In this document: positions 1 to 64,000 of the stretch, piece by piece
Layout: every line of letters starts with the position of its first letter
How positions within the stretch are numbered: position 1 is the first letter of the stretch
Source: Chelatococcus reniformis
Lineage (GTDB): Bacteria; Pseudomonadota; Alphaproteobacteria; Rhizobiales; Beijerinckiaceae
NCBI RefSeq assembly: GCF_014640075.1
Contig: NZ_BMGG01000001.1
Location: forward strand, 496,001-560,000
Reading direction: 5' to 3'
Length of the DNA stretch: 64,000 bases
Notes under the pieces: generated by a model
Told to the model about the DNA's origin: nothing
The model's database searches: none
The model's input: the letters and a program-made list of their open reading frames with translations, nothing else
Position numbers and translations under genes: made by a program

Positions 1-1260
1 GAGGTGGTGGCCCGCGCCGGCCACCACGTCGTCGTCTACGAGCGCATGCCCTCGCCGGCGCGCAAGTTCCTGATGGCCGGGCGTGGCGGCCTCAACCTCA
101 CCCATTCGGAGCCGCTCGACCGCTTCGTGGAGCGCTACGGCCCCGACGCGCCGTGGCTCGCGCCGGCGATTCGCGCCTTCCCGCCGGAGGCCGTGCGGGC
201 CTGGTGCCAGGCGTTGGGTCAGCCCACCTTCGTCGGCTCCAGCGGCCGCGTGTTCCCGCACGCCTTCAAGGCCTCGCCCCTGCTGCGCGCCTGGCTCGGC
301 CGGCTGGCGGACCTGAGCGTGGAGCTCAGGCTGCGCCACACGTGGCGCGGCTGGAGCGACGATGGGGCGCTGCTGTTCGAGGGGGCCGACGGCGCACCGG
401 TGATGGCGCGGCCTGATGCCTGCGTGCTGGCGCTCGGCGGCGCGAGCTGGCCCCGCCTCGGCGCCGACGGCAGCTGGACGGCGCCGCTCATGGCGGCCGG
501 CATCCCGGTCACGGCGCTGGCGCCGGCCAATAGCGGCCTCCGCGTCGCCTGGACGCCGCTGCTGCGTGAGCGCCATGCCGGCACGCCGCTGAAGCGCATC
601 GCACTCACCCTGGGTCACCGCACCGTGCGCGGCGAGGCGGTGATCACCGAAGCGGGTCTGGAGGGCGGCGCCGTCTACGCGCTGACGCGCGACGTGCGCG
701 CCGCACTGGACCGCGGCGAGCGCCCCCTGCTGCACCTCGACCTCCGCCCCGATCTGAACGAGCCCGAATTGACGCAGCAGCTTGGCCGCGCCGGCGGCCG
801 GCCGTCGCTCCCCAACCGGCTGCGCAAGGCAAGCCTGCCGCCCGTGGCCGCTGTGCTGCTGCGCGAGGCGGAGCACCGGCCGGGACCGCCAGACGCAGCA
901 ACGGTGGCGGGAGTCGCCGCAGGAGCGGCCGCTGACGCGGCGGCGCTGGCCCGGTGTATCAAGGCCGTGCCGATCCCCGTCGACGGCCTCGCCGGGCTCG
1001 CCCGCGCCATCTCCACCGCCGGCGGCATCCCGCAGGGCACCGTCGACGCCCGCTTCATGCTGCGTGCCCGCCCCGGCACCTTCGTCGCCGGCGAGATGCT
1101 CGACTGGGAGGCGCCGACCGGCGGCTACCTGCTCCAGGCGACGTTGGCAACCGGCGCTGCCGCCGGCCGCGGCCTGCTGGCCTGGCTCGGCGAGCCGGCT
1201 GGGGACACGGCCACGATTAGCCACACGAGCCCCGTTGCGCAGGCCGCCCGGCTCGGCTAG
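1..1260 (+). CDS. HI0933/BaiN-type FAD-dependent flavoprotein, 5' end missing
   Basis: The reading frame is open from the first base of the window, so the N-terminus, including the expected GxGxxG dinucleotide-binding motif, lies outside. The visible part begins at the second strand of the Rossmann fold (VVVYER) followed by [14 protein letters not shown], the hallmark of the HI0933-like/TIGR03862 flavoproteins. Near the C-terminus [19 protein letters not shown] is the second FAD-contact segment of the family, about 30 residues before the end. These proteins are soluble flavoenzymes of unsettled physiological role; some relatives are annotated as aminoacetone oxidases or bile-acid reductases, without a basis for that here. 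The stop codon lies 16 bases before the tRNA gene. Family assignment is firm; substrate unknown. Confidence 0.88.
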
Positions 1261-1276
1261 TGTCCGCGCCAGGCTG

Positions 1277-1353
1277 GCACCCGTAGCTCAGCTGGATAGA
1301 GCGTTGCCCTCCGAAGGCAAAGGTCACACGTTCGAATCGTGTCGGGTGCGCCA
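1277..1353 (+). tRNA. tRNA-Arg (anticodon CCG), CCA encoded
   Basis: A full cloverleaf can be drawn by eye. The acceptor stem GCACCCG pairs with CGGGTGC, followed by discriminator G and an encoded CCA (1351-1353). The D arm contains GCTCAGCTGGATAGAGC. The anticodon arm is TTGCC-CTCCGAA-GGCAA, giving anticodon CCG (Arg, reads CGG). The T arm is ACACG-TTCGAAT-CGTGT. The length is 77 nt with CCA. It lies directly after the flavoprotein gene in the same direction. Confidence 0.95.
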
Positions 1354-1950
1354 ATATCTCAAGTTCTTCAATGAGATAAAAGAAGTAGACGCAACGTCAC
1401 CACGCGAGACATGCGTCGCGGAAGCAACTGGCCGGAAGTCGTGGGATAGATTGTTGCACTCCCGGTCGCGACCGCCGGAACGCGCTTCTTCACCGAACGA
1501 GACACTGCTGGCGTGCGTCGCGTGGGCTGATATCCACGGCACGAGGACGCGACGAGGGCCGCAGTCCGCCAGGCGGTAGTCAGACAAGCTGCGTTAGCTC
1601 ATACGTCGCGTGGCAACACACGCGAGTAAGCGCCAGGTAGGCTGGGCGCGCGGTTTCGTCGCAACGTCGCGGCAAAGCTGACGTTCTGCCTCGTAGACGC
1701 CCATCTCGTCTTCGGTCAGAAACGCGCCGCCTGGTCGGTGGCGCGGTTGGTGATCGCGTGGGGATTGAGCTTCGGGCCGCGCCGGGCCTCCAGCTTGCTC
1801 GGCCAGCGCTCCAGGGGCGGTGGCGCTCATCATCGCCGCGGTCAGCCAATGAGATGATGACGCGCTCCACGCGCTGCCCAAGCGCGCCGGGAACAGCCTG
1901 GGCTCCGCATTGGTTCTCCGAGCCAGAACTCTTGAACCTGGAGCACCAGC
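1354..1950. other. gene-poor stretch downstream of tRNA-Arg
   Basis: About 600 bases with no convincing gene. Open frames exist on both strands, but none shows recognisable domains or a good ribosome binding site. Just after the tRNA there is a short inverted repeat, ATCTC...GAGAT, followed by AAAA, too weak to call a terminator. A minus-strand frame around 1600-1850 has plausible amino-acid composition (ending near 1594) but no start that can be defended; it could be the remnant of a hypothetical gene. The promoter for the DUF3597 gene should lie at the right end. Confidence 0.5.
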
Positions 1951-2385
1951 ATGAGCATCCTTGGCAAAATCATGAGCGCCGTCTTCGGCTCGACATCGGC
2001 CACTGCTGCTCCCTCCGCGCAAGGGACTGGCCCGACGCTGCCCGCGGGCGAAGCTGCCGCCGCGAGCGCGCCGCAGGCCGGTGTCGAGACAGCACAGGCA
2101 AAGCCCGCGTCGGGCGGTGCGAGCGGCAACGTCGACGTCGCTGCGATTCTTGACAACGCTGCGAAGAACAAGGGCGAGAAGCTTCAGTGGCGCTCTTCGA
2201 TCGTGGATCTGATGAAGGCCCTGGACTTGGACAGCAGCCTTTCCGCTCGCAAGGAGTTGGCCAAGGATCTGCACTACACCGGCGACACAAACGACTCGGC
2301 GACGATGAACGTGTGGCTTCATAAGCAGGTTATCGCCAAGCTCAAGGAGAACGGCGGCAAAGTGCCGGCCGGCCTCGTCAGCTGA
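1951..2385 (+). CDS. DUF3597 domain protein
   Basis: A 144-residue protein. It starts with MSILGKIMSAVFG, followed by a low-complexity Ala/Pro/Ser/Gly-rich linker (about residues 15-60). The C-terminal conserved block of about 80 residues contains KLQWRSSIVDLMKALDLDSS, then RKELAKDLHYTGD, then a MNVWLHKQVIAKLKENGGK motif. That block is the DUF3597 domain, a small helical domain of unknown function found as a stand-alone protein in many proteobacteria. The purine-rich CTGGAGC ten bases before the ATG is an adequate ribosome binding site. No membrane segment or signal peptide. It stands alone, with gene-poor DNA on both sides. The family is certain, the function is not known. Confidence 0.88.
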   Translation: MSILGKIMSAVFGSTSATAAPSAQGTGPTLPAGEAAAASAPQAGVETAQAKPASGGASGNVDVAAILDNAAKNKGEKLQWRSSIVDLMKALDLDSSLSARKELAKDLHYTGDTNDSATMNVWLHKQVIAKLKENGGKVPAGLVS

Positions 2386-2792
2386 TCGGGCAGCGGCGTC
2401 GAGCAGCTGGGCCACGCTTCTCTGCCCATTTGGCAGCCTCCTTGGGGGCCCGGCCATCGATCGTGCCATATGGCAACGCTCCGTGGCGGGGCGGGGCGAC
2501 CGCGGCGCGTAGTCCTGGCTGAGTCGTCGCCCGACCGGGTGCCGTGTTCGTGGGCTCAGCGACTGGCCTGCGGTTTAGGCCGGCGCTCGCTACGCCATGG
2601 AGACGTTCGCCTACCGGGCGCAGGAATGCGGGTCGAGACTGGAGGTGTGGGTGGGGCGCCCCCCCGACGTGGGCGCTGCGCGCGTCGATGCCACCCGCGC
2701 CGTGCTCACCGCCAGGCGCATCACAGCCGTTCTCTACGGCTGTCGGAGCTGTTTCGCGTGAATCAACGGTCCTGCCCGCGGGGTCGGCACCC
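2386..2792. other. intergenic region, no supported gene
   Basis: About 400 bases between the DUF3597 gene and the convergent SMP-30 gene. A short plus-strand frame at 2600-2764 (ATG to TGA, 54 codons) has GC-rich third positions like real genes here, but it has no ribosome binding site and no recognisable similarity. It might be a gene fragment. No terminator with a clear T-run was found. Confidence 0.4.
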
Positions 2793-3689
2793 TCAAGTGT
2801 GACTTTCTGATCGGCCTTGCCAGGGCTGCTGCCAGCTAAGCCGCAAGCCGGGCTCATGCCAGTTGAGTTCGACAAGCTGTCCAGAATGCGCCATCGTGAC
2901 AAAGCAGGTTGTCATGTCCGGACCGCCAAAGCAAAGATTGGTCACCAGAAAGTCCGGCAGAAAGTAGTACTTATATGCTCCCGTCAGCGGACAAATCTCG
3001 GTGATCCCGCCCTGTCTGAGCGTTCCGACGAGGATCTTGCCAGATTGGGAGACAGCCATGCTGTCAAACCGCGCGACGCCCGGAAGTTGGGCGACAAGCG
3101 TAGCCCCTTCGGCAGCCGGAAAAGGCCTGCGACGGACAGAGCCCGGACCGATGATCTCCCAGGACCATACACGCGCGGCAGCCGTCTCGGTCGCATAAAG
3201 GGTCTTGTTGTCCGGCGACAGCCCGATGCCGTTCAAATCCCCATTGAAGGGGAAAATAACCTCTCTAATATGCGAACCGTCTGCTTTCGCCCAGAAGATG
3301 CCGCCGCGGTGGCGCACCCGCCCCTCGGTCTTACCGAAGTCCGTAAAGTAAAAGCCGTCGTCGGTATCAAACACAATGTCGTTCGGACCGGCGAGCCGGT
3401 GGCCATCGACGTTGTCGTAGAGGACATCCCATTTGCCGGTGCGCGGATCGACCACATCGATCCGGCCGCCTTCCCACTGGGCGCCGCCATTGTTGCACAC
3501 GTAAATGCGCCCGTCGGGGCCGATGGCGGCACCGTTCGGGCCCCCGCCAAGGTTTGCAACGACGTCCGTCTTACCGTCTGCGGCTACGCGCGTGAGCCGA
3601 CCTCCCACGATCTCGCAAAGAATAACCGAACCATCGCCCATCGCGACCGGCCCTTCCGGAAACTCCAAGCCCCGAGCCAGTGGCTTCAT
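2793..3689 (-). CDS. SMP-30/gluconolactonase/LRE family hydrolase
   Basis: A 298-residue six-bladed beta-propeller of the SMP-30/gluconolactonase family, which uses a divalent metal to hydrolyse sugar-type or other lactones. Family marks seen are GLEFPEGPVA near the N-terminus (metal-binding Glu), LAGPNDIVFDTDDGFYFTDF (Asn and Asp in mid-protein) and DLNGIGLSPDNKTLYATET (Asn/Asp of the metal site). An upstream in-frame start would add 10 residues. The start at 3689 is preferred because GGGAGAGGTGGGCC precedes it at correct spacing. There is no signal peptide, so it is probably cytoplasmic. It is the last gene of a minus-strand set with a luciferase-like monooxygenase and an alpha/beta hydrolase (137-base gap), which suggests ring-opening chemistry in the same pathway. 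Natural substrate unknown. Confidence 0.88.
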   Translation of the reverse strand: MKPLARGLEFPEGPVAMGDGSVILCEIVGGRLTRVAADGKTDVVANLGGGPNGAAIGPDGRIYVCNNGGAQWEGGRIDVVDPRTGKWDVLYDNVDGHRLAGPNDIVFDTDDGFYFTDFGKTEGRVRHRGGIFWAKADGSHIREVIFPFNGDLNGIGLSPDNKTLYATETAAARVWSWEIIGPGSVRRRPFPAAEGATLVAQLPGVARFDSMAVSQSGKILVGTLRQGGITEICPLTGAYKYYFLPDFLVTNLCFGGPDMTTCFVTMAHSGQLVELNWHEPGLRLSWQQPWQGRSESHT

Positions 3690-3826
3690 GGCCCACCTCT
3701 CCCCCGTGCGTGCGTGCATGCCAGATCGGGAGGCGGGCTACGACTGATGGCCGTCACCCGCCCCGCCCGACAGTGTTCGCTCGGCGCAACCTGCTCAGCG
3801 CCGACCGCGTCGGCTCGCTCCCGCTC

Positions 3827-5008
3827 TCAGGCGCGCAGCCTTTCGGGCTCGGCATGGACTGGCTCGTTCGCCAACCCTTCGAGCATCGGCCGCAGCTTGT
3901 TCGCGACAAGGTCCATGCAGCGGAGCGTATCCTCTTTGGTGGCGGTGCCTCCCATCTGCATGAGCAGATGCCCGATGCCGCCGACCTTCTTATAGAAGGC
4001 ACGGACCTGCTCGTAGACTTGATCAACTGTGCCCCAGAACATCATCCCCTTCTCGCGCAGCTCATGAATGGAGGGGGCTTGATGGCCAAGGAAGAAGTGG
4101 ACCCCGCCCATGCCCCGCCGCAAGCCGCTCGCATAAGCAGCCGCCGGCGCAAATCCAGCGGCGTATTGGAAACTCGGGTGCTGACTTCCGAGGAATTCGA
4201 CCCACTTGTGAATGCGCTGGGCGATCTCGCCTGCTTCGTCTTCGGTCCGCCCCACCGCCATGTATCCCATATAGCCGAGGCGATCCAAGGGGGTGGGTCT
4301 GCCATGGGCCGCTTCGTACGCCTTGCGATAGCTGGCGTAGAAGGGCGAAGCATCCCTGAACCCACTCTGCGAGGTCACACAGACATAGCCTTTGCGGCCG
4401 ATATTCTCTGCGCTGGCGATGCTTTGCCCCGTCATCCAGATGGGCGGGTGCGGATCTTGGTAGGGCCGTGGAACGATATTGACGTTGCGAAAATGAAAGT
4501 ATTCGCCTGCCCACGAGAATGGGCCATCCCGCGTGGTCAGGGCCTTGAGGATGAGGTCGTGCGCCTCCCAGAAGCGACCATTCACCTCCATCGGATTGGA
4601 ATTGGAGTTGAAGTGCTCCCACGGGATGCTCTTGATGAGACCGACTTCGGTTCGGCCGCGCGACAGGATATCGGTCAGCGCCATCTCCTCCGCGAGACGG
4701 ACGGGATCGAGCCGCTGCGCGATGGGAGATCCAATGGACAGGAGTCGCACCCGCGACGTCGTCCGCGCCAAGGCCGCAACGATGACCATCGGCGAGGGCG
4801 ACATGCATTGGAAGCTCGCGTGGTGCTCGTTGACCGCGATGTTGATCCCGAGCTGATCCAAGACCGCATACTCCTCAAAGTACCGGTCGAACAAATCGGC
4901 AGCCTCATCAGGGTCTATGAGAGCCGTCGGTGGAGTATTTCGAATGGGACCGCCCACCCTGTCCCACCCGGGGTGATACTGCTGCTCAGTGAAATACCAG
5001 AGCTTCAT
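3827..5008 (-). CDS. LLM class flavin-dependent oxidoreductase (luciferase-like monooxygenase)
   Basis: A 393-residue TIM-barrel protein of the bacterial luciferase-like superfamily; members use reduced flavin or F420. Seen are the N-terminal MKLWYFTEQQYHPGWD, the EHH motif after strand 2 (NEHHASFQCMSPSP), the RVRLLSIGSPIAQRLDPVRL segment with the family's non-prolyl cis-peptide region, LSRGRTEVGLIKS and HPPIWMTGQS. The start is supported by AGAGGA eight bases upstream. It lies 10 bases downstream of an alpha/beta hydrolase gene, so the two are probably cotranscribed. In such pairs the monooxygenase often oxygenates a ketone, aldehyde or sulfur/nitrogen compound and the hydrolase cleaves the product, but the substrate cannot be read from sequence. 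It is one of three luciferase-like genes in the window. Confidence 0.88.
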   Translation of the reverse strand: MKLWYFTEQQYHPGWDRVGGPIRNTPPTALIDPDEAADLFDRYFEEYAVLDQLGINIAVNEHHASFQCMSPSPMVIVAALARTTSRVRLLSIGSPIAQRLDPVRLAEEMALTDILSRGRTEVGLIKSIPWEHFNSNSNPMEVNGRFWEAHDLILKALTTRDGPFSWAGEYFHFRNVNIVPRPYQDPHPPIWMTGQSIASAENIGRKGYVCVTSQSGFRDASPFYASYRKAYEAAHGRPTPLDRLGYMGYMAVGRTEDEAGEIAQRIHKWVEFLGSQHPSFQYAAGFAPAAAYASGLRRGMGGVHFFLGHQAPSIHELREKGMMFWGTVDQVYEQVRAFYKKVGGIGHLLMQMGGTATKEDTLRCMDLVANKLRPMLEGLANEPVHAEPERLRA

Positions 5009-5018
5009 GGCTATCCTC

Positions 5019-5846
5019 TCAGTTCACGTGTGCCGTTTGGCGGAATTTGACGAGATGTTCCGCGAACTTGAGGGGCTGCTCCAGCGGAAGATAGTGGCCT
5101 GCCTCCGCAACGACCTCGAAGGTGGCGCCTGGAATGGCCTCGGCAAAGCGGCGGCCATACGAGACCGGAACAATCCTGTCGTCCGCTCCCCAAAGCACGA
5201 GCGTGGGAATATCGATATAGGCGAGGCGCGCGCGCAGCCCCGGATTGTGCAGCAAGGGCGCCCAACCAAATTGAGTGAGCCCTTCGCGATTTGCACAGAA
5301 GCGCAGAGATGCATCCTCGTCCATGTTGGCGAAATCCATGTTTGAAAACGCCAGGTTTGCCTTTTCGGGGTCTGAAAAAAGGAGCCCCGGATAATGCTTC
5401 GTCTCCGTGATGAAGACGTCGAGGATTTCCTTTTCCGCCGGGTCCGTGGTGAAGCGTGCGCCGACAGGGTCGGCGAGAGCTAGGCGCGAGAGCCCATCAC
5501 AGCCTTTTGCAGCCATTTCTGCAGCAACCCACCCGCCAAAGGACGATCCGACAAGGGTCACGTCGTCGAGGCCGAGGGTGCGTACAAGCGACACCGTGAA
5601 GTGCGCGAGGTCCTCCATCGTCCGCATCGAGCGCGGCCGCGCGGACGCGCCAAAGCCGGGCAGCGACGGGGCCACGACATCGAAGTGCTTGGCGAGTGCT
5701 CCGATGAATGGATCGTCGACGCTGACGCCGTCGAAGCCGTGAAGATAGAGCAGCGTCGGCCCTTCGCCGACGCGCAGGTATTCAACGGGGGAGCCGCCTA
5801 TTTCGGTCCGCTCAGGCAGAGTGTGGGTGAACAGCATGCGAAGCAT
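5019..5846 (-). CDS. alpha/beta-fold hydrolase
   Basis: A 275-residue alpha/beta hydrolase. The oxyanion segment YLHGFDGVSVDDPFIG is followed by the nucleophile elbow VGSSFGGW (Ser in GxSxG). The acidic residue lies in LVLWGADDRIVP, and the catalytic His in VVAEAGHYLPLEQP near the C-terminus. Size and motifs fit the meta-cleavage-product hydrolase/epoxide-hydrolase-like branch of esterases and C-C hydrolases. A second in-frame ATG at 5837 is possible; neither start has a strong ribosome binding site. It is the first gene of the minus-strand unit with the downstream luciferase-like monooxygenase (10-base gap) and is divergent from a second such monooxygenase at 6232. Probably cytoplasmic, acting on an ester, lactone or vinylogous ketone of the same catabolic route. 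Confidence 0.85.
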   Translation of the reverse strand: MLRMLFTHTLPERTEIGGSPVEYLRVGEGPTLLYLHGFDGVSVDDPFIGALAKHFDVVAPSLPGFGASARPRSMRTMEDLAHFTVSLVRTLGLDDVTLVGSSFGGWVAAEMAAKGCDGLSRLALADPVGARFTTDPAEKEILDVFITETKHYPGLLFSDPEKANLAFSNMDFANMDEDASLRFCANREGLTQFGWAPLLHNPGLRARLAYIDIPTLVLWGADDRIVPVSYGRRFAEAIPGATFEVVAEAGHYLPLEQPLKFAEHLVKFRQTAHVN

Positions 5847-6231
5847 CTTTCATAGCGGCCATGTCTCGTGATCGTCGACGGCGCGGCTACCCGCGTAGAC
5901 GTCGAGCTCGTAGGCCGAGCACATACGGGCCATGGCTGGGCGGAAAGCGTGAAAGCTCCGCCTGCAACCGTCGTCACACGGAGCGCTGCCATCAGCATGC
6001 CCAGTTTGCCTTTCGTCACCGGGAAGTCTCGCTCGCCGCCGCGCAGACGAGCGCCCCGTCGCAGTCCTCAGCGAGGGACTTGCCGTGAGACGATAGAGTC
6101 GACCGGTCGGAGATGACCATTGGCCCCATGGGAAATGTCATTTTTCCTGCGCGTCACGATCGCCTTGGCATTGAGGTCACAGGAGGTGCTAACCTTGGGC
6201 CACCCAGTCCGCTGACGATGAGGTGTGACGA
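5847..6231. promoter_or_regulatory. divergent intergenic region between hydrolase and monooxygenase genes
   Basis: A 385-base gap between two divergent genes, so it should carry promoters for both directions. No sigma-70 pair or operator palindrome stands out by eye. GATGAGGTG just before 6232 is the ribosome binding site of the right-hand gene. No supported small gene. Confidence 0.45.
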
Positions 6232-7254
6232 ATGGCCAGGGCACTGCGTCTAGGCGTAGCCTACGACTTTCGCAATCCGGCTGTATCGGGCCTCAGCCAC
6301 CACGAGCTCTATGCCTCGATCATTGAACAGGTCGCTTGGTTGGACGGATTGGGGCTCGACCTCGTGTGGTTCACCGAGCACCATTTTGTCGAGGACGGTT
6401 ACCTGCCGTCATGGGTTCCGGTCGCAGGGGCGATGGCGGCGCGCACCAAGCACGTTCGCTTCTCCTGCGACGTCTGCCTCCTCCCCTTCAACCATCCGAT
6501 CCGGCTGGCCGAAGATCTTGCCGTGCTCGACAACATCAGCAACGGGCGCGTGGAAATCGGCGTAGGTATGGGATACGCGCCTCATGAGTTCCGCGGGTTT
6601 GGCATTCCGCAGGCGCGCCGGGTGTCACTCACTGACGAAGGCCTCGCGGTCCTGCGTCTGGCGTTTACCGGCGAAAAGTTCAGCTTTACGGGCAAACGCT
6701 ACACGTTCGAGGACGTAACGATCAGGCCGGGTTACGTCCAGGAGGGTGGGCCGCCGCTCTGGGTGGCTGCGATGAGCGAACCAGGCGCGCGCCGGGCTGC
6801 GCAGCACAAGGCCAACTTGTTGCCGCAGGGGATGCGGGCCAGCACCCTCGACACGTGGGCGGCCGACCTCCGCGCCCACGGCACCGATCCGTCGGAATTT
6901 CGCGTCGGCATTATCCGCTCCTGCCTCGTCACCGACGATCGCGAACGCGACTGGCAGACCGTGCGCGCCGCCGAACGGCGGCGCATGGAGGTCTACGATC
7001 GCTTCCGTCAAGAGTCCGGCGGGCCCGGCGGCGCGTCCGGGATCACGCCGGGCGAGGCTATTCCACAGACCTGGATCGTCGGAAACGTCGACCATTGCGT
7101 GACCGAGCTCACCGCATTCATCGAGGAATATGGGCTGACCGACATCGTGACCTGGGCCGTACCCCCAGGATTGCGGACGGACGACATGAACCCGAGCCTT
7201 GAGCTTTACGCGCGCGAGGTCGCCCCCCGGCTTCGGAAGCGATTTGCGGCTTGA
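6232..7254 (+). CDS. LLM class flavin-dependent oxidoreductase
   Basis: A 340-residue luciferase-like monooxygenase, from a different branch to the 3827-5008 gene. Motifs are LGVAYDFRNP at the N-terminus, DLVWFTEHHFVEDGYLPS (EHH flavin/substrate region), HVRFSCDVCLLPFNHPIRLA, NGRVEIGVGMGYAPHEFRGF and GGPPLWVAAMSEPGARRAA. This pattern is seen in the alkanal-monooxygenase-like/F420-like oxidoreductases. GAGGTG seven bases upstream of the ATG supports the start. It is divergent from the hydrolase/monooxygenase pair and is followed after 227 bases by a LysR regulator in the same direction. Cytoplasmic; it needs reduced flavin from a reductase that is not encoded nearby. Substrate not inferable. 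Confidence 0.87.
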   Translation: MARALRLGVAYDFRNPAVSGLSHHELYASIIEQVAWLDGLGLDLVWFTEHHFVEDGYLPSWVPVAGAMAARTKHVRFSCDVCLLPFNHPIRLAEDLAVLDNISNGRVEIGVGMGYAPHEFRGFGIPQARRVSLTDEGLAVLRLAFTGEKFSFTGKRYTFEDVTIRPGYVQEGGPPLWVAAMSEPGARRAAQHKANLLPQGMRASTLDTWAADLRAHGTDPSEFRVGIIRSCLVTDDRERDWQTVRAAERRRMEVYDRFRQESGGPGGASGITPGEAIPQTWIVGNVDHCVTELTAFIEEYGLTDIVTWAVPPGLRTDDMNPSLELYAREVAPRLRKRFAA

Positions 7255-7481
7255 GCGGGTGACGGATCGCCTCCCGAAAGGTGGCCCGCCCTATCGTCCG
7301 CACCCGGTCGCAGCCCCTTGCGGCCGCGCCGCAAGCCGTCGGTTGACCTAACGCGAGGCTGAGCAACCCCGATCTTCTGTCGACCCGCCCGCTCCCGTCG
7401 CCCTAGCGGATCAGCTATGAGGGCACAGGATCCTCATTTCAAAAACGAGGGACCATGGGGAGAGCAGGCCCGGAGAGCGAC

Positions 7482-8393
7482 ATGAACGCTGACCGTTATG
7501 GGGAGATTCTTGTCTTTACGCGCGTTGTCGCCTGCGGAGGGCTATCGGCGGCTGCGCGCGCGCTCTCTCTGTCCCCTTCCGCCGTGAGCAAGCGCATCTC
7601 CCGCCTGGAGAAACGGCTGAACGTCCGCCTCTTGAACCGGTCTTCCCGCTCGCTCCGCTTAACTGCGGAGGGGGAAGCCTTCTACGCTGGAGCGGCGCGC
7701 TCTCTTGATACCCTCGACGAGGCCGAGAACGCCCTGAAGAGTCTGTCAAACTCGCCGCGCGGCCTCTTGCGCATCTTCGGGCCGCCGGCCTTCGGCTACC
7801 TGCAGCTCGCGCCACTCGTTCCCGAGTTTCTTGCCTTGTATCCGGACCTGCGTCTCGAGTTCCAGCTTCACAACGAAATCGTGGATCCGGTCGAGGCCGG
7901 CGTCGACCTCGCCATACGGATGGGGCCGCAGCGGGACAGCTCCTTGGTCGCACGCAAGATCGGTGGATCGCGCTGGATCATCTGTGCAGCGCCCTCCTAC
8001 CTGCGCCGTCACGGCACGCCACAGACGCCGACTGATCTCCTGTCGCACAATTGTATGAGCTTCTCCGTTCGCACGCATCGCGTGCACTGGTCGTTTAAAG
8101 AGAATGGGCACACGGTCCGAGTGCCCGTTCGCGGCAACGCCATTTCCAACCAAGGCGAAATGTTGCGGCAACTCGCCTTGAACGGAGTCGGTATCCTGCG
8201 GATCTCCGAATTTGTTGTCGCCGCCGATACCGCCGCCGGACGCCTGGTGCCCGTCTTGGCCGACTATGTGGAGAAGGAGGAGGAGGAGCCAATCTATGCC
8301 GTCTTTCACCATCAGCGGCATATGAGCCCGCGCATTCGCGTCTTCCTCGATTTCGTGCAGAAGAAGCTCGCCGAGCAGCGCCGCCACAACTGA
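7482..8393 (+). CDS. LysR-family transcriptional regulator
   Basis: A 303-residue LysR-type regulator. Residues about 1-60 form the winged helix-turn-helix, with GGLSAAARALSLSPSAVSKR then RLEKRLNVRLLNRSSRSLRL and TAEGEAFY. The rest is the periplasmic-binding-like effector domain, starting at GLLRIFGPPAFG. The sequence resembles the DhcR/AaeR-like group that regulates catabolic and detoxification genes. An upstream ATG at 7455 is in frame. The start at 7482 is preferred because GGAG lies six bases ahead and LysR proteins normally begin just before the HTH. It sits between two catabolic-looking genes on the same strand and probably controls them and possibly the divergent operon; the inducer is unknown. 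Confidence 0.92.
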   Translation: MNADRYGEILVFTRVVACGGLSAAARALSLSPSAVSKRISRLEKRLNVRLLNRSSRSLRLTAEGEAFYAGAARSLDTLDEAENALKSLSNSPRGLLRIFGPPAFGYLQLAPLVPEFLALYPDLRLEFQLHNEIVDPVEAGVDLAIRMGPQRDSSLVARKIGGSRWIICAAPSYLRRHGTPQTPTDLLSHNCMSFSVRTHRVHWSFKENGHTVRVPVRGNAISNQGEMLRQLALNGVGILRISEFVVAADTAAGRLVPVLADYVEKEEEEPIYAVFHHQRHMSPRIRVFLDFVQKKLAEQRRHN

Positions 8394-9196
8394 CCGCGAA
8401 CGGCGCCGCGTTGCGCCCGCTTTCTCGGCAGCTCCTCTCGCCGGCGCGCGATTCCGCGGTGGCGACCAAGCAAGACTTCCCCTTGATTTGCGAACTCCAG
8501 CATACCGGCCCCGGCGCGGAGATCACCGTGCCGCTATAGCAATTCCGCGTTTCTTCGAACCGCCGAAATGCTCTATCTGATTGATTTGTCGCGTTTTCTT
8601 CACGCGAACCGGCGTCCACTTCGCTCGAAAACGCTGTAGAGCGCAGCGGGCCTACGTTTTCGGTCAATGTTGACGAAAAGGAACAGTGAAGTTTCCTCTG
8701 GCGACAATGGCCAGGGCTAGCCGGTAGACCTTATCTTGTCACCAGCACCGAGCCCGATAGCGAGATGACCGGCGAGCGTGTTCCGTAGCGGAACAGCTTT
8801 CCCACCCGCAACAATCGAGGTTCGGGCCGCCGACGCTCCGGCAGCCGACCTGATCGGAACACATAAAAGTGAGCGGGAGGAGACGAATAATAATGAGGGG
8901 TTTGCTCCAAGTCATGGTCGTGCCTGTCGCCCGCTGCGCCGAGGCAGGGGTGCGGGCGTAGCGAAACACGCCTCCAGCCGAACCCATGCCGGTTTCACGC
9001 GCGGTGCCTCGTCGTCCCGGCTCAACGCCGGACACGGCCGCGAAGAAACCACCGCGCCGCCACCGTCTGTCGGGAGGCCGAAACAGGCAATGCGCGCGTC
9101 CGGGCAGGCGCCAATCTTCGGATTGGCGGCCGCGATCGTCCGACCCGTATTTCGGCAATGCAACACCGCGCCGGCCAAGCTTAAGGAGCACATTTG
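8394..9196. other. 800-base region without a supported gene
   Basis: No frame in this stretch shows domains, and the long frames on the minus strand run through from the opposite strand of the dehydrogenase gene. A 22-codon frame at 8893-8961, preceded by GGGAGGAG, could encode a short leader peptide, but nothing else supports it. The right end carries the ribosome binding site AAGGAG (9183-9188) of the dehydrogenase gene. Its promoter must lie within this stretch, but no convincing -35/-10 pair was found. Confidence 0.45.
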
Positions 9197-9979
9197 ATGC
9201 TGAACGATATTTTTAAATTGGATGGCAAGTGCGCCCTGGTGGTCGGCGGCGGCCAAGGCATGGGCGCAAGTACGGCGCTGCTCTTGGCCAGCGTTGGGTG
9301 CAACGTAGCCGTCGTCGACGTGGTTGAAGAGCGGGCAAAGGACGTCGCCACCAAGATCGCGGCGCTTGGTCGTACCAGTGCCGCCCTCCAGGGCGACATC
9401 CTGAAAATCTCCGATACAGCCGCGCTCGTGCAGGAGGCGGAGCGGAAGCTTGGCGGGCTGGATATCCTGGTCTCGATCGTCGGCCAGGCGCGATGGGCAT
9501 CCGTTCTCGAGGTCACGCCCGACCTCTGGGACATCGAGCACGACCAGAATCTCCGGTCATTCTTCTTTCTCGGCCAGGCTTTCGCGCGCCACCTGGTAGA
9601 CCAAGGCCAGCCGGGCGCGATCACATGCATCACGTCGGTCAGCGGCGTGAACTCCTCCCCCCGGCATGCTCCCTATGGCGCGGCAAAGGCAGGCCTCATC
9701 CAGCTCGTGAAGACGATGGCCGTCGAGTTCGCCAAATACGATATCCGCGTCAATTCGGTTGCGCCGGGAAGCATCATCACGCCTCGTCTGCCCGAGACCG
9801 AGGAGACGGACCGGACGACGCGCAAAGGGCCGATTCCCATGAAGCGCCGGGGAACGACTGACGAGATCGCCAAAGCCATCTTGTTCCTGTCATCCGATCT
9901 GGCAAGCTACGTGACCGGCCATACTCTTCTCGTCGATGGCGGATGGATGGCTGCCAACATTTCCGTACGGCCAGACTAG
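9197..9979 (+). CDS. short-chain dehydrogenase/reductase (SDR)
   Basis: A 260-residue classical SDR. Residues 10-30 carry the nucleotide-binding ALVVGGGQGMGASTA (a GGGxGMG variant of TGxxxGxG) and the Asp of VVDVVEE that suggests NAD(H). The catalytic triad is Ser in ITSVSGVNSS and Tyr/Lys in YGAAKAG. RVNSVAPGSIITPR and the C-terminal GHTLLVDGG are also typical. The ATG at 9197 is preferred over the overlapping TTG at 9194; AAGGAG lies eight bases upstream. A 73-base gap separates it from the ABC transporter operon in the same direction, so it may be cotranscribed. Probably oxidises an alcohol or dihydrodiol intermediate. Confidence 0.9.
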   Translation: MLNDIFKLDGKCALVVGGGQGMGASTALLLASVGCNVAVVDVVEERAKDVATKIAALGRTSAALQGDILKISDTAALVQEAERKLGGLDILVSIVGQARWASVLEVTPDLWDIEHDQNLRSFFFLGQAFARHLVDQGQPGAITCITSVSGVNSSPRHAPYGAAKAGLIQLVKTMAVEFAKYDIRVNSVAPGSIITPRLPETEETDRTTRKGPIPMKRRGTTDEIAKAILFLSSDLASYVTGHTLLVDGGWMAANISVRPD

Positions 9980-10052
9980 GCGCCGCGGGGAGGGCCCCTA
10001 CAGACGCACCTAACTGCTGTTTTGACACCTGTGTAGGAGATCGAGGCGGACC

Positions 10053-10970
10053 GTGACTTCATATCTCACCTCGCGCGTTCTGCAGGCGATCATCACGATC
10101 ATCGGCATCAGTATCGTCGTGTTCGCGTTATCGCGCCTCAGTGGTGATGCGGCGGCCCTCCTCATTCCACCCGACGCTTCCGAGCGGGATCGCCTCGCGT
10201 TGCGTGAACAACTCGGTTTGGACAAACCGATCATCGTTCAGTACGCCCTGTTCCTCAAAGGCGCGCTCAGCTTCGACTTTGGAAATTCTTTTCGGTTCGG
10301 TAAGCCGGCGCTCGATGTCTACATGGAGCGTTTTCCAGCGACGCTTCAGCTCGCATTCGTGGCATCGCTGATCTCCGCCGGCGTCGGCGTCCTCATTGGC
10401 GTCTACAGCGCGGTGAAGTCCGGCGGACTCACCGATCGGGCCGCCAATCTGGTCGCCTTGATGGGCCAGGCGATCCCGTCCTTTGCGATCAGCATTCTGA
10501 TGATCGTGATCCTCGCGGTCGAGTTCCGTCTGTTACCCACGTCTGGCATGGGGGATTGGACGTCGTTCATCATGCCCGCCATCGCGCTGTCCTGGTACTC
10601 ACTGGCCTCGCTCACCAGAATGACGCGCTCGTCGATGCATGACGTGCTGGATACGGAGTACGTTCGATTGGCCCGACTAAAGGGGCTGCCGGAGCGGACA
10701 GTCATCTGGAAACACGCCTTTCGTAACGCGATGCTTCCGATTCTAACGTTATTCTCGCTACAGCTCGTCTTTTTTATCAGCGGGTCGGTGATCGTCGAAA
10801 GTATCTTCGCATGGCCTGGGGTTGGCCAGTTGTCGATCCAGGCCATTCAGGCTCGGGATTATCCCCTGGTGCAAGCGATCGTGTTCCTGTCCTCCGTCCT
10901 GCTGGTCGCGCTGAACCTGGGCGTCGATGTCCTGTACGGGTTCATCGACCCACGCATTCGGCTTTCGTAG
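10053..10970 (+). CDS. ABC transporter permease, DppB/GsiC type
   Basis: A 305-residue inner-membrane permease of the peptide/nickel/opine importer family. It starts with GTG (MTSYLTSRVLQAIITIIGIS, the usual first helix of DppB-like proteins) and has about six membrane helices. The cytoplasmic EAA loop near residues 200-225 (DTEYVRLARLKGLPERTVIW) contacts the ATPases. The N-terminal periplasmic segment RLSGDAAALLIPPDASERD is family-typical. AGGCGG precedes the GTG. First of four import genes with gaps of 15 bases or overlaps. With the partner permease it forms the translocation channel. Confidence 0.93.
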   Translation: MTSYLTSRVLQAIITIIGISIVVFALSRLSGDAAALLIPPDASERDRLALREQLGLDKPIIVQYALFLKGALSFDFGNSFRFGKPALDVYMERFPATLQLAFVASLISAGVGVLIGVYSAVKSGGLTDRAANLVALMGQAIPSFAISILMIVILAVEFRLLPTSGMGDWTSFIMPAIALSWYSLASLTRMTRSSMHDVLDTEYVRLARLKGLPERTVIWKHAFRNAMLPILTLFSLQLVFFISGSVIVESIFAWPGVGQLSIQAIQARDYPLVQAIVFLSSVLLVALNLGVDVLYGFIDPRIRLS

Positions 10971-10985
10971 AGGGAGGGCAGCACG

Positions 10986-11870
10986 ATGACGCAGCTCTCA
11001 CTCGATGCCGGCACACCCGTTTCGATCTCAAGCAGAATCCGTACTCTGCTCAAACGCTGGCCGGTCGGATCTATCGCCATCCTCATTGTCCTGCTCGTGC
11101 TCGGCGTCTTCGCGCCTTTTCTCGAGCCACACAATCCGGATACCCCGCAGATCATGAAGGCTCACCGGCCGCCGGTCTTTCTGGGTGGCACGTGGGACTA
11201 CGTGCTCGGAACCGACGATCTCGGCCGCGACAACCTCAGCCGCCTCATCAGCGGTGCTCGCATCTCGCTTCTGGTGGGATTTGCTGTCGTTCTGGGAGCG
11301 GGTTCCATCGGGACGGTGTTGGCGCTCCTTGCCGGCTATTTCGGCGGGATCGTCGACATCATCATCTCGCGCATGACCGAGGTCTTCGTGGCCGTGCCGT
11401 TCCTGCTCGTGGCCATCGCCGTGGTCGGCGCCGTGGGCGCGAGCACGACTAATTTGGTCCTCACATTGATATTCATGACGTGGGCCGGCTACGCGCGGGT
11501 CCTGCGGGCCGAGGTTCTTCGGTTGAGGGAGCTCGAGTTCGTTAAGCTCGCGAAAGTAGCAGGATGCAGTAATATGCGGATCCTGTTCCATCATATCCTG
11601 CCCAATATCGTCAATCCGCTTGTCATACTTGCAACTCTACAGCTCGGCGCCACGATTGTGATCGAGGCCTCACTGAACTTCCTCGGCCTCGGCGTGCCCG
11701 CTCCGCAGGCGACGTGGGGCGGAATGCTTGCAGCCGGCAAGAACTACATCGGGTTCCAGGACTCGCTCGTCATCATCCCTGCCATCGCGATCTTCTTGGT
11801 CGTCCTTTCCATCAATCTGCTCGGCGACTGGCTGCGCTTACGCCTGGACCCGAGGTTCCGCCAGCTATGA
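10986..11870 (+). CDS. ABC transporter permease, DppC type
   Basis: A 294-residue second permease. The N-terminal region (about 1-50) has one helix after a cytoplasmic tail, followed by the DppC mark HNPDTPQIMKAHRPP and VLGTDDLGRDNLSRLISGAR. The main membrane domain of five helices has the EAA loop LREVEF-like at LRELEFVKLAKVAGCSNMRI. GAGGGAGG lies ten bases upstream of the ATG. Its stop overlaps the start of the next ATPase gene by ATGA, so translation is probably coupled. Works as a heterodimer with the preceding permease. Confidence 0.93.
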   Translation: MTQLSLDAGTPVSISSRIRTLLKRWPVGSIAILIVLLVLGVFAPFLEPHNPDTPQIMKAHRPPVFLGGTWDYVLGTDDLGRDNLSRLISGARISLLVGFAVVLGAGSIGTVLALLAGYFGGIVDIIISRMTEVFVAVPFLLVAIAVVGAVGASTTNLVLTLIFMTWAGYARVLRAEVLRLRELEFVKLAKVAGCSNMRILFHHILPNIVNPLVILATLQLGATIVIEASLNFLGLGVPAPQATWGGMLAAGKNYIGFQDSLVIIPAIAIFLVVLSINLLGDWLRLRLDPRFRQL

Positions 11871-12877
11871 CGCAGATGTCAGGCCAGCCTGCCCTTCTGG
11901 AGGTCAAGAATCTCCGTACCTACTTCCGTACGCGCGCCGGTGTCGCGAAGGCCGTGGACGGTGTGTCATTCTCCTTGCAGCAGGGCCGTACGCTCGGGAT
12001 CGTTGGGGAGTCCGGCAGCGGCAAGAGCGTCACGATGATGTCGATCGTGCGCTTGATCGCAAAGCCGGCCGGGCGCATCGAGTCAGGCGAAATCCTGTTC
12101 GAGGGCAAGGACCTTCTGAAGCTCACCGACGAGGAGATGCGGCGGATCCGAGGCGATCAGATCGCCGTCGTGACCCAAGATCCGATGACGTCGCTCAACC
12201 CGGTGTACTCCATCGGAAATCAGCTCGAGGAACCTCTGCGCCTGCATCAGGGGATCAAGACGAAGTCTGTGCTGCGGGACAAGGTCATCGCCGGGCTGCG
12301 GCGTGTCGGAATCCCGGCGCCAGAGATGCGGGTGCGCAGCTATCCCCACCAGATGAGCGGTGGGCAGCGACAGCGCGTTGTTACCGCGATGGCATTGGAG
12401 TGCCACCCGTCTCTGCTGCTCTGCGACGAGCCGACGACCGCGCTCGATGTGACCGTGCAAATGCAGGTGCTCAGGCTGCTCCGCGAGATTCAGCGTGAGC
12501 AGCGGCTGAGCATGATCATCGTCAGCCATGACTTGGCCGTGATCGCTCGCGTCTGCGACGACGTAGCCGTCATGTACGCCGGGCGCATCGTCGAGAAAGC
12601 TGGTCTGGTCTCGCTCTTTGAAAATCCCTCGCATCCCTACACCAAGGCGTTGATGCGGTCGCTGAATGGCGAGACTGACGGCAAGGGGCGGCTGCATGCG
12701 ATCGAGGGCCAGCCGCCGGACGTCCGCCAGATCAAACGCGGCTGCCCGTTCGCCCCGCGCTGCCGAGAGGCCATGGACATCTGCACATCGGAATTTCCGC
12801 CGGAAGTGGTGTTATCGCCCAACCACACGACCTCCTGCTGGGCGGTGTCGGCGAAGATCGGATCGGGGCCTCGATGA
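11867..12877 (+). CDS. ABC transporter ATP-binding protein, DppD/OppD type
   Basis: A 336-residue ATPase subunit. Walker A GESGSGKS is near residue 45, the signature SGGQRQR near 165, and Walker B LLLCDEPTTALD follows it. The C-terminal oligopeptide-transporter extension contains GCPFAPRCREAMDIC, whose Cys residues are the family's possible iron-sulfur site. The start at 11867 is chosen because ATGA overlaps the upstream permease stop; the longer upstream open frame is only overlap with that gene. Forms a heterodimer with the next gene product and powers import. Confidence 0.93.
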   Translation: MTQMSGQPALLEVKNLRTYFRTRAGVAKAVDGVSFSLQQGRTLGIVGESGSGKSVTMMSIVRLIAKPAGRIESGEILFEGKDLLKLTDEEMRRIRGDQIAVVTQDPMTSLNPVYSIGNQLEEPLRLHQGIKTKSVLRDKVIAGLRRVGIPAPEMRVRSYPHQMSGGQRQRVVTAMALECHPSLLLCDEPTTALDVTVQMQVLRLLREIQREQRLSMIIVSHDLAVIARVCDDVAVMYAGRIVEKAGLVSLFENPSHPYTKALMRSLNGETDGKGRLHAIEGQPPDVRQIKRGCPFAPRCREAMDICTSEFPPEVVLSPNHTTSCWAVSAKIGSGPR

Positions 12878-13875
12878 GTGATGCCCTGAATATCGCCCCG
12901 CCGAACACGATCGACGACGCCGCGGGTCCGTCAACCGCGCCGCTGATTGAGCTCAGTGCGGTCTCGAGGACGTATACCGTTCGAAAGGCTGAGCTGAGGG
13001 CGGTGGACCGTGTGTCGCTCGCTATCAAGCCCGGCAAGGTCCTGGGCGTGGTCGGCGAGTCCGGTTGCGGAAAGACAACGCTGTCGCGCATGATGTTGCG
13101 CCTGGAGACGCCGTCGAGCGGAGTCATTCGCTTTCGCGGGACCGACATCTGGGACCTAAAAAAGGAAGGACTGCGCGACTTTCACAAGTCGGTGTCTGCC
13201 GTTTTCCAGGATCCTTACAGCTCGCTCAATCCGCGCCACCGCGTCGAACAGGTAGTCATGGAGCCCGTCCGCGTCAATTTTGGACGCAAAGCCACCAACG
13301 CGGGTCGCATCGGCGAGCTGCTTCATTCGGTTGGCTTGCCCGCCACGGCAGGCCGCATGTATCCGCACGAGTTCAGTGGCGGCCAGCGTCAGCGCATCGC
13401 CATTGCCCGCGCCATCTCGACCAACCCCGAGCTCATTCTACTCGACGAACCCGTGTCCGCGCTGGACGTCTCGATACGTGCACAGATCCTCAATCTGCTC
13501 AAAGACTTGCAAGCCGCCAGCGGAGCCGCCTTCGTGTTTGTGGCTCACGACCTCGGCGCCGTGCGTTACATGAGCGACGAGGTCATCGTGATGTATCTCG
13601 GCGCTATCGTCGAACGGGCGCCCTCCGAGGCGCTGTACGTCCGTCCTAGGCATCCTTACACGAAGGGGCTGCTCGAGGCCTCGCTGCCGCCTGATCCGAG
13701 AAGCCCCAATCTCAACTCGTCGATCGAGGGTGATCTTCCGAGCCCGATCAATCCTCCGAGCGGATGCCGGTTTCGCACGCGCTGCCCACTCGCTGCCGAG
13801 CGATGCGCCCGCGAGGAGCCCGAGCTCCGAGAAATCGACTTCGATCACCGCGTGGCCTGCCACTACGCGGGCTAG
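12874..13875 (+). CDS. ABC transporter ATP-binding protein, DppF/OppF type
   Basis: A 333-residue ATPase. Walker A is GESGCGKTT (about residue 60), the Q-loop AVFQDPYSSLNPRHRV, the signature FSGGQRQRIAIARA, Walker B LILLDEPVSALD and the switch His VFVAHDLG. A C-terminal extension with SGCRFRTRCPLAAERC completes the OppF-type structure. Its start overlaps the previous stop (ATGA). The first 25 residues precede the usual N-terminus and lack conserved features. Completes the transporter with the two permeases and the binding protein at 14758. Confidence 0.93.
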   Translation: MSDALNIAPPNTIDDAAGPSTAPLIELSAVSRTYTVRKAELRAVDRVSLAIKPGKVLGVVGESGCGKTTLSRMMLRLETPSSGVIRFRGTDIWDLKKEGLRDFHKSVSAVFQDPYSSLNPRHRVEQVVMEPVRVNFGRKATNAGRIGELLHSVGLPATAGRMYPHEFSGGQRQRIAIARAISTNPELILLDEPVSALDVSIRAQILNLLKDLQAASGAAFVFVAHDLGAVRYMSDEVIVMYLGAIVERAPSEALYVRPRHPYTKGLLEASLPPDPRSPNLNSSIEGDLPSPINPPSGCRFRTRCPLAAERCAREEPELREIDFDHRVACHYAG

Positions 13876-13899
13876 AGGCCAGGTCTCTGGGAGGTGCCG

Positions 13900-14721
13900 G
13901 TGCGAGAGCTGACAGGGAAGGTTGCAGTCATTACCGGGGCTGGGAGCGGCATCGGCCGCGGCTTGGCTCAGGCGTTCGCCGCGGCCGGTATGCGGCTCGT
14001 GCTCGCCGACATCGATGGCGCCTCCGCGGAGGAGACCTGCGCCCTGCTGCAGCTGCCGCCCAGCCGCGCCATTCCGGCTCAAGTCGACGTGGCTCAGCTC
14101 ACTGACGTGGAGCGGTTGGCTGACGTCGCCTATGGGCAATTCGGCGCCGTCGACGTCCTCTGCAACAATGCCGGCGTCGTGCCATGGCAACGCGCCGGGG
14201 ATGCCGACCGCCTGGTGTGGGAGTGGGTCGTTGCCGTCAACATCTGGGGCGTCATCAATGGCATCGAAACCTTCCTGCCACGGATGAGGGCTCAGGGAAC
14301 ACCCGGGCACATCGTGAATACGGCGTCGATCGCAGGCGTGCTGCCGAGCAGGGTCAGTTCGCTCTACTCGACCACCAAATTCGCGGTTGTTGGCCTTTCC
14401 GAGACGCTTCGTGAGGAGCTGAAAGAGACGGGCATCGGCGTGTCCGTCCTCTGCCCCGGCGCCGTCAGGACCCGGATCCGTGAGACAAGCGGTCAGAACC
14501 ACCCTGCGGGGATGGACGCAGCGGCGGCCGTGCCAAACCGGACCGGCCTCGGCGCCGCAGCTGGTGCGCTCGAGCCGGAGAAGGTCGCCGCCATGGTGCT
14601 GGACGCTATCCGCGACAACCGGCTCTATATCTTTACCGAGCCAGCGTTGCGGCCACTCGTTGACGAACGCTGGCGCCTGATGATGGAGGGATTTGACGTA
14701 CTCAGCGAGAGGAAAGTGTAA
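13900..14721 (+). CDS. short-chain dehydrogenase/reductase (SDR)
   Basis: A classical SDR of about 273 residues. It has the cofactor motif VITGAGSGIGRGLA near the N-terminus, Asp of LADIDGAS, NNAGVV, Ser of NTASIAGV, Tyr/Lys of YSTTKFA and LCPGAVRTRI. The C-terminal part is longer and less conserved than in 250-residue SDRs, as in the SDR family linked to aromatic or steroid-like substrates. GTG at 13900 is preferred because GGGAGG (13889-13894) lies five bases ahead; the GTG at 13894 would overlap that site. It is 24 bases after the ATPase gene and 36 before the binding-protein gene, within the transporter operon, so it probably acts on the imported compound. Confidence 0.9.
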   Translation: MRELTGKVAVITGAGSGIGRGLAQAFAAAGMRLVLADIDGASAEETCALLQLPPSRAIPAQVDVAQLTDVERLADVAYGQFGAVDVLCNNAGVVPWQRAGDADRLVWEWVVAVNIWGVINGIETFLPRMRAQGTPGHIVNTASIAGVLPSRVSSLYSTTKFAVVGLSETLREELKETGIGVSVLCPGAVRTRIRETSGQNHPAGMDAAAAVPNRTGLGAAAGALEPEKVAAMVLDAIRDNRLYIFTEPALRPLVDERWRLMMEGFDVLSERKV

Positions 14722-14757
14722 ATTCGTCATCGAGATCCAATAACGGGAGGACGAGCA

Positions 14758-16353
14758 ATGAAAAAGAACCACACTTCACAGACGGGACATATCGATCGCA
14801 GAGAAGTCTTGATGGGCGCGGTTGGCGCGGTCGCCTCCACGGCCGCTTTCACCGCCGGCAGCGCAGTTTTTCCGGCCCCGGCACAGGCGGCGCCAAGCGG
14901 CAAGCTCCGTGTGGCCGTTGCCAGCCTGATGGACCAGTCGATCGACCCATTTTTTCAGAGCGGCGGCTTGGCACGTCCGATCAATGCTCACCTCTACAAC
15001 TCTTTCTTTCGGGACAACGATAAGGGCCAGCGTGAGCTCGATCTCGCTGCGAGCTATAGCGTCTCCGCCGACCGCAAGACCGTCACATTCAAAATGCGTG
15101 AAGATGTCGTGTTTTGGGATGGAACGCCGCTCACGGCCGATGACGCGGCCTGGTCATGGAAAGCGTTCACGACGCGAACGCCGCCATCAGCGGATGTCCC
15201 AGGCCTGAAGAAAACTATCGAATCCGTGACGGCAACCGACAAATATACTGTTGAAATTAAGCTGTTCCAGCCGACGCCGATGGAATGCCGGGAATTTCTT
15301 GCCTGGTTTTACATTTCGTCGAAGACTCATTACGAAAAGGTTGGCGCGGAGGCCTTCAAGACGCAACCCATGGGGACGGGGCCCTTCAAGGTGGTGCGCA
15401 ATGAAGTCGGCTCCCTCTGTGAGATGGAGGCTAACGAGCTCCACTATCGGAAAGACCGCATTCCTGGCGTCCGGAGCCTGCGCCTGCAAGTCGTACCAGA
15501 GCCTACGACGCGTATCGCCCAGCTGCGCGCGGGCGAAGTTGACTTAATCGAAGGCATCACGGGCGTTCAGGCCCTACAGCTCGGCGCCGATCCCAACGTC
15601 ACCATCGTCAAATCGCCGGCGACAGCTCTGTTGAAACTCAATTTCGTCGAGGTTGGACACAACGTCAAGCCGTGGGATGATATTCGCTTCCGCGAGGCAC
15701 TGGTCATCTCGGTCAATCAGGACGAGATCGTGCAAGGGTTGCTTCGACAAGGCAAACCGAGCCCGAACGCGCACGTCTATCCCGGGGCCTTAGGCTACAG
15801 CGAGGCGATGTTTCCGGTGCGCAAGTACGACCCCGCGAGAGCCAAGGCGTTGATCAAGGAAGCCGGCCTCGTCGGCTTTGAGTTCGATCTTCTGGGCTAC
15901 CGCTCGTCGTCGTATCCAAGTATTCCCGAAGTGATCCAGGCGATCGCTGGTTACTGGTCCGATCTGGGGCTCAAACCGAAGATCACAGTAATGGAGTCGG
16001 GCAGCTACTTTACCAGTTTCGTCAACCGAAAGCTGCATGGCGTCGCCGCTCAGGGTTGGCCGTTTTACAATGACTTGCGAAGGCCGGCGGCGTTTCTGAT
16101 CACCGGCGCCAACTATGGGGCGACCGATAACTTCCCCGAGATCGACGATCGCTATCGGCAGCTGGTCAACGAACCGGATCAGGACCGCCAGGTGAAGCTG
16201 GCGCAAGAGATGCATAAGTTCTGCTACGATAATTTTCTGCTCGGGACCTGCCCTTGGTCGGATTCTCAGTGGGCGGTCAGCAAGAAGGTCAAGGCTTGGG
16301 TTCGTCCGACCGGTGATCCGTATACGACACGACTGGAGTCCATCCAGCTATAA
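14758..16353 (+). CDS. ABC transporter substrate-binding protein, family 5, Tat-exported
   Basis: A 531-residue periplasmic binding protein of the peptide/nickel/opine class. The N-terminus carries a twin-arginine-type signal (IDRREVLMG followed by a hydrophobic stretch and AQAAPSGK as likely cleavage region), suggesting folded export. The mature part has the family-5 marks YSVSADRKTVTFKMREDVVF with DGTPLTADDAAWSW, MGTGPFKV and VEIKLFQP. A GGGAGG ribosome binding site lies ahead. Binding proteins of this class recognise peptides, opines, glycosides or other organic ligands; none can be named here. The TAA stop directly abuts an IS5 end (16354), so any native terminator or downstream gene is displaced. 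Confidence 0.93.
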   Translation: MKKNHTSQTGHIDRREVLMGAVGAVASTAAFTAGSAVFPAPAQAAPSGKLRVAVASLMDQSIDPFFQSGGLARPINAHLYNSFFRDNDKGQRELDLAASYSVSADRKTVTFKMREDVVFWDGTPLTADDAAWSWKAFTTRTPPSADVPGLKKTIESVTATDKYTVEIKLFQPTPMECREFLAWFYISSKTHYEKVGAEAFKTQPMGTGPFKVVRNEVGSLCEMEANELHYRKDRIPGVRSLRLQVVPEPTTRIAQLRAGEVDLIEGITGVQALQLGADPNVTIVKSPATALLKLNFVEVGHNVKPWDDIRFREALVISVNQDEIVQGLLRQGKPSPNAHVYPGALGYSEAMFPVRKYDPARAKALIKEAGLVGFEFDLLGYRSSSYPSIPEVIQAIAGYWSDLGLKPKITVMESGSYFTSFVNRKLHGVAAQGWPFYNDLRRPAAFLITGANYGATDNFPEIDDRYRQLVNEPDQDRQVKLAQEMHKFCYDNFLLGTCPWSDSQWAVSKKVKAWVRPTGDPYTTRLESIQL

Positions 16354-16468
16354 GAGGCTGTTCTGAAATGAGAGAGGGGCTTGTCGCGGTCTGCGTGAGA
16401 TACGCCGCAACCAGCGCCCATTCATCGTCCGGAACGTCGGACGGATAAGGTTTGCGAGACTTAACCAT
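16354..16468 (-). pseudogene. IS5-family transposase fragment (N-terminal about 32 codons plus one terminus)
   Basis: Reading leftward from the ATG at 16468 gives MVKSRKPYPSDVPDDEWALV, followed by AAYLTQ. This is the characteristic start of IS5-family transposases of alphaproteobacteria (the DEEWALV region). Similarity stops after about 30 codons, and the sequence then runs straight into GAGGCTGTTCTGAAATGAGA (16354-16373, plus strand), which looks like an IS5 terminal repeat. The rest of the roughly 270-residue transposase is deleted, and no matching terminus is seen on the right. Non-functional. Confidence 0.75.
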
Positions 16469-16478
16469 CTCGCAAACC
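16449..16478. repeat. perfect 11-bp inverted repeat over the IS5 start codon
   Basis: GGTTTGCGAGA and TCTCGCAAACC form a perfect 11-bp stem around the 8-base loop CTTAACCA. The transposase ATG (16466-16468) lies at the loop/stem border of the minus-strand transcript. Such a hairpin could hide the start in read-through transcripts, a known way for insertion sequences to limit expression. It is not followed by a T-run, so it is unlikely to be a terminator. Confidence 0.7.
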
Positions 16479-16491
16479 TCCGAAATTATGG

Positions 16492-16674
16492 TTACCGAGG
16501 CGGCAAGACCTGGGGCGCCGGCAGGGAATTCGTCCACGTCCGCGTCGACGACGCCTCGCGTATCGCCGTCAGCGAGGTGCTCCCGATGAGCCGTGAGGCG
16601 CAGGCGCCCAGGGCGAGCGCCAGCGCGATCAGCGCCGCCGCCATGTACAGCGCTGATTGCCGTCGGTCCGTCAT
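16492..16674 (-). pseudogene. small lipoprotein, C-terminus replaced by IS debris
   Basis: The frame begins MTDRRQSALYMAAALIALAL and continues ALGACAS, a short lipoprotein signal with lipobox LGAC (Cys about residue 25). Its ATG overlaps the TGA of the upstream antiporter gene (ATGA), which argues that the start is real and translationally coupled. After about 34 residues the frame runs antisense through the IS481 fragment (16523-16585), so the remaining residues are not native. The original protein was probably longer; the present 60-residue product is probably non-functional. Confidence 0.55.
16523..16585 (+). pseudogene. IS481-family transposase fragment
   Basis: The plus-strand frame reads REFVHVRVDDASRIAVSEVL and then P. 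This matches the first catalytic-Asp region of the integrase core in IS481-like transposases (FVHVAIDDxSRxAYxEVL pattern). Only about 21 codons are recognisable; both sides are unrelated sequence. It lies antisense to the 3' part of the short lipoprotein frame, whose end it appears to have replaced. Confidence 0.6.
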
Positions 16675-18440
16675 CGTCGTCCCTCTCCGCTCCCTCCACT
16701 CAACGGTTCCGGGACGGGCTGGAGGAGCAACCTGTCGCGGCCCGACATGGCGTCTCCCTGCACCTGTTCGTCCAGCCGCTCCGTATCGCGCCGACGGATG
16801 TCCTCGGCGGCTTCCTCGATGTCGACATCGGCAATGCCCAACGCTCGCAGGCCCTCCGCTCCCATCAGATAGGCGGATTCGACCGTCTCGCGGATCTGAT
16901 AGTCGACACCGGCGCGGATCAGATCCGCGGCATGGCCACGGTCATAGCTTCGCACCAGGAGCCTGGCCTGCGGAAATTCGTGCTGCGCCAGTTCCACGAT
17001 CTGCAGCGCGGCCTTGGGATCGTCGATGCAGATCATGATCGCATCTGCCACGCCCGCGCCGGAGTGGCGCAGGACGTCGAGCCTGGCGCCATCGCCGAAG
17101 TAGACCTTGAAACCGTATCGAGCCGCGTCGCGGATCCGGTCGGGCTCCTTGTCGATGACAGCAAGGTCGACGCCCCTGGACAGCAGCGCCTGCGAAGCGA
17201 TCTGGCCGAAGCGGCCGAAGCCGATGAGGAGGATCCGCCCCTTCAGGTCGCGGGCGACGTCGACGCCGTCCATCGATGCTTCGCTGCGCAATAGCCGATC
17301 AGCTGCGATCATGAGCAGCGGGGTCAGGGCCATGGACAGGATCACCACGGTGGAGAACAGCGCGTTCTCCCGCGCATCGATGACGCCGCCCGAATTCGCT
17401 GCCGCATAGAGCACGAAGGCGAACTCGCCGCCCTGCAGGAACATGGAGGTGCGGTGCAAGGCCTGGTGATTGGAGCCACCGAGCAGCCGAGCGACCGCAT
17501 AGACCACGACGCCCTTTGCGACCGTGAAGGCGGCCAGCATCGCCAGCAGAAGCCGCCATTCGGCGGCGACGACGGCGAGGTCGAGCGACATACCGACGGC
17601 CAGGAAGAACAGCCCCATGAGCAGGCCGCGAAACGGCTCGATGTCGCTTTCGATCTGGTGCCTGTAGCTCGAGCTCGACAGCATTACCCCGGCGAGGAAT
17701 GCGCCCATCGCCATCGACAGCCCCGCGACCTCCATGAGCAGAGCCGCGCCGAGGACCACCAGCAGCGCGCCCGCCGTCAGCACCTCGCGCGTCCGCGCCC
17801 GCGCCAGCAGGGCGAAGAACGGGTTCAGACCCCAGCGCGACACCGCCAGGAGCCCAGACAGCGCTGCGACCGCTACCACGATGCCTGTCCATCCCGTCTG
17901 CCCCTGCGACAGCGGCGACAGAAAGGCCACGACCGCCAGAAGCGGCACGATCATCAGGTCCTCGAACAGCAGGATCGCGACCGACTTCTGTCCCTCCGCG
18001 CTCGACATCTCGCCGCGGTCCTGCAGCACCGACATGATGACGGCGGTCGAGGACAGGACGAAGCCCGCCCCGGCGATGAAGGCGACCGGACCCGACAGGC
18101 CGAACACCACCGCGCCTGTCAGCGCGAGGGCCGCGATCGCTGCGGCAACCTGGGCAAGGCCCAGTCCGAAGATCTGGCCACGCATGGCCCAGAGCTTGGG
18201 CGGCCGCAGTTCCAGTCCGATCACGAACAGGAACATCACCACCCCGAGCTCCGAGAAATGCAGGATGGACTGGGCGTCGGTGAACAGCCCCAGCACCGAT
18301 GGCCCCACCAGCACGCCGGCAGCGAAGTAGCCAAGGACCGAACCGAGGCCGAGCCGCCGGAACAGCGGCACGGCGACGACGGCCGCTCCCATCAGCACAA
18401 CCGCAGGAGCGATCGTCTGCCCTAAGCTCACCCCCGCCAT
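16671..18440 (-). CDS. CPA2-family monovalent cation:proton antiporter (Kef type) with TrkA-N domain
   Basis: A 589-residue integral membrane protein. Residues about 5-385 hold 12-13 hydrophobic helices of the Na+/H+ exchanger (CPA2) fold, including GYFAAGVLVGPSVLGLF, VMFLFVIGLELRP and LSSTAVIMSVL. Residues about 405-525 form a RCK/TrkA-N Rossmann domain (ILLIGFGRFGQIASQALL, with Asp of AVIDKEPDRI) that gates transport by binding a nucleotide. The C-terminal 60 residues are charged and variable. It resembles the KefB/KefC potassium/proton antiporters, usually involved in potassium efflux and protection from electrophiles; glutathione gating cannot be confirmed. Its ATG shares the A of the upstream monooxygenase TGA (TGATG). 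Confidence 0.92.
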   Translation of the reverse strand: MAGVSLGQTIAPAVVLMGAAVVAVPLFRRLGLGSVLGYFAAGVLVGPSVLGLFTDAQSILHFSELGVVMFLFVIGLELRPPKLWAMRGQIFGLGLAQVAAAIAALALTGAVVFGLSGPVAFIAGAGFVLSSTAVIMSVLQDRGEMSSAEGQKSVAILLFEDLMIVPLLAVVAFLSPLSQGQTGWTGIVVAVAALSGLLAVSRWGLNPFFALLARARTREVLTAGALLVVLGAALLMEVAGLSMAMGAFLAGVMLSSSSYRHQIESDIEPFRGLLMGLFFLAVGMSLDLAVVAAEWRLLLAMLAAFTVAKGVVVYAVARLLGGSNHQALHRTSMFLQGGEFAFVLYAAANSGGVIDARENALFSTVVILSMALTPLLMIAADRLLRSEASMDGVDVARDLKGRILLIGFGRFGQIASQALLSRGVDLAVIDKEPDRIRDAARYGFKVYFGDGARLDVLRHSGAGVADAIMICIDDPKAALQIVELAQHEFPQARLLVRSYDRGHAADLIRAGVDYQIRETVESAYLMGAEGLRALGIADVDIEEAAEDIRRRDTERLDEQVQGDAMSGRDRLLLQPVPEPLSGGSGEGRR

Positions 18441-19492
18441 CAGTACGTCTTTTTGGTTGCGTGGGTGGCCGCCCGGATGATCGGCGCAACCTCGGTGCCG
18501 AGGAGCTCGATCGACCGCTTCATGGCGGCCGTCTCGAGCGAAGCGGTGCTCATCTGGAAGGTGATGCGCGAGACGCCGCCGAGCACCTCGCCGGCATGAA
18601 GCATCTTGGCTGCGACCGTCTTTGGATCGCCGATCAGGAACGCGCCCTCGGGGCTCGCCATGGCGTCGAACTGCTGGCGCGACGGCGGCGGCCAGCCGCG
18701 TTCGCGGCCGATCTTTCCCGTCAGATGCGCCCAGCCGGGAAAGAACGCCTGTCTCGCGGCCGTGTCGGTCTCGCCGACGAAGCCCATCGCGTGGACGCCG
18801 ACCTTGAGCGCCTCGGGACTATGCCCGGCATTCAACCCGGATTCGCGATAGAGATCGACGAGCGGGCGGAAGCGCTCGAAGGTGCCACCGATGATCGCGA
18901 CCATCAGCGGCAGGCCGAGCGTGCCGGCGCGAGCGAAGGATTGCGGCGTGCCGCCGACGCCGATCCAGACCGGCAGCCGCGGCTGATGGGGGCGCGGGTA
19001 GACGCCCTGACCTTCCAGCGCCGCGCGGAAGCGACCCTTCCAGATCGGATAGGTCCTCCCGTTGAGCTGCACGAGCAGATCGAGCTTCTCCGCGAAGAGC
19101 TCGTCATAATCTCGAGGGTCCATGCCGAACAGCGGGTAAGCCTCGCCGAACGAGCCTCGGCCGACGATGATCTCGGCCCGCCCCCTGGCGATCAGGTCGA
19201 GGGTCGCGAACTCCTGAAAGATCCGTACCGGGTCGGCGGCACTCAGCACCGTCACCGCGCTGGTCAGCCGGATCCGACGGGTGCGGGCCGCCGCTGCGGC
19301 CAGGATGACCGCCGGCGCGGAATCGAGAAACTCGGCGCGATGGTGCTCGCCGACGCCGAAGACGTCGAGCCCGACCCGGTCGGCGACCTCGACCTCGTCG
19401 AGCAGATCGGCCATGCGATCGGTCGCGGAAGGAAGCTTGCCTGTCGCCGGATCGGGGAGGATCGCTGCGAAACTGTCGATACCGATTTCCAT
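18440..19492 (-). CDS. LLM class flavin-dependent oxidoreductase
   Basis: A 350-residue luciferase-like monooxygenase, the third in the window. Marks are MEIGIDSFAAILPDP, VGLDVFGVGEHHRAEFLDSA (EHH), RIRLTSAVTVLSAADPVRIFQEF, RGRAEIIVGRGSFGEAYPLF and LPVWIGVGGTPQSFARA. The start at 19492 is preferred over the in-frame ATG at 19513 because AAGGA lies seven bases ahead and family members begin at this point. It overlaps the antiporter start by one base, so the pair is cotranscribed. The coupling of a flavin monooxygenase with a Kef-like efflux system may reflect an electrophile stress unit, but this is inference. Confidence 0.88.
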   Translation of the reverse strand: MEIGIDSFAAILPDPATGKLPSATDRMADLLDEVEVADRVGLDVFGVGEHHRAEFLDSAPAVILAAAAARTRRIRLTSAVTVLSAADPVRIFQEFATLDLIARGRAEIIVGRGSFGEAYPLFGMDPRDYDELFAEKLDLLVQLNGRTYPIWKGRFRAALEGQGVYPRPHQPRLPVWIGVGGTPQSFARAGTLGLPLMVAIIGGTFERFRPLVDLYRESGLNAGHSPEALKVGVHAMGFVGETDTAARQAFFPGWAHLTGKIGRERGWPPPSRQQFDAMASPEGAFLIGDPKTVAAKMLHAGEVLGGVSRITFQMSTASLETAAMKRSIELLGTEVAPIIRAATHATKKTY

Positions 19493-19565
19493 CGATGATC
19501 CTTGTAAGCTCATTTGGTGGCGCTGATTGAGGACACGGGTCCGGGAGCGGCGGGCGGAGGCATGG

Positions 19566-20000
19566 TCAGAACCGGTAGTTTGCCATGACGCCGACCAGGG
19601 CTATGACCTGTGCGGGACCCGTCTCTCGAATGAACGTGCCTGGGTCGAAGACGCCGACCGAGGCCGACAGGTTGAGGTCCGGTGTCGCCTGCCAGGCGAC
19701 GGCGATCTCCGCCTGCGTTCCGATGAAGCGCGCATCGCTGTCCCTGCCGCTGCGCACGAGGGTACCCGAGATCGCGTAGATGCCGTCGTCGGTGCTCTGT
19801 CGCCAATAGGCCGAACCCGACAGCGAGAGCTCGACGTCCTTGTGCGGACGGATCGTGATGGACGGCCGAACATGGATCAGATTGCGCGGTCCGATCGGCG
19901 ACTGAGACACAAAGTACTTGCCCCTGCGAAAGAGGGGATTGAGCGTTCCAAGCTCTGGATCGTCCGGGTCGTCGTCTCCCCAGAGCTGTTGCAGGCGCCC
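19566..20000 (-). pseudogene. alginate-export-family outer-membrane protein, C-terminal relic
   Basis: The last about 140 residues of a beta-barrel of the alginate export family (AlgE-like) can be read. They include WGDDDPDDPELGTLNPLF (the conserved SGDDDP...NPLFP region), GKYFVSQSPIGPRNLIHVRP, AYWRQSTDDGIYAI, SDARFIGTQAEIAVAW and a terminal aromatic Phe (VGVMANYRF) typical of outer-membrane barrels. Upstream the frame loses similarity and neighbouring frames carry pieces, so the first two thirds of a normal 400-450-residue protein are absent or frameshifted. No start or signal peptide remains. Non-functional. Confidence 0.7.
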
Positions 20001-20119
20001 GCGAAAACACGGGCGAGATCGCCGAACCTTCTTGGCACCTGGTAGAGGGGGATGGCGAGCCGCGACACCAGGTCCGCCGTCTCGCAACGCATCTCGCCGC
20101 TACTCGCCATCCGGCTTGG

Positions 20120-20773
20120 TCAGGCAGCGGCGCTCGGCACCGGCGTGTTGAGCAACTGCTGCTCCCACACGAACGCGATGCCACTGCCGGCCGCATGCTG
20201 CTTGAGTATGTCGATGAACTCAGCGGCATGCTCGGTCCGCGCGTGGTCGCGCTGCCATTCGGACGCCAGGGCGAGCCAGGTCATCACGTTGGCGCCGGCC
20301 GCGATCATGCGCTGGATCGCCACGTGATGGGCCTCCACCGAAACGGCTCCGCAGGCATCGGTGATCACCGTCACATCCCAACCCTCGCCGAGGGCTTGAA
20401 TCACCGGCATTGCGACGCAGATCTCCGTGTACAGGCCTGCGATGATCAGCTGCTTGCGGCCGGTCTCCTTGACGGCATCCACAACCTTCCGGTCCTCCCA
20501 GGTGTTGATGAACGTCCGGTCGATCACCTCCTGGCCCGGGAAGACATCGGTAATCTGCGGGAAGATGACACCGCCTCGCTCGGCGATCACGCTCGTGAGA
20601 ATGGTCGGGACGCGGTAGGCTTTGGCGGCCTTCGCCAGAGCCGTCGCATTGTTGACCACCGTATGCGGAGTGTGGCTGTTCAGGTTGGCGAGCTGGAATG
20701 GCTGGTGGTCGATCAGAACGAGGACCGAGTCTTCCGGGCGCAGAAGCGACTTCAAGCCATTGCGAAAGGTCAT
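20120..20773 (-). CDS. isochorismatase-like cysteine hydrolase (YcaC-type)
   Basis: A 217-residue isochorismatase-superfamily hydrolase. The catalytic Asp is in LVLIDHQPFQLANL (about residue 20), the Lys position lies after the INTW segment, and the nucleophilic Cys is in YTEICVAMPV (about residue 120) followed by GYDVTVI-like GWDVTVITDACG. The DHQPFQ signature is that of the YcaC group, whose natural substrates (small amides, possibly) remain uncertain. The ATG at 20773 follows AGAAGGA with good spacing; a TTG two codons upstream is less likely. It is divergent from a LysR relic, suggesting a former regulator/target pair. Cytoplasmic. Confidence 0.9.
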   Translation of the reverse strand: MTFRNGLKSLLRPEDSVLVLIDHQPFQLANLNSHTPHTVVNNATALAKAAKAYRVPTILTSVIAERGGVIFPQITDVFPGQEVIDRTFINTWEDRKVVDAVKETGRKQLIIAGLYTEICVAMPVIQALGEGWDVTVITDACGAVSVEAHHVAIQRMIAAGANVMTWLALASEWQRDHARTEHAAEFIDILKQHAAGSGIAFVWEQQLLNTPVPSAAA

Positions 20774-20919
20774 TTTCAATCCTTCTTCTGATCTTGTCAG
20801 TGCACGTCAGTGTGTTCCGAGACGATTCGCCGGGCACGCCGCCTTGTCTTGCCGTTCCCTCAAGCGTAACGCTAGCGCCACGGCGCGCGAAGCTGTGTCG
20901 CACAATGGGGAACGCTAAC

Positions 20920-21145
20920 GTGGAGAGCGAGGATCAGCAGACATTCGTCGAGGTTGCGGATGCCGGGGGCGCTTCGGCTGCCGCATCGGCTTGGCATGTC
21001 CAAATCGATCGTCAGCCGAAGTCTGATCCGCCTCGAAGCAGATGCCGCTGTTCAGCTTGTCGCGCCAACCACCCGCGGCGCCGCGCTGACGGAAGCCGGG
21101 GCGCTGTTCCGAGACTGTGCAGCCGGAGCTTGCATCGAGATCCAG
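20920..21145 (+). pseudogene. LysR-family regulator relic, frameshifted and truncated
   Basis: From a GTG at 20920 the frame reads ESEDQQTFVEVADAGGASAA, the start of a LysR helix-turn-helix. Near 20988 the reading moves to another frame, which continues LGMSKSIVSRSLIRLEAD, then APTTRGAALTEAGALF, the rest of the LysR DNA-binding domain. Similarity ends after about 75 residues, and the effector domain is absent. One or two bases gained or lost in the GCCGCATCGGCTTGG region explain the shift. It is not expected to be functional. It is divergent from the cysteine hydrolase and upstream of the RND pump, either of which it may once have regulated. Confidence 0.72.
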
Positions 21146-21424
21146 CATCCCGAAAGGAAGATTCGGGTCCTCACCGAGCTGCTGATCGAGTTATTCGAAC
21201 AAGATCCTCGCTTTAGCGAAGGGGCGGCGGAGCGGGTTTGCCGAGCCGCGCGCGTGCATAGCCTTGCCAAGGTTGGGGTGACGAATCCCCGAAGTCGGCT
21301 GGGTTGCACGTGCGGTCGCCTGCCGTCACAATACCGACGGTGAAGCGATCCACCTGCATCGTTCTATAGCTTCTTGATATAGCAAACGGCCTGTTGAGGC
21401 TTCGCCGGGGGGCGGCAATCGAGC

Positions 21425-22645
21425 ATGAGGCAAGCACGTCGTTCCAAGCGCGCGTCGGTCTTCGCGCGCGGCCTAGTCGCACTCTGCCTAGTCGCACTCT
21501 GCCAAGTCACCCTCGCAGCCGGCGCCGCGGCACAAGCCCCCGTAGCACCGCCCGCCGTCACCGTCGCCACAATCCGCTCGCAGGACGTGACGAACCGGGT
21601 CAACTTCATCGGCAGCATCGAGGCGATGCAGAAGGTCGACCTTCGTGCCCGCGTCGAGGGCTTTCTCGACAAGGTCGCATTTCAGGAGGGCGCAACGCTG
21701 CCGGCCAATGCTCCAGCGTACGTCATCGAACAAGCGCCCTACATCGATGCCGTGAACCAGGCCAAGGCTACGTTGGCGGAGGGTGACGCGCAGCTCGCCT
21801 CGGCCGAGGCGAGCCTGAAGGACAAGCAGGCGACGTACGGTCGCCAGTCGCGGCTCGCGACGCAGCAGTTCGCCTCCCAGGCCGCCCTCGACGAGGCCCT
21901 CGCCGCCCGCGATCAGGCCGCCGCGGCCGTGGAGCAGGCCAAGGCCCAGATCGCTTCGGCCAACGCCGCGCTCGCCACCGCGAACCTCAATCTGTCATAT
22001 ACGAACATCGCGACGCCGATCGCCGGTCGTATCGGCAAGACCGCGATCACGCAGGGCAATCTGGTGTCGCCCGCTACCGGCGTCCTCGCGACCGTGGTTC
22101 AGATGTCGCCGATCCGCGTCGTGTTCGCCATCCCCGAGCGCGACTACGTCACCATCATGAGGTTCCTGGCGACGCCGGCGGCTAAATCGGCCCCCGGCAT
22201 GGATGACCTGTTCAAGCCGCAGCTGATCCTTCCCGACGGATCGACCTACGGCGAAAGCGGCAGGATCGAGTTCATCAACAACCAGATCGATGCGTCCACC
22301 GGCACCGTGGCCGTCCGCGCCGTCTTCGACAATCCCGAGCGCCTGTTGCTTCCGGGCCAGTATGTCTCGGTGACGGTGCAGACAGGCCAAAAGGCTCGCG
22401 CCGTGATCGTGCCCCAGGTCGCCGTGCAGAGGAATGCCGCGGGCGCCTACGTCCTGCTGGTGGACAAGGACAGCCGCGTGCAGGTGCGCCCCATCGTGCT
22501 CGGCGAAACGGCCCCCTCCGGCTTCGTCGTCACCTCCGGGCTCCAGGAGGGAGAGCAGGTCATCGTCGACGGCGTCCAGAAGGTGCGGCCCGGGGCCGTG
22601 GTCCACGCCACCACTGCCCCCGCGCCCTCGGGATCGGCTCGATGA
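21425..22645 (+). CDS. RND efflux periplasmic adaptor subunit (AcrA/MexA type)
   Basis: A 406-residue membrane-fusion protein. The N-terminal signal sequence (about 1-36: Arg-rich start, hydrophobic FARGLVALCLVALCQVTLAA) leads to the biotinyl-lipoyl-like half-motif VDLRARVEGFLDKVAFQEG. The alpha-helical hairpin follows (about residues 100-185, Ala/Gln-rich), then the second lipoyl half NIATPIAGRIGKTAITQGNLV. The beta-barrel and membrane-proximal domains end with LPGQYVSVTVQTGQ and GLQEGEQVIVDGVQKVRPG. There is no lipobox Cys, unlike many AcrA homologues. Its TGA overlaps the ATG of the RND permease gene. It should bridge the inner-membrane pump to an outer-membrane channel that is not encoded nearby. 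Confidence 0.93.
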   Translation: MRQARRSKRASVFARGLVALCLVALCQVTLAAGAAAQAPVAPPAVTVATIRSQDVTNRVNFIGSIEAMQKVDLRARVEGFLDKVAFQEGATLPANAPAYVIEQAPYIDAVNQAKATLAEGDAQLASAEASLKDKQATYGRQSRLATQQFASQAALDEALAARDQAAAAVEQAKAQIASANAALATANLNLSYTNIATPIAGRIGKTAITQGNLVSPATGVLATVVQMSPIRVVFAIPERDYVTIMRFLATPAAKSAPGMDDLFKPQLILPDGSTYGESGRIEFINNQIDASTGTVAVRAVFDNPERLLLPGQYVSVTVQTGQKARAVIVPQVAVQRNAAGAYVLLVDKDSRVQVRPIVLGETAPSGFVVTSGLQEGEQVIVDGVQKVRPGAVVHATTAPAPSGSAR

Positions 22646-25600
22646 TCTCCAGCTTCTTCATCGCGCGGCCCCAGCTCGCCATCGTGATGTCGGTGGTGAT
22701 CACCATCGCCGGCCTGCTCTGCCTCCTCGTCATACCCGTCGCGCAATACCCGGCCATCACGCCCCCCGTCGTTCAGGTTACGGCGAGCTACCCGGGTGCG
22801 GACGCGTCGACCATCGCGCAAACAGTCGGCGCGCCGATCGAGCAGCAGGTCAACGGCGTCGAGGGCATGATGTACATGTCGTCGACGAGTTCGTCGGCCG
22901 GCGTCTACACGCTCGCGGTGACCTTCGCCGTCGGTACCGATCCCGACATCGCCCAGGTCAACACGCAGAACCGGGTGGCGCTCGCCACGTCGCAGTTACC
23001 CAGCATCGTCAATGCACTGGGCGTCCAGGTTCAACAGCAGTCGACGAGCATGCTAGGGGTGATCGCCATCTACTCCGACGATCCCAAGCAGGATCCGGTT
23101 TTCATTTCCAACTACACCAGCATCAACTTGCAGCCGGCCGTCTCACGCGTTCCCGGCGTCGGCGCCGCGACCTTGTTCGGCGCCCTCAACTATTCCATGC
23201 GGGTCTGGCTGGACGCGGACCGCATGGCGGCCCTGTCGTTGACGCCCATCGACATCTCGAACGCCATCCAGAACCAGAACATTCAGGCGTCCCTGGGCCA
23301 GATCGGCGCGCCGCCGATCGCCGACACCCAGGTGATGCAATATACGATCGAGACGAAGGGCCGGCTGATCACGCCCGACGATTTCAGCAACATCATCCTC
23401 CGGACCGGCGCCGACGGCGCGATCCTGCGCATCCGGGACGTCGCGCGCGTCGAGCTCGGCGCCCAGTCGTATGCCCAGTCGTCCTTGCTCAACGGCAGGC
23501 CCGCCATCTGTTTGGCCGTCTACCAGCTTCCCAACGCCAACGCGCTGCAGGTGATGCAGGGTGTCGAGCAGCGGCTGAAGGAGCTCGAACCGCGGTTCCC
23601 GCACGGGCTCAAGGCTCGCGTGGTCTACGATTCCACCTTGTTCGTGTCGGCCTCGGTGAACGAGATCGTCAAGACGCTGGCCATCACGGCCGTCATCGTG
23701 CTGCTGGTCGTCTTCCTGTTTCTCCAGGATCTGCGCGCCACCATCGTGCCCGCGGTGACCATCCCGGTGTCGCTGATCGGCGTCTTCATCGTCTACCAGG
23801 CAAGCGGATTCTCCGCCAACACGATCAGCCTGTTCGCCCTGGTGCTCGCCATCGGTCTCGTCGTCGATGACGCCATCGTCGTCGTCGAGAACGTGCAACG
23901 CATCATCGAGCAGGAGGGCCTGCCGGCACGCGCGGCCACCCTCAAGGCGATGGGGCAGGTGACGGGGCCGATCGTCTCGACCACCCTCGTCCTCTTCGCC
24001 ATTTTCGCGCCCGTGGCGTTCTTTCCCGGTATCGTCGGCGAGCTGTATCGCCAGTTCGCCGTCACCATCACCGCGGCAGTGGCGATTTCGGCGATCAACG
24101 CGCTGACCCTGTCGCCTGCGCTCTGCGCGCTGGTGCTACGGCCGCTCAAGCCGCACCGCGGCCCGCTGGCCTGGTTCAACCGCGGCCTCGAGCACACCCG
24201 CTCCGGCTATACCCGGGTCTCGGGGGCGCTGGCGCGCCGCTCGCTCGTCGGCGCTCTCATCATCGTGGCGGCCGGCGGCGCGACCGCCTACATGTTCGGG
24301 AAGCTGCCGACGTCGTTCCTGCCGACGGAAGACCAGGGCGTCCTGTTCGTCGACGTGGAACTGCCCGATGCGGCCGCCCTGCCACGCACCGACAAGGTCC
24401 TGGCCGAGGTCGACCGCATCGCCCGCGACGTTCCCGGCGTGGCCGACGTGATCACCGTGTCCGGATTCAGCCTGCTCACCGGCTCACCCGCCTCCAACAG
24501 CGGGCTTGCCGTCGTGGTGCTGAAACCCTGGTCCGAACGGCGAACGCTCGCGACGAGCATGTTCGGGATCTACGAGAGGCTGCACGGTGAATACGCAGCC
24601 CTCGCGGGGGCGAACGTCCTGCCGTTTCCGCCGCCGGCGATTCCGGGCCTCGGCACGACGGGGGGCTTCGACTTCAGGCTCGAGGCGCTGGAGGGACAAT
24701 CGCCCGAGGAACTCGCGACCGCGACTCGCTCCCTCGTGATCGCGGCGAACCAGGATCCGCGCATCAGCCGCGCCTACTCCACCTATTCGGCGTCGGTGCC
24801 GCGCATCTTCATGGACATCGACCGCAGCAAGACCGAAAGCCTCGGCGTCTCGGTCTCCGACGTCTTCACGACGATGCAGGCGATGCTGGGCTCGCTCTAC
24901 ATCAATCAGTTCAACTATCTCGGCCGATCGTTCCAAGTGAATATCCAGGCGGACGCGAAGTATCGGGCCAAGATCAACGATATCTCGCGGCTGTACGTGC
25001 GCAACGCCGTCGGCGACATGGTGCCGATCAGCACGCTTGCCGTCCCGCGCGAACGCGTGGGTGCCGATTTGATCTACCAGTACAATCAGTATCCGTCGGC
25101 GCAGATTTCCGGCGACGCGGCGGCCACCGCATCATCCGGCGAGGCGATGGCCGCCATGGCCGGGGCCTTCAACAAGGTTCTACCGACCGGCTATAATTTC
25201 GAATGGTCGAGCCTGTCGTTCCAGGAGGCCAGCCAGACACCGGGCACCGTCCTCTTCATCCTCGGGCTGTCCATGGTGTTCGGCTATCTCTTCCTGGTCG
25301 GCCTGTATGAGAGTTGGCTGGTGCCCTTCGCCGTCATCGCCTCGGTGGCGATCGCCGCGCTCGGCGCCGTTCTGACGGTCAGTCTGCTCAAGCTGGGCAA
25401 TGATATCTACACGCAGATCGGGCTATTGCTGCTCATCGGCCTTGCCGCCAAGAACGCGATCCTCATCGTCGAGTTCGCGCGCGACGAGCGGGCCGCCGGC
25501 CGGAGCCGCTACGATGCGGCGGTCGACGCCATGCACAAGCGCTTCCGCGCGGTCCTGATGACCGCGCTGGCCTTCATCATCGGGTTGCTGCCCCTGGTGC

Positions 25601-25773
25601 TGTCGACGGGGGCCGGCGCCGTCAGCCGCATCCACCTCGGCTTCGCCGTTCTCGGCGGCATGTTGGCCGCGACCTTCTTCGGCATCCTGCTCGTGCCCAG
25701 TCTCTACGTGCTGTTTCAACGCATTGAGGACGGGCTGCTGCGCCGGCGCGAAGGGGCGCCAGCGGATGCGTGA
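22642..25773 (+). CDS. RND efflux transporter permease, HAE1 family (AcrB/MexB-like)
   Basis: A 1043-residue inner-membrane pump of the hydrophobe/amphiphile efflux family, close to the usual 1030-1050. It begins MISSFFIARPQLAIVMSVVI (first helix). The large periplasmic loop contains AIQNQNIQASLGQIG. The proton-relay Asp pair is in helix 4 (LFALVLAIGLVVDDAIVVVE) with the following RIIEQEG loop. The second half repeats the architecture, with helix GLAAKNAILIVEFARDE and TALAFIIGLLPLVLSTGAGA. Cotranscribed with the adaptor (ATGA overlap). Probably exports amphiphilic toxic compounds; location next to the biosynthetic locus makes export of its product possible, but this is only inference. Confidence 0.95.
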   Translation: MISSFFIARPQLAIVMSVVITIAGLLCLLVIPVAQYPAITPPVVQVTASYPGADASTIAQTVGAPIEQQVNGVEGMMYMSSTSSSAGVYTLAVTFAVGTDPDIAQVNTQNRVALATSQLPSIVNALGVQVQQQSTSMLGVIAIYSDDPKQDPVFISNYTSINLQPAVSRVPGVGAATLFGALNYSMRVWLDADRMAALSLTPIDISNAIQNQNIQASLGQIGAPPIADTQVMQYTIETKGRLITPDDFSNIILRTGADGAILRIRDVARVELGAQSYAQSSLLNGRPAICLAVYQLPNANALQVMQGVEQRLKELEPRFPHGLKARVVYDSTLFVSASVNEIVKTLAITAVIVLLVVFLFLQDLRATIVPAVTIPVSLIGVFIVYQASGFSANTISLFALVLAIGLVVDDAIVVVENVQRIIEQEGLPARAATLKAMGQVTGPIVSTTLVLFAIFAPVAFFPGIVGELYRQFAVTITAAVAISAINALTLSPALCALVLRPLKPHRGPLAWFNRGLEHTRSGYTRVSGALARRSLVGALIIVAAGGATAYMFGKLPTSFLPTEDQGVLFVDVELPDAAALPRTDKVLAEVDRIARDVPGVADVITVSGFSLLTGSPASNSGLAVVVLKPWSERRTLATSMFGIYERLHGEYAALAGANVLPFPPPAIPGLGTTGGFDFRLEALEGQSPEELATATRSLVIAANQDPRISRAYSTYSASVPRIFMDIDRSKTESLGVSVSDVFTTMQAMLGSLYINQFNYLGRSFQVNIQADAKYRAKINDISRLYVRNAVGDMVPISTLAVPRERVGADLIYQYNQYPSAQISGDAAATASSGEAMAAMAGAFNKVLPTGYNFEWSSLSFQEASQTPGTVLFILGLSMVFGYLFLVGLYESWLVPFAVIASVAIAALGAVLTVSLLKLGNDIYTQIGLLLLIGLAAKNAILIVEFARDERAAGRSRYDAAVDAMHKRFRAVLMTALAFIIGLLPLVLSTGAGAVSRIHLGFAVLGGMLAATFFGILLVPSLYVLFQRIEDGLLRRREGAPADA

Positions 25774-25857
25774 ACCCGGTCGGCTGGCCCGGATGCCGGC
25801 CGGCGGCCCGCCCCGATCGGCCGGACGCATGTCCGACCGGGGGCGTGCGTCAGGGCT

Positions 25858-26853
25858 TCAGGTCGCCGCCGGGGCGGCGGCCGGTGCCTTGGCCGCGGGC
25901 GGCTTGGCCGGCTTCCAGCCGTTCTTCTCCAGCCATTCCATCGTGAGGTCGACCGCGACATTGCCGTCGGGCGCATCCCAAGCGGGTCCGACGAACACGG
26001 GCGGATCGACGCGCAGGAAACGGTCGCCCAGGAGTTGTTCACACTGGTCACTGACCGCCTGCGCGCCAGCCTGAAGGAAAAGATCGATCAGGACGAGCGG
26101 GTTGAAGGGATCCAGCATCCACTGCCGGTAGCCCCAGTTCGCCATGCCGTCCGCGAGGGCGGGCGCAAGATGGCGCGCCGTGCCGGCAAGATTGCGCGGT
26201 GTGCCGACGGAGAGCACGCTGATGTCGGGAAGCTTCTTCTTGTCGGCGAGCGCGGCCGTCAACGCCAGCATAGCCGGGTTGTTGGCAACGACCGCGCCGT
26301 CCACATAGACCGGCCCGGTGCCCGCGCCGCCCTGGTAGGCCGGATATTGCAAGGGCATCGCCATCGTGCGCAGGACGACGTCGACGATCAATTCCACCCG
26401 TCCGACGTCGCCGGCGGCATTGCTGAACGTGCGAGGCTTCCACCGGCGGTTGTCGATGTCGAGCTCGTCGTCGAGCTGGACCGTCGAGACGAGGACGGGC
26501 CGCTTGATATCGGCAAGCGTGGTGCCCGCCCCGAACACCTCATCGCAGAATGCGACGAGCGATTTGGCCGACAGCGCGGCGTTGCTGCCCAGCACCGTGC
26601 CGGCCATCGACCAGGGCGTCTGCCCCTCGCGCGCCTCGTCGTCGAAACGCAGCATGGCCTCGAAGGCGCGGATCGGATCATCGAACCAGGCCAGCAACAG
26701 GGCATTCACGGCGCCGCTTCCGGTGCCCACGAACAGGTCGACGTCGCGAACGAAACTGTAGCCCGTGGCTTCGGTCCGACGCTCCAGTGTGGACAGGAAC
26801 ACGCCGGCCTTCTCGCCGTTGCCACCATCCAAAGACAAAATTCGATATGTCAT
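25858..26853 (-). CDS. patatin-like phospholipase domain protein
   Basis: A 331-residue patatin-family protein. The oxyanion region YRILSLDGGNGEKAG deviates from the usual DGGGxRG. The nucleophile elbow is VGTGSGAVNALLLAW (GTGSG, Ser about residue 47). The catalytic Asp lies in VYVDGAVVANNPAMLAL (DG[A/G] motif). So the Ser/Asp dyad is present, and lipid acyl hydrolase activity is likely. The C-terminal about 20 residues are Ala/Pro/Lys-rich and disordered. There is no signal peptide. GAGGAA precedes the ATG. It is convergent with the RND operon and is separated by about 270 bases from the end of the assembly-line operon on the same strand, so it might be reached by read-through. Substrate unknown. 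Confidence 0.85.
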   Translation of the reverse strand: MTYRILSLDGGNGEKAGVFLSTLERRTEATGYSFVRDVDLFVGTGSGAVNALLLAWFDDPIRAFEAMLRFDDEAREGQTPWSMAGTVLGSNAALSAKSLVAFCDEVFGAGTTLADIKRPVLVSTVQLDDELDIDNRRWKPRTFSNAAGDVGRVELIVDVVLRTMAMPLQYPAYQGGAGTGPVYVDGAVVANNPAMLALTAALADKKKLPDISVLSVGTPRNLAGTARHLAPALADGMANWGYRQWMLDPFNPLVLIDLFLQAGAQAVSDQCEQLLGDRFLRVDPPVFVGPAWDAPDGNVAVDLTMEWLEKNGWKPAKPPAAKAPAAAPAAT

Positions 26854-26940
26854 AAGCGTGGTTCCTCTTTCGTCGATCAGAATCGGCTGGAGGCCGCGCT
26901 CCGGCTCGGCCCGTCGTTGGCGAATGATAGGAAGTAACCT

Positions 26941-27129
26941 CTACTCAAGATCGATGACCGCTATGCGTTGCCCCTCTTCTTTCGTCACATCGTCGGCTGG
27001 ATCATTTTCGCGCCCAACCGAGCCGTGTGAATTGCCCTGGAGCATTTCGGTTAGGAATACTCCAAGTCTTTGAACCTGGCGCGCTTGTCTTCGTATGGGC
27101 CGGTACTGAACTCGTATGAAGCCGCTCAC
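26941..27129 (-). CDS. small ORF coupled to the end of the assembly-line operon (doubtful)
   Basis: A 62-codon frame that starts with GTG overlapping the TGA of the terminal synthetase gene (GTGA) and ends with TAG. The predicted peptide is Arg-rich at its start (VQYRPIRRQARQ) and acidic at its end (EEGQRIAVIDLE), with no signal peptide or recognisable domain. Third codon positions are clearly less GC-rich than in the surrounding genes, so it is either transferred, a remnant or not coding. The start/stop overlap matches the coupling seen throughout the operon, which is the only reason to list it. Confidence 0.25.
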   Translation of the reverse strand: MSGFIRVQYRPIRRQARQVQRLGVFLTEMLQGNSHGSVGRENDPADDVTKEEGQRIAVIDLE

Positions 27130-30100
27130 GCCGCATCACGCGTGCGCCCCGGCTCATCCGCAAGATAAGGCGCCAGTTGCTGCGCCAGGCGCCTTGCCCC
27201 CTCTGGATCCAGCAGGATGGACATGTGATTTCCCTCCAGATCGACCCGCGTCACGGGTTGCGAGGTGTACCGGTCGAGCTCGCTGTGCAGCGCGTCGGAG
27301 GCGCCGCTTGCGCCGGCCCGAAACAGCACCGCCGGTGACGCCATCATCGTCGGTCGGTAGCGATAGCCCATCACCGTATTGCGGTTGAACAGGCGGAGCG
27401 CGCGACCGACGTTCCGCCAGAACGTCGGCCCCAAGCGCAGCTTGCGCGGCTCCGCCGGCAGCTCGATGCCGATGAGCCGCGCGAGGGCCGCGAGCTCGGC
27501 ATAGGAACGCGGAACACGAACGCTGGCGAGGTAGCCGCCGATGCGCCACAGGCCCTTCGCGTAATTGGCGGGATTGCGCGTTCGCATCGGATTGTCGGTT
27601 TCCATCACGGCGCAATCAAAAAAGGCGACCAGCGCCACAGACTGCCCGGCGGCTTCCAGCTGGCACGCCATTTCGAAGGCGACCGGACCGCCGGACGACC
27701 AGGCGCCGATCCGATAAGGGCCGATTGGCTGCACAGCCCGCATGGCGGCAACGTAGAGGGTCGCCAGTTCCTCGACGGTCCCGACCGGCTCGCTCGCGTC
27801 GAGCAGACCCGGCGCTTGGAAGCCATACAGCGGCTGGTCGAACCCCAGGTGTCCGGCCAGATGGAAATAGCACCACGGACTGCCGCCCGCCGGATGGACG
27901 CAGAAAAGCGGCGCGCTCCGCCCCTCCGGCTGGATCGCCACCAAACACTCGGGAAGCTGAGCATGGTCGCCGGGCGCCTGCGCGTCGATCCAGCCGGCCA
28001 TGCCCGCCAACGTCGGCTTCTCGAACAGAATCCGCAGGGGCAGGTCCACGCCGAAGGTCTCCCGTACCTTGTGGACCAGCCGGGCCGCAGCGAGCGAGTG
28101 GCCACCCACCGCAAAAAAATTGTCGGATGGCTTGAGGCCGCGGCGATCGAGCAGGTCGCCCCAGACGGCCCGCAACCTGTCCGTCGTGTCGCTCGCCCCG
28201 CCGGCGGCATCGGCGGCGCCCACCAGGCCGGCCAGGGCATCTCGGTCGACGCTTCCGTCGGCCGTTCGCGGCAGGACATCGAGCACGGTGAGCCGGCAGG
28301 AGGTCTCGACGCCAAAGGCATCGCGAACCGAAGCGCCCGCCGCCCCGCGCCCGCCGGGGCGCAGGGCGGCAAAGCCGGCGAGTTCGCTCAGGGCGCGGGG
28401 CGGCGTGTTCGATCGCGATCGGATCATCGGTCTTGCCTCGTCCAACCCGATCGACACGGCCGGCATGCCCATGGCGAGCGCCCCATCCAAGGAGGCCAGG
28501 GCCTCGGCGACGGATAGCGCTCGATAGCCGCGAGCCGCCGCGAACTCGTCCTGCCCCATCGCAGCGCTCATGCCGAGATCGCGCCATCGGCTCCAATGGA
28601 TGGTGAACGAGCGGACCCCCGCGCTCCGCTCGCCGAGCGCCGCGTTGCCGAGGGCATAGGCGCCCGCGCCCGTCGCGCCGAACAGCGCGTTGACCGAGGA
28701 CCAATTGACGACAAAGCTCCCCGGCCGGCGGCCCATGAGATCGTTCAGGACGCGCGCGCCGACGGCCTTGGGGCGAAATGCCTCCATCAAGCCGGCCGCC
28801 GTCTCCTCGGCCAGGGATCGCGCAGCACTCGTCCCGGCGAGATGGAATGCGCCCTCGATCGGCCCGCCCAACAGCTCTTCCGCGGCCGCAACGGCTTGGG
28901 CCATGGCCATGTCATCAGCCACATCGGCCTGACGATAGAGGACCTGGGTCGCCGTCTCCGGCGGCCAGAGGGATGCAAAATCGGCAGGACAAGGCTCGCG
29001 GCCGACGATGAGGATGTGGGCCCGGCAGCGCGCCAGCAGGTGCCGCACCACCTGGCGGCCGACTGCGCCATGACCGCCGGTGACGAGGTAGCGTCCGTTC
29101 CAGCGCAGCCGGACGGCATCGTCCCCCGTCACAGCCGCGTCGATGGATTCAAGGCGCGGGACGACACGCCGTCCCTGCCGCCAGGCGCATTCGGCCTCGC
29201 TGCGGCTGCCCACGATCTCGTCCGCGATCCAGGTCCAGCCGCCTTCTTCGCTCGCCGCCGAGTCGATATCGATCTGGCGGCACGACAGCAGCGGATGCTC
29301 GGACGCCGCCGTCCGCAACAGGCCGCGCAGGCCGGCCGCAACCGGATCCACCGCGTCCTCCGCGACGGCAAGGCCCCGGCGCGTCGCCACGACGATGTCC
29401 AGGTCTCGCCGGCACGCCGCCGACGCCTGGAGCAGCGCCAGCACCGCGCCGAAAGTGGAGACCGCCCGGCGGCCGAGAGCGTCGGCATCGGCGTCGGCCG
29501 TGCTCGTCGCCAACCAGCGGAGATCGACGATGCGATCGACCGCTCCGCCGGGCCCGCCCGCGTCGGCGAACAGGGCCGCGTGGTCGGTCTGCGAACCCGG
29601 ATCGAGGGCATAGCGGCGTGGGCCGAGCCGCGCAAACCGGGGGCCCCCTGTCACGCGCCAGACGGGAACGCCCCTCGCCGTCAGCAGTTGCTCGACGGCG
29701 GCGGCGGCTCGGTCGCTCGCGAAGAGGAGGACGCCGCGCGGCATTGTCTCGGGCCGTTCGGCTTGCGACGGCACCCATAACTCGTGATGAAACCAGGCCG
29801 GAAGCGTGGGAGCGCCTGCTTCCGTTTCAAGTCGTGCGGCCAGAGCATTGCGCAGCTGGGTACGCTGGATTTTGCCGCTGGTCGTCTTGGGGAAGGCCTC
29901 CGGCGCCAGGGGCAGCACGTGGGCCGGGGCAAGCCCTGACCGCGCCGCAACCGCCGTCCGGATGGCATCGGCGACGATGGCGGCGTCGGTGCCTTCGCGC
30001 GGCACGAAAAAGACGGCCAGCGCCTCGCTGCCGGTCGCGGCGTCGGGAACGCTGCAAGCCGCCGAAAACGTCGGGCGGACACCATCCACCGTATTCACGA

Positions 30101-32963
30101 TGTCTTCGATCTCGAAGCAATAGAAGTTCGCGCCGTTGACGACGATCATTTCCTTCGTGCGGCCGGTCAGCACCAGCCGGCCGTCGAGGATGAAACCGAG
30201 ATCGCCGCTATTGAACCATCCCCCGCCGGCGAACGCCTCCCGATTGGCTTCCGCGTTTTCGAGGTATCCCGGCGTGATGACGCTGCCCTTGATCTGGAAG
30301 CGGCCGATCCTGCGCTCGGGCAGCACGGCGCCGTCCTCGTCGGCGATGCGGATGGCGACGCCGGGCATCGGCGGCCCCAGCCGCACGAACGCGACCGCGT
30401 CCCGCGCGTCGCCGGCCACGACATCGAGATCGCGTTCGAGCGTGTGCTTGTCGACCCAGACGACCGAGTGCGCCGGATCGAAGTCCGCCTCGTAGGTCAT
30501 GCAGGTGCACGCCTCGGCCATGCCGAACGCGGGCTGCATCACCTGCGCACGCACCCCGAACGGAGCGGTGGCGTGCAGAAACTCCCGGCAGACAGCCAGC
30601 GTGACCTGCTCGCCCGCGTTCATCAGGCTCTTCAGGGACGCGAGGTTCCAGCGGCGCTCCGGCGCGCGCCGCAGCGCAGTGGCCACCAGCTTGAAGCCGA
30701 AATTCGGCGCCCAGCTGCGCGTGACCTGGTAGCGCTCGATGAGGTCGAGCCAGCGCAAGGGGTCGGCCAGCACATCGGCAGTCGACGCCTGCACCTGTTC
30801 GCAGCCCAGATAGACATCGCGCAGATGCCACGTCAGCATCGGCACGACGTGGTCCATCGGCAGCCAGTTCAGCGAAACGTCGGCGGCGCTGTAGCCGGCC
30901 ACCTCGCGGGACCCCTGGATGTGGGCGACGACCCCGCGGTGGGTGATGGGAATGCACTTGGGCGTGCCGGTGCTCCCCGAGCTTAGCTGCAGGAACAGGA
31001 TGTCGTCCGGCTCGGCCAGGTGCGGCGTGGCCAACTGCGGCGCGGCCAGGCGCTCCGCGCAGGCCAGACCCTCGAACGCCAGCACATGTGGGGCGGCATC
31101 GCCATAGCGATCGAGCCCGTGCAACGCCGCAGCGATATCCACAGGCGCGATGATCGGCGGCCGCGCCAGCAGCTCCCACGCGGCGAGCAGTTTGGCGACG
31201 AGCGCCGTGCGCTCGCCGAAGGTGGGGCTGACGGCGACCGTGACCGGCTGCACCCCGGCGAGCACACAGCCCCAGAATGCCGGAAGGTGGCGGCGCACGT
31301 CGGCCAGTTGGAGAATGGCCCTGTCGCCCGGCCGCAGGCCCGCCGCGGCCAATCCGGCGCCGATACCGGTCGCTTCCCGCAGCAGGTCCGCGTTGCTCAA
31401 CCGGGTTTCGGTGCCGTCTGCGGCAACGAACAGCACACCGCGCGCCGGGTACCGCTCGACGGTCCGCAGCAGCGCCTCCGTCATCGACCGCGGGGCATCC
31501 GTCGCGATCGTCAGCGGGCCGCCGTCGGCGAGCGCGGCCGGGCGGCCCCTGTCGCGCGGCGGTGCTTGACGGTCGGGCATATCGCGCCGCGGCGGCAGGA
31601 GCGGCACCGTGACCGGATTTCGCTCCGGCCACGTCATCGGGCGCAGCAGAACAGCCGCTCCCGCTACACCGGCAGCCGCCGAGAGGGCCGCCTCGCAGCG
31701 GCGCGCGAGATCCTCGTCGACCACGGGAAGCTCGGCCAGCGCCGCTTCGTCGACCGTGCCCGCCTGCGTCAGCGCCAGGTTGGTGACGCCAACCCAGTCG
31801 TGCGGTCTCTGCCAGGGCGCCAGGTGCTCGTCCGCGCCGGCGCGCCAGGCTTCGAGCGCCGGCTCCCCGCTCCCGACCACGTAGGCCACCAGCCGCTCGC
31901 GGCCTTGATCGTCACGCCGCGCCAGCACGCGGCAGGCGGCGATGCCGGGCAGGCCGGCGAGCGTCTCCTCGATCGCGCGCAGGCTGATGCGCAGGCCGCC
32001 CTCCCCCGCCCGTCGCACGCCGCCCGCGCGGCGCTCGATCCGGCCGTCCGCGCGCCGCCGCGCGCGCTCTCCGACGGGATGAAGCGCTTCGCCGCCAGGG
32101 CGGCGCACATACAGGTCACCAACGGCGCCTGTGGGTACCGGCTGCCCCCTGCCGTCGAGGATCTGCACTTCGGCGCCGGGAATGGAGGGGCCGTCATCGC
32201 CTGGCTGCAGGAGGATGGGGCCGCCGGCCTCGGGCACATGCCAGAACACATCGGCTGAAGCCGGTGCCGTGTCCGTCAAGGCGCCGGCCGCTCCCGTGGC
32301 GCCGGGTTCGACGTCGACGGTCGCGCCGCGCGTCAGCGGATAGAGCAGCGAGGTCACGAAAGCCGTGTCGTGCCAGGAGCCGGCGAACCGGGACCTGCTC
32401 GTGCCCGCCAGCGGCCGGACCGTTCGGAGCCATGCCAGCCGTTCGGCGACGGCGCGTGCCGGCACGGACACCGGCGACACATCCGGCCAGATCACCGCGA
32501 ACGCTCCCGCCGCGGCGCCCGCCATCTCGCGGCAGCCTGGGGCGGCTTCGAGGCCGTCGTCGGTGATGGTGCAGGCCAAGCCCTCACGCATGCGATCCAG
32601 CCGAAGCGGCGCGTCCTCGGCTTCGAGCGGACACCATGCTGCGCCGGCCTTGGCAACCCCGATCAGCGCCGCGAGGGCCGACGGTGAGCGCCTCACCGCC
32701 AAGCCGACGCACGCGCCGGGACCGACGCCGCGTTCACGCAACACATGCGCCCGAGCGGATGCCTGCTCGGCGAGCTCGGCGTAAGTCAGCGCCACGATGC
32801 CGTCGGTGACCGCCGTGACATCGGGGGTCAGCCGCGCTTGGCGATCGAACAAGGCCACGAAGTCGTCCGCGTCGGCCCGCCCCCGCCCTTCGGCCAGCAA
32901 GCGCGCCAGCAGGGCACGCTTCTGGGCCGACGATGGATCGGGGGTGGTGCCGACGGTGGTCAT
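27126..32963 (-). CDS. terminal assembly-line protein: degenerate A - acyl-AMP ligase - KR - PCP - thioesterase
   Basis: A 1945-residue protein. Domains: residues 38-440, an adenylation-like domain without the GSTGxPKG and YGPTE motifs and without the A10 Lys, so dead. About 480-1050, an intact acyl-AMP-ligase domain with LQLSSGSTGTPKCIPITHRG, FGMAEA and TTSGKIQRTQL (catalytic Lys). About 1080-1470, a ketoreductase with YLVTGGHGAVGRQV, Ser of NWSSVNALFG and Tyr of GAYALGNAAL. About 1545-1580, a stray A10-like segment LPRTADGSVDRDAL. About 1595-1655, a carrier with VGGHSLAAARLV (pantetheine Ser). About 1665-1940, a type I thioesterase with GAWSSGGPVAFE and His of EGNHMSILLDP. It takes the chain from the C domain ending the previous protein, adds a last acid selected by the ligase domain and probably reduced at a keto group, and releases by hydrolysis or cyclisation. 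The start overlaps the upstream stop (ATGA). Confidence 0.88.
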   Translation of the reverse strand: MTTVGTTPDPSSAQKRALLARLLAEGRGRADADDFVALFDRQARLTPDVTAVTDGIVALTYAELAEQASARAHVLRERGVGPGACVGLAVRRSPSALAALIGVAKAGAAWCPLEAEDAPLRLDRMREGLACTITDDGLEAAPGCREMAGAAAGAFAVIWPDVSPVSVPARAVAERLAWLRTVRPLAGTSRSRFAGSWHDTAFVTSLLYPLTRGATVDVEPGATGAAGALTDTAPASADVFWHVPEAGGPILLQPGDDGPSIPGAEVQILDGRGQPVPTGAVGDLYVRRPGGEALHPVGERARRRADGRIERRAGGVRRAGEGGLRISLRAIEETLAGLPGIAACRVLARRDDQGRERLVAYVVGSGEPALEAWRAGADEHLAPWQRPHDWVGVTNLALTQAGTVDEAALAELPVVDEDLARRCEAALSAAAGVAGAAVLLRPMTWPERNPVTVPLLPPRRDMPDRQAPPRDRGRPAALADGGPLTIATDAPRSMTEALLRTVERYPARGVLFVAADGTETRLSNADLLREATGIGAGLAAAGLRPGDRAILQLADVRRHLPAFWGCVLAGVQPVTVAVSPTFGERTALVAKLLAAWELLARPPIIAPVDIAAALHGLDRYGDAAPHVLAFEGLACAERLAAPQLATPHLAEPDDILFLQLSSGSTGTPKCIPITHRGVVAHIQGSREVAGYSAADVSLNWLPMDHVVPMLTWHLRDVYLGCEQVQASTADVLADPLRWLDLIERYQVTRSWAPNFGFKLVATALRRAPERRWNLASLKSLMNAGEQVTLAVCREFLHATAPFGVRAQVMQPAFGMAEACTCMTYEADFDPAHSVVWVDKHTLERDLDVVAGDARDAVAFVRLGPPMPGVAIRIADEDGAVLPERRIGRFQIKGSVITPGYLENAEANREAFAGGGWFNSGDLGFILDGRLVLTGRTKEMIVVNGANFYCFEIEDIVNTVDGVRPTFSAACSVPDAATGSEALAVFFVPREGTDAAIVADAIRTAVAARSGLAPAHVLPLAPEAFPKTTSGKIQRTQLRNALAARLETEAGAPTLPAWFHHELWVPSQAERPETMPRGVLLFASDRAAAAVEQLLTARGVPVWRVTGGPRFARLGPRRYALDPGSQTDHAALFADAGGPGGAVDRIVDLRWLATSTADADADALGRRAVSTFGAVLALLQASAACRRDLDIVVATRRGLAVAEDAVDPVAAGLRGLLRTAASEHPLLSCRQIDIDSAASEEGGWTWIADEIVGSRSEAECAWRQGRRVVPRLESIDAAVTGDDAVRLRWNGRYLVTGGHGAVGRQVVRHLLARCRAHILIVGREPCPADFASLWPPETATQVLYRQADVADDMAMAQAVAAAEELLGGPIEGAFHLAGTSAARSLAEETAAGLMEAFRPKAVGARVLNDLMGRRPGSFVVNWSSVNALFGATGAGAYALGNAALGERSAGVRSFTIHWSRWRDLGMSAAMGQDEFAAARGYRALSVAEALASLDGALAMGMPAVSIGLDEARPMIRSRSNTPPRALSELAGFAALRPGGRGAAGASVRDAFGVETSCRLTVLDVLPRTADGSVDRDALAGLVGAADAAGGASDTTDRLRAVWGDLLDRRGLKPSDNFFAVGGHSLAAARLVHKVRETFGVDLPLRILFEKPTLAGMAGWIDAQAPGDHAQLPECLVAIQPEGRSAPLFCVHPAGGSPWCYFHLAGHLGFDQPLYGFQAPGLLDASEPVGTVEELATLYVAAMRAVQPIGPYRIGAWSSGGPVAFEMACQLEAAGQSVALVAFFDCAVMETDNPMRTRNPANYAKGLWRIGGYLASVRVPRSYAELAALARLIGIELPAEPRKLRLGPTFWRNVGRALRLFNRNTVMGYRYRPTMMASPAVLFRAGASGASDALHSELDRYTSQPVTRVDLEGNHMSILLDPEGARRLAQQLAPYLADEPGRTRDAA

Positions 32964-35900
32964 GGCGTGCTCTCGGCCCCCTCTTCGCCCATCTCCCGAA
33001 GCAGGGCTTCGACTTCCTCGTCACTCAGGCTCTCGATGCGCTTCAGCGCATCGGCAAGGCCGGGCTCCGGGCTCGGCGCCCAAGGCCTGGGGCCGTCGGG
33101 TTCGGACAGCGGCACGCGCGAGAGGGCGATATCGGGGTCGGCGACCATCGCACGCAGGACGCTGGCGAACTGCGTCTCGATGTGGGCGACGGTGGCGCTA
33201 TCGAACAGATCCTTGTTGTAGATGAACGAAACGGACAGGCCGCGATCGGTATCCCAGACGTGGATCTCGAGGTCGAAGCGCACCGTGCCGTTGTCGAGGT
33301 CCCACATCGGCCCAATGCGCAGGCCGCCGGCTTCCAGATCGTCCGCCGGGACCCCTCGCTGCAGCACGAGAATGACGTCGCAGAGAGGATTTCGCCCGGC
33401 CACGCGCGGTGGCTGCAAGTCCTCGACCAGCCGATCGAACGGCAGGTCCTGGTGCGCGAGGCCCTGCCCGACGCAGATGGCCTCACGGGCCAGTTGCTCG
33501 CGCACGGAGAGGTCGCCCGACAGGTCGCTGCGAAACACCACCATGTTCGAGAAGAAGCCGATCAGTCCCTCGATCTCCGGACGATCGCGATTGGCGACCA
33601 GGGACCCGACGATCAGGTCGGTCGCGCCAGTCAGCCGGTGCAGCAGGATCTTGAACCCGGTCATCAGGGCGGCGAACAGGCTTGTCCCCGCCGAGCGGCC
33701 AAGCCCTTTGAGCCCATCCGCCAGCGCTGGCGGCAGCATGACGCTGAAGGCGCCGCCGCGATGCATGGCGGTCGCCGTTCGGGGACGATCGGTCGGCAGA
33801 TCGAGAACCGGCAGGGGCGCGGAAAGATTTGCCGACCAATAGTCGAGCTCTTCGGATGCTCGCTCGCTGGTCAACCAGTCGCGCTGCCATACGGCGAAAT
33901 CGGCATACTGAACGGGGAGCGGCGGCAGCGCGGGCCGGTCGCCGGCGACGAGCGCGCGATAGCTGGCGCCGAACTCCTGCATCAGCACCACGGCCGACCA
34001 GCCGTCCGTGATGATGTGATGCATGGCGACGATGGCGCGGTGCAGTTGCGGCCCCAGCCTGAGCAGCGTCACGCGCAGCAGCGACGGTTGATCGAGAGCG
34101 AAGGCGCGTCCGGCCTCCCCCGCTACGACCTCGTCCACCCGCGCCGTCCGCTCGGCCTCGGGAAGACCTTCCAGATCCTCGAACGCGATCGGAGAGGCGG
34201 CCTCCGCTGCGATCCGTTGCACCGGTTCGCCGTCGACGACGACGATACGCGTCCGCAACGAGCCGTGGCGACGCACGATCTCGGCGAAGGACGCCTCGAA
34301 GGCACCGCGATCGAGCGAACCTTCGAGATAGAGCGAGAACGTGACGGTGTAGAACGCGGATGTCGGATCGAGCTGCGCCAGGAACCACAGGCGGTGCTGG
34401 GCAAACGAGAGCGGCGCCTCGGCGAGGCCCAGGGGCGCGATGCGGGCGGCGGCAGACGCGCTTTCGCCCGACCCGAGCCGCGTGCCGATCACCTCGACGA
34501 GTTGGTCCAGGCTTCCTGCCTGGATCATCTCGGACACCGGCAGATCGATCTCCAGGTCCGTCCGCAGCCGGTTCCTCAACTGGATGGTGACGAGCGAGTC
34601 GAGGCCGAGCTCGACCAGCGGCTGAGCCTGGGCGATCGCTTCACCCGCATCGAGCCGCAGCAGGCGCGCGACGACGCCCTCGAGATAGGCGAGCAGGTTC
34701 GTCTTGCGCACGGCATCGTCGCCGGAGCGAAGGGCGACGCGCAGGCTCGCGAATTTCGCCGCATCGGCCGCCCGTTGCGCCAGGTCGCGCTCGACGTCCG
34801 CGAGCAGCGACAGGCGGCGCGGAAGCCCTTCGAAGTAGAGAGCCCAGGGGAACGGCACCACCCCCACTTCTGGCGAGCCGTCGCGCAGGAGATCGCCGAG
34901 GATTCGCAAACCGGTCTCCGGCGGAATGCTGCCGCCATGGGAGAGCTGAGCCGCCACGGCGCGGCCCGTCGCCATACCGGTCTCGGCCCAGCCGCCCCAA
35001 TTGACGGTGAGGGCCTTGAGCCCCTGCGACAGGCGCAGATGCGCCAGCGCGTCGAGACAGGCGTTGGCTGCCGCGTAGTTCGCCTGTCCGGGCGCGCCCA
35101 GCAGCGAGCCGAGCGACGAAAACATGACGAAGAGGTCGATCTCGCGATCTCGCGTTGCCTCGTGCAGATGCCAGGCGCCGCGAACCTTGCCGGAGAACGC
35201 ACGCGCGATGCGCTGCCGATCGAGCGCCGTCACCACGCCGTCATCGAGCACACCGGCAGCGTGGATGATGCCGCGCAGCGGCGGCATGGCGGCCGCGATC
35301 GTTTGCAGCAGCTGATCGACTTGCGAGCGATCGGCGATGTCGGCCGCGAAGGTGCGCACGTCCGCGCCCGCGGCGCGCAGAACCGCCAAGTCCTGCTCGA
35401 TGTCGGCGTCGGGCGTCCGGCGCCCGACCAAGGCGAAGTGGCGTGCGCCGCGCTGCGCCAGCCACGGTGCGATCAGCCGCCCGATACCGCCGAAGGCTCC
35501 CGTCACCAGATAGGTCGCGTCCGACCGGATGTCCTGGCCGCGTTCGCCCGGCTGCGGGGCCGCCAGCACGAGCTTGCCGATATGCCGCGCCTTCTGCATC
35601 AGGCGCATGGCGTCGAGCGCCTCGCGCGCCGGGTAGACCGAGGTGATCGGACGGCCGAGATCGCCCGCGTCGATATGCTTGAGCGCCCCCGCCAGCAGCG
35701 ATCGCACCAGCTGCGGCTCCTCCACGGCCGTCTCGTCGAAATTGACGATGGCGTAGGCGATGTCCGGGCGCTCCGCCCTGGCCGCCTCGACCGTCCAGAT
35801 GTCGCGCTTGCCGATCTCGACGAAATGGCCGCCGGGCTTCACGACCGAGAGGCTCGCCGGGATCGCGTCGCCGCCAAGGCTGTTGAGCACGATGTCGACG

Positions 35901-38900
35901 CCTTGTCCGGCGGTGGCCGCCATGATGTCGGCCGCAAAGTCGACGGTGCGCGAGTTCATGACATGGCGAATGCCCAGCGAGCGCAGCAGGTCGTGCTTCT
36001 GCGGGCTCGCGGTGGCATAGATCTCGGCGCCCGCCATTTGGGCGATACGGATCGCGGCGAGGCCCACCCCGCCGGTTGCGGAGTGGATCAGCACCTTGTC
36101 GCCGGTTTTGATCCCGGCGAGATGGTGCAGGCCGTACCAGGCCGTCAGATAGACGATCGGCAAGCCGGCCGCCTCCACCAGCGGCATGTTCGCAGGCGCC
36201 TTGAAGACCACCGCCGCGGGCAGCGTCACATGGCTGGCGAAGGTTCCGTAGTGGAGCGCCACGACCTCGTCGCCGGGCCGCAGGTCGGCGACGCCCGGTC
36301 CGACCCGCACGACACGCCCGGAGCACTCGCCGCCGAACGGTCCGGCCTCGCCGGGGTAGAGACCCATGGCGTTGAGCACGTCGCGAAAATTGAGCCCCAT
36401 GCCCACCACTTCGAGCTCGACTTCGCCCGCGGCGGGCCTGCGACGCTCGAGCGGCAGCACCGCCAGCCGATCCAGTCCGTGCTCGGGTGCCTTGTCGATG
36501 CGGTAGGGTGTCGACGGCAGGTCAATGCGCCCGCGATCGGCCTCGTGCCGCCGCAGCCGCGTCACGAGGCGCCCACCGTCGCGATGCGCGACCTGCTGCT
36601 CCGATCCGATCGATGCCAGTTCGTCCACGATGGCGGCGACATCGAGCGGCGCGGCCGGATCAAGATCGAGCGACAGACATGGCATCTCCGGAAACTCGTG
36701 CCAGACGGTCCGCACGAGACCCCACAGCGAAGCCGCCGCCAGATCGCGCACACCGGTCTGCGCATCGATGCCGCCCTGCGCGCCACAGGTGACGACGGCG
36801 AGCGGCACGCCACGCGTCAGATCCGCGGCGGCCATCGCCTGCACCAGCTCGAGCAGATCTCCGGCCGCCTGCTCGGCGCCCTCGGCCATCGATTGACCGG
36901 AGGGCTGTACGGCGCGCAGGTCGGCCACGCCGGCAATCGGGCCCGCGGCCAACGCCTGCCCAAGATCCTCGCCGGACACCGCTACGGCCCGACCGCCGCG
37001 CTCGGTGATGGCAGCGGCAACCGGCGCGGCAGCGCCCGTGCCGCCGTCGACGACGACCCATCGTCCGCGCCCGAACGGAACGGTGGTCGCGGCGGTTTCG
37101 GCGGGCTCCCACACGACGTCGTAGAGCCAATTGTCCACGGCATCGGCAGCCGATTGCAGAACGACGTCTCGCGTCACGCGCCGCGACTGCAGCCCGTCGA
37201 TCTCGACGGCCAGGCGGCCCTCGCCGTCGAACAGGCGCAGGCGCGATTCCTGGTCGCCGGGGGCCTGCGGATCCGGGCCCTCGCTACGGCCCAGCAGTTG
37301 CGCGTGGCACCAGAACGTGTCGGGCGCCGGCGCGTGAAGCGTCAGCCGCCGCAGGGTGACCGGCAAAAACGTATCGCGGTCGTCGCGCGCGCCGAAGGCG
37401 GCGCCCAGGGCCTGAAAGCAGGCGTCGGAGAGCGCGGGATGCAAGTGATAGGCGTTTGCGCTACCGGCCGCGGCCGGTAGCACGATGTGGGCCAGCGTCT
37501 CTCCCGCGCCGGCGCGCAAGGCCCGAATGCCACGAAACGCCGGCCCGTAGTCCAATCCGCGCGAGCGATAATTGGCATAGACAAGGTCGACCGGGAGCGG
37601 CTCTTCGCAGCGCGCCTGCGCATCGTCGAGGTCCTCGACCGGGCTCTCGATCGGCGCCGGCCTCACGGTCCCGCTGCAATGAAGCGTCCAATCGTCCCCG
37701 TCTTCGGTTCCGCTGAAGATCTGAAAACCGAGTTCCCGCGGCCCGGCCGGCGAGAACAGCGTCTGGACGATGCGGTCGCCCTCTTCGGGCAGCGTCATGG
37801 CCTGCTTGAACTGAACGTTTTCGAGCGTCAGCAGTTGGGCGGACAGCAGCCGCGCGCCGCCCGCGAGGGCCATTTCCAGGTAGGCGGCCGCGGGCAGGAC
37901 GGCCGCATTGAACACCCGGTGATCGCCGAGATAAGCCGGGTTGCCGCTCCCCACGATTGCCTCGTAGCGGACGTTCCTGGTGCCCGCCTGGCGAAGCCTC
38001 TGGCCGAGCAACGGGTGGGTCTCGCCGGTGCCGACGCCGCGGACCGGCCCGTCGCCGGTCGCCTTCGGCGCGCTCCAGAACCGGCGGCGCTGGAACGCAT
38101 AACCGGGCAGGCGCAAACGCGTGCGGGCGTGCCCGGCGTCGAACGCGGCCCAATCGATCGGTGCCCCCGCGCAATAGAGCCGGCCGAGGGTGTCGAGCAT
38201 GGATGGCCAGTCCTTCCCGGCCCGCGTCAGGCTGGGCAACCAATGGAGCGCGCTCGGCGCGCCGCCATCGACGGCTTCGCGGCCCAGGCCGCACAGGACA
38301 GGGCGAGGTCCCATCTCCACGAAGGCGTTGGCGCCGGCGGCGACGGCGGCACGAATGCCGTCGCGAAAGCGCACGGGGGCCAGAATGTGCTCGCACCAAT
38401 AGTCGGCGCCGGCGAGCGCCTCGCGCTCGAGCCTGCCGGTGACATTGGAGAGGATCGGCAGGTCCGGCATGCGGTACTGGACGCGCGCGGCGATGGCGCG
38501 GAACGGGCCCACGACCGGCCGCATCAGGGGCGAGTGAAACGCGTGGGACGTCGTGAGCGCCCGCGCCCTGACGCCCCGCCGCTCGAAGGCCGCGGCGATC
38601 GCTTCGACCTCGGCCCGGCTGCCGGAGATGACCGTGCTGGCATCGCCGTTCACCGCTGCGACCGACACCGATGCCGCATGCGGCTCGACTGCGGCGCGAA
38701 CGGCGTCCTCCGCCGCGAAGACGGTCATCATCAAGCCGTCGCGGGGCAGCGCCTGCATGAGGCGCCCGCGCGCCGCGATCAGGGCCAGGCCGTCCTCCAG
38801 CGAGAACACCCCGGCAACGGCGGCCGCGGCGAACTCGCCGACGCTGTGGCCGAGCAGCATGGTCGGCTGCAGCCCCCAGGCGCGCCACAGGTCCGCCAGG

Positions 38901-40723
38901 GCGAACGACAGGCTGAACAGGGCCGGCTGCGTATAGGCGGTCTCGTCGACCAGGCTGTCCTCTCCCGCCGCCGGGAACATCACCTGGAGCAGCGGCCGAT
39001 CGAGGTGGGGGCGCAGCAGCGCATCGCAGCGATCCAGGGTGGCGCGAAAGCGCGGCGAGGTGTCGTAGAGATTCCGCCCCATCCGCGCGTACTGGGCACC
39101 CTGTCCGGTGAACAGGAAGACCGTGTCGGGCGGGCCCTCACGAACGTCGCCGCGGAGCGCCTCGTCGCCGCCTTCGGCAAAGGCCTGCAAAGCCGCGGCG
39201 ATGTCCGGCACCGTGCGCCCCTGCACGGCCAGCCGCGTCGGAAAGGGCTGCCGCGCCGCCATCGTGTAGGCGACGTCGCCGGGCGCTGCTGCGTCGTCCT
39301 CATTCAGCCTCTCGGCAAGCTTGAGGGCCGCCTCGCGCAGCCCCGCTTCGCTCCGCGATGACAGCGGTACCAGGTGGTGCGTGCGATCGACTGCCGCGCT
39401 CTCGCCCCCCTGCCGCGGTCGACCTGCAGGCGGCTGCTCCACGATCACATGGACGTTGGTGCCGCCCATGCCGAACGAGTTCACCGCGGCCCGGCGCGGC
39501 CCTTCGTCATCCGACCAGGGCGTCAGCCGGTCGACGACACGAAACGGTGTGCGGCCGAAGTCGATCTCGGGATTGGGCGTTTCGAAATGGAGGCTCGCGG
39601 GCACGACACCCAGCTTCACGGCCAGAGCCGCCTTGATCAGCCCCGTCACGCCGGCCGCCGATTCCAGGTGGCCGACGTTGGTCTTGACCGAGCCGATGCC
39701 ACATGGCTGGGCGCGGCCGCTGCCGTCGCCGTAGGCCTGGGTCAACGCCCTCACTTCAATCGGATCGCCGATGGGCGTCGCGGTCCCATGCGCCTCGACA
39801 TAGCCGATCGTCTCCGGCGCCACGCCGGCCTGCGCCAGCGCGCTGGCGATGACGCGGGCCTGACCGTCGACGCTCGGGGCGGTGAAGCCGACCTTGTCGT
39901 CTCCGTCGTTGTTCACGCTCCAGCCGCGGATGACCGCATGAATCGGATCGCCATCGGCGAGGGCGTCCGCAAGGCGCTTCAGCGCCACGATGCCCACCCC
40001 GCTGCCGAAGATCGTGCCTTGCGCCTTGGCATCGAAGGTGCGGCAGTGACCGTCGGGCGACAGGATGCTGCCCTCCTCGTAGAGATAGCCGGTCTTGAGC
40101 GGCAGCTTGACCGTGACGCCTCCGGCGAGAGCGACGTCGGCCTGGAGGTTGAGCAGGCTGTCGCAGGCCATGGCCACGGCCGTGAGCGACGTCGAGCAGG
40201 CCGTCTGGACGCTGACGCTGGGGCCGCGAAGACCCAGCTTGTAGGAAACGCGCGTCGCCAGGTAGTCCTTGTCGTTGCCCAGGACGGTCTCGAGCGCCCC
40301 GGTCGATCCGATCTCGCTGCGCAGATTGAGCAGACCGTAGGTCGAGAAGCTGGCCCCGCCGAACACCGCGATCTGACCGAGGAAGCGCGCCGGAGCGATC
40401 CCGGCATCTTCCAGCGCCAGCCAGGCGTGCTCGAGAAAGAGCCGCTGCTGCGGATCCATCAGCTCCGCCTCGCGCGGACTGACGCCGAAGAAGGCGGCGT
40501 CGAACAGCTCCACATCCTCAAGGTAGGAGCCCGCCTTCACATAATTCGGGTGACGCAGGACCTCGGCGGGAATGCCCGCCGCAAGCAGCTCCTCGTCCGT
40601 GAATTGCGTGATGCTCTCCCGGCCATCGACGAGCGAGCGCCAGAAGCTGGGGATGTCGGGACTGCCGGGAAAGCGTCCGCTCATCCCGACGATGGCGATG
40701 CAGTCGTCCGTGTCGACGCTCAT
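32960..40723 (-). CDS. hybrid PKS-NRPS: KS-AT-DH-ER-KR-ACP-C
   Basis: A 2587-residue protein. KS about 5-430: VQTACSTSLTAVAMA (Cys about 176), EAHGTATPIGD and KTNVGHLESAAG give Cys-His-His. AT about 530-850: FTGQGAQYARMG, GHSVGEFAAA and SHAFHSPLM (HAFH predicts malonyl-CoA). DH about 900-1170: GDHRVFNAAVLP (HxxxGxxxxP with Gly replaced by Asn) and HPALSDACFQ. ER about 1405-1720: LNFRDVLNAMGLYPGE and HSATGGVGLAA. KR about 1735-1915: TYLVTGAFGGIGR, LDD motif (B-type) and NYAAANA. ACP about 2005-2080: VELGLDSLVTIQL. C about 2100-2540: LSFAQHRLWFLAQL and HHIITDGW. The QTACSTS form of the KS site is common in KS domains that accept chains from an NRPS, which fits its position. The C-terminal tail IESLSDEEVEALL is probably a docking tag. 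Start ATGA-overlaps the NRPS stop. Confidence 0.93.
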   Translation of the reverse strand: MSVDTDDCIAIVGMSGRFPGSPDIPSFWRSLVDGRESITQFTDEELLAAGIPAEVLRHPNYVKAGSYLEDVELFDAAFFGVSPREAELMDPQQRLFLEHAWLALEDAGIAPARFLGQIAVFGGASFSTYGLLNLRSEIGSTGALETVLGNDKDYLATRVSYKLGLRGPSVSVQTACSTSLTAVAMACDSLLNLQADVALAGGVTVKLPLKTGYLYEEGSILSPDGHCRTFDAKAQGTIFGSGVGIVALKRLADALADGDPIHAVIRGWSVNNDGDDKVGFTAPSVDGQARVIASALAQAGVAPETIGYVEAHGTATPIGDPIEVRALTQAYGDGSGRAQPCGIGSVKTNVGHLESAAGVTGLIKAALAVKLGVVPASLHFETPNPEIDFGRTPFRVVDRLTPWSDDEGPRRAAVNSFGMGGTNVHVIVEQPPAGRPRQGGESAAVDRTHHLVPLSSRSEAGLREAALKLAERLNEDDAAAPGDVAYTMAARQPFPTRLAVQGRTVPDIAAALQAFAEGGDEALRGDVREGPPDTVFLFTGQGAQYARMGRNLYDTSPRFRATLDRCDALLRPHLDRPLLQVMFPAAGEDSLVDETAYTQPALFSLSFALADLWRAWGLQPTMLLGHSVGEFAAAAVAGVFSLEDGLALIAARGRLMQALPRDGLMMTVFAAEDAVRAAVEPHAASVSVAAVNGDASTVISGSRAEVEAIAAAFERRGVRARALTTSHAFHSPLMRPVVGPFRAIAARVQYRMPDLPILSNVTGRLEREALAGADYWCEHILAPVRFRDGIRAAVAAGANAFVEMGPRPVLCGLGREAVDGGAPSALHWLPSLTRAGKDWPSMLDTLGRLYCAGAPIDWAAFDAGHARTRLRLPGYAFQRRRFWSAPKATGDGPVRGVGTGETHPLLGQRLRQAGTRNVRYEAIVGSGNPAYLGDHRVFNAAVLPAAAYLEMALAGGARLLSAQLLTLENVQFKQAMTLPEEGDRIVQTLFSPAGPRELGFQIFSGTEDGDDWTLHCSGTVRPAPIESPVEDLDDAQARCEEPLPVDLVYANYRSRGLDYGPAFRGIRALRAGAGETLAHIVLPAAAGSANAYHLHPALSDACFQALGAAFGARDDRDTFLPVTLRRLTLHAPAPDTFWCHAQLLGRSEGPDPQAPGDQESRLRLFDGEGRLAVEIDGLQSRRVTRDVVLQSAADAVDNWLYDVVWEPAETAATTVPFGRGRWVVVDGGTGAAAPVAAAITERGGRAVAVSGEDLGQALAAGPIAGVADLRAVQPSGQSMAEGAEQAAGDLLELVQAMAAADLTRGVPLAVVTCGAQGGIDAQTGVRDLAAASLWGLVRTVWHEFPEMPCLSLDLDPAAPLDVAAIVDELASIGSEQQVAHRDGGRLVTRLRRHEADRGRIDLPSTPYRIDKAPEHGLDRLAVLPLERRRPAAGEVELEVVGMGLNFRDVLNAMGLYPGEAGPFGGECSGRVVRVGPGVADLRPGDEVVALHYGTFASHVTLPAAVVFKAPANMPLVEAAGLPIVYLTAWYGLHHLAGIKTGDKVLIHSATGGVGLAAIRIAQMAGAEIYATASPQKHDLLRSLGIRHVMNSRTVDFAADIMAATAGQGVDIVLNSLGGDAIPASLSVVKPGGHFVEIGKRDIWTVEAARAERPDIAYAIVNFDETAVEEPQLVRSLLAGALKHIDAGDLGRPITSVYPAREALDAMRLMQKARHIGKLVLAAPQPGERGQDIRSDATYLVTGAFGGIGRLIAPWLAQRGARHFALVGRRTPDADIEQDLAVLRAAGADVRTFAADIADRSQVDQLLQTIAAAMPPLRGIIHAAGVLDDGVVTALDRQRIARAFSGKVRGAWHLHEATRDREIDLFVMFSSLGSLLGAPGQANYAAANACLDALAHLRLSQGLKALTVNWGGWAETGMATGRAVAAQLSHGGSIPPETGLRILGDLLRDGSPEVGVVPFPWALYFEGLPRRLSLLADVERDLAQRAADAAKFASLRVALRSGDDAVRKTNLLAYLEGVVARLLRLDAGEAIAQAQPLVELGLDSLVTIQLRNRLRTDLEIDLPVSEMIQAGSLDQLVEVIGTRLGSGESASAAARIAPLGLAEAPLSFAQHRLWFLAQLDPTSAFYTVTFSLYLEGSLDRGAFEASFAEIVRRHGSLRTRIVVVDGEPVQRIAAEAASPIAFEDLEGLPEAERTARVDEVVAGEAGRAFALDQPSLLRVTLLRLGPQLHRAIVAMHHIITDGWSAVVLMQEFGASYRALVAGDRPALPPLPVQYADFAVWQRDWLTSERASEELDYWSANLSAPLPVLDLPTDRPRTATAMHRGGAFSVMLPPALADGLKGLGRSAGTSLFAALMTGFKILLHRLTGATDLIVGSLVANRDRPEIEGLIGFFSNMVVFRSDLSGDLSVREQLAREAICVGQGLAHQDLPFDRLVEDLQPPRVAGRNPLCDVILVLQRGVPADDLEAGGLRIGPMWDLDNGTVRFDLEIHVWDTDRGLSVSFIYNKDLFDSATVAHIETQFASVLRAMVADPDIALSRVPLSEPDGPRPWAPSPEPGLADALKRIESLSDEEVEALLREMGEEGAESTP

Positions 40724-43700
40724 GACGCGATGTCCGATCGATTGACGTCGGCCGCGCTCCGACGGCGCGCAAGGCGCTTGGTGCGCTCGCTGCGCGCGCG
40801 CTCGACCCGCGCCCGAATGTCGGCGGCGTCGAGCTCTGCCCCCTGACCGTCGAGAAAGGCCGAGAGGCGGCGGATCGATGGGTTCTGGAAGATATCCACG
40901 AGTGGAAAGCTGCGATCGAGCGCGGATTGCAGCTGGCGATGCATCTGCACCAGATGGATCGAATTGGCGCCGAGGTCGAAGAAATTGGCATCGATCCCGA
41001 CACCTCGCGGCCCCTGGTGGCCGGCCCCCCCTTCGCCGAGCACAGCCTCGACCGCTGCGGCAATCGTCTTTTCCAGCTCGGTCCGGGGCGGCGCGCCGGC
41101 GTCCGCGGCCACCGTCGCTCCCAGCTTTGGCAGCGCCTCGCGATCGACCTTGCCGTTAGCCGTGCGCGGCAGGTGGTCGAGGAACACGAAGGCGGACGGG
41201 ACCATGTAGTCCGGCAGCTTACGGCCCATCCACGCCCGCATCGCCTCGGCGTTGGCCCCCGCCTGCGGTGCCTCCTCCGGCGACCAGCTCGACAGTTGAT
41301 CGGCCGCGATCGCCCCGCCAGCCATGCTGTGGAGCACCGCGTGGCCCTCGTCGAGCCCGAAGGCCGTCAGCGTTGTAGCCTCGTCGACGAAGCCGAGCGG
41401 GCAAAGCCCGATCCCTGCATCGGCCGCTGCTCCCGCCAGAAGCTGCCCGATGTAACCCGCCTCCAGCAGACAGAAATCGCGCCACAGCGGGCCATAGAGC
41501 GGCTCCACGGCGCTGCGCTTGCCGACGAGCACGATCGTGAAGGCCGCGGTCGTCACGATGCCCCGGTTGGCTCGCGGATAGTGGGCCGACAGGTCGGCGG
41601 CGGCGCCGACGGCGACGAGGCGATGGCCGGGCGGATCGTAATAGTAGGTTCCGCCCGCCAACCCGGCCACGGCCCCCGCCTTCACGGCAACATAGGCCTG
41701 CACGGGGTAGAGCGAGCCCGCCGAGGGATAGAGCATCTTCGGCAAGGCGGAGCCGACGACCGGCATCGGCTGCAGCACGCCGAGCCAGGCGGCGAAGCGG
41801 TCGAGCAATATCGGCTCCGGCTGGAAATGCCTGATGCTCTGGCGCCGGAGCCAGGTGGCCGACCGCTCGTCCGCGAAGGCGGCCCCGGGCAATGGGATCG
41901 CACCGGCTCCCGCGGGCGTCTCGCGCAACCCACGACGGCCGAGCTTGAACGTCAGCCGTTCGATCGGATCGAGCAGGACACCCGCCGTGCTGAGCTCGGC
42001 GCCGACGTCCGGCCCCTCCTCCGACCGCCGCGTCAGATAGGCCGCAAGCGTCCGGCGCCCGGCTGTGTCGGCCGGCGCAGTGACCACCACGTCCATCACG
42101 TCGGCGTGCTGGCGCAGCACCGCCTCGACTTCGCCCAGCTCGATGCGATACCCGTTGATCTTCACCTGGCCGTCGCGGCGCCCCAGGAATTCGATGTTTC
42201 CATCCGGCAGATAGCGTCCGTAGTCGCCAGTCCGGTAAAGCCGCTCCCCTGTTCGGGGGTGACGCACGAAGGCAGCCGCCGTCTTCTCGGGATCCTTCCA
42301 ATAGCCGTCGGCGAGGCCGATGCCGCCGATGTAGAGTTCGCCGGGCACCCAGTCCGGGGCCGCTTGCAGCTCCCCGTCGAGGACATGCGCGGTCTGGTTG
42401 GCGAAGGGCTTCCCATAGGGAATGCTGCGCCAGGCCGGGTCCACCTCGCCAATCGGATAGACCACGGCGTTGATCGAAGTCTCGGTCGCCCCGCCCTGCC
42501 CATGCACGGCGATCGGCCCTGCCAGGGCTCTGATCCGGTCGGGCAGCGAAACGGGGATCCAGTCTCCGCTCATGATGACGGTGCGCAATGTCGCCGGCCA
42601 TCCCTGGCCGCCGGCCACGCCCTGTTCCTCCAGCGCCTCGACCAGCATCTGCATCAGCAACGGCACGGATTGCCACACCGTCACGCCATGCCTGCGGGCC
42701 AGCTCCGCCATGTGGCTCGTATCGCGCAGCTTGTCGGCATCCGGCACCACCACCGCGCCGCCGGCCGACAGCGGGCCGAACATGTCGAACAGGGACAAGT
42801 CGAAACTGAGGGCCGAGAGCGCCAGTGTGCGATCATGCGGGCGCAAGTCGTAGCGCCGGCCGAAGTCGCAGATGGTGTTGCAGATCGCCCGATGGCCGAT
42901 CATCACGCCCTTGGGGACGCCGGTCGAGCCCGACGTGAACAGCACATAGGCGAGGGCTTCGCCGTCGGCGGCCGTGCTCTGCGGCCCCCCCGATGACCCG
43001 GCCAGGCCGTCGACCGCGATGGCGGTGACGCCGTCGGGCCATGTGGTCACCCGGCCGACCTCGGCTTGCGTCAGCGCGACGGCGACGTCGCAATGGCCGA
43101 GCAGGTAGTGCTGCCGCTCCTGGGGCAAGTCCGCGTCGACCGGCACGTAGGCCGCCCCCGCCATCAGCACGCCGAGCACCGCGGCGATCTGCTCCCAGCC
43201 TTTGCGCATAACGATGGCGACCAGGCATCCGGGGCCCTGGCCGCGGGCGTCCAGCAAGCCCGCGATCTCCGCCGCGCGTGCGTGAAGTTCGCCATAGGAG
43301 AGCTCGCGGCCGCTCGTCACGATGGCCGGCGCCGCCGGGCTTCTGCGGGCCCACTCGATGAAGCGCTGCTCGAGCCGAAGCGCGGGAAACGCTTCGGCGG
43401 TGTCGTTGACAGCGCCGCGCCGCGCCGCCTGGGCCGGCGGCAAGAGGTCACCCAGCGGCTCCGCCCAGCTGTCGTCCGAGGTGGCGAGTCGCTCGATCAG
43501 ATCGCCATGGGCGCTTGCCATGTCGTCGAGGAAGCCGGCGGGAAAGAGCCCCTCCACCGCATCCCAATTCAGGACCAGCGAGCCGTTCCACTCCATGACC
43601 TGGTGATCGAGCCAAACTTGCGGGGTCTGCGACACGCTCTCGATCACCTCGCCGAAGCGCTGCGCCTTCTGGCCTGCCGGATCAATGTCGAGCGCGCTGG

Positions 43701-46700
43701 TGAAGACCACCGGCATCAGGGCCGTCGCGCCGCTGCGGCGGCGCTGCGCCAGGCCCCTCAGGACCTCGATACCGCTGATGTAGCGATGCTCCAGGTCGTC
43801 CCACAGCCTCGCCTGCAGCGCCCGGGCCCGATCCGTGAACGGGGTCGCCGCGGAGGGGGCGACCTCGAGCAGGGTCAGCGTGGTGAAATCCCCCATCAAC
43901 CCGGCGACGTCGGCATGCAAGGGCAGCCGGTTAAAGGTGGTGAGGTTGAGGGTGAAGCGCGCGCTGCCGCTCCACCGCGCCAGGATCTCGGCGTAGGCCG
44001 CGATCAGCACCAGCGACGGGGTCAGGCCCGCATTGGCCGCCCGCGCCTTGAGAGCGCTCCAGCGCGCCGCATCCAGCCGTCGCGAGCGCCGGGTGAAGGC
44101 GGGCCTGCTCTGGGCTGCGAGCCCGCGGTCGACCGGAAGGTCGGGCGCCGGCGGCAAGGTATCGAGCCGGTCGAACCAGTAGTCGCGCGAGGCGCGATGG
44201 AGCTCGCCGCCCGCGAGCTCGCGCTCTGCCAGGACGTAGTCGCGGAAGCCGATCGCCAGGGGCGGAGGCGTCTCGTTCGTCTCGTATCCCCGCTTCCATT
44301 CGTCGAACAGTAGAAACAGGCTCGCCGCGTCGGCGATGAGCGCATCGACGGCCACGTGCAGGCGCACGACGCCGCCATCGAGCAGGCTGGCCTTGACGCA
44401 GAACAGCGGCCATCGGTCGAGACTGAGCGACTGGCCCGTCATGGCGCACCGCTTCGCCTCCAGCCGCTCCTTGACGACGGGGCCGGGCAGGCCGCGCAGA
44501 TCGTCCGCCTCGATCGCATAGTGGGGCACCTCGGCGAGCACCTGCTGGCGCTGCTCCGACAGGATCACCGCGCGCAGCATGTCGTGGCGCTTCACCAGCC
44601 GGTTCCAGACCGCTTCGATCCTCCCCAGGTCCCAGCCCGGCTGCTCCAGCTCCAGGTAGATCTGGGTCGCCGCGTCGCCGAGCTCGAACGCGGCATTGCG
44701 GCCCATCCAGTAGGCCTCCTGGATGGGGGTGAGCGGAAAGGGCTCGTGCCACGAGGCCGGGTCCGGCTCGACCAGGGGAAGCGACGCCTCTGTGCCGGGT
44801 CTGCCCGATCCACCCTCGGCTGCATCGATGCGGGAGGCGAGGCGCGCGACGGTCGGCGCCTCGAACAGGGTGCGCAGCGGCAGGTGGACGCCGAGGGAAT
44901 TGCGCAGCTCGGCAACCAGCAGGGTCGCCAGGAGCGAGTGTCCGCCGATGCGGAAGAAATCGTCGTCGGCGCCGATCGCATCGCGCTTCAACACCTCGCA
45001 CCAGATCGCCGCCACGCGCCGTTCCGTCTCCGTCGCAGGCGCCCGGGACGCTGCTGCGGATTCGGACTGAGGGTCCGGCAATCGCGATCGGTCGAGCTTG
45101 CCGTTGGTCGTCATCGGCAGCGCGTCGAGCATGACGACATCGCTCGGCAACATGTAGTCGGGCAGCTGGCGCCGCAGCGCCTCGCGCAACCGCTCCGGCG
45201 TCAGCATCGGCACGAGCGCGGACGCGGTGGGCGGCGGCGGACTCTTCCGCTCGCCGCGGTGGGCGTAGACGTAGAAATTGGTTCCGGCCTCGTCCTCCAG
45301 GCGCCAGTCGCGATCGACCGCCACGGTGAAGCCATGTCGCTGCAACAGCGCCTGAACCTGCGCGAGCCGGCCGTCGATGTCGTGGACCTCGAGCGCCACC
45401 TGCCGGATCCTGGGCCAATCGGCGTCGTCGATACCGGCCAGGACCTCGAGCTCTGCCTTCTCCACGTTGATCTTCAACAGGTCGATGCGCTCGACCCCGC
45501 TTCGCGCCATGACGGCCGACAGCGTGTCGAGTTCGACCGCGAAGGTGCGGACCCGCAGGCGCTCGCCGATCAGCTCATCGAGCCCTTCGCCATCATAGGC
45601 CCGCTCGTCCCGCTCGTGCTTGCGCACGAAGGAGCGCACGACGGCCGCTTCGGCATTCCCGTCGGCATGCAGGCCGGAGAGAATGCTGAAGCCGGGATAG
45701 AACGAGAACTCGCCGGCGCCGGTCGCGGCGCCCAGGCCGATCGGATGCGCAACCGCATCCGCCCCATAGAGGTGCAGATTGGCGTCGAGCAGCGCGTACA
45801 CCTCCGGATTGGGTTCGAACGCGTGCAGCTTGAGCCCGGGCGCAGCGACATGCGCCGACAAAGAGAAGAGGCCGATGTTGGCCCCCACGTCGAAGACGAC
45901 GTCCCCCGCACTCAGCGCCAAGCCGTGGCGCAGATAGGCATTTCGCTCGAACATCTCCTCGTAGAGGAAGTCTGTCTCGTTGCGGTTGAGCTCGACGACC
46001 GCAAGCCCATTCGGCAACTCGCGCCGGGGCCGCCCCGCAACGAGCGGGGCGCGGGCCGCGTCGACCACGGCATAGGCGACGAGCCGCTGGTGAGCGCCCT
46101 CCCCTTGCAGCACCACGGCGGCGTCGCGCACGCCGTCGCAGCGCTCGAGCGCCGCGGCGATTTCACCGGGTTCGATCCGGTAGCCGCGCAGCTTGACCTG
46201 ATCGTCTGAACGCCCATGGAAGACGAGCGCGCCGTCGTGCCGCCGACGGACCCGGTCACCGGTCCGATAGACCGGCTCCGGATCGAACGGCAGCGTGAGG
46301 AACCGTTCGCGCGTCAGACGCTCGTCCCCCGTATATCCGCGCGCCACGCCGGCGCCGCCGATGTAAAGCTCTCCGATGGCGCCGATCGGGACCGGCCGCC
46401 CGATGTCGTCGAGCACCAGGGCTTGCGTATTCGCCAGCGGCAGCCCGATCGTCGGAGCGCCGTCACCGATGGCGGCGACGGTCGTATCGACGGTGCATTC
46501 GGTTGGACCGTAAAGGTTGAAGAACAGCGTCGATGACGACCGCGCCAGCCGCCGCCACAATGCCTCGTCGATCGCTTCGCCGCCGACGAGCACGGCCAGC
46601 GGCACAGGCCCCGCCGCCTCGTCGAGGCCCGCATCCAGGAGCATGCGAAGATGTGTCGGCGTGACGTCGAGCACGTCGATCGCGTGCCGTTGCACGTAAC

Positions 46701-48867
46701 GCACCAGGGCGGTCGGATCGGCGCGGGCCTCGGCCGGCACGACGTCCAATGCATGGCCAGCCAGAAGCTGGATGATCTGCTTGACGGACGTGTCGAACGC
46801 CGTCGGCCCGTTCAGTCCGATGCGAAGCTGCCGCCCGGGAAGCCCCCCATAGACCGCGTCCCCGAGGGCGCCGAACAGGTTCATGACCGATGCGTGCCGG
46901 ACCGCCACGCCCCGCGGCCGGCCGGTCGATCCCGACGTGTAGATCGCGTAGGCCAGATCATCGGCGGTGACGCGGACGGAGGGCCCGGTATCCGGTTCGC
47001 CGCCGGCCGCGGCAGGCTCGCAGACGATGACGCCCTGCGGCCACGGCGCCGCGATTCCCGACACCACGACACGGGCGCCGATGTCCGCCACGATCTCGGC
47101 CTGGCGTTCGAAGGGCCAAGCCGTATCGAGAGGAACGTAAAAGGCGCCGGCCTTCAGGACGCCCAGGATGGCGACGATGAGCTCGAGCGAGCGCTCGCCC
47201 GTGACGGCGACCGGTGCGCCGGGCTCGACGCCGAGCCCGATCAAGCGGTGGGCCAGTCTGTTGCTGGCAACGGACAGCTCGTGAAAGCTCGCCGTCCGAT
47301 CTCCCGAGATCACGGCCAAGGCGTCGGGCCGCTCGGCAGCAACGGCCTCGAAGGCGGCGCCGACCGTCGCGTCGAGCGCGTAGTCCCTGATCGGGCCCCG
47401 GCTCGCGGCGAGCTGCCGATCGTGGTCGGCGCCGCTGAGCAGGGCCAGCTCGCACACGTTCGCCTGGGGCCTCGCCACCGCGTCGGCGAGCAGGGCGAGC
47501 AATGCGCGCGCCATAGCCTCGATGGTGGCGCGGTCGAACAGATCGCTCGCGTACTCGAACGTTCCTGTAAGCGCCTCGCCGTCGTCCTTGAACGAAAGGC
47601 CGAGGTCGAACTTGCAGGTGCCGGGGTCGACATCCAGGTAGTCGATCGACAGCCCCTCGGGGGCGATGCCGACAGGTAGGCGCTGAACATCGAACATCAG
47701 CGCCGTCCACGGCACCGGTCCCATGTCCCTCTGCTGGCGCAGCTCGGCGATCAATCGATCATGCGGATAGAGCCGGTGCGCCTGCACAGCCATCGCCCGT
47801 GCCTGCACATCGGTGAGATACGCCTCGAACGTGGCATCCCGCGGCACGGGCAAGCGCAGCACGAGCGTATTGATGAACAATCCGACGGCGCTTTCGAGTT
47901 CGGGCAAGTCGCGCACGGTCGTGGGAACGGCAAGCACCACCTCCGGCTCACCCCCGAAGCGGGCGAGGAGAAGGCCATAGGCTGCGGCAAGCACCGCGAA
48001 CACCGTCGTCTCGCGGCGTTGGGCGAGATCCCGCAATGCCGCGCTCAGCGCGCCCTCGCAGCGGAACGCGACACGGCCGCCGGCTGAGCTGCGCACGGCC
48101 GCCCGTGGCCGGTCGAACGGCAGGAACGGGGGCGGCGGTGCATCCGCCAGCACCCGGCTCCAGAATGCCAGTTCACCGTCGAGCGCGCCGCCCTCCAGCC
48201 GCTGACGTTCCCATGCGGCGAAGTCGACGTAGTGAACCGGAACCGGAACCGGGACCTGCACGGGCTGCTGCGTGCCCTGCCTCGATCTGTAGTCGGCGAA
48301 TATATCGCGGAACACGGCTGCCGCGGACCAGCCGTCAAGCACGATATGATGGACGACGAGGACGAGGACATGATCGTTCGGCGCAACCCGCAGGGCTGAC
48401 ATGCGCAACAGCGGCGGCTGTGCCAGATCGAACGGTCGGCGGATCTCGGCCGCGACGGCCGCATGGATGACGGCCGGATCGGATCCGTCGAGCGCCCGCC
48501 GCTCGACGGGCACGCGGCAATCGTCCGCGATCGCTTGGCGGGGTCCCTCCGCCGTGTCGACGATCGCTGTGCGCAAGCTCTCATGGCGGCGGACGAGGTC
48601 GGCAAGCGACTGCTCGATCCAGTCGACGTCGAGCCTGCCACGGACGCGCAGGACGACGGCCTCATTGTAGGACGAATCGCCCGGGGCGAGCTGATGCTCG
48701 AAATACAGACGCTCCTGCGCGAACGACAAGGGAAACCGCCGACCGTCGCGGGGCTGGCTCGGAATCTGGGACACCGGGGCGCCCGACGGCGCGAGCTGTT
48801 CGAGCCGCCGCGCCAGCAGGGCGCGCCGTTGCGGAGAAAGTCGTGCGAGGCGATCGTCGAGATTCAT
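40720..48867 (-). CDS. NRPS: C-A(FkbM-MT)-PCP-Cy-A(Ox)-PCP
   Basis: A 2715-residue two-module NRPS. Module 1: C about 40-480 (LSFAQERLYFEHQL, HHIVLDGW). A1 about 500-1270 with YTSGSTGRPRG, NLYGPTEC, YRTGDR and NGKLDR, interrupted after A8 by an FkbM-type methyltransferase at about 935-1210 (VVFDVGANIGLFSLSAH, FEPNP, LKINVEKAELEVL). PCP about 1280-1350 (FRIGGHSLLATLL). Module 2: Cy about 1370-1800 (FPLTPIQEAYWMGR and DALIAD, the DxxxxD of cyclisation domains). A2 about 1830-2565 with LFTSGSTGVPKG, HGQGGATETS and NGKVDR, interrupted by an FMN-dependent oxidase of SagB/Ox type at about 2280-2530 (RRQSIRHFQPEPI, MLYPSAGSLYPVQAY). PCP about 2600-2670 (DLGANSIHLVQ). Module 2 should form a thiazole or oxazole. 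By eye the A1 pocket reads DTKDLGLVDK, near known Glu codes; A2 reads DLFQISQINK, only partly Cys-like. Start is one base after the previous gene. Confidence 0.93.
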   Translation of the reverse strand: MNLDDRLARLSPQRRALLARRLEQLAPSGAPVSQIPSQPRDGRRFPLSFAQERLYFEHQLAPGDSSYNEAVVLRVRGRLDVDWIEQSLADLVRRHESLRTAIVDTAEGPRQAIADDCRVPVERRALDGSDPAVIHAAVAAEIRRPFDLAQPPLLRMSALRVAPNDHVLVLVVHHIVLDGWSAAAVFRDIFADYRSRQGTQQPVQVPVPVPVHYVDFAAWERQRLEGGALDGELAFWSRVLADAPPPPFLPFDRPRAAVRSSAGGRVAFRCEGALSAALRDLAQRRETTVFAVLAAAYGLLLARFGGEPEVVLAVPTTVRDLPELESAVGLFINTLVLRLPVPRDATFEAYLTDVQARAMAVQAHRLYPHDRLIAELRQQRDMGPVPWTALMFDVQRLPVGIAPEGLSIDYLDVDPGTCKFDLGLSFKDDGEALTGTFEYASDLFDRATIEAMARALLALLADAVARPQANVCELALLSGADHDRQLAASRGPIRDYALDATVGAAFEAVAAERPDALAVISGDRTASFHELSVASNRLAHRLIGLGVEPGAPVAVTGERSLELIVAILGVLKAGAFYVPLDTAWPFERQAEIVADIGARVVVSGIAAPWPQGVIVCEPAAAGGEPDTGPSVRVTADDLAYAIYTSGSTGRPRGVAVRHASVMNLFGALGDAVYGGLPGRQLRIGLNGPTAFDTSVKQIIQLLAGHALDVVPAEARADPTALVRYVQRHAIDVLDVTPTHLRMLLDAGLDEAAGPVPLAVLVGGEAIDEALWRRLARSSSTLFFNLYGPTECTVDTTVAAIGDGAPTIGLPLANTQALVLDDIGRPVPIGAIGELYIGGAGVARGYTGDERLTRERFLTLPFDPEPVYRTGDRVRRRHDGALVFHGRSDDQVKLRGYRIEPGEIAAALERCDGVRDAAVVLQGEGAHQRLVAYAVVDAARAPLVAGRPRRELPNGLAVVELNRNETDFLYEEMFERNAYLRHGLALSAGDVVFDVGANIGLFSLSAHVAAPGLKLHAFEPNPEVYALLDANLHLYGADAVAHPIGLGAATGAGEFSFYPGFSILSGLHADGNAEAAVVRSFVRKHERDERAYDGEGLDELIGERLRVRTFAVELDTLSAVMARSGVERIDLLKINVEKAELEVLAGIDDADWPRIRQVALEVHDIDGRLAQVQALLQRHGFTVAVDRDWRLEDEAGTNFYVYAHRGERKSPPPPTASALVPMLTPERLREALRRQLPDYMLPSDVVMLDALPMTTNGKLDRSRLPDPQSESAAASRAPATETERRVAAIWCEVLKRDAIGADDDFFRIGGHSLLATLLVAELRNSLGVHLPLRTLFEAPTVARLASRIDAAEGGSGRPGTEASLPLVEPDPASWHEPFPLTPIQEAYWMGRNAAFELGDAATQIYLELEQPGWDLGRIEAVWNRLVKRHDMLRAVILSEQRQQVLAEVPHYAIEADDLRGLPGPVVKERLEAKRCAMTGQSLSLDRWPLFCVKASLLDGGVVRLHVAVDALIADAASLFLLFDEWKRGYETNETPPPLAIGFRDYVLAERELAGGELHRASRDYWFDRLDTLPPAPDLPVDRGLAAQSRPAFTRRSRRLDAARWSALKARAANAGLTPSLVLIAAYAEILARWSGSARFTLNLTTFNRLPLHADVAGLMGDFTTLTLLEVAPSAATPFTDRARALQARLWDDLEHRYISGIEVLRGLAQRRRSGATALMPVVFTSALDIDPAGQKAQRFGEVIESVSQTPQVWLDHQVMEWNGSLVLNWDAVEGLFPAGFLDDMASAHGDLIERLATSDDSWAEPLGDLLPPAQAARRGAVNDTAEAFPALRLEQRFIEWARRSPAAPAIVTSGRELSYGELHARAAEIAGLLDARGQGPGCLVAIVMRKGWEQIAAVLGVLMAGAAYVPVDADLPQERQHYLLGHCDVAVALTQAEVGRVTTWPDGVTAIAVDGLAGSSGGPQSTAADGEALAYVLFTSGSTGVPKGVMIGHRAICNTICDFGRRYDLRPHDRTLALSALSFDLSLFDMFGPLSAGGAVVVPDADKLRDTSHMAELARRHGVTVWQSVPLLMQMLVEALEEQGVAGGQGWPATLRTVIMSGDWIPVSLPDRIRALAGPIAVHGQGGATETSINAVVYPIGEVDPAWRSIPYGKPFANQTAHVLDGELQAAPDWVPGELYIGGIGLADGYWKDPEKTAAAFVRHPRTGERLYRTGDYGRYLPDGNIEFLGRRDGQVKINGYRIELGEVEAVLRQHADVMDVVVTAPADTAGRRTLAAYLTRRSEEGPDVGAELSTAGVLLDPIERLTFKLGRRGLRETPAGAGAIPLPGAAFADERSATWLRRQSIRHFQPEPILLDRFAAWLGVLQPMPVVGSALPKMLYPSAGSLYPVQAYVAVKAGAVAGLAGGTYYYDPPGHRLVAVGAAADLSAHYPRANRGIVTTAAFTIVLVGKRSAVEPLYGPLWRDFCLLEAGYIGQLLAGAAADAGIGLCPLGFVDEATTLTAFGLDEGHAVLHSMAGGAIAADQLSSWSPEEAPQAGANAEAMRAWMGRKLPDYMVPSAFVFLDHLPRTANGKVDREALPKLGATVAADAGAPPRTELEKTIAAAVEAVLGEGGAGHQGPRGVGIDANFFDLGANSIHLVQMHRQLQSALDRSFPLVDIFQNPSIRRLSAFLDGQGAELDAADIRARVERARSERTKRLARRRSAADVNRSDIAS

Positions 48868-48868
48868 G

Positions 48869-51800
48869 TCAGGCCGCCGCCTCGTTCGGCGCCAGAAGCG
48901 CCTCGACCTCGTCCGGCGGCAGGCTCTCGATCTCGTCGAGCAGGGCCGCGACCCGCTCGTCCTGCGCCAGCGCCTGCTCGAGCGTATCGGCCAGCCGGTC
49001 CACCGAGCCGGTGAACAGCTCCACCATCGTCGGCATGATGTCGAAGCGGCGCCGGATCCGATTGCGGATTTCCACCGCCATGATGGAGTCCATTCCGAGG
49101 GCGGTCAGCGCCCGCTTGTGATCGAGCTTGTCGGCGTCGAAGCGCAGGACCGCGGCGACGATCCCGCCGACGATCTTGTGGAGCTCGAGCTTGCGCTCCG
49201 GCGCATCCATCAGCACCAGGCTGACCAGATCCAGTTCGCCGGCACCGGCCGCGGGGGGCGCCGCCTGCGCCTGCAGGCGCCTCAATCGCGATGCGCGGGG
49301 CTGCCTCGCCCAATCGACGTTCAAGACCATGCTCTGGCCGACATCCAGCGCAAGGAGCCGGCCCAGCACCTTGAACCCCTGTGCCGGCGACAAGGGCACC
49401 ACCCCGTCCAGTCCGGCATGTTCCTCGAGCCCGCGTTGGGCAAACAGGCCGATCGATGCCCATGGCCCCCAGTTGATGGACGTCGCCGGCAGCCCGCTGG
49501 CGCGGCGCCGCGCCGCCAAGGCGTCCTCGAACGCGTTCGCGGCGGCATAGGCGGCCTGGCCGATCTGTCCCATCACCGCCGTCGCCGACGAGTAGAATAC
49601 GAAGAAATCCAGCGGCATGGATGCGGCGGCGCGGTGGAGCGCCCAGCTGCCGGCGACCTTTGGCTGCAGCACCGCATCGGCATCGGCGTCGGTCATGCGC
49701 AGCAGCAACGCATCCTGTACGACGCCCGCCGCATGCACGATGCCGCGGATCGGCGGGAACGCTTCATCGTCGTAGGCGCGAAGCCATGCGGTGAGCTCTG
49801 CCTCGTCCGCGATGTCGATGGCGGCCGCGTGGACGCTGACCCCCCGGGCTTCGAGGGCGCGAATGGCGACGATACGCTGGCCTTGCGCGCTCGACGGGTC
49901 GATGCCGGCCCACAGCCGCCTGTGCGGCAGCGCCGTCCGACCGAACAAGACCAGCCGCCGGGCGCCTCGTTCGGCCATCCAGTGTGCGGTGGCCAGACCC
50001 AGCCCGGTGAAGCCGCCGGTGATGAGATAGCCGGCGTCGGCACGCAGCGAAACAGGCTCCGGCGCGGCAGCCGGCCCCCCCAGGCGATCCAGCCGCGCCA
50101 CGTACCGCCGGCCGCCGTCCAGCCGAATCTCGCGGTCCTCGTCGGGAGCGAGCAACTCGGCCGCGACCGCCTCCCAATCCGGCAGGCTGCCGACGTCGCA
50201 GAGCCCCCCCCAGATCTCGGGATGCTCGATGGCGACGACACGGCCGAAGCCCCACAAGGCCGCATCGGCCAGGTTGCTCTCATCCTTGCCGCCGCCGCCC
50301 ATCGCGTCCCGGGTGACGAACCATAGCCGCGCCGACGCGCCGGCGGCGCTGAGGACGCGCACGGCGGTGAGGGCCTCGTCCACCACGCCATGCCGAACCG
50401 ACGCGGGCAGATCGACCCCGGGCGATGCCCCGACGTGGACGACGCCCGCCAGCGACGCCCCGGCGCTCTGGACGGCGTGGACCAGATCCTCGGACGCGAC
50501 CGCGCGCGCCTCGCAGGCCTGCTGCCGAAGCCGGGCAGCGAGCGCCTGTGCCTCCATGCTGCGCCCCATGATGAGCCAAGGGCCCGTCGGACGCGTGGGC
50601 GTGGGCGCCGTGCGCGGCATGGCCTCCCACACGAGCGCATGAAGGCTGTCCGCAACGGACGGTTCGGTCGCCGCGAGTTCGTCGACGCGCGCCAGTCGCA
50701 GTCGCTCGACCCGGACGCGGGCAGCCCCCCCCGCATCGAACAGCGTGACGTCGGCTTCGATTTCGGCATCGCCAGGTCGCGACGCCTCCGACAGCACGGC
50801 CAGCACGCGGACCGTGCCGGTCAGTCTCCCGGATACAGCCATGCGAGCGACGCCGCGCGGCAGGTAGACCGGCCGCGGCTCATCTGCCCGCTCCGGCGCG
50901 ATCGCCGCAATGGTCTGAAAGGCCGCGTCGAGAACCGCCGGATGCACGCCGGCGGCGCTTGCATCCGGTCCCTCCGGCAGGCGCACCTCGGCCCATGCGC
51001 TGCGCCCAGCCGCAGCCAACGCGCGGACGCCCTGAAATGCCCGGCCGTATTCCAGCCCACCGGCGCGGAAGCGGGCGTAGAAGTCGTCGACCGACATCTC
51101 GGCTTCGCGATGCTGCGGCGCCGCGGCTGGGGCGCCGCTTACACCAGCGGCCGCGCCGGCCTTCAGCGATGCCGTCGCATGGAGAATCCAGTCGCCATCG
51201 CCGCCGGCGGCGCGGCTGAGAACATCGACCCGCGCACCGCCGTCCGCCTCGCGCAGCAGCGCCACCTGGCATTGCCGCGGCTCGCCATCGGCGAGCAGGA
51301 GCATCCTGTCGAAGCGCGCGTCGGCGACCTCGACGACATCCCGGCCCAGCGCTTGCTGCCCGGCCGCCATCATCATCTCGAGATAGGCCGTCGCGGGCAG
51401 CACCGGCACGCCGCGGATGGCATGGTCCTTGAGCCAGGGCAGCGTCCAACCGTCGATCTCGCCTTCCCAGAAGTGCGCGCCGCCGTGCGCCGGAGCGAAA
51501 TGCGCGCCCAGCAACGACGAGCCGGTCCGGCTGCGCGGCGTGAGCCCCCCGCCCGCCACCGCGGCGACCTGATCGACCCAGAAATGCTCACGCTGCCAGG
51601 GATAGGACGGTAGCGACACGCAACGGGCGCCCGCCGGCATCAGCGGGCCGAACGCGAGCGGGTAGCCGTTCGCCCACAGCGCGGCCAGGCTGGCGCGCAA
51701 CGACGAAGGGCCGTCCTCGTCGCGCACGAGCGAGGCCACGGCGACCCCGTCGGCCTCGGTGTGCTGAAGGCTCTGGCGCACGGCGCCGATCAGGACCGGG

Positions 51801-54301
51801 TGCGGGCTGATCTCGAGAAAGTACCCGACGCCGTCCCGCGCCAGTTGCGCGATGGCCTCGGCGACGCGGAATGGCTCGCGCAGATTGCGGCCCCAGTAGG
51901 GCGCGCGCAGTTCCGGCCCGTCTTCGTAGTCCAATGTGACGGTAGACAAGAACCGGCTCGCCGACGCCAGGCTCGGCTCGAGCCCATCCAAGGCCGCCAC
52001 CAGTTGCGGCTGCAGGCTGTCCATGGCGGGGCTGTGGGCCGGAACGTCGATATTGTCGATCAGGCGGCAGAAGACGCCCTCGGCCTCGAGCTCGCCGATC
52101 AGGCTGCGCAGGGTCGGCGTATCGCCGGCGACGAGCGTGGAGGTGAAGCTCGTCATCCCCGCCACGCCGATACTTTGGAGGCGGCCCGACAGCCTGCCGA
52201 CGAGTTCGCCGAGCGGCAGGCCGATCACGGCCGTGGCACCGCTGCCTCGCTTCGTCCGCAACAGGCGGCTGCGCTCCAGGACGATGCGCGTTGCATCGTC
52301 GAGCTGGAGGATGCCCGCCGTATGTGCGGCTGCAATCTCGCCCATGCTCTGGCCGAACACCACGTCGGGAACGACACCCCATGTCTTGATCAGTGCCGCC
52401 AGCGCGGCCTGGACGGCGAAGATCGCAGGTTGCACCACATCGATCTCGTCGAGCCGGGAAGCGTCGGGATCGGCGTGCAATTGTTCGCGCAGCGACCAGC
52501 CGGCGGCCGAGGCAAGCACGGCGTCGCAGCCGTCGATGACATCTCTGAACGCGGGCTCGAGGGCGTAGAGATCGCGGCCCATGCCGAGCCAGTGCGACCC
52601 TTGCCCGGAGAAGGCAAAGGCCAGTTTGCCGTTGCCCGACGCCGTTGCCTCGCCACTCACCACGTGCGGATAGTCCTGCCCGTCCAGGAAGGCTTCGAGC
52701 CGGCCCGCCATCTGCTCGGCCGTATGGCCGACGACGGCCAGGCGCACGTCATGGTGCCGTCGCCGCACCGCCGCCGTCATGCAGATGTCGGCAAGGGCCG
52801 GCGCATCCGGCGCCCGCAAGGCCGCGACATAGGCTGCGGCCAAGGCCCGCAAGGCGGCGTGCGACCCCGCCGACAGCGGCAGGACGAGCGGCGCCTCGGT
52901 TCGCGCAGGCTCGGGCCGCGCCGCCGGCGGTTCCTGCAGCACGACGTGAGCATTGGCGCCGCCGAAGGAGAACGCGCTCACACCGGCGACGATGGTCTCG
53001 CCCGGGAATGGGAAGGGCCCGGCGGTGGTCCGGACCTGCATCGGAAACGGCGCCTCGGCCAACGCCGGATGCGGCTCCTCGAAATGAAGGTTGCCCGGCA
53101 GCACGCGATGCTTCAGCGCGAGCGCCGTCTTGATCACGCCGGCGATGCCCGCCGCCGACTCCGTGTGCCCGATGTTGCTCTTGACGGAACCGACGACGCA
53201 CGTCCGCTCCGGCGCGCGGCCCTCGCCCAGGACCGCCGCCAGGGCCTGCAATTCGATGCGGTCTCCCACCACCGTACCGGTGCCGTGCGCCTCGACATAC
53301 TGGATCTGGCCCGCCGACAGGCCCGCCTTGGCGTACGCGTCGTGAAGCAGGCGCTCCTGCGCCTGCCCGTTCGGCGCGGCGATGCCGTTGCTGCGGCCGT
53401 CGTGATTGACGGCGCTGGCGCGGATGACGGCATAGATCCGGTCACCGTCGGCCTCGGCCTCGGCGAGGCGCTTGAGCACGACGATACCGGCGCCTTCCGA
53501 CCGGGTCATGCCGTCGGAGCCGGCGTCGAACGTCCGGCAGCGGCCGCGGGGCGACAGCGCGCCCATCCGCGAAAAGCAGATGTCCGGCGCGGGTACCAGA
53601 TTGACCGCGACGCCGCCGCAGAGCGCGAGCGACGCTTCGCCGTTGCGCAGGGTCTGTGCGGCCAGATGCAGGGCCATCAGGGAGCCGGAACAGGCCGTAT
53701 CCACCGTGAGGCTCGGGCCGCGCAGATCGAGCAGATAGGACACGCGGTTGGCGATGATGCTGGTGGAGGTGCCGGTCCCGGTGCTCGCGGAGACCCAGCG
53801 GTTGTCGGCGGTGATGAGCTGATTGTAGTCGTTCGTCAGGGTGCCGATGACCACCGATGTCCGCGAGCGGGCCAGGCTATCCGTCGCAATCCCGGCGTCC
53901 TCCAACGCCTCCCAGGCCGTCTCCAGGATCAGGCGCTGGCGGGGATCGACGAAGGGTGCCTCGCGCGGCGAGATGCCGAAAAAGGCTGCGTCGAACGTGT
54001 CCAGGCCCGGAAGATAGCCCCCCTCCCGGCTCACCGTCTTGCCCGGCGCCAGGGGATCGCTGCTGTAGAGGGCGTCGATATCCCAGCGGTCGGAGGGCAC
54101 CGGGCCGAGTGGATCGCGGCCCTCGACGAGAAGTTTCCAGAACGCCGCGAGATTGCTCGCGCCGGGGAAACGACAGCCCATGCCGACGATGGCAATAAGC
54201 TCGTCCTGCCGTTGCTCCAGGCTCGCCACCTTGCCGCGCAGGTCGCGAATGGCCCGCAGCGCTCGCTCCATCGTGTTGGCGTCAGAAGCGACGTCAGACA
54301 T
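48869..54301 (-). CDS. type I PKS module: KS-AT-DH-KR-ACP
   Basis: An 1810-residue protein. The start at 54301 is chosen because it gives MSDVASDANTMERALRAIRD, a helical docking segment just before the KS (LIAIVGMGCRFPG); a longer upstream frame overlaps the previous gene. KS about 35-460: DTACSGSLMALH (Cys about 204), EAHGTGTVVGD and KSNIGHTESAAG. AT about 560-880: FSGQGSHWLGMG and FGQSMGEIAAA (GQS instead of GHS); IDVPAHSPAMD replaces the HAFH/YASH selectivity site, so extender choice is uncertain. DH about 930-1205: KDHAIRGVPVLP and HPAVLDAAFQT, both motifs complete. KR about 1420-1615: YLITGGFTGLGLA and AAYAAANAF. ACP about 1715-1780: ALGMDSIMAVEI. Tail IESLPPDEVEALL is a probable docking tag for the NRPS. 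Expected output of the module is a double bond. Eight bases separate it from the upstream gene. Confidence 0.92.
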   Translation of the reverse strand: MSDVASDANTMERALRAIRDLRGKVASLEQRQDELIAIVGMGCRFPGASNLAAFWKLLVEGRDPLGPVPSDRWDIDALYSSDPLAPGKTVSREGGYLPGLDTFDAAFFGISPREAPFVDPRQRLILETAWEALEDAGIATDSLARSRTSVVIGTLTNDYNQLITADNRWVSASTGTGTSTSIIANRVSYLLDLRGPSLTVDTACSGSLMALHLAAQTLRNGEASLALCGGVAVNLVPAPDICFSRMGALSPRGRCRTFDAGSDGMTRSEGAGIVVLKRLAEAEADGDRIYAVIRASAVNHDGRSNGIAAPNGQAQERLLHDAYAKAGLSAGQIQYVEAHGTGTVVGDRIELQALAAVLGEGRAPERTCVVGSVKSNIGHTESAAGIAGVIKTALALKHRVLPGNLHFEEPHPALAEAPFPMQVRTTAGPFPFPGETIVAGVSAFSFGGANAHVVLQEPPAARPEPARTEAPLVLPLSAGSHAALRALAAAYVAALRAPDAPALADICMTAAVRRRHHDVRLAVVGHTAEQMAGRLEAFLDGQDYPHVVSGEATASGNGKLAFAFSGQGSHWLGMGRDLYALEPAFRDVIDGCDAVLASAAGWSLREQLHADPDASRLDEIDVVQPAIFAVQAALAALIKTWGVVPDVVFGQSMGEIAAAHTAGILQLDDATRIVLERSRLLRTKRGSGATAVIGLPLGELVGRLSGRLQSIGVAGMTSFTSTLVAGDTPTLRSLIGELEAEGVFCRLIDNIDVPAHSPAMDSLQPQLVAALDGLEPSLASASRFLSTVTLDYEDGPELRAPYWGRNLREPFRVAEAIAQLARDGVGYFLEISPHPVLIGAVRQSLQHTEADGVAVASLVRDEDGPSSLRASLAALWANGYPLAFGPLMPAGARCVSLPSYPWQREHFWVDQVAAVAGGGLTPRSRTGSSLLGAHFAPAHGGAHFWEGEIDGWTLPWLKDHAIRGVPVLPATAYLEMMMAAGQQALGRDVVEVADARFDRMLLLADGEPRQCQVALLREADGGARVDVLSRAAGGDGDWILHATASLKAGAAAGVSGAPAAAPQHREAEMSVDDFYARFRAGGLEYGRAFQGVRALAAAGRSAWAEVRLPEGPDASAAGVHPAVLDAAFQTIAAIAPERADEPRPVYLPRGVARMAVSGRLTGTVRVLAVLSEASRPGDAEIEADVTLFDAGGAARVRVERLRLARVDELAATEPSVADSLHALVWEAMPRTAPTPTRPTGPWLIMGRSMEAQALAARLRQQACEARAVASEDLVHAVQSAGASLAGVVHVGASPGVDLPASVRHGVVDEALTAVRVLSAAGASARLWFVTRDAMGGGGKDESNLADAALWGFGRVVAIEHPEIWGGLCDVGSLPDWEAVAAELLAPDEDREIRLDGGRRYVARLDRLGGPAAAPEPVSLRADAGYLITGGFTGLGLATAHWMAERGARRLVLFGRTALPHRRLWAGIDPSSAQGQRIVAIRALEARGVSVHAAAIDIADEAELTAWLRAYDDEAFPPIRGIVHAAGVVQDALLLRMTDADADAVLQPKVAGSWALHRAAASMPLDFFVFYSSATAVMGQIGQAAYAAANAFEDALAARRRASGLPATSINWGPWASIGLFAQRGLEEHAGLDGVVPLSPAQGFKVLGRLLALDVGQSMVLNVDWARQPRASRLRRLQAQAAPPAAGAGELDLVSLVLMDAPERKLELHKIVGGIVAAVLRFDADKLDHKRALTALGMDSIMAVEIRNRIRRRFDIMPTMVELFTGSVDRLADTLEQALAQDERVAALLDEIESLPPDEVEALLAPNEAAA

Positions 54302-54309
54302 GGCTGATC

Positions 54310-57300
54310 TCAATAGTTCAGGGCACGGAGCTCGGCCAGGAGCTCGTCCTCGAGGGGGGACGGACCGCTGGATCCGACCGATCTCGGAGCGGGCGGGAGC
54401 GAAGCCCATTGCACCGCGTCATCGGCGAGGTGGGCAACGAGCGCATCGATCGAAGGAAAGTCGTAGGCGAGCGTCGGCCGCAGCGTCACCCCGAGATCCT
54501 TGTCCAGCGAGGCCTTCAGCTCCAGGTTCATCAGCGAATCGAACCCGAGTTCCTCCAGAGGGCGGCTGGGGTCGACGGCGTGGGTGCGCGGCAACTCCAG
54601 CGACGCGGCCACCAGCTGCGTGACGTGATTGCGCAGCAGACGAACACGGTCGGCCGGGCTCGATCGGTCGAGTTCGTCAAGCAGCGCCGGGCGCGGTGCG
54701 GCCGGCCCCTGCGCGATCGTCCGCGGCGCATCAGCAGGTGCCGACAGCAGTTGCGCCGCAGCGACCACGACGCGCCCCGGACGCTCCAGCAGCAGTCGAT
54801 CGAGGATTGCCTCGGCCGCAGCGGGCTCGATGCAGGCAATGGAACTGCGATCGATGGTTTCGGCCATTCCGGCGCCGGCCCACGGTCCCCAGTCGACGGC
54901 AAGGCCCGGCAGGCCGAGTGCCGCGCGGTGGTCGGCCAGCGCGTCCAGGGCCGCGTTGGCCGCCGCATAGTTGGCCTGCCCGGGGAGTCCGACCACCCCC
55001 GCCGCCGAGGCGTAGAGGAGGAAGAAGTCGAGCGGCCTGTCGCCCACGGCCTCGTGCAACAGCCACCCGCCGGTCAGCTTGGGCGCGAGCGCCCGCCCCA
55101 TGCGCGCTTCGTCCTGGTGCACGATCAGTGCGTCATCGAGAACGCCGGCCGCATGGATGATGCCGGTCAGATCGGCGCACGCTGCCAAAAGCCGCGCGAC
55201 ATCGCCCGGGATCGACACGTCGCATGGCACGACACGCACGTCCGCGCCTGCGGCGCGCAAATGATCGATCGCGCCGCGCGCCGTCGCGGTCGGCTCGCTT
55301 CGCCCTGCAAGCACGATCCGGCGCGCCCCGCGAGAGACCAGCCAATGGGCGGCGTGCAAACCCAGTGCGCCGAGGCCTCCGGTGACGAGATACGTGCCGC
55401 GCGGACCGACGAGGCCGCCCTGGCCCGGAGGCGCCTGCCAGAGCACGATCTTCCCGATGTGATGGGCACGTGCCATGTGCTGAAAGGCGGCCGCGGCGTC
55501 GTCGATCGAGAAGACCTCGGCCGGCAAGGGGCGCAGGGTTCCGTCCTCGAGCCGCGCGAGCAACTCGCCCATCATGTCGGCCACGAGTGCGTGATCCTGC
55601 TTCACGTCCCACAGGTCGAACGGGTGGTACGCGATGTTTCGGCCGAGTGCTGTGACTTGCTCCGCGGTCCAGACGTCCAGCTTGCCGATTTCGACGAACC
55701 GGCCTCCATCGGCGAGCGCTGCGAAGCTGGCGCCGATCGCATCGCCGCTCAGGCTGTTCAGCACCACATCGACGCCGCGGCCGCCTGTCGCCCGGCGGAT
55801 CTCGTCGGCGAACGCGAGGCTGCGCGAATTGTAGACGTGGTCGATGCCTTGGCGCCGCAGGCGCGCCCATTTTCCAGGACTCGCGGTGGCGAAGATTTCC
55901 GCCCCGGCGCGGCGCGCCACCTGGATTGCCGCCTGGCCGACGCCGCCGGCCGCCGCATGGATCAAGACCCGCTCACCGCGCTTGAGCTTGGCCAGCCGAT
56001 CCAGCCCGTAGTGAGCCGTGAGAAAGGCGAGCGGCAGCGTCGCCGCGTCGCGGAACGAGAGGTGATCGGGCTTGGCCACCACGAACGCCGCCGGCACCCG
56101 CACGCGGTCAGCCAGGCTTCCGACCGTCAGGCCGGCGATGATCGGCATGCCCGGCCGCAATCCCTGCACCCCGGCGCCGACGGCCGTGACGATACCGGCA
56201 CACTCCAGGCCGTAGGGCATATGCTCGGCCGACGTGGGCAAGAGGCCCATGCCGTGAAGCACGTCACGGAAGTTGAGGCCGCTCGCGACCGGCGTGACGA
56301 CGACCTCGCCGGTCCCGGGAGCTCCGCCGTCGAACCGCGGTCGCACCACGGTCCTGACCGGCGCTTCGCGCTCCGATGCGGTAGCAGCGAAGACCTGCCC
56401 ATTGCGGACCGCCACCTCCGTGGCGCCGGCCCCACGCAGGAGAAGGGGAGCCAGTTCGCGCGCCAGGTCGACGTTCGAAAGGCCGCCCCTGGCATCAAGG
56501 TCGATCCGAATCAGCCGCAAGTCGGGATATTCGGCTGCCGCGACGCGGGACAGGCCCCAAAGACCGGCTTCGGCCACCGCCGTCACGTCCTCGGTGGTGA
56601 CGCGCTGGCTGCCCCGCGTCACCAGCGCGATGCGCAGGTCCCTGCGGTCCGCAATGCGGCCGACGGCCTGCACCAGGCCGAGATGGCGACGGTAGGATCG
56701 TGGCACCCCGGCCGCGCAATCGGCCGCCTGGAGCGCGAGGTCGACGATCGTGCAGGCGCCGACGGCCGGCCGGGACGCCGCGAGCCACCGCGCCAGCGCG
56801 GGCGCATCGCCCGATACGTCGAAAGGCGCCAGGCTCACTCCATGGCCGCGCTCCATGAGCTCCGTCCGGGCCGCCGATGCCACGGCTTCATCGTCGCCGA
56901 TCAGCAGAATCCGCTGTGGCTGGACGTGCATGTCCTCCACCACGTCGGGCCGCCATACGATGCGCCGGATCGGCATCGGGCCGGAGCTCGCCGCGGCCAG
57001 ATGGTCGGCCTGGCGGATCGACCGGAACGTCACGCCGTCGAGGATCGCCAGAACCTGGTCGCCCTCCATCAGGCGCACGTCGATCTGGCATCGCTGGGCC
57101 GTCGCGGCGCCGCGAAGGCGCAGCACCGTGCGGGCCGACGTGGCACCCGCCGCCTGCACGACGACGCGGTCGATGCCGGTCGGCAGCCAGGTCTCTTCCG
57201 CGGGAAGGCTGGGCAGGATGCAGCTGGCCGCCACCAGGCAGCCGTCGAGGAGCGCCGGATGGATCGCGAAGGGGTCGGCCGCGCCGGCGCAGTCCGGCAG

Positions 57301-60156
57301 TTGCACGCGCGCGGTGGCGAGCAGGCCGCTTCGCTCGACGGTGAGCAATGAACGGAACGCCGGCCGGGCCTCGACCCCGTGGACTGCCAGATCGGCGTAG
57401 ATATCGCTGCCCGGGATGGTCTCGAGCGCGGCCGGCCCCTCGGCGAGCGGCTCGGCGTCGGAGGCCCCGGCGCCGACGGTGTCGGTCAGGCGCGCGGTCG
57501 CGTACAGCGTCCATGCGGCGTCCGAGCCTGCGTTCTCGGTCTGCGCATACAACCGCCAGGCACCATCGGGCGCGACGACGGTCTGGACCTCGACGGTCCC
57601 GTCCGCCGGCAGCCGCAGCGGGCGCACCGCCAGCAATTGCTCGATCGCGCCACGGCCGGCCGCTCGGGCGTTTTGGATTGCGATCTCGACCAACGCCGTC
57701 ATCGGCAAAATGGCCTGGCCGGAGACACGGTGGTCCTGCAGAAAGGCATGCGCGCGGCCGCCGATGGTCAGGCCGAATCGCCGCTCGTCGGTTGCCGCCA
57801 GAGGGAGCGGACGGCCGGCCAGTCCGCCGGGCGAGGCCTCCGCGACGGCGAGGCCTCGCGGCCGCTCGATGAAGTGCCGCTCCCCTTCGAACGGATAGCC
57901 CGGCAGCGCGATCCGAGGGGGCTGGCGCTGGTCGTCGATGGATGTCCAATCGGGCGCCAGGCCTGCCAGATGCAGGTCCGCCCAGCATCGACATCTATCC
58001 GTTCGTGATCCGGCGAGGGCGACGACGTCGAGCACGATGATGTCCTCACCCACCGGTAGAGCGGCGGGCGTATCATCGCGGATCACCAGCTCCCACCAAA
58101 AGGCGGGGCTCGTGACCTCCGCGCCGGCGGCGCGGCCGAGCAGGCTCGAGACCAGGGGACGATTGGGCGGCGACAGCGTCAGTCCGCGCACGGTGCGAAG
58201 GAAGGCGAAGCGGCCGCTCTCGCCGTCCGCCAACGCCAGAACCTGGCTTCGGGCAGCCAGCAGGCGCAGCGCGTCCTCGAGGCTGAAGACGCCGGCCTGG
58301 CAGGCCGCGACGATCTCGCCTAAGCCATGGCCGATCAATTGGTCGGGCACCACGCCCCAGCGCCGAAACGCCGTCGCGGCGGCATAGGCCGTGCGGAAGA
58401 TCGCGAATGCAGGATCGCCTGCCAACGTCACAGCGATGTCCGGGCCGGCGGCCGCGAGCCCTTCCTCGAGCTGCGCCAATCCGGGCGCCATCGCAGCGAC
58501 GGCATCGTCTGCCGCGTCCGGCAGCGGACGGCTCGATGAAAACCGAAATGCGACAGACCGTGAACGCACGCCGGTCGTCGCCGGCGGTGTGAAATCACGA
58601 AGTTGCGCGATGAGCGCGGGCACGGTCTCGAAGACGAAAGCCGCCCTCTCGCCAAGCCGCGCGCGCCCGCCGTTCATGGTCAGCGCGACGGCCGCCCCGT
58701 CCACCGCCGGCGCGGCCGCGAGGGCGTCGGCCAGGCGATGGGCCGCTGCGGCCAGGGCCGACGCCGTATGAGCGGACAGCGTCAACACTTCGGTCCGAGG
58801 GGCGCTCGCCGTGACCACCCGAAGGGGCGGCGCCTCCAGGATCATGTGAACGTTGGTGCCGCTCATGCCGAAGGCACTGACCGCGGCGCGCCGGGGATCC
58901 GGCCCTGTCCACGGCACCGGTTCCACGGCCACCGCCATGTTGATCCGGTCCCATGGGATCAGGGGATTGGGCGTGCGGAAATGGAGGTTGGCCGGCACCT
59001 CGCCGTGGTGCGCGGCGAGAGCCGCCTTGATCAACCCGGCGATGCCGGCCGCGGCTTCCAGGTGACCGAAATTGGTCTTGGCGGAGCCGACGAGCAGTGG
59101 CTGCTCCCGGTCCGTGCCATAAGCATCGCCGAGCGCGCGCAGTTCGATCGGATCGCCGAGCGCCGTTCCCGTGCCGTGCGCCTCGACATAGCCGATCGAC
59201 CGCCCACCCACGCCCGCATCGGCCAGCGCAGCACGAATGACGTCGCGCTGGGCGACGCCGTTCGGCGCCGAAATGCCATTGCTGCGGCCGTCATGATTGA
59301 CGGCGGAACCGAGGATCACGGCAATGACCGGATCGCCGCTTGCGAGCGCGTCGCTCAAGCGCCGCAAGGCGACGACGCCGCACCCCTCGCCGCGAACAAA
59401 GCCATCGGCGTCGGCGCTGAACGTCCGGCAGCGGCCGCTCCTCGACAGGGCCTGCATCCGACAGAGCGCGAGGGTGATTTCCGGCGCGAGGACCAGATTG
59501 ACGCCCCCCGCGAGCGCCCGGTCGCAATCGCCGTCGCGCAAGCTCCGGCACGCCAGATGAACGGCGAGCAGCGACGACGAGCAGGCCGTGTCGAGGGTGA
59601 TGACCGGCCCGTGCAAGTCGAGGTGATAGGCGATGCGGCCGGCTGCCAGGCTTCGCATCAACCCCAGGCCCGCGTGGCCGTCGATCTCGGCGGCCGGGCG
59701 ACGATAGAGTCGCTCCTGCGAATAGTCGTCGGAATAGATGCCGACGAAGACGCCCGTCCGCGTCCCCGCCAGCGACGGGGGAGCCCATGCCGCGTTTTCG
59801 ACGGCCTGCCACGCCACCTCCATCAGGAGGCGATGCTGCGGATCCATGGACGCGGCCTCGCGTCGCGAGATGCCGAAGAAGCTTGCATCGAAGCGATCGA
59901 TGTCGCGCAGCGCGCCCATGTCGCGGCTGTAGGCCTGCCCGGCACCGGATGCGCCGCCCGGGTCCGCCTGCGACCACCGGGCCACCGGAATCGGTCCGAC
60001 GGCGTCGCCGCCTTGGCGCAGGAACCGCCAGTAGCTCTGGGCATCCTCGACCCCGCCCGGAAAGCGGCAGCCGACGCCGACTATGGCGATGGGCCCGCCA
60101 GCCCGGATATCCGGATGGCCGCTCACGTGCGGGACCTGAGGGATCGCCGCGGGCAT
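54310..60156 (-). CDS. type I PKS module: KS-AT(relic)-DH-ER-KR-ACP
   Basis: A 1948-residue protein. KS about 20-440 is complete: DTACSSSLLAVH (Cys about 189), EAHGTGTALGD and KTNFGHLEAAAG. The AT region (about 500-730) is shortened. The GQGxQ motif is absent, the active-site GHSxGE has become GHGLGE (no Ser), and no HAFH/YASH motif is found, so it cannot load an extender. DH about 780-1050: DHRVSGQAILP intact, but HPALLDGCLVAAS lacks the usual Gln/His four residues after Asp. ER about 1265-1570: LNFRDVLHGMGLLP, AAAGGVGQAAI. KR about 1585-1770: YLVTGGLGALGLH, LDD, NYAAANAA. ACP about 1830-1915: LGFDSLMNLEL. The tail PLEDELLAELRALNY probably docks to the helical start of the next PKS. It should perform the first elongation on the starter, with malonyl supplied in trans. 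Confidence 0.92.
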   Translation of the reverse strand: MPAAIPQVPHVSGHPDIRAGGPIAIVGVGCRFPGGVEDAQSYWRFLRQGGDAVGPIPVARWSQADPGGASGAGQAYSRDMGALRDIDRFDASFFGISRREAASMDPQHRLLMEVAWQAVENAAWAPPSLAGTRTGVFVGIYSDDYSQERLYRRPAAEIDGHAGLGLMRSLAAGRIAYHLDLHGPVITLDTACSSSLLAVHLACRSLRDGDCDRALAGGVNLVLAPEITLALCRMQALSRSGRCRTFSADADGFVRGEGCGVVALRRLSDALASGDPVIAVILGSAVNHDGRSNGISAPNGVAQRDVIRAALADAGVGGRSIGYVEAHGTGTALGDPIELRALGDAYGTDREQPLLVGSAKTNFGHLEAAAGIAGLIKAALAAHHGEVPANLHFRTPNPLIPWDRINMAVAVEPVPWTGPDPRRAAVSAFGMSGTNVHMILEAPPLRVVTASAPRTEVLTLSAHTASALAAAAHRLADALAAAPAVDGAAVALTMNGGRARLGERAAFVFETVPALIAQLRDFTPPATTGVRSRSVAFRFSSSRPLPDAADDAVAAMAPGLAQLEEGLAAAGPDIAVTLAGDPAFAIFRTAYAAATAFRRWGVVPDQLIGHGLGEIVAACQAGVFSLEDALRLLAARSQVLALADGESGRFAFLRTVRGLTLSPPNRPLVSSLLGRAAGAEVTSPAFWWELVIRDDTPAALPVGEDIIVLDVVALAGSRTDRCRCWADLHLAGLAPDWTSIDDQRQPPRIALPGYPFEGERHFIERPRGLAVAEASPGGLAGRPLPLAATDERRFGLTIGGRAHAFLQDHRVSGQAILPMTALVEIAIQNARAAGRGAIEQLLAVRPLRLPADGTVEVQTVVAPDGAWRLYAQTENAGSDAAWTLYATARLTDTVGAGASDAEPLAEGPAALETIPGSDIYADLAVHGVEARPAFRSLLTVERSGLLATARVQLPDCAGAADPFAIHPALLDGCLVAASCILPSLPAEETWLPTGIDRVVVQAAGATSARTVLRLRGAATAQRCQIDVRLMEGDQVLAILDGVTFRSIRQADHLAAASSGPMPIRRIVWRPDVVEDMHVQPQRILLIGDDEAVASAARTELMERGHGVSLAPFDVSGDAPALARWLAASRPAVGACTIVDLALQAADCAAGVPRSYRRHLGLVQAVGRIADRRDLRIALVTRGSQRVTTEDVTAVAEAGLWGLSRVAAAEYPDLRLIRIDLDARGGLSNVDLARELAPLLLRGAGATEVAVRNGQVFAATASEREAPVRTVVRPRFDGGAPGTGEVVVTPVASGLNFRDVLHGMGLLPTSAEHMPYGLECAGIVTAVGAGVQGLRPGMPIIAGLTVGSLADRVRVPAAFVVAKPDHLSFRDAATLPLAFLTAHYGLDRLAKLKRGERVLIHAAAGGVGQAAIQVARRAGAEIFATASPGKWARLRRQGIDHVYNSRSLAFADEIRRATGGRGVDVVLNSLSGDAIGASFAALADGGRFVEIGKLDVWTAEQVTALGRNIAYHPFDLWDVKQDHALVADMMGELLARLEDGTLRPLPAEVFSIDDAAAAFQHMARAHHIGKIVLWQAPPGQGGLVGPRGTYLVTGGLGALGLHAAHWLVSRGARRIVLAGRSEPTATARGAIDHLRAAGADVRVVPCDVSIPGDVARLLAACADLTGIIHAAGVLDDALIVHQDEARMGRALAPKLTGGWLLHEAVGDRPLDFFLLYASAAGVVGLPGQANYAAANAALDALADHRAALGLPGLAVDWGPWAGAGMAETIDRSSIACIEPAAAEAILDRLLLERPGRVVVAAAQLLSAPADAPRTIAQGPAAPRPALLDELDRSSPADRVRLLRNHVTQLVAASLELPRTHAVDPSRPLEELGFDSLMNLELKASLDKDLGVTLRPTLAYDFPSIDALVAHLADDAVQWASLPPAPRSVGSSGPSPLEDELLAELRALNY

Positions 60157-60159
60157 GGA

Positions 60160-61920
60160 TTACGCCGCCACGGGCGTCGCCCGATCGCGCTCGACGGCGC
60201 CGATCGCGGTCAGGTGCTGCACCAGCGCGGCAAGCGTCGCGGTCTCCCACACCAGTGTGGGCTCGAGGCCGCACCGGAGATGATCACCCAGTTCGCGTGC
60301 CAAGGCGACGCCGAGGATCGAATCGAGCCCGTACTCCGCAAAGGAGCGGCCCCCCTCGACGGTCCCCGCCCCCAGATTCAAACGGCGTTCGAGCCACCGC
60401 GCGACCCACGCCTGCGTCTCGGCCGCCGTCGGCGCCGTCGTCACAGGCCGCGCGACCGGACGATGCGCCGCCGCCCGCAGCTCGCGCTTCAGGATCTTGC
60501 CTGTGGGATTGCGCGGCAAACGGTCGGCGAAGGCAATGACGCTCGGCACCTTGTAGGCAGCGATTGAAGCCCGGCACAGGGCCTCGAGCTCCTCCGGGGC
60601 TTGAGGATGGCTGGGGTGAAGAACGACCGTCGCCCAGACCTCCTCGCCGAGGAAAGGATCCGGCACGCCAAAAACGGCGGCTTCCGCGACGCCGGGATGG
60701 CCGTAGAGCACGTTTTCCACTTCGGCCGGGTAGACATTGCGGCCGCCGACGATGATCAGGTCGGTCAGCCGATCTTCGATGCTCAGATAGCCATCGGCAT
60801 CGAGGCGTCCGATATCGCCGGTGTGGAGCCAGCCGCCGCGAAGCGCCCGCGCGGTCTCTTCGGCGCGGTTCCAGTACCCGCTCATGACGTTAGGCCCTCG
60901 CAGCAGGATCTCGCCCGCCTCGCCGGGGGCTACATCCCGATCATCCTGCGGGTCGACCACGCGCAGTTCGACTTGCTCGATGGGCGTGCCGACGCAGCCC
61001 TCGCGGATCGCGATCAAGTGGTTGTAGGTCGCGAACGGCGAACATTCGGTCTGGCCGTAGCCCTGGTAGATCGGCCGTCCCATACGCTTGGCCCAGCGCT
61101 GCTCCACCTCCAGCGGGAGAGGTGCCGCAGCGGAAAACCAATATCGGACGCCGGCGATATCGAGATCGGTCAAGTGTTCCTCGAGCGAGAGGAAGGTCGT
61201 CGGCACGCCGAATACCATCGTCACGCCGTCGGCCCGAAGCGACCCGATCACCGCCTCCCGATCGAAGCGCCGTTGAAGCACGACCGACGCCCCCGCGCAG
61301 AACGCGGCGTTCATGATAGCGTTCTGGCCAAAACAATGGTGCAGCGGCAGGAACAGGAGCAGGCGGTCGTCGGGGCGAACGCCCATGTAGCGCACCTTGG
61401 AGCGCGCCGTGAAGTCGACGTTGCCATGGGACAGCACGACGCCCTTGGGACGGCCCGTGGTGCCGGACGAATAGACGATGACGGCAGGATGGTCGGGGCC
61501 GACGCCGACGGTTGGAAGCGGGGGATGGCCCGCGACAGGCGCATCCACCTCGAGGCGCCGGATACCGCGCCGCGCAAAACGCTCGTCCAGATTCGCGTCG
61601 GCGAACGCCGCCTTGCAACCGCTGTCGTCGAGGATGAAATCGATCTCATCCGCCGCTAGCGCCGGACTGATGCAGACCGCGACGCAACCGAGGCCAAGAA
61701 TTGCAAGATAGGCAACGACGAAAGCGGGACTGTTCGACATGGCCAACGCCACATGGTCGCCGCGGGCGACACCGGCGTCGGCGAGCAGGCGGCGCAGGCG
61801 CGCCGCTGTTTCCGCAACGGTTGCATAGGAGATCGCCTCGCCTTCGAAGTAGAGGCAAATGCCGTCACGCGGGCCGCATTCGACAGAGTTTGCGACGTTC
61901 ATGCCGCGATCGGTCGTCAT
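60160..61920 (-). CDS. loading protein: acyl/aryl-AMP ligase fused to an acyl carrier protein
   Basis: A 586-residue protein. The adenylate-forming domain (about 1-490) has IVYSSGTTGRPKGVVLSHGN, YQGYGQTECSPFATYN, TGDIGRLDADGY, DLIIVGGRNVYPAEVE and NPTGKILKRELR (catalytic Lys). The sequence is of the long-chain-acyl/4-coumarate-CoA-ligase type; it lacks the insertion and HDMGL-type motif of true fatty acyl-AMP ligases. Residues about 505-575 are a carrier domain with EYGLDSILGVAL (pantetheine Ser). It probably activates a carboxylic acid, loads it on its own carrier and passes it to the first KS. The ATG at 61920 follows GGGAG with eight bases; an upstream TTG is less likely. It is the first gene of the operon, three bases before the first PKS gene. 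The ammonia-lyase gene nearby makes a cinnamate-type starter plausible. Confidence 0.9.
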   Translation of the reverse strand: MTTDRGMNVANSVECGPRDGICLYFEGEAISYATVAETAARLRRLLADAGVARGDHVALAMSNSPAFVVAYLAILGLGCVAVCISPALAADEIDFILDDSGCKAAFADANLDERFARRGIRRLEVDAPVAGHPPLPTVGVGPDHPAVIVYSSGTTGRPKGVVLSHGNVDFTARSKVRYMGVRPDDRLLLFLPLHHCFGQNAIMNAAFCAGASVVLQRRFDREAVIGSLRADGVTMVFGVPTTFLSLEEHLTDLDIAGVRYWFSAAAPLPLEVEQRWAKRMGRPIYQGYGQTECSPFATYNHLIAIREGCVGTPIEQVELRVVDPQDDRDVAPGEAGEILLRGPNVMSGYWNRAEETARALRGGWLHTGDIGRLDADGYLSIEDRLTDLIIVGGRNVYPAEVENVLYGHPGVAEAAVFGVPDPFLGEEVWATVVLHPSHPQAPEELEALCRASIAAYKVPSVIAFADRLPRNPTGKILKRELRAAAHRPVARPVTTAPTAAETQAWVARWLERRLNLGAGTVEGGRSFAEYGLDSILGVALARELGDHLRCGLEPTLVWETATLAALVQHLTAIGAVERDRATPVAA

Positions 61921-61973
61921 CGAACGTGCTCCCAAAATCTGTTATTTTTCAGCCACTTCAACCGCCCGGCCAG

Positions 61974-62002
61974 ACGCTACAAACCACCAGCCGTCCAGTC
62001 AA
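61974..62002 (-). promoter_or_regulatory. candidate sigma-70 promoter of the assembly-line operon
   Basis: On the minus strand TTGACT (62002-61997) is followed after exactly 17 bases by TAGCGT (61979-61974). The predicted transcript starts near 61967, about 47 bases before the ATG at 61920. The -35 box is good and the -10 box is poor. The DNA around it is the least GC-rich of this part of the window. Further upstream lies the IS5 relic, so the promoter region is short. Confidence 0.4.
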
Positions 62003-62081
62003 GTTAAACAATGTTCAGGCAATCCACCGCGGCTGGAGCCGCCCCGGCGAAGGGGGCGCACAAGCGCAATAGTTGCAGCCG

Positions 62082-62430
62082 CTAGAGGCTGTTATCGACC
62101 TGGGGGAGTAGAGCGACGTCTTTCGGCGCGATGCCGACGACAGCGACGGGCTGGAGGTCTGGAGGGTTTGCGAACCTGCGCTCATAATCCTTAGCCAGGC
62201 GTCGCAAGCGAGCGACCTGCGTCTGGAACCCACTGGGCTTCGTCGGGGCCCCTCGCAGGCTCCGCCGCGCCGCTGAACGCCTCCGGCGAGGGCCAGTCCG
62301 TTGGCCGCACGCCTCGGGCAGCGCCGTGCAAGAGGGCACGACAGCGCCCACTCCTCGCCCGACACGTCGGGCGGAGGTTCTGGCGGCCAGCGCCTCGTGA
62401 CCTTCCGGCGTTCCGTCGTATAGGAGGCCC
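62082..62430 (-). pseudogene. decayed IS5-family transposase remnant
   Basis: Two pieces in different frames resemble an IS5 transposase read leftward. Near 62410-62340 is PPPDVSGEEWALSCPLA (the N-terminal D..EEWAL region). At about 62230-62082 is ARLRRLAKDYERR followed by a hydrophobic end VAVVGIAPKDVALL, like the family's C-terminal RFRRLAKDYER region. The middle is missing and the frames are broken. GAGGCTGTT at 62085-62093 matches the terminus found at 16354 in the same orientation. Non-functional. It fills the gap between the operon promoter and the type II thioesterase gene; nothing else was found there. Confidence 0.5.
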
Positions 62431-62490
62431 CGTCCGTGAGCGTCACTTGGGATTCGGCTGCATCGCTCGGCACCTTCGGCAAGCAGCCGG

Positions 62491-63249
62491 TCAGCGCGCA
62501 CCGTGGAAACGCGCGAACAACCGGCAGATCTTCCCGATGAGAGCTTCGCGATGGTCGTTCAGATAGAAGTGATGGCCAGAATACATGGTCACGCCCGAGA
62601 AGACGCGGGTCTCCTCGGCCCATGCCGCAAGGTCCGCCTCGGTGACGCGATCGGTGTCGCCCCCAAAGGCATGGATCGGACAATCGAGCGGAGCGCCTGG
62701 CCTGTACACGTGGGTCTCCACCGCCGTGAGGTCCGCTCTGAAGATGGGCAGCAGCAGATCGACGAACTCCTGGTCGTCGAACACCGACTCCGGCGTGCCG
62801 TTCAACGCCTTGAGCTCACCCAGCAGGTCCGCGTCGGAGAGCAGATGCATCGGCGCACGGTGCGGTGGCAGATGCGGCGCACGCCGCGCCGAGACGAACA
62901 ACGCGGCGGGCGGCGGCGCACCGTCGTCGCGCAGTGCGCGCAGGGTCTCGAATGCGAGCAAAGCGCCCATGCTGTGACCAAACATCGCATAAGGCCGGTC
63001 GAGCGCCGGGCGCAGCGCCGCCGCGAGCTGCGCCACGACATCATCGAGATGGCGCAGCGGACGCTCGCGGATACGGCCGCCGCGGCCCGGCAACTGGACC
63101 GGAATGACCTCGATGTCGGCGGCGGCGATGCGTCGCCAAGGCACGTAAGCGGCGGCGCTGCCGCCGGCGAACGGCAGGCAAAACAGGCGGGCCGGCCGAG
63201 CCGGCGTGGCTGTCGGTCCGAGAATCCACGGCGATGTCATGGCGGTCAT
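62491..63249 (-). CDS. type II thioesterase of the biosynthetic locus
   Basis: A 252-residue alpha/beta hydrolase of the GrsT/RifR class. It has RLFCLPFAGGSAAAYVPWR at the N-terminus, IPVQLPGRGGRIRE, the nucleophile MFGHSMGALLAFE, Asp in the FGGDTDRVTEADLAAW region, and His in MYSGHHFYLNDH. Such enzymes hydrolyse wrongly primed or stalled acyl groups from carrier proteins. Several in-frame ATGs exist. 63249 is preferred over 63306 on length; 63240 is also possible, and none has a strong ribosome binding site. It is transcribed in the same direction as the assembly line, but an IS5 relic and about 570 bases lie between, so it may have its own promoter. It is divergent from the ammonia-lyase gene. 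Confidence 0.88.
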   Translation of the reverse strand: MTAMTSPWILGPTATPARPARLFCLPFAGGSAAAYVPWRRIAAADIEVIPVQLPGRGGRIRERPLRHLDDVVAQLAAALRPALDRPYAMFGHSMGALLAFETLRALRDDGAPPPAALFVSARRAPHLPPHRAPMHLLSDADLLGELKALNGTPESVFDDQEFVDLLLPIFRADLTAVETHVYRPGAPLDCPIHAFGGDTDRVTEADLAAWAEETRVFSGVTMYSGHHFYLNDHREALIGKICRLFARFHGAR

Positions 63250-63467
63250 GGCGAACCGATGCGACAACTTGCCAAGACGATGACCAGCGCCGACACTGAC
63301 ATGCACAACCTCATTCGATCACGAGCCTTCTTTAACCTGTACCCATTCGTTGAGTGCCGGAAAAGCCTCTGTGCCGTCAGCGTTGCGGTGCCTTCACGAG
63401 CGCGCTCGCGCGCCCACTCCACACGCGGCGACGCCTGTGCGGCGCCCACCAGCACGAGACGGTCTGC

Positions 63468-64000
63468 ATGACGCTCCACAGTCGCCCCACCGTCGTCATC
63501 GGCGCGCGGCCGCTTGCCCCGTCGGACATCTGGACGGGTGCCCATGGCTTTTCGCGTGTCGAGATCGATTCGACGGAGGCCTTCTACGCGCGCATCGAGG
63601 CGGGCTCGCGCCTGCTCAACAACCGGATTGCCGCGGGCGAACGCATCTACGGCGTGACGACCGGCTTCGGCGAATCCGTCGTCACCGAGGTACCGGCACA
63701 TCTGGCCGACGAGTTGGCCCTCAACCTCGTCCGCTTCCATGGCGTGGGGACGGGCGCCGCACTCGACGAGACGGAGGCCTCCGCCGTGCTCATGGCGCGA
63801 GCCGCCTCGCTCGCCACCGGCTGGTCAGGCGTCCGGTTCGCCGTCCTGGAGCGGCTGACGCAGTTGCTCCAACGACGCGTCCTGCCGGTGATCCCCTGCG
63901 AGGGGTCGGTCGGCGCCAGCGGCGATCTCACTCCGCTGTCCTACGTGGCGGCCGTGCTCATGGGAGAGCGGGAGGTCTATTTCCAATCAAAGGTCGTTCC
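63468..64000 (+). CDS. aromatic amino acid ammonia-lyase/aminomutase (MIO family), 3' end outside window
   Basis: The frame is open from the ATG at 63468 to the last base (about 177 codons seen of a usual 500-540). It contains YGVTTGFGESVV (conserved Tyr loop) and the MIO-forming tripeptide Ala-Ser-Gly in EGSVGASGDLTPLSYVA, so it belongs to the histidine/phenylalanine/tyrosine ammonia-lyase and aminomutase family. At the substrate-selectivity site the sequence is NLVRFHGVG. Histidine lyases usually have SH here, tyrosine lyases HL and phenylalanine lyases FL, so FH argues against plain histidine utilisation and allows an aromatic substrate. It could give cinnamate, coumarate or a beta-aryl-amino acid for the neighbouring synthetase. 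Divergent from the type II thioesterase. Confidence 0.88.
   Translation, partial: MTLHSRPTVVIGARPLAPSDIWTGAHGFSRVEIDSTEAFYARIEAGSRLLNNRIAAGERIYGVTTGFGESVVTEVPAHLADELALNLVRFHGVGTGAALDETEASAVLMARAASLATGWSGVRFAVLERLTQLLQRRVLPVIPCEGSVGASGDLTPLSYVAAVLMGEREVYFQSKVV

Follow-up and report, generated by a model that had tools for sequence, protein, structure and literature searches.

In cryptophycin, a PKS-derived chain is esterified to a hydroxy acid. StsA has a keto-acid adenylation (A) domain in which the Asp that binds the amino group is replaced by the hydrophobic I306 and a Pro by M415, according to the available part of PMC11253843. ColG and LynB3 are described, in the portion of PMC10127204 at hand, as interrupted A domains with a methyltransferase. 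Borrowing of acyltransferase (AT) activity from primary metabolism is reported for the didemnin, thalassospiramide and FK228 lines in the accessible part of a 2017 review (PMC5577590). In that part, whether such borrowing is a common alphaproteobacterial theme is a question left open.

Parts of these known kinds occur together, in a combination new to us, in the 64,000-nt stretch of Chelatococcus reniformis DNA analysed here (the window). We consider it probable that the locus is a complete orphan hybrid PKS/NRPS cluster whose route leads from a phenylpropenoate to a hydroxy acid. Its genes are intact and collinear, their domains and active-site motifs are identifiable and the cluster is conserved in genomes of the genus Xanthobacter. 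Coordinates are those of the window; window-extended numbering continues past its right edge and was read from stretch L039.

Organization of the megasynthase genes

All six genes, and the domains described below within them, lie on the (-) strand. Gene 1 (P0001, 591 aa, 60160-61935; orthologs 62-64% identical) encodes an AMP ligase and an ACP. It is followed by gene 2 (P0002, 1948 aa, 54310-60156; KS-AT relic-DH-ER-KR-ACP; orthologs 56-57%), gene 3 (P0003, 1846 aa, 48869-54409; KS-AT-DH-KR-ACP; 61-62%), gene 4 (P0004, 2715 aa, 40720-48867; C-A1(FkbM methyltransferase)-PCP-Cy-A2(Ox)-PCP) and gene 5 (P0005, 2587 aa, 32960-40723; KS-AT-DH-ER-KR-ACP-C; 66-67%), all assigned with Pfam. In gene 6 (P0006, 1945 aa, 27126-32963; 54-55%) the order is ghost A-keto-acid A-KR-pseudo-A C-part-PCP-TE, the Pfam profiles detecting AMP-binding in two stretches, then KR, PCP and TE. 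The likely start of gene 3 is the ATG at 54301, inside a longer ORF ending at 54409; with this start the intergenic spacings from gene 1 to gene 6 are 3, 8, 1, -4 and -4 bases. A previous sequence-only reading of the window had proposed this domain order, on one strand with gaps of 1-8 bases or 4-base overlaps, and both are borne out by the Pfam assignments and spacings. That reading had put the end of the line at 61920; gene 1 has two candidate ATG starts, there and at 61902, in an ORF reaching 61935.

Frameshifts breaking the genes, a concern raised in that reading, are absent from all six ORFs. Five copies were compared: those of the window, of Xanthobacter autotrophicus AM3 and of three further genomes of the same genus (G165, G169 and G162). 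All six genes are open and collinear in the latter three, which together with matches such as that of gene 4 to AMP-binding (E 3e-153) places the domain calls far beyond chance. Active-site columns are intact in the five copies (four for the N-terminal parts of gene 4), the AT relic of gene 2 being the exception. The five copies rule out broken genes or an artefact.

Accessory genes and cluster extent

The six genes stand as first delimited, but the cluster boundary does not, since further genes belong to it, mostly beyond the window. A patatin-like hydrolase gene (patatin1, 25858-26853, (-)), 71% identical in AM3 and G165, lies at the operon end. Its product weakly matches the NCBIfam CBASS phospholipase model (76 bits for a cut-off of 200). 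The operon extends upstream of gene 1 with a type II thioesterase gene (62491-63306, (-); 55-60% conserved), to which an aromatic amino acid lyase gene (window-extended 63468-65003, (+), of which 63468-64000 lie in the window) is divergently oriented; neither of the two is mentioned in the sequence-only reading. The lyase gene adjoins an ABC1/UbiB-family kinase gene (window-extended 65000-66736, (+); 68-69% conserved). To the right of the window edge are also found two glycosyltransferase genes flanking an NAD epimerase gene, an alpha/beta hydrolase gene, a second patatin gene and a gene for an MFS-type transporter, identified as such through the AM3 ortholog. The extended cluster runs from 25858 to about 74183 in window-extended coordinates. 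The epimerase and the second glycosyltransferase (window-extended 68148-70540; 8149-10541 of L039) are absent from the stretches of the relatives. A HlyD-type adaptor and an AcrB-type RND pump adjoin the cluster on the other side (21425-25773, (+)). The pump was rejected as a cluster member: at E 1e-30, neither the AM3 flank nor the G165 stretch, which continues for about 11 kb beyond the patatin gene, contains a match to it, and the comparison rests on these two, the G169 and G162 stretches stopping at the patatin gene.

Neither a phosphopantetheinyl transferase (PPTase) nor a trans-AT is encoded in the window, as the sequence-only reading had noted; the three PPTase-family matches of the genome and one short AT sit on other contigs. 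Of the genome's ten AT matches, six belong to another multi-module PKS line on contig 7 (about 274800-317900), which has a PPTase-family match at its end. On contig 6 (about 3850-37400) there are NRPS/PKS genes, one of whose frames, of 2727 aa, contains an AT, and a PPTase-family match at 6122.

Conservation and distribution

The gene order patatin2-MFS-hydrolase-glycosyltransferase-ABC1-lyase-type II thioesterase-genes 1 to 6-patatin1 is kept in the same orientation in all three of G165, G169 and G162, where identities range from 54 to 79%. In AM3 the cluster falls on two contigs, with the middle part of gene 4 missing. AM3 and its three congeners share six megasynthase and eight accessory genes in the order of the window, and differ from the window's genome in that the additional glycosyltransferase and NAD epimerase genes are inserted in the latter. 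The domain order, which the sequence-only reading did not recognise as that of a known pathway, is thus not unique, being present in full in Xanthobacter-genus genomes.

Scanning 84,980 species genomes with a single pattern yielded eight candidate stretches and one relative, located in X. autotrophicus AM3. A close relative of gene 6 was detected in five of 14 Xanthobacter-genus genomes (as a fragment in one, G164), in three of the 119 genomes of a family sample and in neither of the two congeners of the window's genome. The sample of the window's own family gave eight matching genomes out of 60 at E 1e-60, namely the window's genome and seven whose match (213-292 bits) is confined to the ligase part, and in the order sample the window's genome was the single match among 101, with no other carrier; the family samples and the order sample each cover a small share of the respective group. 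The GC content of genes 1-6 is 70.2%, compared with 63.9% for positions 1-21000 of the window. The Xanthobacter-genus copies (71.8%) likewise lie above their flanks (68.0-69.8%), so that the GC difference is an ambiguous sign of horizontal transfer.

Starter loading and the residues predicted for gene 4

The AMP ligase (about 60496-61875) and the ACP (about 60211-60393; PP-binding) recognised by Pfam in gene 1 agree with the acid starter proposed earlier. The nearest solved structures of this loader are those of feruloyl-CoA synthetase (8wev and 8weu, E 5e-89), and the NCBIfam model that it matches best, with a score under the cut-off, represents a long-chain-fatty-acid-CoA ligase family. The neighbouring lyase carries the MIO motif ASG at residue 150. 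At the catalytic-site position where HutH has a Glu (HAL type) it has a Gln, as in PAL/TAL-type enzymes, and its selectivity pair is F-H in the three copies in which it was read (window, AM3 and G169). Among NCBIfam models, that of the tyrosine ammonia-lyase BagA/FevW fits it best, far under the cut-off, and it passes the cut-off of none; among solved structures, histidine lyases (HutH) come closest to it. It is the only MIO lyase found in the window's genome, it occupies the same position in all four relatives and its identity to them (77-79%) is the highest among the cluster genes. With such a lyase in the cluster and a loader whose nearest solved structures are those of feruloyl-CoA synthetase, the starter is likely cinnamate or coumarate.

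Orthologs of gene 4 are 65% identical and of full length in three genomes, the AM3 one being partial. An FkbM methyltransferase domain (PF05050; 45328-45891) is inserted within A1, past motif A8, and its SAM motif DVGANIGLF is identical in three relatives. Assigned by motif position, following GrsA numbering, the A1 code is D-T-K-D-L-G-L-V-D in the window and three relatives, which we take to be Glu-like. The A2 code, assigned in the same way, is D-L-F-Q-I/V-S-Q-I-N and otherwise invariant in five copies. It differs from the usual Cys code and presumably corresponds to a Cys-lineage pocket with three to four changes. A nitroreductase-family oxidase (Ox; 41329-41847; 58-60% identity in relatives) lies within A2. 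Together with the Cy motif DxxxxDxxS, this provides two hallmarks of an azole module and supports the heterocycle-forming Cy-A(Ox) unit read previously.

Loss of the AT active site in the first PKS module

The AT relic of gene 2 (57877-58599) is recognised by Pfam as a fragment of 61 residues only. The stretch from the KS linker to DH measures 261 residues in gene 2 versus 395 in gene 3 and 391 in gene 5, so that about 134 residues are missing. The Ser site reads GHGLGE in the window and GQGAGE in the four relatives, the catalytic Ser being absent from all five copies; the relic suspected from the window is thereby substantiated. An active AT, expected in every extension module of a cis-AT line, is lacking in module 1 and found in genes 3 and 5, which keep the catalytic Ser. 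The gene 3 AT carries the motif VPAHS and that of gene 5 HAFH, which we take to be a malonyl-AT motif. The relic is 41-43% identical to its relatives versus 61-71% for the live AT domains. It is not the sole fast-changing part, DH1 (44-48%) and the structural half of the gene 6 KR (41-43%) being comparable.

Since the catalytic Ser is lost in all five copies, malonyl for module 1 should come in trans. The cluster encodes no stand-alone AT. Of the ten AT matches obtained in the genome at E <= 1e-10, nine belong to large frames; the tenth, a stand-alone frame of 358 aa on contig 5, is FabD-like by size only. Alternatively, the AT of gene 3 could supply module 1. The remaining catalytic sites of module 1 (Cys/His/His of KS and those of DH, ER, KR and ACP) are intact in the five copies, suggesting that the module is probably in use despite its dead AT. 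In the DH of gene 5, N or D replaces the motif Gly in all five copies, which makes full reduction by this module uncertain. In that of gene 3, S replaces the motif Gly in one relative.

A remnant adenylation domain in the terminal module

Gene 6 aligns with StsA (chain 6ulw) over about 880 residues (E 3e-145). Its keto-acid A domain (29709-31496) has a Val at the I306-equivalent position and a Met in the FGM motif, and both selectors are present in the five copies (alignment to 6ulw/6ulx). A KR (structural and catalytic halves, 28569-29681; PF08659, E 5e-29, and StsA alignment) is located between A and PCP, and its Lys, Ser and Tyr occur in the PK, WSS and AY motifs of all five copies. The C-terminal piece of a putative split pseudo-A-sub, with an A10-like motif (28269-28406), a PCP (27987-28181; Pfam) and a thioesterase (27159-27911) with Ser in AWSSGG and His in GNHMS complete the protein. 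The StsA alignment, the selector residues and the Lys, Ser and Tyr of the KR indicate that the expected substrate of gene 6 is an alpha-keto acid, converted by in-line reduction into a hydroxy acid with which the C domain of gene 5 could form an ester. The sequence-only reading had predicted such a terminal hydroxy acid, and the pairing of a keto-acid A domain with a KR lends sequence support to it. However, what it had listed as a dead A domain, an AMP ligase and a KR, as separate parts, is a single StsA/cereulide-type module flanked by pseudo-A sequence. A chimera of a dead A domain and a fatty-acid ligase is excluded by the StsA alignment and the keto-acid residues. Because the terminal stretch is a known module type, the domain order is less odd than first thought.

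The approximately 490 residues that precede the keto-acid A domain show two separate matches to an ordinary A domain, at 17-122 and 286-414 (compared with LgrA). This ghost of an A domain (31704-32861; P0006 residues 35-420) includes A1-A2 and A-sub parts and is devoid of A3, the ATP motif, which is absent from all five copies. Pieces of the pseudo-A-sub were found by sequence both before A and after KR; the predicted structure of residues 1-490 has a pLDDT of 45, too low to judge the split pseudo-A-sub. Among the seven keto-A/KR modules compared, a number that leaves out loci L060 and L061 (no KR match), three have an A-sub match before the keto-acid A domain (E 0.01) and none has the A1-A2 part. 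The ghost domain bears on the origin of the split domain in depsipeptide synthetases.

Proposed pathway and alternative explanations

In the proposed route, the lyase would make cinnamate (or p-coumarate) and gene 1 would load this acid as the starter. Module 1 (gene 2), with its own AT dead, would add a fully reduced two-carbon unit from malonyl supplied in trans, and module 2 (gene 3) an enoyl unit. Gene 4 would first add a Glu-like residue, which its FkbM domain would methylate, and next a Cys/Ser-type residue that Cy would cyclise and Ox would oxidise to a thiazole or oxazole. Gene 5 would add another ketide, mostly or fully reduced, and its C domain would esterify the chain onto the alpha-hydroxy acid obtained on gene 6 by activation and reduction of an alpha-keto acid. 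The TE would then release the chain, the glycosyltransferase might decorate it and the MFS protein might export it.

Two steps of this route admit another explanation. The lyase could be a histidine or other lyase located there by chance, gene 1 loading a fatty or other aryl acid. A histidine role would be in keeping with HutH as the source of the nearest structures, with the failure to pass any NCBIfam cut-off and with the lack of another such lyase in the genome, and a fatty starter with the fatty acyl-CoA ligase model that best fits the loader. Yet the lyase has kept its site in all four relatives with the highest identity of all genes, and it has the PAL/TAL-type Gln rather than the Glu of HAL, so that we regard a starter other than a phenylpropenoate as rather unlikely. 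Similarly, the chain could pass over module 1, giving a product one ketide shorter, as might be expected from the Ser lost in every copy, the missing residues and a window without a stand-alone AT. This appears improbable to us, because the intact KS, DH, ER, KR and ACP sites would be hard to maintain if unused and because other alphaproteobacterial lines work without an AT of their own, as stated in the part of PMC5577590 available.

It is also unlikely that the cluster corresponds to an already characterised pathway. Although 2,076 records of a plasmid collection match gene 6, none reaches at least 60% identity and one covers at least 80% of it. A literature search covering mainly open-access journals gave no description of the cluster among the matches listed.

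A tentative history of the locus can be outlined, to which we give somewhat less than an even chance. The line would be a conserved mixed-supply system, in which the AT of module 1 was exchanged for malonyl in trans (most likely from fatty acid synthesis, through FabD) before the lineages of the window and Xanthobacter split, the shortened AT being kept as a spacer. Gene 6 would represent the least eroded known stage of split pseudo-A-sub formation, the core of its A domain having been gutted after a keto-acid A-KR cassette landed there. For Xanthobacter-genus bacteria, some of which can be cultured and are not pathogenic, the cluster offers a complete and conserved orphan pathway that is open to testing, with a predicted starter, azole and hydroxy-acid end.

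Comparison with known systems

As in ColG and LynB3, the methyltransferase of gene 4 sits inside an A domain, here after A8, but it belongs to the FkbM family (PF05050) and interrupts a Glu-like A domain. Gene 6 shares the keto-acid A-KR-T arrangement with StsA and cereulide synthetases, as well as both selectors, with Met at the M415 position and a hydrophobic residue at that of I306. It differs from them in that it ends a PKS/NRPS line, possesses a TE and retains the A1-A2 part of the host domain. The terminal module of Nostoc ATCC 53789, which we take to be cryptophycin CrpD, shows the same order as here (C, pseudo-A-sub, keto-A, KR, PCP and TE). However, it is only 28.6% identical to gene 6, its C and keto-acid A domains are on one protein and it has no A1-A2 remnant. 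Among the plasmid loci compared, the closest keto-acid A domain (47% over the domain) is found on plasmid pTM3 of Tistrella mobilis, the didemnin producer. The didemnin line is reported, in the part of PMC5577590 consulted, to take its AT from fatty acid synthesis, which recalls the AT-dead module 1 described here. In contrast, the line of the window keeps its own AT in two of its three PKS modules and, with one dead and two live AT domains, provides a direct test of AT borrowing in alphaproteobacteria.
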